A stretch of DNA of 27,380 bases from the IMG/VR virus record IMGVR_UViG_3300042397_003267, positions 1 to 27,380 of that record. The stretch is one strand, 5' to 3'. Shown piece by piece: positions 1 to 27,380 of this stretch (position 1 is the first letter of the stretch; the number at the start of each line of letters is the position of its first letter). The stretch is from a virus. The notes under the pieces are model-generated. The model did not search any database. It was not told the DNA's origin and saw only the letters and a list, made by a program, of their open reading frames with translations. A program made the translations under genes and the position numbers.

Positions 1-2
1 AG

Positions 3-803
3 TTCATGAAGGAGACGCACTTTGACCGATTCAGGATGATTCTTCGCTCTGCAGGCTTCATTACCAGCTCCCTCTTTGGAGGACAGAATGCCGTTAACTT
101 CGCCTACATCCTCTATCTCAGGGGACGGGCTGAAAACCTCCCTCCAGCTGACCTCGAGCGCATCGTCACGCGCTGGTATGTCATGTCGATTTTGAGAGGC
201 CGCTACAGCGGCAGTCCTGAGACCGCCTTCGATGTGGATATCCGCCAAATCGAGGCAAGAGGACTCGCTTCCTACACCCAGGCGGTTATTGAAAATGAGC
301 TTCCCGATAGCTTCTGGACAGGAATGCTTCCTCAAGACATGGACACGTCCTCTGGACAAAGCCCCTACTTCCTGGCCTATCAGGCCGCTCAGGTGAAGCT
401 CGGGGATAAGGGCTTCTTGTCCCGAGACATCACCGTTCAGGCATTGCTGCTGAATCGGTGCGATGTGCACCATCTCTACCCGAGGAATCACCTCAAGAAG
501 AAGGGATTGTCCAAGGGGCGCTACAACCAGATTGCCAATTTCGTTCTCGCACAGAGCGAAATCAATATCGCCATCGGGGACAAGTCGCCAGAGGTCTATT
601 TCCGGGAACTCATTGAACAATGCACCGGAGGCGAAAAGAAGTACGGGGGAATCACAGATCTGAACGAGCTTCGGGCGAATCTGAAGATGAGCTCTCTGCC
701 TGAATCTCTTATTGAAGGAGTCATTCCTGAGTACGATGAATTTTTGGAACAGAGAAGGACGCTGATGGCACTGAAAATCAAATTCTGGTTTGAGTCTCTT
801 TGA
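3..803 (+). CDS. DUF262/GmrSD-like protein, C-terminal HNH nuclease part (5' truncated by window)
   Basis: This appears to be the C-terminal part of a DUF262-type (GmrSD/SspE-related) nuclease, a family that senses modified foreign DNA and cuts it with an HNH-type domain. About 266 codons are visible. The first ATG is at base 6, but the frame stays open to the window edge and the N-terminal DUF262 NTP-binding domain is missing, so the real start is probably upstream. Counting from the ATG, residues 25-40 ([16 protein letters not shown]) resemble the mid-protein helix common in this family. Residues 153-160 (DVHHLYPR) form the HHxxP nuclease core. They are followed by N174, N178 and E185 in the usual 'N..ANF.......N' spacing. 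A methyltransferase gene starts 17 bases downstream. Family assignment rests on motif memory, and the cleavage target is unknown. Confidence 0.72.
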
Positions 804-820
804 TCCCCTAAAACTTTCGT

Positions 821-1894
821 ATGAAAAAAATCAGGATTGGAGAACTTTTCTGCGGTCCCGGAGGTATTGCCATCGGTGCTGAGATTGCAAACGCCCGCTT
901 GAATCCTAGCATCGGCTTGAAGTTCAGCCATGCGTGGGCCGTTGATTACCACGAGGAGACGACCCGCACTTTCAAGCGAAACGTTACTGGTGCATCCGAC
1001 AAGTCGGTCCTCTGTGCAGATGTTACTCAGCTTGAGGTTGATACACTTTTCAAGATTTCTCCAATCGATGGGTTTGCCTATGGATTCCCATGCAATGACT
1101 TCAGCCTTGTTGGTCAACACAAGGGGATCAAGGGGCACTTCGGCCCTCTCTACTCCTACGGAATCCCAATTCTGGAGAAGTTCTCCCCTTTGTTTTTCAT
1201 CGCTGAGAATGTCGGTGGTATTCGCAGTGCCAATGAGGGAAAAACCTTTTCCAAAATCTATGAAGATCTCACGAATGCTGGAAAGGGGTACCAGATCACT
1301 TCGCATCTGTACAAATTCGAGGAGTACGGGGTACCCCAGTCACGTCATCGTGTAATCATGGTAGGCATCCGGAAAGACCTTGGCTTGGAATTCCTACCCC
1401 CAGCGCCCACGCATATCGGAAACTTCGTAAGTTGCTCAGAAGCGATTCTACATCCGCCTATTCCAAAAACGGCTCCCAATAACGACCTAACCAAACAACA
1501 CCCTCGTGTTGTTGAGCGACTCAAACACATTCGCCCAGGTGAAAATGCATGGACGGCAGATCTCCCTGAATATCTGAAAATTAATGTCGGGGGTGCTATG
1601 ATCAGCCAGATCTACAAGAGGCTGGATCCAAGGAAGCCAGCATACACCGTCACCGGATCGGGAGGTGGAGGAACGCATGTTTACCACTGGAAGGAGAACC
1701 GGGCACTAACCAATCGGGAGAGGGCTCGACTGCAAACATTCCCCGATCACTTTGTCTTTGAGGGTTCCAAGGAGTCCATCCGCCGCCAGATCGGAATGGC
1801 AGTTCCTCCCGAGGGTGCCAGCGTCATCTTTGAGGCAATCGCCAAAACCCTAACCGCCGAGCCTTATGACTCGATCCCTCCATCCCTCTACTAG
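821..1894 (+). CDS. DNA (cytosine-5) methyltransferase
   Basis: This 357-residue protein transfers a methyl group from SAM to carbon 5 of cytosine, presumably protecting DNA from the nuclease encoded next. The C5-MTase motifs occur in order: motif I at residues 9-15 (LFCGPGG), motif IV with the catalytic cysteine C91 in GFPCNDFS, motif VI ENV at 129-131, and motif VIII QSRHR at 163-167. The target-recognition region spans about 185-275. Motif IX/X follows with RERARLQTFPDHF (289-301) and IGMAVPP. Motif IV reads PCN where most family members have PCQ, which is an unusual substitution next to the catalytic cysteine. The start ATG follows a short A/T-rich leader with no clear Shine-Dalgarno. The gene overlaps the downstream nuclease gene by 29 bases if the latter starts at 1866. 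The recognition sequence cannot be read from the sequence. Confidence 0.93.
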   Translation: MKKIRIGELFCGPGGIAIGAEIANARLNPSIGLKFSHAWAVDYHEETTRTFKRNVTGASDKSVLCADVTQLEVDTLFKISPIDGFAYGFPCNDFSLVGQHKGIKGHFGPLYSYGIPILEKFSPLFFIAENVGGIRSANEGKTFSKIYEDLTNAGKGYQITSHLYKFEEYGVPQSRHRVIMVGIRKDLGLEFLPPAPTHIGNFVSCSEAILHPPIPKTAPNNDLTKQHPRVVERLKHIRPGENAWTADLPEYLKINVGGAMISQIYKRLDPRKPAYTVTGSGGGGTHVYHWKENRALTNRERARLQTFPDHFVFEGSKESIRRQIGMAVPPEGASVIFEAIAKTLTAEPYDSIPPSLY

Positions 1895-3467
1895 AAAGTT
1901 TCGCCAGATCTGGATGTTTCCTCGGAACATCCGAAAGATTAACCCGCTAAACACTGGCCTTATTCTTCGTGCCCTTATCGGTGCGTCACAGCTGGGGTCT
2001 AGCTGGGTAGGAGATCAGGGTAACCAAGACCTGTTTGCCAAGTTGCTCGATAGCTATGGCATCAAGAAGGGTGGTGAACTCCGAGATGCTGGAAGTGGTG
2101 GATCCAGAACGTATGAGGCGCAAATGCGATCTCTTGGTCTCATATACAAGGATCAAGATGGATCCCTTAAGTTGACTCAGGCCGGGGAGGATTTGGCCGA
2201 CTTGGAGAATGCCGCAGAGACGCTCCAATATCAGATGCTTCGGTTCCAGTTCCCATCTCCATACTCCCTTGAGAGAGGGGTCAACTTGGACCCGTCTATT
2301 AAAATCCGTCCCTTTATCTTCCTACTTCAACTTGCTGCAGATCCTGACCTAAATGGCCTCTCAAACAATGACATAGCTATCCCAGTAGTCTGGGGGCGTT
2401 CTCATGCTTCCTATCAGCTCTGCAAGCAGTTGATTCTCAAAGGCCGAAAATACGGCCTTCAATCAGTTATTACCTCAAAGGAACCAATCTGGACATCCAG
2501 AACAAAAAAGAACTCATACCAGAAGAGGGTGGCCGACATCCTTGATATCTCCAACACCTTCAAGTGTGCACTCGAGGGAACGGGCTTAATTGAAATCCGA
2601 TACATTGGAGATGAGAAGCGGTTTTTTCCAGCAACGGGTATGAGTATGCTTATTGCTAAAATGGCGATTCCTCCCTTCGTAGACTTTCAGAACCTCCCAC
2701 CACTCAAAGCAACTCTGCAGTACGGGACAAGAATCGGAGCAGTAAAGGATACGAGACGCACTTTCATGCCAAGTGCCAATCCTGAGATGCTGACCAAATC
2801 TGCAGTCATCCTTCAACGATTCACCTCAACCGTTATGCTCCCAGCATCTCAAATTGAGGTAGATCAATTCATGAAGGACATGATAAAGGAATTTAATGCT
2901 CCTAAACGCGTAGTTATCGAGGCAATTGAGCCCATCCTCAATGATCCTAAATCCTACATTGGATCTAGCTTGATTGAACTGTCCAAGGGTGGACTAAAAA
3001 CAGCTGAGGATTTTGAAAAGACTGTTGTCCACTTGTTTAATCGGGAGTTTGGGTTTACCACCGAATGGACTGGCAGGAAAAAAAGGGCAGGAATTGGGGG
3101 TTACATGGATGTCTTCGTGGTCGAGACAGGCAGGAACAAGTGCGGCATTATCGATACCAAGTCGATGAAAAAATATGACCTTCCCCACGCTGATGTCGCT
3201 AAGGCTCTGACAACCTATATCGATTTTGCGAGGGAGCTCTATGGTTCAGCCTCGAACCTAGAGCTCTCTTTTGTCGCTTACATTTCACATCTTATCTCAC
3301 CCGGGGCAGAATGCAGGGCTCGCAGAATCTACGATGACAAGAATGTCCCAATCAGCCTAATTTCAGCCTACGGACTCAACTCCATGCGGAGCGATAGTCG
3401 CTATCTCAAACACCCCGATGCAGTTACCAATAAACTAAGCTCGGAACCCGTTAATCTTATCATCTAG
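1866..3467 (+). CDS. Restriction endonuclease, AlwI/FokI-like (type IIS-like nuclease domain)
   Basis: This 533-residue protein is the likely restriction partner of the upstream methyltransferase. The C-terminal third carries a PD-(D/E)XK core: D415 in GGYMDVFVV and D430-T-K432 in GIIDTKSMKKYDLP. The D...DTK arrangement and its spacing of 15 match the FokI cleavage domain (D450...D467-T-K469). The N-terminal two thirds look like a DNA-recognition region. A winged-helix-like stretch (residues 55-95, with GLIYKDQDGSLKLTQAG) and a WGRSHASY segment recall the AlwI/PleI/MlyI group. I keep the ATG at 1866 because the W-x-F-x-R-N segment at residues 16-21 looks family-like. An ATG at 1914, just after the methyltransferase stop, is the alternative. 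Neither start has a strong Shine-Dalgarno. Base composition is lower in G+C than in the phage structural genes. Confidence 0.75.
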   Translation: MTRSLHPSTRKFRQIWMFPRNIRKINPLNTGLILRALIGASQLGSSWVGDQGNQDLFAKLLDSYGIKKGGELRDAGSGGSRTYEAQMRSLGLIYKDQDGSLKLTQAGEDLADLENAAETLQYQMLRFQFPSPYSLERGVNLDPSIKIRPFIFLLQLAADPDLNGLSNNDIAIPVVWGRSHASYQLCKQLILKGRKYGLQSVITSKEPIWTSRTKKNSYQKRVADILDISNTFKCALEGTGLIEIRYIGDEKRFFPATGMSMLIAKMAIPPFVDFQNLPPLKATLQYGTRIGAVKDTRRTFMPSANPEMLTKSAVILQRFTSTVMLPASQIEVDQFMKDMIKEFNAPKRVVIEAIEPILNDPKSYIGSSLIELSKGGLKTAEDFEKTVVHLFNREFGFTTEWTGRKKRAGIGGYMDVFVVETGRNKCGIIDTKSMKKYDLPHADVAKALTTYIDFARELYGSASNLELSFVAYISHLISPGAECRARRIYDDKNVPISLISAYGLNSMRSDSRYLKHPDAVTNKLSSEPVNLII

Positions 3468-3475
3468 TTGATGGA

Positions 3476-3504
3476 TTGCCTTAATTGAGAAATCACCATA
3501 TATT
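3476..3504 (+). promoter_or_regulatory. Sigma-70-like promoter just before a small acidic gene
   Basis: TTGCCT (3476-3481), a 17-base spacer, and TATATT (3499-3504). The predicted transcription start falls at about 3510-3512, which is the ATG of the next gene, so the transcript may be leaderless. This is the only short A/T-rich intergenic stretch at the end of the restriction-modification block. The -35 box is imperfect. Confidence 0.45.
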
Positions 3505-3509
3505 AAAGT

Positions 3510-3767
3510 ATGCGGACCTTCACCACAAAAGCATTTTCAGAACTTCCAGATGCGGACGAAATGCGCAGCAATGGCCCGGGCGTCGATGCGATAATTTTGC
3601 AGAACGACTCGGGCACGATCGAGCTGGAGGCCACGCTTGATGAGGTTGAGACAGCCAGTGAGGAACTCGAGATTGAGGTCGACTCGGATGTCATCCCGGA
3701 TGAGATCATGACCTCCCTCATTGAACACCTCAACTCTGCCCGAGTGCTGGATGTGCCTGTGAATTGA
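3510..3767 (+). CDS. Small acidic protein, unknown function
   Basis: This 85-residue protein is very acidic: residues 38-70 hold many Glu and Asp (for example ELEATLDEVETASEELEIEVDSD). It has no membrane segment, cysteine motif or family I recognise. The first 25 residues (MRTFTTKAFSELPDADEMRS) are less charged. Small acidic proteins beside restriction genes can be DNA mimics or immunity factors, but nothing specific in the sequence shows this. The start ATG sits where transcription from the promoter at 3476-3504 would begin, and there is no Shine-Dalgarno. It lies between the restriction endonuclease and a ribbon-helix-helix regulator gene. The reverse strand is also open over part of this region, but it has no start context and a serine-rich, shadow-like composition. 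Confidence 0.6.
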   Translation: MRTFTTKAFSELPDADEMRSNGPGVDAIILQNDSGTIELEATLDEVETASEELEIEVDSDVIPDEIMTSLIEHLNSARVLDVPVN

Positions 3768-3787
3768 AGGTCATTTTAGTACGCTAG

Positions 3788-3804
3788 TGCCGAAATAAAA
3801 GGCA
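3788..3804. promoter_or_regulatory. Possible operator (inverted repeat) upstream of RHH gene
   Basis: The inverted repeat TGCC-N9-GGCA lies 16 bases before the GTG of the ribbon-helix-helix gene, inside a wider CTAG...CTAG stretch (3784-3812). Ribbon-helix-helix proteins usually bind such short dyads in their own promoters. The arms are only 4 bases, so this could be chance. Confidence 0.22.
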
Positions 3805-3819
3805 AACCCTAGATTCCCT

Positions 3820-4056
3820 GTGAAGAAGCGAGTCGCAAAGATACTCATCGGGTTCCGCTTGGACCCCCGCTTGAAGGATCTAGCGGTCGAGTCTGCCGCC
3901 AAGGAACACCGCTCGCTCTCCAACTACATAGAATTACTGATTCGAAAAGATGTTGAGGCACGTGGGTTGCTCCCGCAGGCCAACCGGCAAGACATAAGCG
4001 CAGGAAAACCGAGGCCAGACACTTCAGGTGTGGCTAGGATGGCCATGTGTGACTGA
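3820..4056 (+). CDS. Ribbon-helix-helix (Arc/MetJ-type) DNA-binding protein
   Basis: This 78-residue protein has an N-terminal ribbon-helix-helix domain. A basic lead (KKRVAK) is followed by the beta strand ILIGFRLDPRLKD (residues 7-20), helix A (LAVESAAKEH) and the turn plus helix B RSLSNYIELLIRKDVEARG (31-49), which is close to the common 'RSLSNYIE.LLR.DLE.RG' pattern. Such proteins form dimers that bind operator DNA as repressors or antitoxins. The tail from residue 50 is Pro/Gly/Ser-rich and probably disordered. The start is a GTG with no Shine-Dalgarno. No toxin-like partner gene lies beside it, so a regulatory role over the flanking modules is the simpler reading. It sits directly before the head gene block, separated by a small hairpin at 4077-4096. 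Confidence 0.75.
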   Translation: MKKRVAKILIGFRLDPRLKDLAVESAAKEHRSLSNYIELLIRKDVEARGLLPQANRQDISAGKPRPDTSGVARMAMCD

Positions 4057-4076
4057 CTTGAGCTCAATCGGTTGAA

Positions 4077-4096
4077 AAAATCCCTCTGCGGATTTT
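4077..4096. terminator. Short A/T-flanked hairpin, possible terminator
   Basis: AAAATCC, loop CTCTGC, GGATTTT: a perfect 7-base-pair stem preceded by an A run and ending in T's, in the gap between the ribbon-helix-helix gene and the head block. The stem is short and mostly A/T, so termination would be weak. It marks the boundary between the accessory and structural blocks. Confidence 0.4.
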
Positions 4097-4104
4097 GCGC
4101 AGGA

Positions 4105-4111
4105 GTTGACG
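4105..4111 (+). promoter_or_regulatory. GTTGACG start-site element, copy 1
   Basis: GTTGACG ends 16 bases before ATG 4128. The intervening bases also contain GGGAGGT, a strong Shine-Dalgarno. This is the first of six identical copies in front of structural genes. Confidence 0.55.
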
Positions 4112-4127
4112 CTGGGGGGAGGTGGGT

Positions 4128-4850
4128 ATGAACCACATGACCCGCCTCAAAGAACTTTCCAGTCGAGCCAACGAGTTTGCACGGGGGGATCGTGCGATCC
4201 CGGCTATGCGCCACATTCTGAAGGGTCTTGGCGATGCTCCTCTTGCCTTGCAGGGCGCTGAAGGAACAGCGGTCCCTGCTCTTCGCGGTAACTATCAAGG
4301 GGTGCGTAAGGCTCTTAATAAGTTCTGGGAAACACCTCACACGCAGCAGGAGGCCGTAGCGGCAGGCAAGGCCACTAGGAGTTGGGCGGCTGGCGAGATT
4401 CGTGATTACAGGCATTTCAGGAAGAGCGCACTCAAGGATTCCAATAGTCCCGAATGGATGAGGACTTCGCTTTCCGCTTCCCTTCGACTCAAGGAACTTT
4501 CCCGCAAGTGTGAGTTCGGTCTCTTCACGACCAACAAGCCCAAATATAACGAGGGGGGCCAGTTCGAGGGGATGGACAGGAGCCTCAATCCCGTAGGAAT
4601 TGCTGCTGGGGCCGCTGGTCTCGGTGCGTCCGGTCTCGGTGCCGCCGCCGGCCATAAGGCCATCATGAACCGCTATGGGCAGGATGGTGTTGGTGCAAAG
4701 CAAGCCTACAAGGCCGCCGCCGGTGATGCTCTTTCGGCCGCCAAGGGTGGTATCTCCTCGGGGGCTTCCGCCCTGGGCAAGAACATCCCACGCGGTGGAT
4801 TCGGATCCAAGGTGCGCGGCCTGCTGGCCTCCCTAGCCAAGCTCCGCTAA
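4128..4850 (+). CDS. Virion-associated protein of unknown function, Ala/Gly-rich
   Basis: This 240-residue protein opens the head block. I chose ATG 4128 because GGAGGT lies 5 bases before it; the frame also has a GTG at 4122 and an ATG at 4137. Residues 150-175 (NPVGIAAGAAGLGASGLGAAAG) are Gly/Ala-rich and hydrophobic. The C-terminal 70 residues are also Ala/Gly-rich with Lys/Arg and end in LLASLAKLR. The peptide RLKELSSRANEF near the start recurs as RLKELSRKCEF around residue 120 and in neighbouring proteins. The position before the prohead protease suggests a minor head, internal or DNA-ejection protein, but I recognise no family. The next gene starts 3 bases after its stop. Confidence 0.65.
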   Translation: MNHMTRLKELSSRANEFARGDRAIPAMRHILKGLGDAPLALQGAEGTAVPALRGNYQGVRKALNKFWETPHTQQEAVAAGKATRSWAAGEIRDYRHFRKSALKDSNSPEWMRTSLSASLRLKELSRKCEFGLFTTNKPKYNEGGQFEGMDRSLNPVGIAAGAAGLGASGLGAAAGHKAIMNRYGQDGVGAKQAYKAAAGDALSAAKGGISSGASALGKNIPRGGFGSKVRGLLASLAKLR

Positions 4851-4853
4851 GCC

Positions 4854-5144
4854 ATGCCAGACAATCGCCCAAGGAATTCGATGGGTCAGTATGAGACTCC
4901 GCAAGGAGGTCCCTCCACGGGGGCCTTTCAAGCGGCCTACAACCCAGCCGTGATCGAGCAGGAGAACCGCCGCCGCGCCACCATCCTAGCCGCCGTGCGA
5001 AGGATCAAGGGGGTCGAGCAGACTGTCCCCAACGACACGCCAGGCTCCTCCACGATGATGTCGTTCAAGGAACGCCTCAAGGAACTGGCTCGACGCGCAA
5101 GATCCGAGCCAACATCAGGGAGCTTCAAAGCAAAAAGTCTATGA
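4854..5144 (+). CDS. Small head-block protein, unknown
   Basis: This 96-residue basic protein is unrecognised. The first 35 residues are Pro/Gly/Gln-rich and look unstructured. Residues 35-60 (a helix with NRRRATILAAVRRIKG) and 68-85 (SFKERLKELARRARSEP) look helical and positively charged. The second helix repeats the RLKELS-x-R pattern seen in the preceding protein. The start ATG lies 3 bases after the previous stop, so translation is probably coupled. The next gene starts 116 bases further on. Possible roles are a minor head protein or an internal scaffold-binding protein. The sequence supports only its reality as a short operon member, not a function. Confidence 0.55.
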   Translation: MPDNRPRNSMGQYETPQGGPSTGAFQAAYNPAVIEQENRRRATILAAVRRIKGVEQTVPNDTPGSSTMMSFKERLKELARRARSEPTSGSFKAKSL

Positions 5145-5238
5145 AACACTGAAAAAACGCCCGTGGAGCCGAGGACTGTTTGCGCAGGGAATACCGGCGC
5201 ATCGGATCAAGTAGGCCTCCCCGGGCCATTTCTCTTCC
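5145..5238. other. Intergenic gap before the prohead protease
   Basis: The 116 bases between the small head protein and the protease are the longest non-coding stretch in the window. I see no sigma-70 promoter, no strong terminator and no short ORF with a start signal. Its last bases hold the GTTGACG element at 5239-5245. Confidence 0.5.
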
Positions 5239-5245
5239 GTTGACG
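5239..5245 (+). promoter_or_regulatory. GTTGACG start-site element, copy 2
   Basis: GTTGACG ends 15 bases before ATG 5261. The bases between form a small dyad, ATGCC-ATGA-GGCAT (5249-5262), whose right arm includes the start codon. Shine-Dalgarno pairing is weak here (GAGG too close to the ATG). Confidence 0.55.
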
Positions 5246-5260
5246 GGAATGCCATGAGGC

Positions 5261-6514
5261 ATGAAGGAATTCTCCAGTCAGCACCTTGAACTCTCCGGCC
5301 GCGTCGATCCCGTCAATGGGGTCATTCACGGGGTCTCCGTCATCACCAGCGGCGTCACCGCCCGTGGCCACAACCTCGAGGTGGACATGAAGACGCTCCG
5401 CCAACTCCTGGAATGCGGCCAGAAGATGGGCACGGTACCCGTCAAATGGAACCACCGCTCCGGTGCCGATGCAGTCGCCGGTTATATCGACAACTTCCGG
5501 ATCGAGGGGGAGAAGCTCCTGGGTGACTGGCACCTGCTCAAAAGCCATTCCCAATACGAGCAGGCCATGGAAATGGCCGCCCGCATGCCCAAGAACGTGG
5601 GCCTCTCCGCCGCGTTCATGGGCGATGATGAAAAGCTCTCCGGTGGCAAGATGGCGGCCCGATGCCATGAGCTCATTTCCATCGATGTCGTGGCAACTCC
5701 AGCGGCCAACCCGACCGGCCTTTTCGAGGCCAAAGTTGACAACGCAACCATGAAGGAAACGCTTATGAGCAACCAGAACACAACCCAGCCTGAAGGTGCC
5801 GCCCCATCGCTTGCCGATGTGATGGCCGCCATCTCCACCATCAACGAGCGCCTCGACAAGCAGGATGCTCTCAACGCGCAACTGCACCAGCAGGAGAGCG
5901 AGAACGATGACCTCACCATCGAGGATCTACTGACTCTGACTCCCGAACAGGTCAGCCAACTCGTCGCCGAGGGACATCTCTCCGAGGAGGATGCCGCCGG
6001 TATCGCGGCACTCCAGGCCGAATACACCGCCGGTGACGAGGAAGGTTCCGAGGCCAACGAAGAGTCCGAGGCCGGATCCTCCGAAGGGGGTGAGGCAGGG
6101 GTCGGAGCAGAAGCCGCCGCTGGCGAGTTCTCCGCTCTCCAGAAGTCCGTCCGCGAGCTTTCCGCACGCTTCGAGCGCGAGGATGCCAGCCGCGAGAACG
6201 CCGAGATCGAGCATCATTTCTCAGTCATCGAGGGGAACCTCAAGGAACTCTCCAGCGAGAATGCTTCCCTCAAGGAGCTCAACGATCGCCTCTCCACGCA
6301 GAACGAGGCCATGCGCCACGCCCTGAAGACCGGCATCCGTCCCCTGGCTTTCTCCGCCGAAGGCGAGGCCGTCACCGGCACGCCCGGCAAAGTCCACGAG
6401 TTCACCAGCCTGGTGAAGAAGTACCGCGAGCTGGGCAAGACCGATGCCGAGGCCATCCGCTTCGCGCACAAGGAGAACCCCGAGGCCCACGCCGATTACA
6501 TCCGCAATCTCTAA
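5261..6514 (+). CDS. Prohead protease fused to scaffold domain
   Basis: This 417-residue protein combines a capsid maturation serine protease (about residues 1-160) with an acidic scaffold (about 169-417). The protease would trim the scaffold and release itself during head assembly. Candidate catalytic residues are H65 in VKWNHRSGAD and S116 in NVGLSAAF, with H136 or D142 as the third member. The segment around 140-150 (SIDVVATPAANPTG) is typical of prohead proteases of the S78/U35 type. The scaffold half is Glu/Ala-rich, with an acidic linker around 250-280 and a coiled-coil-like part (290-360). A strong internal start at 5765 probably produces the scaffold alone. The genes after it (decoration, then capsid) give the standard head order. 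The exact peptidase family is not certain. Confidence 0.85.
   Translation: MKEFSSQHLELSGRVDPVNGVIHGVSVITSGVTARGHNLEVDMKTLRQLLECGQKMGTVPVKWNHRSGADAVAGYIDNFRIEGEKLLGDWHLLKSHSQYEQAMEMAARMPKNVGLSAAFMGDDEKLSGGKMAARCHELISIDVVATPAANPTGLFEAKVDNATMKETLMSNQNTTQPEGAAPSLADVMAAISTINERLDKQDALNAQLHQQESENDDLTIEDLLTLTPEQVSQLVAEGHLSEEDAAGIAALQAEYTAGDEEGSEANEESEAGSSEGGEAGVGAEAAAGEFSALQKSVRELSARFEREDASRENAEIEHHFSVIEGNLKELSSENASLKELNDRLSTQNEAMRHALKTGIRPLAFSAEGEAVTGTPGKVHEFTSLVKKYRELGKTDAEAIRFAHKENPEAHADYIRNL
5765..6514 (+). CDS. Internal in-frame scaffold product within the protease gene
   Basis: ATG 5765 (codon 169 of the protease gene) is preceded by AAGGA (5753-5757) with 7 bases between, which is a better Shine-Dalgarno than the one at the main start. 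Initiation here would give a 249-residue acidic scaffold that begins MSNQNTTQP just after the protease domain ends. The same nested arrangement is well known in lambda (C and Nu3) and other phages. An ATG at 5750 is the nearby alternative. This is inference from the RBS and the domain border; nothing else proves expression. Confidence 0.55.
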   Translation: MSNQNTTQPEGAAPSLADVMAAISTINERLDKQDALNAQLHQQESENDDLTIEDLLTLTPEQVSQLVAEGHLSEEDAAGIAALQAEYTAGDEEGSEANEESEAGSSEGGEAGVGAEAAAGEFSALQKSVRELSARFEREDASRENAEIEHHFSVIEGNLKELSSENASLKELNDRLSTQNEAMRHALKTGIRPLAFSAEGEAVTGTPGKVHEFTSLVKKYRELGKTDAEAIRFAHKENPEAHADYIRNL

Positions 6515-6535
6515 TCCAACAACCCACCAATCATC

Positions 6536-6892
6536 ATGAACTTCAACAACGTCGTCAGCGGAAACGCTGCATCTGATCTCTCGGGCAAGGAAGACCTCGC
6601 CCTCAAGCTCACCGCCACCGGGTTCGACCTGGCAGGCGCCACCGATCGGGTCATCGGAACCCTCCTTCGCGGAGCGGTCGCCGGTAAGGCCGTCGATGTC
6701 TTCCTCAACAAAATCGGCCTCCGCTATGTGGCCGTCGGCAATGCCACCGCCATCGCCATCGGCGACGAGCTGGAGCAGGCCGCTGGGGGAACCTTCGTCA
6801 AGAAAACCACCGGCGCGGCGGTCGCCCTCGCTTTCGAGGCGGCTCCCGCAAACTCCAACAACGGCGGCAAGATCCGCGCCATCCTGCTCTAA
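6536..6892 (+). CDS. Head decoration (cement) protein candidate
   Basis: This 118-residue, Gly/Ala/Val-rich beta-type protein sits directly between the protease-scaffold and the major capsid protein, the usual place for a capsid decoration protein. Residues 33-60 (AGATDRVIGTLLRGAVAGKAVDV) and 60-105 (RYVAVGNATAIAIGDELEQA, GAAVALAFEAA) show short alternating strands like those of small trimeric decoration proteins. The reading is by position and composition, not by a recognised motif. The leader (6515-6535) is an unstructured A/C-rich run with no Shine-Dalgarno and no GTTGACG element, which is odd for a protein expected in hundreds of copies. Confidence 0.65.
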   Translation: MNFNNVVSGNAASDLSGKEDLALKLTATGFDLAGATDRVIGTLLRGAVAGKAVDVFLNKIGLRYVAVGNATAIAIGDELEQAAGGTFVKKTTGAAVALAFEAAPANSNNGGKIRAILL

Positions 6893-6915
6893 CACTCAAC
6901 CGAGGATAACACACC

Positions 6916-7872
6916 ATGTACAATACAACCGATTCCGTCCCACGTCAGGACATCAGCACCCTCCTCATGGAGGCTGTCCACCAGGATCAGCACTACATCG
7001 CGCAGAACGTCCTGCCAATCTACGGCAGCGAGCGCGAGGTGGGCCGCTATCCCAAGTTCCGCATCGGCAAGGGCGAACTCCTCAAGAAGGAGAGCCAGAA
7101 GCGCAACTCGACCGGCACCTACAACGAAAGCGACGAGAGCTTCGAGTGGGACAGCTACCAGACCGAGGAATATGGTCACGAGAAGCGTGTCGATGACAAG
7201 GTCTCCAAGCAGATGCGCGATTTCTTCGACGCACAGATGGTGACCGCCAAGTTCTGCATGAACAAGGTGATGTTGGATTACGAGGTCCAGGCCGCTTCCG
7301 CGATCATGGATCCCTCCACCTTCGCCAATGCCAACGGAACGGTGGCCTACACCGAGGCCAACCTCAACACCATCGATCTCCCGCAGGACATCAACGCCAC
7401 GCTCGAGAAGATGACACTCATCGGAGAGTCCCCGAACACGATGATCCTGTCCCTCCAGGTCTTCAACCGCCTCAAGAGGAGCAAGCTGCTTCAGACCTAC
7501 CTCTACGGCTTCCTCAACACCACGCAGGGCGGTGCCAACATCACCACCCAGACGATCTCGGCCGCCTTCGGCATCCCGAACATCGTCATCGCCAAGAAGT
7601 CCATCGACACCGCCATCAAGGGCAAGACCGCCGTGGCTCCTGTCTGGGGCAACGACTACATCTGGATCGGCGACGTCCAGGGTGGCGACTTCATGGCGGG
7701 TGGCGCAGGCCGCACCATCATCTGGGACGCGGACAGCGAGGGTGGTCTCTTCACCACCGATCAGTACCGCGACGAGGCTCGTCGTGGCGACAAGATCCGC
7801 GTGCGCTCCAACCGCACCGTCAAGATCATCAACCCCAACGCTGGATACCTCATCGGAACCCAGTGGGCCTAA
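6916..7872 (+). CDS. Major capsid protein
   Basis: This 318-residue protein would be the HK97-fold shell protein. Features seen: an N-terminal helix (QDISTLLMEAVHQ), a segment YIAQNVLPIYGSEREVGRYPKF (26-48), an E-loop-like charged stretch (50-85), a helix-rich spine region (95-135, with DYEVQAASAIMDPSTFA) and the P-domain/A-domain part from 150 to the end. The VLP...Y.K pattern near the N-terminus and the run ending NPNAGYLIGTQWA are typical of one large capsid family. The start ATG has GAGGAT 8 bases upstream. The gene follows the protease and decoration genes and is followed by a hairpin terminator. G+C content is the highest in the window, consistent with strong expression. Confidence 0.88.
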   Translation: MYNTTDSVPRQDISTLLMEAVHQDQHYIAQNVLPIYGSEREVGRYPKFRIGKGELLKKESQKRNSTGTYNESDESFEWDSYQTEEYGHEKRVDDKVSKQMRDFFDAQMVTAKFCMNKVMLDYEVQAASAIMDPSTFANANGTVAYTEANLNTIDLPQDINATLEKMTLIGESPNTMILSLQVFNRLKRSKLLQTYLYGFLNTTQGGANITTQTISAAFGIPNIVIAKKSIDTAIKGKTAVAPVWGNDYIWIGDVQGGDFMAGGAGRTIIWDADSEGGLFTTDQYRDEARRGDKIRVRSNRTVKIINPNAGYLIGTQWA

Positions 7873-7893
7873 AACCTTGTGTGAGGGCACATC

Positions 7894-7930
7894 AAACTCC
7901 CCGATCCGGCCAGTCCGGGTCGGGGAGTTT
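7894..7930 (+). terminator. Strong hairpin after the capsid gene, overlapping the kinase RBS
   Basis: AAACTCCCCGA (7894-7904) pairs perfectly with TCGGGGAGTTT (7920-7930) over 11 base pairs, with a 15-base loop and a T-rich run immediately after. This has the form of a rho-independent terminator. The right arm contains GGGGAG (7922-7927), which is the only Shine-Dalgarno for the kinase gene, so the folded RNA would also hide that site. Confidence 0.8.
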
Positions 7931-7934
7931 TCGT

Positions 7935-8483
7935 TTGGTGGCGCTGGCCGGATATGCCGGTAGCGGCAAAAGCGAGGCGGCTCGACATCTGGTCGAGCGC
8001 CATCATTTCGTGCGGCTGCGCTACGCCGCTCCCATGAAGCGGATGCTCATGACCCTCCTGGTGGAAAGCGGGATCGGTCCCATCACCGCGCTGGAAATGA
8101 TCGACGGGAAGCTGAAGGAAACGCCTTCCCCCGTCCTTTCCGGTCATTCCCCGCGCTTCGCCCTGCAAACCCTCGGTACAGAGTGGGGTCGCAACATCAT
8201 GGCTGCCGACTTCTGGCGGCGCATCCTCATGGGGCGCGTGGAAGCCGAGATCGCCAAGGGGAATTCCGTGGTCATTGATGATGTGCGTTTCTTCTGCGAG
8301 GCGCGTGAGCTTCGGGCCCGGGGATTCACGCTCTGGAGGATCCTGCGGCCCGGGGTCGAACGGGGGGAGCATTCCAGCGAGGATCAGTCGTTCCCCGTCG
8401 ATCATGTCATCCATAACGATCAGTCGCTTGCCCAACTCCATGCCAGCGTGGAGGAAAAGTTGACCTCCTCCCATGGAGTATGA
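7935..8483 (+). CDS. Phage deoxynucleoside monophosphate kinase-like P-loop protein
   Basis: This 182-residue protein probably phosphorylates dNMPs to dNDPs to feed phage DNA synthesis. From the chosen start, the P-loop GYAGSGKS lies at residues 6-13. It is followed by a helix and the RYAAPMKRML segment that many phage dNMP kinases share. Next come the central part LQTLGTEWGRN, the IDDVRF segment (Walker-B-like) and the C-terminal pattern HSSEDQSF...DHVIHNDQSLAQLHASVEE. The frame is open back to a GTG at 7863 inside the capsid gene. I place the start at TTG 7935 (or GTG 7938), because GGGGAG lies 7 bases before it and the domain begins there. The stop overlaps the next start (ATGA). A kinase among structural genes is unusual. 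Confidence 0.82.
   Translation: MVALAGYAGSGKSEAARHLVERHHFVRLRYAAPMKRMLMTLLVESGIGPITALEMIDGKLKETPSPVLSGHSPRFALQTLGTEWGRNIMAADFWRRILMGRVEAEIAKGNSVVIDDVRFFCEARELRARGFTLWRILRPGVERGEHSSEDQSFPVDHVIHNDQSLAQLHASVEEKLTSSHGV
8459..8465 (+). promoter_or_regulatory. GTTGACC variant of the start-site element
   Basis: GTTGACC lies inside the last codons of the kinase gene and ends 14 bases before ATG 8480. CTCC-CAT-GGAG between them can form a small hairpin. It differs by one base from the six exact copies. Confidence 0.35.
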
Positions 8484-8833
8484 ACTTCGATGACTCATTC
8501 TCCCAGGGGGATGCCGCCGCCTTTGACGAAATGGCCTCCCTTGTCCTTCTGGAAGGGCGTTCCGTCCGCGCCATCATTTCCCCCCTGAGCGGATACACCA
8601 CCGAAAGCGATGGCACGGGCGGGTTCTCCAGGGCAGAGGGGGCCAAGATCGAAGTCCTCTCTAGCGACATGGCCGCCGCCCAGAACTGGTCGGGGCCTCG
8701 CGTCGGCATGCTGGTCACCATCCCCACCACCCCTCCGCAGAACTACCGCGTCACGGGGGTCCGCAACAACGGCTTCACCACCACACTCACCTGCGGCTCC
8801 ACATCCGGAACCGCTCCACGCGCCCAATTCTAA
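8480..8833 (+). CDS. Head-tail connector/head completion protein candidate
   Basis: This 117-residue protein starts in an ATGA overlap with the kinase. The first 25 residues form an acidic helix (DDSFSQGDAAAFDEMASL). The rest is beta-rich, with VTIPTTPPQNYRVTGVRNNGFTTTLTCG near the end. Small proteins of this size, with a short helical lead and a beta barrel, placed after the capsid gene and before the tail terminator, are usually head-tail connectors of the lambda gpFII or HK97 gp7/gp10 type. No diagnostic motif is visible, so the role is by position. Its stop shares one base with the next start (TAATG), showing tight coupling. Confidence 0.55.
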   Translation: MNFDDSFSQGDAAAFDEMASLVLLEGRSVRAIISPLSGYTTESDGTGGFSRAEGAKIEVLSSDMAAAQNWSGPRVGMLVTIPTTPPQNYRVTGVRNNGFTTTLTCGSTSGTAPRAQF

Positions 8834-9222
8834 TGAATGTCCGCTCCCTGATCGAAGTCGAAGTGGCCTCCGCCCTCTCCTCCAGCAAGGTCATTACCTG
8901 CCCAGCCCTGCCGGGGTCCGGCGACGGGGTCCGGCCGGATCGCTATGTCTCGGTCGTGGCCACGGAAGCCGAGCATCGGGGGGATGCTCATCTGGTGACC
9001 TTGGAATTCCGCATCGTGGCCCCTGCGGCCGAACCAATCGACTCCATGAGGGAGACGACGGACGCGGTCTATCTCTGGGCCACCGGAGAGGATTCGCCCC
9101 TCAAGGAATATGATGCCAACGGGCTTGAGATTTTCGGTCATTCACCAGCCAATCTCACAAGCGAGGTGCGCGATTTTCAGAGGGCCGAGATCCTGGAGTT
9201 CAAGGTGGGAGCCGCCGCCTAG
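8833..9222 (+). CDS. Tail terminator/minor tail protein candidate
   Basis: This 129-residue protein follows the connector with a TAATG overlap and precedes the tube genes, the slot of the lambda gpU/gpZ-type tail terminator. The N-terminal helix (NVRSLIEVEVASALSSSKV) is followed by beta segments (RYVSVVATEAEHRGDAHLVTLEFRIVAPA) and a helix with a conserved-looking AVYLWATG. The C-terminal half ends in RAEILEFKVGAAA. This helix-beta-helix pattern fits tail terminators, but no sequence motif confirms it. The stop TAG is immediately followed by TTGACA, part of a variant start-site element. Confidence 0.5.
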   Translation: MNVRSLIEVEVASALSSSKVITCPALPGSGDGVRPDRYVSVVATEAEHRGDAHLVTLEFRIVAPAAEPIDSMRETTDAVYLWATGEDSPLKEYDANGLEIFGHSPANLTSEVRDFQRAEILEFKVGAAA

Positions 9223-9228
9223 TTGACA
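9222..9228 (+). promoter_or_regulatory. GTTGACA variant of the start-site element
   Basis: GTTGACA begins with the last base of the preceding TAG stop and ends 18 bases before ATG 9247. GGGGGTAT lies between them. It has one base changed and a longer spacing than the exact copies. Confidence 0.35.
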
Positions 9229-9246
9229 TTCCGCCAAGGGGGTATC

Positions 9247-9591
9247 ATGAGCATCGCAAACAAATCAATCAACATGACCGGTTTTATTTTTGGAACCGGA
9301 GCCACAGACCTTCTTCAGGTTTCGGTTGAAAAATCCTACGCCACCCAGATCGAGATCGTCGGTGGCACGGGTATCCTCGATGACATCGTCTATGGGGCTG
9401 AGGAGCATAAAATCACCGCCACAAAGGTGAACGGCACCGGGGCCCTTCCTGCTCTTGGAACTAATTTCACCGCCGGTGGGGTAACTGGGTATGTCACCAA
9501 AACCTCCCTCGTTAAGAGTAACGAGGATGTGGAGAAAGTCCAAATCGAGGCCATCGGCTTCCCGGAAATTCCAACGACTGCCACTCCCTAA
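9247..9591 (+). CDS. Tail tube-like protein, first of a tandem pair
   Basis: This 114-residue protein starts MSIANKSINMTG. I prefer ATG 9247, because the TTG at 9223 is part of the GTTGACA element and AAGGGGG sits just before this ATG. It is beta-rich and Gly/Thr-rich with almost no charge clusters. Its C-terminal part (SNEDVEKVQIEAIGF) aligns by eye with SNQDFAKVTVTGKGI in the next protein. Two adjacent small beta proteins of this type, after a tail terminator and before a chaperone and tape measure gene, fit a tail tube protein plus a divergent copy. The second copy may cap or decorate the tube. Family not recognised. Confidence 0.5.
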   Translation: MSIANKSINMTGFIFGTGATDLLQVSVEKSYATQIEIVGGTGILDDIVYGAEEHKITATKVNGTGALPALGTNFTAGGVTGYVTKTSLVKSNEDVEKVQIEAIGFPEIPTTATP

Positions 9592-9627
9592 TAGGAGTGT
9601 TCACGGCAACTACTAACTCATAAAAAT

Positions 9628-9951
9628 ATGGCACTTCAATCATTCAAGGGGAAAGCAGTCGGAGCCTGCGGCGTGACGGTCGCTGGAATCACCAATGTCA
9701 CCAATTTCACCGATACTGAGGAATATGGCAATATTGCCCGTGCCAAGAACTGTGATGGTGACGTCAAGGCCGTCTTCATGTCCAAGGGCACTTACTCCTC
9801 ACAGGTGAGCGGTTATACCGCCACCATTGCCGCGCCTGCTCTCGGCGGGGCCATCACCGGTGTGGATGGATCCCAGCGGATCATGTCCTCAACGCTTGAG
9901 GCCTCCAACCAAGACTTCGCCAAGGTGACGGTCACCGGCAAGGGTATCTAA
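9628..9951 (+). CDS. Tail tube-like protein, second of a tandem pair
   Basis: This 107-residue protein, MALQSFKGKAVGACGVTVAG, is beta-rich with a central TEEYGNIARAKNCDGDVKAVF stretch and the ending SNQDFAKVTVTGKGI. The ending is similar to that of the gene just upstream. The N-terminal 'GxxxxxxGxTVAGITNVTNFTD' and 'EYGNIARAKNCDGD' segments are the kind seen in small tube proteins of siphophages. It lacks a Shine-Dalgarno: the leader is an A/T- and A/C-rich run (9605-9627) with an AGGAG about 30 bases away. It may be the main tube subunit because it is the copy next to the chaperone and tape measure genes, but that is inference. Confidence 0.55.
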   Translation: MALQSFKGKAVGACGVTVAGITNVTNFTDTEEYGNIARAKNCDGDVKAVFMSKGTYSSQVSGYTATIAAPALGGAITGVDGSQRIMSSTLEASNQDFAKVTVTGKGI

Positions 9952-9954
9952 TCC

Positions 9955-10758
9955 TTGTCGGATCACCACTACATCTTCGACGAGCGCTTTGCGGAGAGCT
10001 TCCTGCACTCCGCAAATCCTCATTCTGTCTTTGGTATAAGCCTCAAGCCCTTTTCCAACTGGCATCGGCTTCAGCTCGAATGGATTGATTCCAAGGTTCT
10101 CCTCGGCGGCGCTCAAAAGTGGGATCTCTATCTGGCGGCAAGAATCTGCTCGACCGAGTATCCTCATGTCGCTCCCAATCCGGGCAGGGGGAACCTTCAC
10201 AACTCCCTCTGGCATCTCCGCCATTGGCACCGGAATCCCAGCAAGGAATTAAAGGCCTTCTACGCCTACCTCGAGGATTTTTCGGCACCTCCCAAGCTCT
10301 GGGGAGGAAAGGGATCCTCCATGAAAAAGCTCTCCGAGGCTTACGAGGAACTTCACCGGATCACCGGAAATCCCTCCCACCTTCAAGGCGCGCGCGAGGC
10401 AGCCTATCAGGCATTCCTCCAGGAGAACCAAGACACGCAACTGGATGATACCCTCTCCCAGGTGGCCTATTACTGCAAGGCGACCGGCCGTCCGCCCCTC
10501 GAGGCCTGGAATATGCCGATCGGGGAACTCGCCTGGATGAATATCGCCTTTGCCAAGCTGGATGGCGGCAAGATCGACATCTGGACGCCGATGGATGAGG
10601 AACACTTCCAGGCGCATCTGCTCACCCGCCAGCAGAAGATCGCCGAGATCGCCAAGGAAATCGAACGGGATCAGCCCGAGGTCCCCTCTCGCCTCTCGAT
10701 GCCGTTGGCCGCCGTGAAGTATTGGCAGCAGGTCGTGGATCGCACCTCGAAGGGTTGA
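9955..10758 (+). CDS. Probable tail assembly chaperone (by position), unknown family
   Basis: This 267-residue protein lies between the tube genes and the tape measure gene, where siphophages encode tail assembly chaperones. It starts at TTG 9955 (SDHHYIFDERF...), since no ATG in frame precedes a conserved-looking part; AAGGGTAT lies upstream. It is mostly helical with many Trp residues (NSLWHLRHWHRNPSKEL, EAWNMPIGELAWMNIAFAKLDG). The C-terminal third (helix LLTRQQKIAEIAKEIERDQPE) looks solvent-exposed. I searched the last codons for an X XXY YYZ slippery site that would make a frameshifted longer form and saw none. The stop TGA overlaps the GTTGACG element of the tape measure gene. Confidence 0.5.
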   Translation: MSDHHYIFDERFAESFLHSANPHSVFGISLKPFSNWHRLQLEWIDSKVLLGGAQKWDLYLAARICSTEYPHVAPNPGRGNLHNSLWHLRHWHRNPSKELKAFYAYLEDFSAPPKLWGGKGSSMKKLSEAYEELHRITGNPSHLQGAREAAYQAFLQENQDTQLDDTLSQVAYYCKATGRPPLEAWNMPIGELAWMNIAFAKLDGGKIDIWTPMDEEHFQAHLLTRQQKIAEIAKEIERDQPEVPSRLSMPLAAVKYWQQVVDRTSKG

Positions 10759-10760
10759 CG
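10754..10760 (+). promoter_or_regulatory. GTTGACG start-site element, copy 3
   Basis: GTTGACG overlaps the stop codon of the chaperone-like gene (TGA at 10756-10758) and ends 15 bases before ATG 10776 of the tape measure gene. GGGGTATCAG lies between. Confidence 0.55.
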
Positions 10761-10775
10761 CTTTGGGGTATCAGT

Positions 10776-13700
10776 ATGGCCCAGCAGAGAAATATCAATC
10801 CCCCGTCCGCCGCGTGGACAACGTTCAAGGGGTTGGTGGGTGATGTGGTCGGACCCATGGCCGTCCTGGGGATCGCCGCCCAAAAAATCAGCTCCTCCAT
10901 CGCGCAAAGCGCCCTCAATGCCCAAAAGCTCAAGGAGGCCATCACCGCCTCAGCCGGTGCGGAAGCCCTTCGTAAGCAGTTCGAGGGGCTGGGGATGTCG
11001 GCCGCTCAGGCCAGTGTCAAGGTGGCCGAGCTTGCCAAGATCGCCGCGAGTGGCCCATTCGACCTACCCGCGCTTGGCATCGCCGCCAAAAACCTTCAAG
11101 TCGTCGGGGGTGCCGCACTCAATACGTCGGCCAATCTCCGCAAGGTCGCGGACATGGCCGCCGCCGCCGGAACTCCCATCGACACCATGGCGACGGCTTA
11201 CGCCAAGCTCATCACCTCCCTGAAGGGTGGTGGAGGCGCTGAGGCCGCCGCACAAATGGCTGAGTTGGGGGCGATTTCCGCCGAAACGGCCCAAAAGATC
11301 GCCACCTTAACGGCCACCGGCGGCTCTTTTTCCGAAAAAATGGCCCTCATCTCCTCCGACTTGAGCAACTCGGTGGGTGCCTCCAAGGCCCTCGAAGGGA
11401 CGCTTGGGGGACTCCAGGCCAAGCTTGCCGCTCTCCAATCGGCGAATTCCCTGGAGATCGGAGGCATGTTCCTAGAGGGGGAGAAGGCCGCTACCCGCGC
11501 GCAGATTGCCTTTGAAAAGCTCAGGGGGAGCATCGACAAGGCCTCGACCGCCAACTTTGCGGCTCTCTCGGAGGCATTCAATAAGATCAAAGAGGGGGTC
11601 GCCAACTTGCTTTCGAGCGGGAATGCGATTTCTGTCCTTGGGGGTATTTTTCAAACAGTTTTTGCCGTTGCAGCAGCCACCGTTTTGACAACGACAGGGG
11701 CCTTGGTAGCCCTAGCCGCAACTCTCGTGCGGATGGGGGCGGCGGCGTTCACGGCGGCCGGTGGGATGAATGCCCTCAACGCGGCATCGCGGGCATATAT
11801 TGGGCTGGGCGCTGGCACCCTGGCAGCCGTCACGGCCATTATCTCGGCGCTGATCCTGTTTGGAAGCCGCGCCTTGAAGACGGCCCAGGACCTCGATGTC
11901 CTCATTCAGAAAAACAAAGAATTGGCCGATGCGGGAAATGCCAGTTCCTCCAAGCTGGAAGCCAAGCTCCCCAAGGTCAGGGCAGGCACCGTCGAGGATC
12001 GGCAGGCCGCCATGGAGGAGGCTAATGCCGAAGTGGCCTCGGCTGAGGAGCGGGTCAGTAATGCCAAAAAGGCCCGGGCGGAGGAAGAGCGGAATGATAC
12101 GGGCTGGAACAGGGCCAAGACATTGGACTTTTTTGGCGTCTTCGCCAATCAGCGGAAAATCTTAGCCGAGGGTGAGGTGGGGTTGGCTGAAAACGATCTC
12201 CTGAGGAAAAAGAATGCCCGTTCTGAAATCGGATCGATGACGAGGCTCGGGCTCTCCAGGGAGGATCTCCAGAAACGATTCCAGCGCAATGACCTGATGG
12301 AGGATATCCGCAACTCGGCTTTTGACCGACTGCAGGCCTCGGCCGACCCCGAGTCTGCCGCTCGGATGGCCTCCGAGGAACTGAGCCGCGCCACGAAAAA
12401 AGATGATGCCAATCAGATCGCATCCAAGGCCTCCTTTGAAGAGCGCCAACGAATCAACGATGCGCGCGGCAAGGTCGCTACTGCCGATGGGGCGACAGCA
12501 AAAGACGCGGCCTTGACCGAGCTCGCCAGCCTTGCGACCACCACGGAGAGCGGCGGCCTCCAACAGCAGATCGACTACCGCAAGGCCCTTGTCATGGAGC
12601 AGGGCGATGTCAAAAGTGAAGGAGCCGCCGCGCAAAAGGAGCTTCAGGATCGGGTCAAAGAAAAAAATGAGGTCATTGGCAAGTATTCTGCAAGCGGGGT
12701 CACTTATGGAGAGGGGAAAGAAAAACTGGATGCGGCCAACGCGGCCGTCGCGGAGGCTCGAAAGAAGGCGGCTGACATCGAGGCGCGGAAACAGAATGTC
12801 GCCGCCCGATCCGGGGGCCTTGACCTCTCTGGTGAGGCTATTCAAGAACTGGAAATCCAGCGCGACGCCGCGCTCAAGAAGGAGGATCCCAATAAGTCCA
12901 CCGCAGAGAAGGAGGCTGCTCGGATCAAGGATCAGGCCGCAAAAGAAGCGGTGGCCGCCCAACGGCGTTCCATCGCGGCCTCGCGCGAGCGCGCCAATCT
13001 GGAATCCAATCTCGCCGGTCTCTCGGACACCGGTGCCAACGAGGAATACAAGATCCGCGCGGAGAGCGACCAACAGCGCGCCAACGACATGCGCGCCTTG
13101 GCGGCATCGCAAAATGTAGCCGCCAAAGAGAACGAATACTCGGCCGCCCGTGGCACTCCGCAGGAAGAGCAGAAGCGCCAGGAACTCGAGGCCGCACGCA
13201 CTCAGGCCGCCGAGGCGGGGGTCAATGGGCGAAGCACCGCCGAGATCCAAGCCCAACTCGACATCCAGAAACAAATCGTGGCCACCAAGCTCCAAGCCGC
13301 CAAGGTGGCTGAGGCCGGTGCCAAGGCCGAGTACGATGCCGCCATGAGGAGGCTCAATATCGAGCAACAAATCTCCCAACTGCGGGTCGCTCAGGCCAAA
13401 AGCAAGATGGATGGGTCGGAGTTCCAGGGGAAAACCGAGTCAAAAATCAAGATGGAGGCTTCAGAGAAGGAGCTTGCCGCCCAAGAGAAGGCCCTCAAAG
13501 CATCCCAAGCCCGCGATGCCGCCGAGGCCGCCTTCAAGGCGAATCCCAGCGAGGCAAATAAGAAGGCATTGGATGCCGCGAGCGAGGCCGCCGCCGCCGC
13601 TGGGGTTGGCAATCGGCGCACCCGTGATGTCGAGGGGGATGTGACGGCGGCAAAAAACGCTCTCGCTGATAGGAATTCCCAGCAGGCCGCCCTATTGGCC

Positions 13701-14123
13701 GAGACCCGTGATGACATGAAAATCCAATCACTGAGGGCCACCCAAAATTATGGGCCGGGATCACAGCGGGAGGCGGCCAAGAAGGAGGCCGATGCCCTGG
13801 AGGACAAGAAGGCCAAGGAAGCCCGTGTGGCTGAACTGGGTGCGGCAGGGATTACTGATACTGACACGGCAAACAAGATCGCCGACATCGAGGTTCAGCG
13901 CGCACGCATCACCAAGGACATCGAAGAGCAGGGGAATGTGCCCTCGAGTTCCATGGCCAGAATCGGTGGATCGGCTGGATTTGCCGGAATGGTGAACACG
14001 GATCAGGAAAAGAACAAGAGACTGGAGGAACTCAACCGGAAGCAAGCGGATCTCCTGGAGAAGATGGAGAGGCGCATGAACGATTCCTACAATCTGGCAG
14101 TGAGGCTTTCAGGAAACGACTAG
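10776..14123 (+). CDS. Tape measure protein
   Basis: This 1115-residue protein would set tail length and be ejected into the host envelope. Using about 0.15 nm per residue, as in lambda, the tail would be around 165 nm. Two hydrophobic stretches lie at about residues 286-318 (VFAVAAATVLTTTGALVALAATL) and 345-370 (GTLAAVTAIISALILFG). The remainder is Ala/Glu/Lys-rich predicted coiled coil. The last 380 residues contain three diverged repeats of about 120 residues (see the repeat entry). The start is ATG 10776; the frame is open further upstream to 10722, but that region belongs to the previous gene. The next gene begins one base after the stop. Size, membrane segments and coil content make the call secure, although no specific family was identified. 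Confidence 0.9.
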   Translation: MAQQRNINPPSAAWTTFKGLVGDVVGPMAVLGIAAQKISSSIAQSALNAQKLKEAITASAGAEALRKQFEGLGMSAAQASVKVAELAKIAASGPFDLPALGIAAKNLQVVGGAALNTSANLRKVADMAAAAGTPIDTMATAYAKLITSLKGGGGAEAAAQMAELGAISAETAQKIATLTATGGSFSEKMALISSDLSNSVGASKALEGTLGGLQAKLAALQSANSLEIGGMFLEGEKAATRAQIAFEKLRGSIDKASTANFAALSEAFNKIKEGVANLLSSGNAISVLGGIFQTVFAVAAATVLTTTGALVALAATLVRMGAAAFTAAGGMNALNAASRAYIGLGAGTLAAVTAIISALILFGSRALKTAQDLDVLIQKNKELADAGNASSSKLEAKLPKVRAGTVEDRQAAMEEANAEVASAEERVSNAKKARAEEERNDTGWNRAKTLDFFGVFANQRKILAEGEVGLAENDLLRKKNARSEIGSMTRLGLSREDLQKRFQRNDLMEDIRNSAFDRLQASADPESAARMASEELSRATKKDDANQIASKASFEERQRINDARGKVATADGATAKDAALTELASLATTTESGGLQQQIDYRKALVMEQGDVKSEGAAAQKELQDRVKEKNEVIGKYSASGVTYGEGKEKLDAANAAVAEARKKAADIEARKQNVAARSGGLDLSGEAIQELEIQRDAALKKEDPNKSTAEKEAARIKDQAAKEAVAAQRRSIAASRERANLESNLAGLSDTGANEEYKIRAESDQQRANDMRALAASQNVAAKENEYSAARGTPQEEQKRQELEAARTQAAEAGVNGRSTAEIQAQLDIQKQIVATKLQAAKVAEAGAKAEYDAAMRRLNIEQQISQLRVAQAKSKMDGSEFQGKTESKIKMEASEKELAAQEKALKASQARDAAEAAFKANPSEANKKALDAASEAAAAAGVGNRRTRDVEGDVTAAKNALADRNSQQAALLAETRDDMKIQSLRATQNYGPGSQREAAKKEADALEDKKAKEARVAELGAAGITDTDTANKIADIEVQRARITKDIEEQGNVPSSSMARIGGSAGFAGMVNTDQEKNKRLEELNRKQADLLEKMERRMNDSYNLAVRLSGND
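12990..13930 (+). repeat. Diverged ~120-residue repeats in the tape measure gene
   Basis: Three copies start near 12990 (NLESNLAGLSDTGANEEYKI), 13349 (RLNIEQQISQLRVAQAKSK) and 13716 (MKIQSLRATQNYGPGSQREA), 359 and 367 bases apart. Each contains a later A-A/G-G-V/I-x-x-R/D-S/T signature (AAEAGVNGRST, AAAAGVGNRRT, LGAAGITDTDT). The third is partial. An earlier, more diverged copy may start near 12554. Confidence 0.6.
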
Positions 14124-14124
14124 C

Positions 14125-14871
14125 ATGGAAACGTTCAACCCAGCCCAAGGGGGATACCTCAAGCAGTATGTGAGCGGCGATTCAAGAAAGCGGCTTATTC
14201 GGGAAACCGTGATCACAAGGATCTACCTAGCCAAAGAAAATCAGTTCCCAGCAATCGCCCGAGATATTCCCTGGCCCGTCTATGCCACCGGCCTCTCGGG
14301 GATCATGGCAACATACCGCGACGGCCTCTATCAGGTGGATTACACATTTAAGACCATTCCGAGCGCCCCTTCCTTTGGAAGCGAGGAGCCTATCGGCGGC
14401 CCCCAAGGTGAGACGTATGAGCTGGCTGGATCCCTCTCTCAGGAGCCCATCGTTTCCCATCCGAAAATCGGCGAGATGCTCAGCCTCTATGCCAAACCCG
14501 GTCGGGTTAAGGATGGGAAGGTCTTGTGGAAGGAGACCTTGGAAAAGGGAGGCATTAACGGGACCGACCTGGACGGCAATGCCATCACCAACGCCAATCC
14601 CTTTGCCAATGTCGACAGCTATCTGGAAGTGGGGGGTACCTTCAGCGCCTCCAAAACAACAAATTATCGAGGTTTGAACCTGAATTTGCCAGGCGTCGGC
14701 AAGATCGCCACCTCCTCCGTCATCGGAAGATTGCCCCCTGCGCCAAAGGGGGATGGAAGGAACTGGCTCTATGCCGGTTGCTCCATGCAACAGCGGGGCT
14801 ATGCCTACACCTACACAGTAAAATACCTACTCTCCGGCCCAGGGGGATGGAACCGCGATATCTACACATGA
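14125..14871 (+). CDS. Tail tip/baseplate protein, first of a tandem pair
   Basis: This 248-residue protein follows the tape measure gene by one base, the position of the distal tail (Dit-like) protein. It is beta-rich, without membrane segments. The middle holds ETYELAGSLSQEPIVSHPK, GRVKDGKVLWKE, a GTDLDGNAITNANPF loop and the ending LLSGPGGWNRDIYT. The same order of features occurs in the next protein (ETWGMSVTLNLQPISMHKK, GRLQDGEWIWPE, GTDKSGNTIYGVNPM, DFAPNGWNTFIYSP), so the two genes are paralogues. The last four bases overlap the next start (ATGA). Family not recognised; the role is by position. Confidence 0.6.
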   Translation: METFNPAQGGYLKQYVSGDSRKRLIRETVITRIYLAKENQFPAIARDIPWPVYATGLSGIMATYRDGLYQVDYTFKTIPSAPSFGSEEPIGGPQGETYELAGSLSQEPIVSHPKIGEMLSLYAKPGRVKDGKVLWKETLEKGGINGTDLDGNAITNANPFANVDSYLEVGGTFSASKTTNYRGLNLNLPGVGKIATSSVIGRLPPAPKGDGRNWLYAGCSMQQRGYAYTYTVKYLLSGPGGWNRDIYT

Positions 14872-15638
14872 GTATTCAACCAACACAGATTGGATCCCTT
14901 CCGCTAGGGCGCCTCCACTCCGTCTCCTACGAGCCTGGGAAATGGTCATGCACGGTGGTCAGGGATGGATTCCAGGGGCTATTCAACGAAAACGAAGTGA
15001 AGTTGCCCGACGTTTCTCAATTCGGATGGGTGTTGGTGAGGAGTGAATTGCAGGATGAGGGGGAGGGGGCGTCAGTCCGCTATGACACCTATGAGAGCGG
15101 ATCTTCCATCATCTCCGGCGGCGGTGATGATCGCGGCGAGGCCGCCCAAGAAACATGGGGTATGTCGGTCACGCTCAATCTGCAGCCGATCTCGATGCAT
15201 AAAAAAATGAGCTATCTCAAAAATACCTACAAGGGGCGGCTTCAGGATGGCGAATGGATCTGGCCGGAATACGATCCGACCGGAACAAGCAGCAGGAGCG
15301 GCACGGATAAGTCCGGAAACACCATCTACGGAGTCAATCCCATGTATGGCGTGCAGGAGTTTTTAAGCCCGACGTGCACCCTTACCAGGACGAAGGTAGT
15401 GCAGGGGGCCTACCTGTCGCTGGGTGCCGGATTGGGCAATGTGGAGGATCCTCCTTCCTCCGCGCCATTGCAGCTTCCGAGTGGCACGGGTGGATCGGGG
15501 GCCGCCGAGTACCGGTATTGGCTCAAGACGGCGGATACCGTTTCCATGCATGGCGCTGATCACGAGATTACCGAGTCGTGGGATTTTGCTCCCAACGGCT
15601 GGAATACCTTCATCTATTCCCCCAAATCCAAGGCATGA
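14868..15638 (+). CDS. Tail tip/baseplate protein, second of a tandem pair
   Basis: This 256-residue protein starts at ATG 14868 in an ATGA overlap with the previous gene. The frame is open further upstream, but that part is shadow sequence of the previous gene. It is a diverged duplicate of the preceding protein: both share the GR.xDGxxxW motif, a GTD..GN.I..NP loop, and a C-terminal GWN..IY. A Gly/Ser-rich insertion (SGSSIISGGGDDRGEAA) sits around residues 78-94. A second insertion, APLQLPSGTGGSGAAEYRY, precedes the C-terminal part. A baseplate or hub structural role is likely. Its stop overlaps the next start by four bases (ATGA). Confidence 0.6.
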   Translation: MSIQPTQIGSLPLGRLHSVSYEPGKWSCTVVRDGFQGLFNENEVKLPDVSQFGWVLVRSELQDEGEGASVRYDTYESGSSIISGGGDDRGEAAQETWGMSVTLNLQPISMHKKMSYLKNTYKGRLQDGEWIWPEYDPTGTSSRSGTDKSGNTIYGVNPMYGVQEFLSPTCTLTRTKVVQGAYLSLGAGLGNVEDPPSSAPLQLPSGTGGSGAAEYRYWLKTADTVSMHGADHEITESWDFAPNGWNTFIYSPKSKA

Positions 15639-16123
15639 TCGTCCTAGCCGTCAAAAAAAAGAAGTCGGTTCCGCTTGTCCGGCCGGACTCCATGCGCACT
15701 CCGCGCCGGTCCTTTCGGGGGGCCTTTTATGTGGAAGGATACCTCGATCGGAATGTCTTGAAGGTAAGGGTCGGGCGCGGGTTCGTGAACGGGATCGAGC
15801 CGATGATCGCCGACAAAAAGATCTCCGATGAGGGGGCGATCTTCGAATATCCCATCTCCTTCGATGCCTACGATCGCGCTTATATCGGGGTCAGCATCAA
15901 CTTGAAGCCCGACGGATCAATGGTGGCCACCAAGCAGGAGAACGCTGAAAACAACCTGACCATCAGTTTGCAGGGGAACATCCTTTCACCCGCCAACACG
16001 CACTTTCACCCGATTGCCATCTGGCACAAACAATATGGCCTCCACCAGGTTGCCTACCACGACCTCCTTCATATCTCCATCAAGCAGTTTGGCAAACCCC
16101 GCAGCCTCATCTTTGCCTCATGA
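15635..16123 (+). CDS. Baseplate/tail tip protein with GFVNGIEP motif
   Basis: This 162-residue protein starts at ATG 15635, overlapping the previous stop. A basic N-terminus (VKKKKSVPLVRPDSMRTPRRSFRG) is followed by FYVEGYLDRNVLKVRVGRGFVNGIEP (residues 32-57), then beta segments ending in HFHPIAIWHKQYGLHQVAYHDLLHISI. The segment 'V..GFVNGI(E/D)P' recurs in the next protein, suggesting a shared domain. I recognise no family; the position among overlapping tail genes supports a virion role. The His-rich segment near residues 130-150 could bind metal, but there is no proof. Its last four bases overlap the next start. Confidence 0.55.
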   Translation: MIVLAVKKKKSVPLVRPDSMRTPRRSFRGAFYVEGYLDRNVLKVRVGRGFVNGIEPMIADKKISDEGAIFEYPISFDAYDRAYIGVSINLKPDGSMVATKQENAENNLTISLQGNILSPANTHFHPIAIWHKQYGLHQVAYHDLLHISIKQFGKPRSLIFAS

Positions 16124-17169
16124 TTATCCTCATCTTCCGACGGGATAAAGAAACGCTGAAAAAGCCGCCTGTAAAGACGCCGTCGGCCACCACGGGCCAT
16201 GCTTGGGAGACAGGGGTTTCATTCAGGGACGGGGCATGGCATTTCTCGGTCGCGCCGGGGTTCGTCAATGGCATTGATCCCAGGGTTCCTCGCGCCGAGG
16301 AGGCCGCCCGCAAGGCCGCCAAGCAGGGAACCGCCCAGGCCATCAATCCTCGATACAGCCGAATAGGGGGCCTGATCGAGGGAGCTGAAATCGGCCTGCT
16401 TGAACAACCCGAGATCAAAATCGAGGATGGTGATGTGCGCGATCCGCGCGCGCCTTATGTGACGCAGGATGGAGCTGTGAAATCTGAAGTCATCCCCCCG
16501 TTTTTCTACGCCATGGGGCTCAAAAAGCCCAAATCCACCCCCGACGTCAATGTGAACAACTTCGACTCATTCCAGATCAATCTGGATGACATGAATGCCG
16601 AAGAGGGGCCGAATATTGTCAAATGCGACATCTGGCTCGCCATGGCGCGCGCCACCACCAAGCTCAGCGTCGACCTTCCGGCCAACTTGGTCACGGGCCA
16701 GCTTGTCGATTACAGCGTGGGGTACGACACGACCAACCTGGCCTCCAAGGGCAGCCGCGCCCGGCTATTATTCGGGCCTCGCCTGCCGGAGGATCCTCCA
16801 CCCTCCACCTTTGAGGATCGCTTGGCGGGGGCTTTTGGGGACATTGGGGAGGATCGAATCCCTGTCGCCACCATCTACTGGCTCTCGCCGGTCACAGGGG
16901 GGAAGTCATTTACTGAAGAGGAGGATGGCATCCCCAAGTGGACGCCGTTCATCAAGCACAACCTCTTTTACAACCTCTGCTACAAGCAAAAGAATCTCGT
17001 GCCACGAAACATCACCAATCCTGGTCTCGATCTCTTCACGGCATGGTTTGTAGGGCGCTACACTTTTGCGGGGGCCGCCACCGTCGGGGCCATCGAGGCA
17101 GAGCAGGACCGGATCCTCTCCGCGCTCTGGAACGACACCGACGGGAGAGGGGACTTCTGGACAGCATGA
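16120..17169 (+). CDS. Baseplate/tail tip protein, longer GFVNGIDP paralogue
   Basis: This 349-residue protein starts at ATG 16120 within the ATGA overlap. Its N-terminal 60 residues (SFRDGAWHFSVAPGFVNGIDPRVP) repeat the beta segment and GFVNGI motif of the preceding protein. A helical, Ala/Lys-rich linker (AEEAARKAAKQGTAQA) follows, then a larger domain from about 100 with NNFDSFQINLDDMNAEEGPN, GYDTTNLASKGSRARLLFGPR and a C-terminal region ending DILSALWNDTDGRGDFWTA-like. There are no membrane segments. It is probably a central baseplate or hub subunit by position. No enzymatic motif is visible. Its stop overlaps the next small gene. Confidence 0.55.
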   Translation: MIILIFRRDKETLKKPPVKTPSATTGHAWETGVSFRDGAWHFSVAPGFVNGIDPRVPRAEEAARKAAKQGTAQAINPRYSRIGGLIEGAEIGLLEQPEIKIEDGDVRDPRAPYVTQDGAVKSEVIPPFFYAMGLKKPKSTPDVNVNNFDSFQINLDDMNAEEGPNIVKCDIWLAMARATTKLSVDLPANLVTGQLVDYSVGYDTTNLASKGSRARLLFGPRLPEDPPPSTFEDRLAGAFGDIGEDRIPVATIYWLSPVTGGKSFTEEEDGIPKWTPFIKHNLFYNLCYKQKNLVPRNITNPGLDLFTAWFVGRYTFAGAATVGAIEAEQDRILSALWNDTDGRGDFWTA

Positions 17170-17366
17170 GCACCGCAGACCAATACGGGGCGAACAAAGC
17201 CGCCCGAGCGCGGGCCCGTATTGCGGAGGAGGTGGCGACCGCCGCCGTCCCATTGCTTGAACCGCTGTTCCCCTACACGGTTGTGGCTCCACCAATCCAA
17301 TACTTCAGGCAATTCGTCAAAAATGATGATCCTCCCACCGATGATTTGCCGCCGATGGGGTGGTAG
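17166..17366 (+). CDS. Small tail-region protein, unknown
   Basis: This 66-residue protein starts at ATG 17166, overlapping the previous stop (ATGA), and ends at TAG 17364-17366, directly followed by TTGACG. The first half is an Ala/Arg-rich helix (ADQYGANKAARARARIAEEVATAAVPLL). The second half is Pro-rich and aromatic (PLFPYTVVAPPIQYFRQF) and ends DDLPPMGW. The frame is also open upstream through the previous gene, but that part is a shadow. It is short, but the coupling on one side and the element on the other support it as a real gene. A role as linker or chaperone for the following fibre is possible but not shown. Confidence 0.5.
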   Translation: MSTADQYGANKAARARARIAEEVATAAVPLLEPLFPYTVVAPPIQYFRQFVKNDDPPTDDLPPMGW

Positions 17367-17372
17367 TTGACG
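17366..17372 (+). promoter_or_regulatory. GTTGACG start-site element, copy 4
   Basis: GTTGACG begins with the last base of a TAG stop and ends 15 bases before ATG 17388. GACC-GAATA-GGTC between them can form a small hairpin that touches the start codon. Confidence 0.55.
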
Positions 17373-17387
17373 CCGACCGAATAGGTC

Positions 17388-19997
17388 ATGCCATCCCCAT
17401 CGGTTATTTACTGCGATTTGATGAACGGGAAGGCTGCGGCCACCGCAGGCGGAACCTCAATGACATGGCCCTCCTTCGTGGCCGGAGGGAACGTGGCCTA
17501 TGCCCTGAGATTCCTGGAAAGCGACGCGGCCCTCGGATTCCTTGAAAAGGACCAGCTTGTGGCATCCCTCAGGGTGGCCCTGGGATACAAACAGCAATAT
17601 CCCTCCTCCGGACGCTTCAAGATCAGGGTGGGAAACCAATCCAGTGCCTTTCTGGATTACGCCTGCGGCGCACGCGAAATCAAGGCGGCCTTGGATCCTC
17701 TTTCCCCCAGCGATCCGTTTATCGTGGAGTCTGTCGGCAAATCCTTCCTGATCCGCAAGCAATCCGGCGGGGCCGTCACGCTCTCCGCCGCGTCCAATAC
17801 TCTGTATCCATTCTGCTTTGTGGCCTTTGAAGGCTCCCTCATCGACTCGTCATGGGTTTATAGGATGGTGTTCAGAATCGCTCCGCTTGCCTTCACCGAC
17901 CTGCCCTACCAATCCCTCCCCGATTCCCCTTCCTCGACCGTCATTCAACACGGAGGAGCCGATGCAGGGGGAACTGTTGTTTGGAACACCATCCAAAAGC
18001 TCTACATCCCTCCAACCTTTCGCGGCACGTTCCAACTTCAAAGGGGATTGGCTCGCACAGACCTCCTCGACATCACCGATGGGGCCGCTCAGGTGGAGTT
18101 GGCCCTGAACACCATTCTGGCCGGTGAAAAGGATGCGTTTGGCAAGGTAGCCAGAGTCTCGGTCACCAACCCGACCTCCTTTGTCCTCCATATCGAATTC
18201 ATGGGTTCCCTGTCCGGATTCGATGTTCCCGCCCTAGGGGTCAATGTCTATTCGGCGCCTCCCGGGGATTGGGGGTTCAATCTCAATCTCGACACTCCGG
18301 AGCTCCGAAGCGCGCTGGCCGACACACAGAGTCTGCAGCTCCAATTCGAGGCGGAGGCCGATTTCTACACCTCCAGGCCGATTCAAGGTCAGCCGCTTCC
18401 ACCCAGGGTGCGTAGGAAGCTCTGGAGCGATACCGTCACCGTCACGCGGCCCCTGATCTTTAGCGAGTTCTCCACCACGGGGATGATCGACTGGCTAAGG
18501 CCGCCCTCGGGTAGGGATTACATTCCCTTCACCGCCGATCAGGTCATCACGGGCCAGCAGAATTACACCGCTGTCATCGGCGACGGCGCGGCCACTACGT
18601 TCGCCATCCCTCATCACCTGAACTCGGATGATCTGGCGGCGGTCTCCGTCAGGCAGAATCGCGCAGGGGGCAAGCTGCTTTCTCCCTCTTCCTACGAGGT
18701 GACAATCCTCGACTCGGGCTCGGTCGAATTGGAGTTCACCACGCCTCCCTTGCCCAATTCGCTTGTCGTCACGATCCTCGCGGCGGGACCCAAAAGCGCC
18801 TTTGAGACTCATACGCACACGATCCAGCAGATCGTGACCTTGGATGACACCCTCACAAGGATCAGCGAGCGCCTTGCCTACATCGAGTCGCTGATCCCGA
18901 AGTCCACTACCATCGTGAGTGTCTCCACCAACATGCCGGATCAGAAAAACGTCCTGCCACCCTTTGGCGAACTCCTTCCCGATCTCTCGCTGGAAAACAC
19001 AACCGTCTCCATCGCCTCCCAGATTGTCTCGGCAACTCCGGCCTCCGGTGGGGCCACCCCGCCTCCGGTCGTCATCCCTGGAACCGATCTGCAAGAGCAG
19101 AACCAGAAGGCCGCCGCCGAATTGGCAAAAATCAACGCTCAGATCGAGGCTGCCAAGCAAGCCGCCATCGATGCCGCCACCGCCGCCAAGGATCAGGCCC
19201 TCAAGACCGCCACTGTGGCCGCAAAACAAGACTCCACCGTGCTTACCACGCTCTCCATTCCCTTTATCGGAACCACTGCAGCGCCACAGATATGGCCCAT
19301 CACCCGTGCGGGGTCGAAGCCGCCTCGTCTCCCGCGCGCCATGCAGGGAACTCCCGTCAATACCGCATCCCTGCCGACTGCAGCGGGGGTCTACAGGGCC
19401 ACCACCCCACTCACGCTTCCTCCTGCACCAGGCCGCAAAACGGCAACCGTTCCCGTCAATGGGGTCTTCGCTTCCGATGGTGCGATCTACTATCGGGCCA
19501 ATCAATGGAAAACGGGAGGATGGTATGCGACCGATATGGATCGGGAGCTTTACCGGACGCTGATTTCTGAAAGCTCCTTCCCAACCGGATCCACCCTCTC
19601 TGCCTCCCTTGAAACCAACACCTCCCTGATCACTTCAGGATTTGACGCGCTTGGGGTCTCCTACGGATGCGAATATATCCTTCAATTCCTGGCGATTCCG
19701 CTCGCCTCCCAGAATCCTGGCGTGGGGGCCGCCGCTTCTCCTGCGGTTATCCTGGAGACGCCGCTCTCCTTCTCCATGGCTTCCGAAAAGCGCCAGTTCA
19801 CCATCACCATGAAGCGCAACGGATCCAAATCCTCCGCCACCATCTACGGGGCCTCGGTCGAGGGGGATCCGGTTCCTCAAGGGGATTTCACCCTCGCGGT
19901 AAGGCTGACCGCATTCGACATCGACGACTCATCGGAAACTCCTTCCGGTAAGGTATCGCTCTGGATGCCGGCCTCCCAAATCACCATCACCCGCTGA
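17388..19997 (+). CDS. Long tail fibre protein
   Basis: This 869-residue protein is built of stalk-like modules. Residues 1-170 begin with a beta domain (FVAGGNVAYALRFLESDAA...) that may be an attachment module like those of 21025 and 24974. Residues 395-475 (VIGDGAATTFAIPHHLNSDD..., ending LVVTILAAG) match a domain common in phage fibres. THTHTIQQIVTLDDTLTRIS then leads into a trimeric coiled-coil segment (474-505). A Pro/Gly linker and an Ala-rich helix (573-616) follow. The C-terminal 230 residues are paralogous to the next protein. The start is the ATG 15 bases after GTTGACG. The gene probably encodes the structural fibre that carries other receptor-binding proteins; its receptor is unknown. 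Confidence 0.75.
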   Translation: MPSPSVIYCDLMNGKAAATAGGTSMTWPSFVAGGNVAYALRFLESDAALGFLEKDQLVASLRVALGYKQQYPSSGRFKIRVGNQSSAFLDYACGAREIKAALDPLSPSDPFIVESVGKSFLIRKQSGGAVTLSAASNTLYPFCFVAFEGSLIDSSWVYRMVFRIAPLAFTDLPYQSLPDSPSSTVIQHGGADAGGTVVWNTIQKLYIPPTFRGTFQLQRGLARTDLLDITDGAAQVELALNTILAGEKDAFGKVARVSVTNPTSFVLHIEFMGSLSGFDVPALGVNVYSAPPGDWGFNLNLDTPELRSALADTQSLQLQFEAEADFYTSRPIQGQPLPPRVRRKLWSDTVTVTRPLIFSEFSTTGMIDWLRPPSGRDYIPFTADQVITGQQNYTAVIGDGAATTFAIPHHLNSDDLAAVSVRQNRAGGKLLSPSSYEVTILDSGSVELEFTTPPLPNSLVVTILAAGPKSAFETHTHTIQQIVTLDDTLTRISERLAYIESLIPKSTTIVSVSTNMPDQKNVLPPFGELLPDLSLENTTVSIASQIVSATPASGGATPPPVVIPGTDLQEQNQKAAAELAKINAQIEAAKQAAIDAATAAKDQALKTATVAAKQDSTVLTTLSIPFIGTTAAPQIWPITRAGSKPPRLPRAMQGTPVNTASLPTAAGVYRATTPLTLPPAPGRKTATVPVNGVFASDGAIYYRANQWKTGGWYATDMDRELYRTLISESSFPTGSTLSASLETNTSLITSGFDALGVSYGCEYILQFLAIPLASQNPGVGAAASPAVILETPLSFSMASEKRQFTITMKRNGSKSSATIYGASVEGDPVPQGDFTLAVRLTAFDIDDSSETPSGKVSLWMPASQITITR

Positions 19998-20001
19998 CGC
20001 C

Positions 20002-21000
20002 ATGCTTATCTCCACGCTCGATAAAATTGACCAGCTTCCGCAACCGGCCCTCGGCCTGCTTGGGGCGATCCATACGGCCACCGTCACCAACCTGAGCGGG
20101 GTGCTGATCAACGGGGCTTTCCCCAGCCCTGCCTCCACGAAGGGCCAGGTTTTCCTCAATAATCTGACCACTCCAATCTCCATTCCGGCGGGTGGCAACT
20201 ACCCATCAAGGGCGCTGAATCAAGGGGATCATGTCGCCTCAAACGGCACGCTCTACTACAAGGTCGTCAATAAGCGGTCGATCACCCGCCAGATTCTTTC
20301 GGTGGCCAATGGGGTCTTCACCACGGCCATGGGATCTCCTCTTCTTCAAGACGGGCTTGTGGTCACCCCTCAGGGGTTTTCATCGCCAAGCGGGTTCTCC
20401 AACGGGACTGACTACGCCATCTCCTATTCGGGGGGCAATACGTTTCGCCTGCGCGGCCCAGGAACTACCACTCTACCCGCCTCGGCCTCCGTCGCAGGGT
20501 GGATCCATTCCAAGAAAACCAACTCATTTTACCCTGCCGCCTTTGAAAGGACGGCCTATTCGGTCTCCTTCACTCCTCAGTCCCTGGCCATCGGCTCGCC
20601 CTTCACGCTGAGCAAGACCTTCACATTCCGCGCCATCGGTGCGGCCACGGCGGCGGTTTATTCTGTTCTCTTTGAGTTCGGGGTGAGGCGCAACACCACC
20701 TCCCCCGCTCCTGTGGGCAGTAACATCGCCGGGTATGAATTCCTGCCGCCTGCCGTTGAGCAGGAAGTCGTGCTGACCGATGTGACTTCCAGCCATACTC
20801 TCGGAATCCAGTTCGTCAAAACTCCTTCCGGCATGGAGGGCCAACGCTACCTTTATTCCAAGAGCCTGGCGCTGATCCCGGGGACATACCCGGTGGATAC
20901 CGAAGATTTCATCCTGCGGATCAGAATCGGCCAGTTCGACATCGAAGATGATACCGACACCCAGGGGTATGTCGGATATCTCATCAAGGATCCTGCGTAA
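20002..21000 (+). CDS. Fibre-associated protein, paralogue of the long fibre C-terminus
   Basis: This 332-residue beta-rich protein begins four bases after the fibre stop. VASNGTLYYKVVN around residue 80 corresponds to FASDGAIYYRANQW in the long fibre. FILRIRIGQFDIEDDTDTQGYVGYLI near its end corresponds to FTLAVRLTAFDIDDSSETPSGKVSLWM. Between these, a middle segment (about 95-160) is new. Apparently the C-terminal module of the fibre was duplicated and a fresh module inserted. No cysteine clusters, membrane segments or enzyme motifs are visible. It is likely a fibre tip or an alternative adhesin assembled on the long fibre. Confidence 0.6.
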   Translation: MLISTLDKIDQLPQPALGLLGAIHTATVTNLSGVLINGAFPSPASTKGQVFLNNLTTPISIPAGGNYPSRALNQGDHVASNGTLYYKVVNKRSITRQILSVANGVFTTAMGSPLLQDGLVVTPQGFSSPSGFSNGTDYAISYSGGNTFRLRGPGTTTLPASASVAGWIHSKKTNSFYPAAFERTAYSVSFTPQSLAIGSPFTLSKTFTFRAIGAATAAVYSVLFEFGVRRNTTSPAPVGSNIAGYEFLPPAVEQEVVLTDVTSSHTLGIQFVKTPSGMEGQRYLYSKSLALIPGTYPVDTEDFILRIRIGQFDIEDDTDTQGYVGYLIKDPA

Positions 21001-21002
21001 TC

Positions 21003-21009
21003 GTTGACG
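21003..21009 (+). promoter_or_regulatory. GTTGACG start-site element, copy 5
   Basis: GTTGACG lies three bases after the previous TAA (20998-21000) and ends 15 bases before ATG 21025. GGAGGGGATGGG lies between, giving a fair Shine-Dalgarno. An ATG at 21019 is in frame too. Confidence 0.55.
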
Positions 21010-21024
21010 GCGGAGGGGATGGGT

Positions 21025-21744
21025 ATGCCTGTTCCTGTCATTTCCTCCACGCAGAGCGTCCTGTCTGTTGCTCAATGGCAGGATTTCTCATTTAACGCCG
21101 CCGCCACAGGCAACCCTACAGAGTGGTCAATCTCCCCCGTCGCTCCGGCGGGAATGACATTTTCTCCCGCAACGGGGGTTATCAGCGGCCCTCCGACAAT
21201 TCCAGGGGTTTTCAATTTCACACTTCGGGCCAAAAATTCCGATGGTTGGAGCGATCCCAAGGAGTTCACCTTGGCGTGTTATTACTCGGATGGGGATCAC
21301 TCAAAATTCCAACTCAACATCGATGTGGATATTGATACGCGGATTGTCAGCGGTTGGCCGCCCGACTTTTCCGCCAAGTACGGCGATGACCTTGTGTTGA
21401 GGGTTTCCTTCAAAGAGGGAAGTTCCGTTCTCAATCTGGACTTCAATTCACTCAAGTTCGGGCTCAAGGAACGGGATGGCGACCCTCTCATTCTCAACTC
21501 CCAATCCTGGAGAAAGGTATCCACCGGAATCACCGGAACGACATTCTTTCTGCTCTACATTCCCGTCACGGGGCCGGTGCTGGCTGGCATCCTTGCTGAT
21601 TATGAACAGGATGCAGGAACCTTTTTCACGGGTATTGCAGAGATCGAATGGATCGAGCGGAATGCCAGGAACACGGTCGGGCCGGACTATGTGAGGCTCA
21701 CCTCGCGGACCTTCCCGTTCCGCATAACCAGGGATCTCATCTAA
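21025..21744 (+). CDS. Virion protein with putative Ig (He_PIG-like) domain and attachment-like C-terminus
   Basis: This 239-residue protein has two parts. Residues 5-85 (with WSISPVAPAGMTFSPATGV, ISGPPTIPGVFNFTLRAKNSDG) are a clear putative-Ig domain of the type found in cell-surface and phage adhesins. Residues about 105-239 (DDLVLRVSFKEGSSVLNLDF, LNSQSWRKVSTGITGTTFF, AEIEWIERN) resemble the N-terminal domain of the spike protein at 24974, including LSNSWVKTGIGT and MEIEWVVGSYRY, so the two share a module. That module resembles baseplate-attachment domains (BppU-type) in layout. ATG 21025 is chosen over 21019 because the element-to-start spacing is then 15, as for the other copies. It is probably a connector between the tail and the adhesins that follow. 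Confidence 0.65.
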   Translation: MPVPVISSTQSVLSVAQWQDFSFNAAATGNPTEWSISPVAPAGMTFSPATGVISGPPTIPGVFNFTLRAKNSDGWSDPKEFTLACYYSDGDHSKFQLNIDVDIDTRIVSGWPPDFSAKYGDDLVLRVSFKEGSSVLNLDFNSLKFGLKERDGDPLILNSQSWRKVSTGITGTTFFLLYIPVTGPVLAGILADYEQDAGTFFTGIAEIEWIERNARNTVGPDYVRLTSRTFPFRITRDLI

Positions 21745-21748
21745 GGTT

Positions 21749-24493
21749 ATGGCAGCCTCCCAGACGATATCGGCTTTTTCCACGATCTCCTCGAGGCCTC
21801 TCGCGGAATCACCCTTCTCGGTGACTGCCCCCACGGCCTCCTCGGGTCTGCCTGTCACCCTCTCGGTCAAGAGTGGGCCTGCGACAATCTCTGGCAATAT
21901 CGTCACTCTCACGGGGGAGGGGGTGGTGACCCTGGCTGCCAACCAATCGGGAAATGGACAATATGCGGCTGCGGCCGAAATGCGGACTGTTTTTGCGGTG
22001 ACGAACCTAAAAACATATTCATGGCCTCAGATCGAGCCCTTGCTTCGAGGGGATTCCTCTCAACGAGCAAAGCGCTGGGCATGGGGGTTTCTGGGCAAGG
22101 ATGGTACAGGGACTGATGCGTGGATCAAGTGCATCGGAGGGGTCTTTTGGATGACTGAGGGGGCGTCAACAACTCGCGTGGTCAAAAGCACGGATTTTAA
22201 TCAGATCGAGTTCCTGGCGAACGATTGGGTTCTATTCACTCCCTCAACAACCGCGCCAACATTCCAATGGAGGGGAATTGAGTCATTTATCACAATAAAA
22301 TCCATCAGCCTGCAGTCTGACGGGAGGATCCTGATCCAGGGATCAACCAACCCCAATGCAGCGATCCAACTTTCCCTGGGTAGTCGTACAATGAGCATTG
22401 TGGCTGATGCCAATGGTGCATGGCAGGCGCTCGAAGCGGTCCCTACCGGAAACCTCCTCATCAAGGCCACTTTCAATGGGAAAACCGATGCGGCAAGTCT
22501 TGTGATCCCAAGCGTGGGAAGTCCCTCCAGCCGTAAAATTGTTGATTATGCCATAATCCAAGGTGGGCGGATAAAAGTTGGTGGATATGTTGAAGACCTC
22601 CAGGAATTTGGATCCAACTCAAATGGGTGGGCCTCAGTAAGCTATACGCCTCCACCTGGTAATGATAACGCAGGGATTCTTTCTTCGATCCTGTTCCCCG
22701 CGTTGAATTCCGGCCAATGGGAAGCCTCAATCTTTAACGCATCAGGAAAGCCCGTTATTGGGGAATGGCGGCTTACAGTAGAGGAAAAGCCGCCCGTCCC
22801 CTTCCTCGCTGATGTTGCCGTGAGCTCGATCACTCGCTCGGGAACGACGGCCACGATCACGACATCCACTCCTCATGGCGGGAGCGTCGGTCGGATCGTC
22901 AATCTCCAGGGGGCCTCTCAGTCTGAGTATAACGGAAACTTCGTCGTGAGGACTGTCCCCTCGACGACCTCATTCACGGTCACGGTCTCGGGCACACCCT
23001 CAACTCCCGCCACGGGCACCATTGTCTGCGGCATGGGGATGTACGCTAATCTGAATCCTGTAATCAACGAAATCTACATCAGCGCTCCTATTCCTGAAAG
23101 TGTGCCAACGGGGATGAGACTCACTCACTTGTCCGGTGAAGAGAATCCCAATTCGAGGATTGTGATCAACGTGGGGGACAAATCTTACTCAGTTTACACC
23201 GATGCAGTCGGAAAATGGGGTCTGGATGTGCTGGTTCCCGAAGGAGTCAACATTGTGGTCACTATTACCTCAAATGGCACCACTTCCACCTTGGGAGTCA
23301 TTGGCTATCCTATCGCTACTCCCAACTCAGCAATAAGCATCACTTCTGTTGAGCGCCTCTATGGCAAAATCAATGTTGAGGGCTTCGCCAACCCTGGAGC
23401 AAGTATTACTCTGACAGTTGGTGGGGCTACCTTCACACAAACTGCCTCGCCGGATGGAAGCTTCGTTTTCAGCATCGATGACTCATCACCCACGGCCGAT
23501 GTTTCGATAACAGCAACGGATGGGGTCAGCTCAACTTCTGTTACCGTCGGTGCGCCTAGCGGCGGCAGTGGGGGCTCCCTCGGCGGCAACGGAACTGGCG
23601 TTGGGGGTGGCGGAACTGGTGGCGGGGGCGGCAATGGAGGTGAGATCGTGGACGATGGCGGCAGTGGCAATGGGGGCGGAAGCAATGGCGGCGGTGGGTT
23701 CGGCGGTGGCGGTGGAACCGGAGGTGGAGGCGGCGGTGGTGGTGGTGGTGGTGGTGGGGGTAGCGGCGGCGTCCCCTCCTGCGGCGCTCCATCACTTCAA
23801 ATCAATGGTCAACCTTTCGATTCTTGCATGCCTAACTCCACGGCCGCCAGCGGTAGTGCCTCTTCCCTTATTGTGGGAACAGTCAAGGTTCAAGGTTGCC
23901 CGGATGTTACCTATTGGGTGTCTGTCCCTGGAAAGAAGGGACCTGTCCTTGCAAGGAATGGCGATACGATCGATTGGCAGAAGGTTGTGCCATTCACCGG
24001 TGGCTCCTCGTTGCCCTTTAACGCAAGTATTTACGCACCACATGGTGGGGGTTCGAATTTCGCTAGCACCAACATCAATCTCCCTCAATTATGCGACCAA
24101 ATGCCATGCGGAGGTTGCGGAACTCTCAAGCAAGCCCTTGGATTAGGAGATAATGCAACTGCAATTGCTTTTTCTTGGTCTATTGCTGGCGGGTTAAGTA
24201 AGCAGGGGACAATGACTCTTGGCGATTGCGGTGCAACTAATTATGGAACTCAAGATGTTACAAGTCTGAGTCTTGGTCTAAGAGTATCCGGCATCCCTGA
24301 TGATTCCGTTCATGTAAATGAAATCTGTGAATTAACCATTAGCGCTGGTTCGCTTATGCCTGTGCCTGGGCCTCTTCAAAGGTTTCCCTGCTCTACGAAA
24401 ATCACATCTTTGCCAATTTCGCTTCCATTCACGACAGCTATATTTGGAACGAGCCCCCAAGGCCCCATTTCTGGAACTATTACCCTCTCGTGA
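21749..24493 (+). CDS. Glycine-rich fibre/adhesin with Ig-like repeats and cysteine-rich tip
   Basis: This 914-residue protein begins four bases after the previous stop. Residues 1-90 look like a small Ig-like domain (FSVTAPTASSGLPVTLSVKSGPATI). Bacterial Ig-like repeats of the 'G.ANPGA.I.L.VGG.T....A..DG.F.F' type occur at about 184-245, 450-515 and 529-604. A different beta domain lies at 358-427. Residues 604-675 are an almost pure Gly/Ser/Asn tract. The last 240 residues contain nine cysteines in several clusters (PSCGAPS, LCDQMPCGGCG, GDCGATN, NEICEL), probably a disulphide- or metal-stabilised tip. The tip-coding region (24120-24480) is clearly more A/T-rich than the rest (two sampled 60-base lines 43% and 50%), suggesting a swapped host-range module. 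The last bases overlap the following GTG (GTGA). Confidence 0.7.
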   Translation: MAASQTISAFSTISSRPLAESPFSVTAPTASSGLPVTLSVKSGPATISGNIVTLTGEGVVTLAANQSGNGQYAAAAEMRTVFAVTNLKTYSWPQIEPLLRGDSSQRAKRWAWGFLGKDGTGTDAWIKCIGGVFWMTEGASTTRVVKSTDFNQIEFLANDWVLFTPSTTAPTFQWRGIESFITIKSISLQSDGRILIQGSTNPNAAIQLSLGSRTMSIVADANGAWQALEAVPTGNLLIKATFNGKTDAASLVIPSVGSPSSRKIVDYAIIQGGRIKVGGYVEDLQEFGSNSNGWASVSYTPPPGNDNAGILSSILFPALNSGQWEASIFNASGKPVIGEWRLTVEEKPPVPFLADVAVSSITRSGTTATITTSTPHGGSVGRIVNLQGASQSEYNGNFVVRTVPSTTSFTVTVSGTPSTPATGTIVCGMGMYANLNPVINEIYISAPIPESVPTGMRLTHLSGEENPNSRIVINVGDKSYSVYTDAVGKWGLDVLVPEGVNIVVTITSNGTTSTLGVIGYPIATPNSAISITSVERLYGKINVEGFANPGASITLTVGGATFTQTASPDGSFVFSIDDSSPTADVSITATDGVSSTSVTVGAPSGGSGGSLGGNGTGVGGGGTGGGGGNGGEIVDDGGSGNGGGSNGGGGFGGGGGTGGGGGGGGGGGGGGSGGVPSCGAPSLQINGQPFDSCMPNSTAASGSASSLIVGTVKVQGCPDVTYWVSVPGKKGPVLARNGDTIDWQKVVPFTGGSSLPFNASIYAPHGGGSNFASTNINLPQLCDQMPCGGCGTLKQALGLGDNATAIAFSWSIAGGLSKQGTMTLGDCGATNYGTQDVTSLSLGLRVSGIPDDSVHVNEICELTISAGSLMPVPGPLQRFPCSTKITSLPISLPFTTAIFGTSPQGPISGTITLS
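23565..23774 (+). repeat. Glycine-coding GGN tract with GGT microsatellite
   Basis: This run of GGN codons encodes the poly-glycine part of the fibre. At its 3' end are seven exact, in-frame GGT units (23735-23755) flanked by GGC and GGG. Slippage in steps of three bases would change glycine count without breaking the frame. The reverse strand of this tract reads as a His/Pro-rich frame, which is only a shadow. Confidence 0.75.
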
Positions 24494-24912
24494 GTTGTAG
24501 ATACGCAACCCCAATCTCTGACAATTCCAATGCCTGTGGGCTTGGTATGTATGGGGGCTATCCAAGTAACGGGGTTTGCAATCGTTGTGTGGAGAAGGGC
24601 GAAAACACGCGGGATTTTGCAGCCGCTCAGAAGGCTCTGCTGACTTCCACCCCCCAGCACCCATCACTCCCCCAGATGGCGGCCTCCTTTGCCGGGAGCA
24701 TGGTCGGCTGGGCCAAGGGAGGCTTCCAAGTGACCGACGAGGAGACACTGGCCGAACGTCTTGCAATCTGCAAAGGCTGCGAGTTTTGGGATCAGTCTGG
24801 CTATGGGGGAACTGGAAGGTGCCAGAACTGCGGCTGCTCCACATGGGGCCAATTGCGAATGGCAACCAAGAAATGCCCCATTGAAAAGTGGGGTCCAGTC
24901 ACTCCCTCGTAG
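24490..24912 (+). CDS. Cysteine-rich zinc-ribbon-like protein
   Basis: This 140-residue protein starts at GTG 24490 in a GTGA overlap with the fibre gene. It has two cysteine groups. The first is C16 and C29-x2-C32 within CGLGMYGGYPSNGVCNRC. The second is CKGC, then CQNCGC, then KKCPIEKW in the C-terminal third (RLAICKGCEFWD...). The second group closely follows a pattern I know from small phage proteins, 'RLAICR.C......RC..CGC......KCPIGKW', presumably one zinc ribbon. The middle is Ala/Ser-rich. The function of that family is unknown to me. Placement between adhesin genes suggests a role in fibre maturation or a structural tip accessory. Confidence 0.7.
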   Translation: MSCRYATPISDNSNACGLGMYGGYPSNGVCNRCVEKGENTRDFAAAQKALLTSTPQHPSLPQMAASFAGSMVGWAKGGFQVTDEETLAERLAICKGCEFWDQSGYGGTGRCQNCGCSTWGQLRMATKKCPIEKWGPVTPS

Positions 24913-24950
24913 GTATAACCACATCTTTTTCTCAGAAGAGAAGATGGGTA

Positions 24951-24957
24951 GTTGACG
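24951..24957 (+). promoter_or_regulatory. GTTGACG start-site element, copy 6
   Basis: GTTGACG ends 16 bases before ATG 24974 in a 61-base gap between genes. CCCC-GGTAAT-GGGG between can form a small hairpin. The context GGTAGTTGACGCC is the same as at copy 4. Confidence 0.55.
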
Positions 24958-24973
24958 CCCCGGTAATGGGGGT

Positions 24974-26635
24974 ATGCAACTCTTTCTTTCCACGGAATCC
25001 CTGTCGAGGGTTGGATCCTCGGAAATTTCCTTCCGTCGCGGTGATGCGCTCCCGATCGAGGTGTCGTTTTTGGCTGATGGAAAGGTGACGGAGCTTCCGG
25101 CCTCCGCGGTAGGGCAACTGGCGATCAAGTCCACGCCGGACGGTGCATTCCTGGCGCTGTCCAATTCCTGGGTGAAAACCGGCATCGGCACGCAGGCCGT
25201 GTATGTCTTTGACCTCAACCTCAACACCCAAGAGCTGGCAACCGCCCTCGCCACCGCGAACTCCATCAGTGCTCTCATGGAAATCGAATGGGTGGTTGGG
25301 TCGTATCGCTACTCCTCCAATTCCATCCCCGTAATCATCAACGAAACGCTGATCGGCGGTGATACGCCTCCACCTGTCGAGACTATCGACCTGAAATCCA
25401 CCGAGCAGGAAGCCGTTGCGGGAACCGTGAATAACAGGTGGATGACGCCCTTGCGAACCCTGCAAGCCATCGTGGCGCGACTGGGAAACGCGGACAACAC
25501 GAGTGATGCAAACAAGCCGGTCTCCACCGCCACCGCCTCGGCGCTCGCTGGCAAGGCGAATACTTCTCATCAACACGTTATTGCCGATGTCACCGGTCTT
25601 CAAACCGCCCTCGATGGCAAGGCAAGCAGCATCCATACCCACCAGACTGGGAAAACAATATATGTCGATTCCGGCGTGGGCACCGACACGCGGACGGGGT
25701 TGAGCCAATACAGCATCAACATTCCGTTTGCTACCATCGCTGCCGCCGTGACCGCTTCAGCAATCGGTGATCTGATCTATGTCCGGGCAGGGAATCATCA
25801 GATATCCGGCACGATCAGCCTCAATGGGGAGGGAAATCTGTATTTCGAGCAAGGCACAACTGTAACTGTCGCCGCAAATGTCGTTGCCTTTAGCCTTACT
25901 GCCAATGAACCAAAAGCAATCGGTGGGTATGGAATATTCACCTTGTCTGGGACGGGTGGTCTATGGTCGCAAAGCGGCGGCAACACGACTCTCCAACAGG
26001 TTGCCATAGAGTTTGCTTCAATCACCAATCTGGCTGGCGCAGGAACGGTATTTGCCGCTGCATCAGGCATCCTTGTCATTAACAGCCGAGGAGTAGTGAC
26101 CGCACCTGCTTCCACCGTCGTAAGTGAAACTGGAACCAGCGGTCAGGTATTCTACCAAGTCTTGTTCACCTATTGCGGCAAGTTGTCGGACATGACGCAA
26201 GCCAACTCCACCATGCAACTTACTGCCCTATGCTGGACTGTGCAGATTTTTGGAACGGAAGGTTTAAGCATTGTTGGTGGGACAACGTCCTTACGAATTG
26301 AGAATCTAGTTGGTGGTGGAAATCCTGCTACCAAACTTGTTGTTTTCAAGTTTGCAAACGGAGATGCGACAACCAACAGCCATGTTTTCAGGGGTGGAAG
26401 GCTGATTGCCAATAGCACCAATCCTTGCATCACTTTCAACTCCACAACTGCAACCAACAAGGTTGTGAAGCTCATGGGGGACACCCAGCTAAATACTGGT
26501 GCAACAAACTGCATTGTTTCCGCTGATACACGGGATGTTTTCGTATCCAGCGCACACTCCAATGTTGCCGCAGATACCAATACAACCATTCGTCCAAGCG
26601 GCAATCTATCGGTTGATCCTTATTTCGCTTTTTAG
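24974..26635 (+). CDS. Tail spike with right-handed beta-helix
   Basis: This 553-residue protein is a likely receptor-binding spike. Residues 1-115 form the attachment-like domain shared with 21025 (FRRGDALPIEVSFL, SNSWVKTGIGT, MEIEWV). A linker follows. THQHV-type collar repeats come around 195-225 (SHQHVIADVTGLQTALDGKA, SIHTHQTGK), a classic phage fibre element. From about 228 a beta-helix begins with KTIYVDSGVGTDTRTG...IPFATIAAAV, the pattern of pectate-lyase-like spikes. It continues as short repeating strands to the end. No catalytic residues for a glycanase or lyase can be picked out by eye, so binding or enzymatic function is open. The start ATG is 16 bases after GTTGACG. Confidence 0.75.
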   Translation: MQLFLSTESLSRVGSSEISFRRGDALPIEVSFLADGKVTELPASAVGQLAIKSTPDGAFLALSNSWVKTGIGTQAVYVFDLNLNTQELATALATANSISALMEIEWVVGSYRYSSNSIPVIINETLIGGDTPPPVETIDLKSTEQEAVAGTVNNRWMTPLRTLQAIVARLGNADNTSDANKPVSTATASALAGKANTSHQHVIADVTGLQTALDGKASSIHTHQTGKTIYVDSGVGTDTRTGLSQYSINIPFATIAAAVTASAIGDLIYVRAGNHQISGTISLNGEGNLYFEQGTTVTVAANVVAFSLTANEPKAIGGYGIFTLSGTGGLWSQSGGNTTLQQVAIEFASITNLAGAGTVFAAASGILVINSRGVVTAPASTVVSETGTSGQVFYQVLFTYCGKLSDMTQANSTMQLTALCWTVQIFGTEGLSIVGGTTSLRIENLVGGGNPATKLVVFKFANGDATTNSHVFRGGRLIANSTNPCITFNSTTATNKVVKLMGDTQLNTGATNCIVSADTRDVFVSSAHSNVAADTNTTIRPSGNLSVDPYFAF

Positions 26636-26638
26636 ACA

Positions 26639-26908
26639 ATGACACAGGATCTCCAAAAAACTCTGGAGTTTGGAGCCAAATGGCTGCCTCCGGTCGGCGT
26701 GCTCCTGATTATAGGCCTGCAGGGACAATTTGTGTCGCGATCGGAGTTCGCGATTGCGGCAGAAAAACTCTCCGGTCGCGTCGAAAATATTGAAAAGGTC
26801 CTCGTGCAAATGACTGAGGCGGCAAAGGTGAATGACCGCCAAGACCGGCTCTTGACGGATCACGAGGATCGCATCCGAGGGCTGGAGAAGAGGGAGCATG
26901 AAAAATGA
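26639..26908 (+). CDS. Small membrane protein, holin or lysis-accessory candidate
   Basis: This 89-residue protein starts three bases after the spike stop. One hydrophobic segment lies at about residues 16-29 (LPPVGVLLIIGLQG), followed by a charged coiled-coil helix to the end (LSGRVENIEKVLVQM..., DHEDRIRGLEKREHEK). The single N-terminal membrane segment plus C-terminal coil recalls XhlA-type lysis proteins and some small holins. The gene sits between the last adhesin and a spanin-like gene, the usual place for lysis functions. No clear Shine-Dalgarno is seen. Its final ATGA overlaps the next start. A lysin gene is not visible and may lie beyond the window. Confidence 0.55.
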   Translation: MTQDLQKTLEFGAKWLPPVGVLLIIGLQGQFVSRSEFAIAAEKLSGRVENIEKVLVQMTEAAKVNDRQDRLLTDHEDRIRGLEKREHEK

Positions 26909-27380
26909 GATCCTGGGCGCTTTGGGTTCTTTTCATCGCTGGCTGCTGTGGCTGCTCAAGCATGAAAAAGCCAACTCCCTTGATTCCTTCCCTCGCGGCG
27001 GTTTCCGTGCCGCTTTCAAAAACCGCCGGGGCCATAGACTCGGCCAAAAACCGGCTCGCAAGTGGAGATATGTCCGGCGTAGGGGACGCATTGCGCACCG
27101 CATCGGATCATGTCGCTGCTACGGCTGTCGCATTGGCCGCTAAAGAGGCCGAAACGCAGTCCCTGGCCGACAGGCTTGTGAAATCCGAGGGTCTCATTGC
27201 CGACCAAAAAGCAGAACTGCACCAGGTCGCCAAGGAGCGCGACATCATCCCATACCTCGTGGGGTTCCTTCTGGCCTTCTATTTTGCCTCTCTCATCGAG
27301 GCGGTGCCAGTCATGCCTCAATACCGACTCTACCTAAAAATGGGGGCTTTCGTCATTGGGTTCGGCGGAGGGTATGCGGC
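26905..27380 (+). CDS. Spanin-like lipoprotein, unimolecular type (3' cut by window end)
   Basis: This frame runs from ATG 26905 (ATGA overlap with the previous gene) to the window end without a stop; 158 codons are visible. The N-terminus MRSWALWVLFIAGCCGCSS is a lipoprotein signal with the lipobox IAGC (C14, then C15 and C17). A periplasmic, Ala/Lys-rich helix follows (about 40-115, with AKEAETQSLADRLVKSEG). Two hydrophobic segments come after it (about 115-130, YLVGFLLAFYFASLI, and about 145 onward, MGAFVIGFGG). An outer-membrane lipid anchor plus a C-terminal membrane segment is the layout of u-spanins, which fuse inner and outer membranes during lysis. A second C-terminal segment is unusual. 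The alternative frame from ATG 26898 (ending 27143) is basic and shadow-like. Confidence 0.6.
   Translation, partial: MRSWALWVLFIAGCCGCSSMKKPTPLIPSLAAVSVPLSKTAGAIDSAKNRLASGDMSGVGDALRTASDHVAATAVALAAKEAETQSLADRLVKSEGLIADQKAELHQVAKERDIIPYLVGFLLAFYFASLIEAVPVMPQYRLYLKMGAFVIGFGGGYA

Follow-up and report, generated by a model that had tools for sequence, protein, structure and literature searches.

Start-associated sequences (SAS) occur in cluster K mycobacteriophages (PMC3203893) and in cluster EF Microbacterium phages (PMC7302621). They are the closest known kind to the element analyzed here, the hexamer GTTGAC, a start mark of many genes in a virus lineage of Verrucomicrobiota bacteria. As described in the cited sections, SAS resemble GTTGAC in three ways: i) they are short, non-palindromic and nearly always in one orientation, upstream of mostly ATG starts; ii) they are conserved by gene family and scarce in the host genomes checked; and iii) their function is putative, with a role in translation start proposed (PMC3203893, PMC7302621). 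A cluster K figure legend also places upstream stop codons inside the SAS motif, as seen for GTTGAC (PMC3203893). By the same sections, SAS is 13 bp long, typically 3-7 bp from the start, and has a Shine-Dalgarno core, whereas GTTGAC is 6 bp long, lies mostly 15-18 nt away (at 14-19 nt in the comparison with SAS) and is not complementary to the anti-Shine-Dalgarno. Cluster K SAS are in the non-structural half, whereas GTTGAC is in structural and some replication genes, and GTTGAC has an internal coding site. The 13-bp SAS consensus GGGATAGGAGCCC matches the window (the whole 27,380-nucleotide stretch of viral DNA analyzed) twice at ≤2 mismatches; 37/100 shuffles reach that, which is chance level. 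Across 19 records it has 27 matches in 1.04 Mb, counted without a shuffle control.

Two other start-associated phage motifs are informative. In Quhwah, a cluster EC phage, an 18-bp motif has 12 copies 22-30 bp before starts; like GTTGAC it lies further upstream than a ribosome-binding site, but it is longer and different in sequence, and Quhwah encodes a sigma factor (cited part of PMC7302621). The extended SAS of cluster K are putative SigA-like promoters according to the Adephagia authors, a warning that such motifs can be promoters; they have -35 and -10 hexamers (cited part of PMC11373665), whereas GTTGAC sites have no -10. The Shine-Dalgarno sequence, like GTTGAC, stands at a near-fixed distance upstream of AUG, but GTTGAC lies too far upstream (Shine-Dalgarno pairing is at 5-9 nt) and lacks complementarity to CCUCC. 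Substitutes for Shine-Dalgarno in many phages and Shine-Dalgarno-poor groups are poorly known, and some Verrucomicrobiota, including Akkermansia, are classed as Shine-Dalgarno-scarce in the cited part of PMC10783764. No related report on GTTGAC at phage start codons was found in the portions of the literature searched.

The window contains ten plus-strand copies of GTTGAC, of which eight precede gene starts (Table 1); the copy at 2171 has no ATG 8-29 nt downstream. The first-pass annotation had described the 7-mer GTTGACG, ending 15 or 16 bases before the ATG of six structural genes. Its six plus-strand positions, the sole minus-strand copy (22164-22170) and the two variants GTTGACC and GTTGACA were verified, and the gaps from 7-mer to ATG measured 16, 15, 15, 15, 15 and 16. 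The copy number of the 7-mer is mildly unusual (7 vs 3.2 expected; 3/100 shuffles reach 7). From the window's ATG frequency, the chance of all six ATGs lying at 15 or 16 is ~2e-9, a post hoc figure with the distance taken from the data. As a correction to that description, the invariant core is the 6-mer, and base 7 is free. The element at 8459 sits within the end of ORF 7863-8483, and ORF 9955-10758 stops at the TGA contained in the element at 10754. The gene at 10776 is judged tape-measure-like by size and place, and that at 24974 has matches to tail fibre and minor tail families. In the 17388 family, three members count as misses, and two of these carry GTTGAC at 20 nt.

Table 1. GTTGAC copies and associated features in the window (distances run from the 6-mer to the ATG; fractions give family members with the element)
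Feature	Coordinates	Strand	Base 7	Distance and ATG	Gene or remark
GTTGAC element	4105..4110	+	G	17 nt, 4128	240-aa gene; family 3/6
GTTGAC element	5239..5244	+	G	16 nt, 5261	prohead protease-scaffold gene (likely); family 18/19
GTTGAC element	8459..8464	+	C	15 nt, 8480	family 11/14
GTTGAC element	9222..9227	+	A	19 nt, 9247	
GTTGAC element	10754..10759	+	G	16 nt, 10776	long gene; family 11/11
GTTGAC element	17366..17371	+	G	16 nt, 17388	869-aa tail-region gene; family 10/13
GTTGAC element	21003..21008	+	G	16 nt, 21025	Ig-domain gene; family 6/8
GTTGAC element	24951..24956	+	G	17 nt, 24974	
In-frame codons GTT GAC	5735..5740	+			linker of 5261-6514, before in-frame ATGs 5750 and 5765
Modelled protein	5261..6514	+			beta-rich protease-like N-terminal domain, disordered linker 145-181, coiled-coil C-terminal part
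Predicted hairpin	5249..5262	+			5249-5253 pairs with 5258-5262; includes A and U of start codon 5261

The association with starts holds among relatives. In the window and 12 relatives, 161/218 coding-strand copies of GTTGAC are followed by an ATG at 15-18 nt, a count from the raw distance histogram, which is free of start-choice bias. A lower second peak is seen at 9 nt (20 copies), with minor peaks near 22-24 nt; the internal protease-gene site probably accounts for part of this. GTG, TTG and CTG show no peak comparable to that of ATG. Across 19 records the element is found in 155/757 plus-strand genes vs 0/293 minus-strand genes; such per-gene counts lean towards the element because it partly guided the choice of starts, and the records are not independent because G006, G009, G012 and G013 are close to one another. 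Among 180 orderings of its six letters the median count is 0, and only words overlapping GTTGAC approach its count. One-mismatch forms are mostly equally frequent at control spacings, with small excesses for ATTGAC (15 vs 5), GTTTAC (8 vs 2) and GTTGGC (16 vs 9). Genes were called with a home-made caller. Some records end at a 20-kb boundary: G004 and G013 contribute 20 kb each, G012 contributes 40 kb, and G009 and G011 contribute 60 kb each. All rows were counted in full for the distance histogram and the letter-ordering, upstream-stop, Shine-Dalgarno-word, gene-family, leader-composition and one-mismatch counts; near-identical leaders were counted once in the base-7 profile and in the hairpin, stem, mRNA-pairing, terminator, openness, anti-Shine-Dalgarno and -10 tests.

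Use of the element goes by gene family: it is found in 11/11, 18/19, 14/15 and 7/8 members of some families, and in 0/19 of the major head protein and 0/19 of its upstream neighbour. It is not restricted to structural genes, as had been thought, since in relatives the SSB and DnaQ-like exonuclease families carry it too. The stop codon of the upstream gene is included in 23/112 elements, and 59/112 begin between 5 nt before and 9 nt after the end of that codon; in 38/112 the called upstream gene is >120 nt away.

Lambda C/Nu3 is a nested protease-scaffold gene in which the scaffold is made from an in-frame internal start. The product of the 5261-6514 gene is likely a prohead protease-scaffold fusion of this kind, with a protease domain, a linker, a coiled-coil scaffold and an in-frame internal ATG. 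Its AlphaFold2 model is of moderate confidence (mean pLDDT 65, pTM 0.32). The best PDB hit of the model in Foldseek is the T4 gp21 protease (E 6.8e-3), and the protein has 108 viral matches at E ≤0.001, several of them named capsid maturation or prohead protease; the window protein matched zero Pfam or PHROG families at E 0.001. As in lambda C/Nu3, the scaffold is expected from the internal start; the difference is that this start follows the same element as other genes. The codons GTT GAC in the linker are proposed to mark it, and ATG 5765, not 5750, aligns with the internal ATG of relatives. GTT GAC precedes an in-frame internal ATG in 32/34 protease homologues examined (19/19 close, 13/15 distant) with a spacing of 15-27 nt, is conserved at one alignment column, and is absent in the two most distant homologues; just 55/921 Val-Asp pairs are encoded as GTT GAC.

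A hairpin between element and ATG had been noted at half of the sites. This is a property of the protease gene, not of the GTTGAC element. All 13 distinct homologous protease leaders have a predicted hairpin, nine extending into the AUG and four stopping just short (family mean -8.16 kcal/mol, z -7.9, 0/300 controls); by predicted folding, the covarying hairpin is at the first AUG and the internal start is open. Among the 11 gene families tested, selection for a hairpin is clear in this one alone, with hints in SSB (z -2.3) and an 81-aa family (z -1.6) and no sign in the others; a general hairpin element was rejected. Over the whole set, leader folding reached z -4.6 to -4.8 vs plain shuffles, z -1.3 vs half-swaps and, with GTTGAC and ATG included, z -2.5 to -2.8 vs position-matched controls; the stem score was equalled by 21/200 half-swaps and 11/200 column shuffles. 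The leader of element genes is GC-rich and structured, which is unusual for a start region, and their coding start is unusually open (z +5.65). GTTGAC does not appear to pair with nearby mRNA (GTCAAC within 120 nt: 2 upstream and 0 downstream vs 0.9 expected). The search for known RNA families in the window gave a single match, far under the gathering score.

Three readings had been offered: a translation-start element, a phage-specific promoter and a host start signal. Phage specificity was borne out and the host signal was not; between the other two, three features favour translation over a promoter: the putative scaffold start inside the protease gene, the hairpin that covaries in the spacer of that gene, and the absence of a -10-like stretch. 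The open coding start and the elements at upstream stop codons also fit translation. GTTGAC is probably a start-associated element peculiar to this phage lineage, read in mRNA as GUUGAC and serving there to initiate translation. From the computed position, strand, family conservation, phage specificity, internal site and protease-family hairpin we infer translation rather than transcription, a sequence-specific reader and an effect on the protease/scaffold ratio. GUUGAC, mostly 15-18 nt before AUG, lies upstream of the usual Shine-Dalgarno position and would mark independent starts on the structural-gene strand, at genes that follow another gene's stop codon. A sequence-specific reader, which might be a phage protein itself or a ribosome that a phage protein has modified, would set the ribosome on the next AUG. 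Initiation after the internal in-frame element would make scaffold protein out of the protease gene, and the extra hairpin, by hiding or crowding the first protease AUG, would hold protease low relative to scaffold.

A more specific form of the translation-start reading is put forward tentatively: a dedicated, Shine-Dalgarno-independent initiation in which a trans-acting phage factor might read GUUGAC and direct ribosomes to late and internal starts. Just as speculatively, these ribosomes might be charged with a phage initiator-like tRNA, and word and reader might have diverged in step from one lineage to another. The tRNA is not supported as a necessary partner: it was not found in the window, G002 and G003, all with the element. 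The complement GTCAAC was not found in the two Verrucomicrobiota 16S genes examined (L055, L056), where wobble matches are scattered. Anti-Shine-Dalgarno pairing of the spacer is at the level that composition predicts; at -14 to -3 it is no better than shuffles (z -0.2), and at -18 to -1 z is -3.4. The points that speak against translation initiation are these two pairing results, the terminators described below, the GC-rich structured leader, the 15-27 nt spacing of the internal site with its absence in the two most distant homologues, and the 38/112 elements far from a called upstream gene. Simple Shine-Dalgarno words are about equally frequent in element genes (30/112) and other plus-strand genes (97/388).

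The first alternative takes GTTGAC as the lone recognition box of phage-specific promoters that give leaderless or nearly leaderless transcripts, starting at the ATG or immediately before it. The host RNA polymerase, helped by a phage factor, would read the box, and the GC-rich leader would stay outside the mRNA. This alternative is unlikely. The strongest point for it is the terminators: intrinsic terminator T-runs start 18-60 nt ahead of the ATG in 10/126 element genes vs 2/511 other plus-strand genes (Fisher p 3e-6). However, 12/242 minus-strand genes, none with the element, have terminators placed in this way too, and the two shares do not differ significantly (p 0.26). A structured upstream region followed by an open coding start would fit a promoter, as would ATG as the sole start codon with a peak. 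Leaderless mRNAs would also be suited by the tRNA-Met(CAT) present in 15/19 records, in many of which it is initiator-like. TTGAC resembles the -35 box, matching the first five bases of sigma-70 TTGACA, with A following in only 10% of sites. There is, however, no -10-like segment from the box to the ATG. A -10-like box is found at -18 to -3 in 1/127 element genes vs 30/508 other plus-strand genes and at -3 to +12 in 0/127 vs 25/508; the first of these ranges takes in the place of a leaderless-type -10 (about -12 to -7 of the ATG). This confirms the earlier remark that no -10 box lies 16-18 nt downstream; a scan of the window from 3800 to 23700 agreed, since none of its four sigma-70-like sites uses an element (24951 lies outside the scanned range), and a sigma-70 promoter was rejected. 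The GC-rich leader argues against a promoter, as does the internal protease-gene site with its 15-27 nt spacing. The protease hairpin begins a few nt past GTTGAC and therefore RNA should start at or before that point; lying between element and AUG, it suggests that the spacer is transcribed in this gene. No RNA polymerase or sigma factor family was found among the 92/94 G006 proteins scanned with Pfam, nor in other records by a crude motif search.

Cleavage at GTTGAC by a sequence-specific endoribonuclease, of phage or host, to trim polycistronic mRNA just upstream of selected starts would agree with the strictness over 6 nt, the adjoining upstream stop codons and the structured leader before an open coding start. 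It is improbable, as cutting the internal site would wreck the protease message, and no candidate nuclease was found. Operator or stoperator-like DNA sites that bind a phage repressor and point in the direction of transcription would account for the single orientation, the numerous intergenic copies and the variants by lineage. They would not account for the constrained, ATG-specific distance or for the internal coding copy conserved at one alignment column, and this explanation is very improbable.

GTTGAC is a strict, short, phage-specific word with a natural test built in, as a single gene has both the protease start and the proposed scaffold start. The element would also improve gene-start calls in an uncultivated phage group and would serve as a sequence tag to find lineage members.

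A host translation or transcription start signal common to the bacteria is hardly credible: relatives found in cells do sit in Verrucomicrobiota genomes, and in a few of these a stricter pattern outnumbers its reversed control (e.g., G096, 13 vs 0), but that pattern has ≤13 hits in any of 387 genomes and broad use in none, and in 96 Verrucomicrobiota genomes, judged genome by genome without summing, spacings of 15-17 nt show no clear excess, 24-26 and 6-8 nt giving similar counts. The element is present in 18/18 close virus records and in a prophage inside a Verrucomicrobiota genome, where two adjoining 20-kb stretches with the prophage have eight GTTGAC sites and the host flank (L194) has zero. 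It also occurs in nearly all distant relatives examined, outgroup counts covering eight of the 46 distant-portal loci (L114-L159). A relative at 57% in the portal (L100) has three GTTGAC copies only, two of them placed, and TTTGACA and GGTGACA are lineage variants of the word.

GTTGAC is a real, phage-specific start-associated element that most likely acts in translation. In the window, the six plus-strand copies of GTTGACG reported by the first-pass annotation were all recovered at the reported positions, each followed by an ATG after 15 or 16 bases; the single minus-strand copy is also real. Seven copies against 3.2 expected is only mildly unusual, and the probability that all six would lie 15 or 16 bases before an ATG by chance is ~2e-9 (calculated post hoc). 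Placement, not copy number, is the telling feature. The window, a virus record of 27,380 bases, also encodes a C5 cytosine methylase, a PHROG major head protein, a dNMP kinase, and genes with tail matches.

The head protein of the window retrieved 12 virus records and a phage contig (C67) in a Verrucomicrobiaceae MAG, which may be misbinned there. In 13 records, the window included, 161 of 218 coding-strand GTTGAC copies have an ATG 15-18 nt downstream; 10 copies are found at 10-14 nt, 15 at 19-22 nt, and 20 in a second, smaller peak at 9 nt. The opposite strand has 30 copies, three with an ATG at 15-18 nt. When the pattern was searched for directly, each virus record had 4-18 matches in its main direction, at most one in the other, and 0-2 with a reversed control; five additional relatives gave the same picture. 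As counted with a simple gene caller in 19 records, GTTGAC lies 14-19 nt before the ATG of 155/757 plus-strand genes vs 0/293 minus-strand genes. One-mismatch variants are mostly at background level. In C67, TTTGAC or GTTGAC occupies the same place in seven genes, the next base mostly being A, and TTGAC is the top 5-mer at the element position (7/32 plus genes).

GTTGAC counts are alike at 15-17, 24-26, and 6-8 nt in 96 Verrucomicrobiota genomes, read singly and unsummed (78, 73, and 81 in genome G001; 194, 229, and 215 in G079). With a stricter pattern, none of 387 genomes, not necessarily the records' own hosts, exceeded 13 matches; a protease profile matched in four of the 387.

Distant phages were reached through portal and protease alignments. 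In 16 of 18 distant loci (two near-duplicate pairs included), the highest-ranking 6-mer 13-19 nt upstream of starts is GTTGAC, a variant of it, or a word that overlaps it; no such word ranks top in the other two, L100 and L189. GTTGAC followed by an ATG-started frame occurs 94 times at 13-19 nt vs 11 times at a control distance of 23-29 nt (17 sources). Loci L183 and L188 and a related prophage in the Verrucomicrobiota genome G235 additionally use GGTGACA-like words. In L183 a leader of the form TGACA-N-GGGGTGGGT-ATG, with variations, recurs at many starts and lends the element a conserved G-rich second half there. The two 20-kb stretches in which the G235 prophage lies carry eight GTTGAC sites, all on one strand and including the internal site of the protease gene; the adjoining 20 kb carry none, and contain genes for a pectate lyase, a histidine kinase, and a TonB receptor. 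Of 46 phages found with a distant lambda-type portal, eight were counted and had no GTTGAC sites.

The use of GTTGAC follows gene family (see table; single-family names were given by us from Pfam and PHROG lists). The element often adjoins the preceding gene: the upstream stop codon falls inside the element in 23 of 112 cases, and in 59 the element starts no more than 5 nt before or 9 nt after the end of the upstream gene; the distance exceeds 120 nt in 38. A short LRELAARSERVVEF-like motif is common to 29 proteins of several records, many of them late proteins (for example G006_007, 010, 017, 018, and 019, and the product of window gene 4128-4850); it may be a signal for capsid targeting or for processing by the prohead protease.

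Element use by gene family, and positions of features
Feature	Record or locus	Position	Element present
Tape-measure-like family			11/11
Protease-scaffold family	window	5261-6514	18/19
81-aa family			14/15
SSB family			7/8
Portal family			10/18
Head protein	window	6916-7872	0/19
Upstream neighbour of head protein			0/19
tRNA-Met(CAT), among others	L031	17954-18027	
tRNA-Met(CAT), among others	L027	4892-4962	
tRNA-Met(CAT), among others	L061	11026-11102	
RNA ligase family	G006	1398-2012	
E1, E2, and apparently ubiquitin-like genes	G006 (L035)	~90123-92059, minus	

The nearest known elements are the start-associated sequences found in mycobacteriophages of cluster K and in phages of cluster EF (PMC3203893, PMC7302621), whose function is still called unproven (PMC12699233, PMC11373665). 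GTTGAC differs from these in sequence, length, distance, and gene set, and has an internal site in addition. No description of it was found in the searched part of the literature, mostly outside subscription journals.

That GTTGAC is instead a promoter signal is unlikely. A -10-like hexamer is present at -18 to -3 in 1/127 element leaders vs 30/508 other plus-strand genes, and at -3 to +12 in 0/127 vs 25/508; farther upstream (-60 to -18) the counts are 8/127 and 50/508. The leaders are also GC-rich (GC 0.63, A 0.16, vs 0.49 and 0.26 in same-family members without the element). Terminator T-runs starting 18-60 nt upstream of 10/126 element genes vs 2/511 other plus genes favor a promoter, but the same arrangement precedes 12/242 minus-strand genes, all without the element. 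These minus-strand T-runs, of intrinsic terminators, start ~18-52 nt before the start codon and occur in G002, G005, G006, G012, G109, and G112. The coding start of element genes is unusually open (z +5.65) and the leader structured (z -3.9); this pattern suits a structured start element as well as it does a leaderless mRNA.

In the structure model of the protease-scaffold product of the window (mean pLDDT 65), a disordered linker joins a beta-rich domain to a coiled coil. Among PDB entries it matches the prohead protease gp21 of T4 best (E 6.8e-3), and many of its viral matches bear the name capsid maturation protease or prohead protease. A hairpin is predicted in the main-start leader of 13/13 distinct sequences, its sequence changing between them; it extends into the AUG in nine and stops just before it in four. 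Its mean stability is -8.16 kcal/mol, equalled by 0/300 controls. Ten other gene families tested gave no comparably clear signal, and the hairpin is thus specific to this gene. In 19/19 records, C67 included, the linker is encoded with the codons GTT GAC and, downstream of them, an ATG in the same frame, at 18 bases in six, 24 in 12, and 27 in one; five records have an additional in-frame ATG at 9 bases. Only 55/921 Val-Asp pairs are encoded GTT GAC, the internal site counted in. Distant homologues have the arrangement at 15-27 bases in 13 of 15 examined, and the two most distant lack it. Internal-start leaders are predicted to be open (mean -1.42, 15 distinct). The scaffold might come from a separate internal transcript, as herpesvirus UL26.5 does. 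It is simplest, however, to assume that a single mRNA has two starts, as in lambda C/Nu3: one for the protease, which would be damped, and one for the scaffold, which would be open, each with GTTGAC before it.

A possible partner of the element is a tRNA with anticodon CAT, often initiator-like, which 15/19 records encode no more than a few kb from the major head gene. Judged by eye against criteria for initiator tRNAs, several have an unpaired 1-72 position and A11-U24, and those of L059 and L062 a GGG/CCC anticodon stem; the C67 tRNA is without A11-U24. No tRNA-Met(CAT) was found in the window, G002, G003, or the 20-kb fragment G013, all of which bear the element, so the tRNA does not seem to be necessary for it. 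Counter-defence is an alternative role: phage tRNAs and anticodon nucleases are discussed in PMC10264068, and an RNA ligase-like family occurs in seven records, six of which also have tRNA-Met, the seventh being G013. In G006, the gene of a ThiF-like E1 adjoins those of a prokaryotic E2 family D protein and of a small protein with a ubiquitin-like appearance (which gene is which was judged by eye), possibly a phage ubiquitin-like conjugation set.

Follow-up and report, generated by a model that had tools for sequence, protein, structure and literature searches.

The tail module in the virus record analysed here over its whole length of 27,380 bases (hereafter the window) raises the question of whether a phage tail can be built from neighbouring pairs of duplicated genes, and of what the second copies would contribute to it. 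A common origin by duplication of a single building block is assumed for the rings of tube, neck, baseplate and hub, but the copies have usually diverged too far to be recognized by sequence. All genes named in a preliminary description of the window are open reading frames at the positions it gave them (Table 1). The window encodes a major capsid protein (PHROG 1005, E 2e-37), and from position 8480 the gene order runs head closure, terminator-like gene, A, B, the gene at 9955, tape measure, C and D, with E, F, a small open reading frame, G, H, an Ig-domain protein (from 21004) and fibres following D. A good ribosome-binding site precedes the ATG of A at 9247, and C, D, E and F are linked by 4-base ATGA overlaps (C/D, D/E and E/F). 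The TTG start of the gene at 9955-10758 is shared by the window, L002, L003 and L006, and is thus a conserved rare start codon. Given a tape measure of considerable length (about 1115 aa) and no match to a tail-sheath gene in the PHROG and Pfam scans of the window, the phage probably has a siphophage-like tail.

Table 1. Genes of the tail module, with the evidence on which each description is based.
Feature	Position	Strand	Evidence
A: putative small tail-tube-type protein, 114 aa, first of A/B	9247..9591	+	B paralogue by profiles; lies between terminator-like gene and tape measure
B: putative small tail-tube-type protein, 107 aa, second of A/B	9628..9951	+	AlphaFold model best matches tail-tube chains
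Conserved 267-aa protein, TTG start, in the place of a tail assembly chaperone (from position)	9955..10758	+	conserved in relatives
Putative tape measure protein	10776..14123	+	length, helical composition, position
C: first of C/D, 248 aa	14125..14871	+	blastp and hhalign to D
D: second of C/D, 256 aa; residues 85-247 a predicted tube/hub-type domain	14868..15638	+	AlphaFold, VIA
E: first of E/F, 162 aa, putative tip protein, fold unassigned	15635..16123	+	hhalign to F
F: second of E/F, 349 aa, insertions relative to E	16120..17169	+	profiles
Small conserved open reading frame, 66 aa, between F and G	17166..17366	+	counterpart in L009
G: 869-aa putative tip/hub protein; C-terminal part (about aa 660-869) is the H partner	17388..19997	+	hhalign
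H: 332 aa, apparent free-standing copy of the G C-terminal domain with an added insert	20002..21000	+	profiles, tree

The relatives used for comparison were IMG/VR contigs together with one contig of a Verrucomicrobiaceae MAG (L009) and one of another genome of that phylum (L018), and since relatives sit in these two genomes the host is probably a member of the Verrucomicrobiota, the phages of which have been little studied. Across 387 genomes of the phylum, an F relative turned up in just one further genome. Among 50,697 phage records, neither positions 9000-21500 (megablast) nor D, F and G (tblastn) found a match, and the capsid protein alone picked up distant relatives. A deoxynucleotide monophosphate kinase gene (Pfam DNMK, 7863-8483) lies between the capsid and head-closure genes. 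Near the record end (821-3467), the gene for a C5 cytosine methylase (Pfam E 2e-63) precedes that for an unnamed protein of 533 aa, perhaps a restriction endonuclease, the two being a possible restriction-modification pair.

Pairwise blastp among the window proteins aligned C with D (30% over 161 aa, E 2e-12), the G C-terminus with H (24% over 156 aa, E 0.007) and E with F (29% over the first 58 aa, E 0.016), while the A/B match (39% over 41 aa, E 0.13) was not significant. As C/D is the sole pair that such a plain search makes secure, relatives were gathered and families built iteratively, with each profile drawn from a single class to keep sequences of the partner out of it. Across all genomes, A and B do not fall into two clean clades, and because classes defined by gene order could therefore mix A with B, the test was redone inside the 14-genome clade of the window, with reversed sequences and about 3,040 other open reading frames as controls. 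Profiles of A found B in 14/14 cases (best 2e-9; best other open reading frame 2.3), those of C found D in 11/11 (best 3e-33), those of E found F in 13/13 (best 2.5e-4; best other 2.4) and those of the G C-terminus found H in 13/13 (best 3e-23). All four pairs were recovered in both directions, above the other open reading frames and the reversed sequences.

Profile-profile comparison led to the same pairs. An earlier hhalign run on 3-sequence alignments, which gave 97.5, 78, 39 and 26%, was repeated with 14 genomes since those alignments were too shallow. The deeper profiles joined A to B at 97.8% (E 8e-13, about 96 columns), C to D at 99.9% (E 1e-34, about 184 columns), E to F at 95.8% (E 8e-9, 72 N-terminal columns) and the G C-terminus to H at 99.7% (E 1e-25, 209 columns), whereas the 24 non-pair combinations in the all-against-all comparison of the eight classes reached 1.1% or less. 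The motifs on which the preliminary description had based its four duplicated neighbouring pairs fall in homologous columns, and all four pairs are borne out. Despite the weak plain pairwise E-values of A/B, E/F and G/H, the chance that the motifs are accidental or convergent β-strand patterns in unrelated genes is negligible, given how the partner classes rank above all controls and how far the pairs stand above the non-pairs; for C/D and G/H the profile controls had already refuted it.

At the level of sequence, then, A/B, C/D, E/F and G-C-terminus/H are shown to be paralogous pairs, chance being excluded as the source of similarity over the aligned regions because the pairs score so far above the controls. 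For E/F the strong similarity is confined to about the first 70 residues. An iterated profile also puts the C-terminal ends together and would support homology over the whole length, but as hhalign spans about 72 columns we claim homology for the N-terminal part alone, and regard it as less certain beyond. The G/H match joins a domain to a gene, not whole gene to whole gene.

Two further similarities were missed by the preliminary description. Within G, aa 55-160 and 195-300 form an internal repeat; profiles of its two parts cross-match in 22 of 25 phages, in the best cases above other open reading frames and mostly with weak E-values. The C-terminal part of the protein at 21004-21744 resembles the N-terminus of that at 24974-26635 (blastp E 0.005), and the domain common to both, perhaps a fibre-anchoring domain, recurs downstream in many relatives; by sequence, these two genes are likely a fifth pair.

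The pairs differ in their distribution among related phages. C/D-type genes were present as one copy in 13/28 contigs, as two in 12/28 and as three in 3/28, several of these contigs being near-duplicates of each other, so that the counts do not equal independent events. In the tree, C proteins cluster in one clade (100/99), separate from D and from the single copies, which in turn group apart from D; where a phage has three copies, the second and third (T2/T3) are a further split of D. As this tree has no outgroup, the single-copy phages may either have lost a copy or never had one. The C/D pair of L042, on long branches, appears to stem from a duplication of its own. The tree splits E from F at 100/100, and both are present even in L018, with two or three E/F-type genes among the relatives and an extra E in four phages. 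The H proteins group in one clade (100/100); 16 phages have the gene, and seven with contigs that run on past G lack it. A/B are two genes in 25 contigs and one in L033 and L034, with one at the contig end in L009.

Because the four duplications differ in this way, they point to stepwise accretion and not to one block event, and on sequence evidence the best reading is that the tail proteins multiplied by stepwise tandem duplication. The pairwise duplication that the preliminary description called regular is real for all four pairs, but 'regular' is too strong a word, since their distribution differs among relatives and one of them is a copied C-terminal domain.

Several features of individual lineages were observed alongside. 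In the lineage of the window, H carries an insert (about aa 95-170) of at least some 75 aa that has no counterpart in the H of L009. In L006, the genes after D (15536-17683; 190 and 522 aa) were unmatched by E or F profiles, and a replaced tip module is possible. The tape measure is 473-907 aa long in single-C/D phages versus 706-1266 aa in the C/D-duplicated clade and 510 aa in L042, with its separate duplication; length and copy number are here confounded by descent.

Searches of A-H against PHROGs and Pfam gave nothing beyond short weak matches, the same scan finding a He_PIG match in the protein at 21004. The 45 C/D and 47 A/B family members gave stray PHROG and Pfam hits of one or two members only, E/F members had no Pfam match, and a PDB sequence search with the four family profiles returned nothing meaningful, i.e. 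no solved relative by sequence.

The AlphaFold model of B is of low confidence (pLDDT 64), and its top Foldseek match is the tail tube protein of R4C (E 8.7e-4, prob 1.00, for this pLDDT 64 model). Almost all other chains in its Foldseek list are from tail tubes, necks and baseplates, and VIA gives the same picture. The model has no helix of four or more residues (DSSP), whereas the tube-type β-sandwich has a flanking helix and a long loop. In the window and its relatives, A/B lie where a tail tube protein is expected, between the head-tail joining genes and the chaperone/tape measure genes. The low-confidence predicted fold of B suggests that A/B are tail-tube-domain proteins.

The model of D is confident (pLDDT 88.4) and has an extra N-terminal β domain (residues 9-81). 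Residues 85-247, the part most clearly shared with C, matched chains of XM1, Pam3, E217, Mu gp44, 80alpha, the T1 tip and the R4C tube in VIA with Z values of 4-5.4, a range that VIA calls middling. Some unrelated chains of RNA polymerase reached comparable values, and these rows, like those of trigger factor and others with a similar Z, were treated as chance. By Foldseek alone, the model had no PDB match at E 0.001, and its strong BFVD matches were uncharacterized proteins of uncultured phages. As for Dit proteins, defined by an N-terminal ring domain and a second domain such as OB, an 80alpha baseplate chain is among the VIA rows and one weak BFVD hit is named Dit-like (E 0.034); Pfam and PHROG gave no match. 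The model is thus suggestive of a tube/hub-type fold in the C-terminal two thirds of D.

We think it rather probable that this phage has duplicated tube-type subunits both in the tube (A/B) and just below it (C/D), together with duplicated tip proteins. One of A and B would be the major tube subunit and the other a specialized or additional type of ring, and C and D would form successive rings that continue the tube below its last ring, each extra C/D copy adding or specializing one layer. E/F and G/H would be duplicated tip proteins, with H derived from the G C-terminal domain as a gene of its own. The whole would work as in the T5 tip, where rings that share a single fold but vary in decoration are stacked from the tube down to the hub. 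The idea of the preliminary description that the duplicates form ring or hub layers is plausible in that two of the pairs have tube/hub-type predicted folds; the pseudo-symmetric rings that it suggested are a possible arrangement, and the variation in copy number fits stacked extra rings at least as well.

Alternatively, the members of a pair could co-assemble into mixed rings (A3B3, C3D3) of pseudo-sixfold symmetry. These would correspond to the fused T5 tube protein but be encoded by two genes, and would also bridge the sixfold tube and the threefold tip. The tube/hub-type predicted folds, the adjacency of the pairs with translational overlap of C and D, the maintenance of A/B as two genes in 25 contigs, and the pseudo-hexamers of T5 and HFTV1 (PMC5717097, PMC12494034) would all agree with such rings. 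However, C/D-type genes number one, two or three and A/B is single in L033 and L034, so that no fixed two-subunit ring is required. We therefore favour added layers over fixed mixed rings, on account of the varying C/D copy number, and consider the latter unlikely.

It is also conceivable, if quite unlikely, that the duplicates have subfunctionalized, one member remaining axial while the other decorates the outside of the tail as a collar, receptor-binding or decoration protein. F and H carry large insertions compared with their partners, D has its additional β domain, and outer rings exist on other phage tips (e.g. T5 p132; PMC10038345). C and D could be collar or side proteins instead of axial rings. 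Yet these two are similar in length and align over about 184 columns, which argues for a similar placement of both.

When the same blastp pair search was applied to tail modules, that of the window contained three pairs, whereas lambda, HK97, JBD30, T1 and P8625, a small sample, had none apart from one 29-residue match (E 0.04), which supports the pattern being unusual at the sequence level. To call it unusual for a siphophage tail, as the preliminary description did, is an overstatement, since duplication of the tube block is a known principle (PMC10038345; PMC5717097; PMC12494034); what is unusual is the number of side-by-side pairs with variable copy number.

T5, with its duplicated tube block, is the closest working model for the window's tail. 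Its tube-domain rings run on through the tip, where p140 represents a second copy of pb6, the tube protein (PMC10038345), and pb6 is itself an internal duplication, duplication being stated as a principle of tail evolution (PMC5717097). The duplicates of T5 are either far diverged (9% identity between p140 and pb6) or fused, whereas the four pairs described here are separate, neighbouring, detectable by profiles and of varying copy number among relatives.

The closest solved small tube proteins to the B model are those of vB_DshS-R4C and RcGTA (8gtb and 6tba; 130 aa), but in the window a tandem of genes encodes proteins of this type, 107 and 114 aa long, with no match to the solved ones at the sequence level. 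No clear case of a tail with two separate tube-protein genes forming one tube was found in the open-access literature; the two major tail proteins of SPP1 come from one gene by frameshift (PMC8718954). The siphophage JBD30 (Casadabanvirus) shares the order major tail protein, chaperone, tape measure and several tip genes, and its distal tail protein has two tube-like domains (PMC11445458). In contrast to the window, it has no sequence-detectable pairs of tail genes, its duplicated domains being fused in one protein. Similarly, the BTC ring between tube and hub of the archaeal tailed virus HFTV1 arose from gene duplication and fusion (PMC12494034), and is a fused, single ring where the window has unfused tandem genes. 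P8625 is a long-tailed phage of Verrucomicrobia (PMC4642752), but no class profile found a convincing relative among its proteins.

Neither PHROG nor Pfam has a name for families A/B and C/D, nor has Pfam one for E/F, and related phages carry one, two or three copies of the same gene. It is therefore feasible to locate on a tree where a tail layer was gained, and to test such a gain structurally. In its boldest form, which we hold to be decidedly improbable, the tail would combine an A/B mixed-ring tube with a modular stack of C, D, E, F and H, whole layers being gained and lost between related phages by tandem duplication; if this were true, the number of tail-tip layers would itself be an evolving trait.
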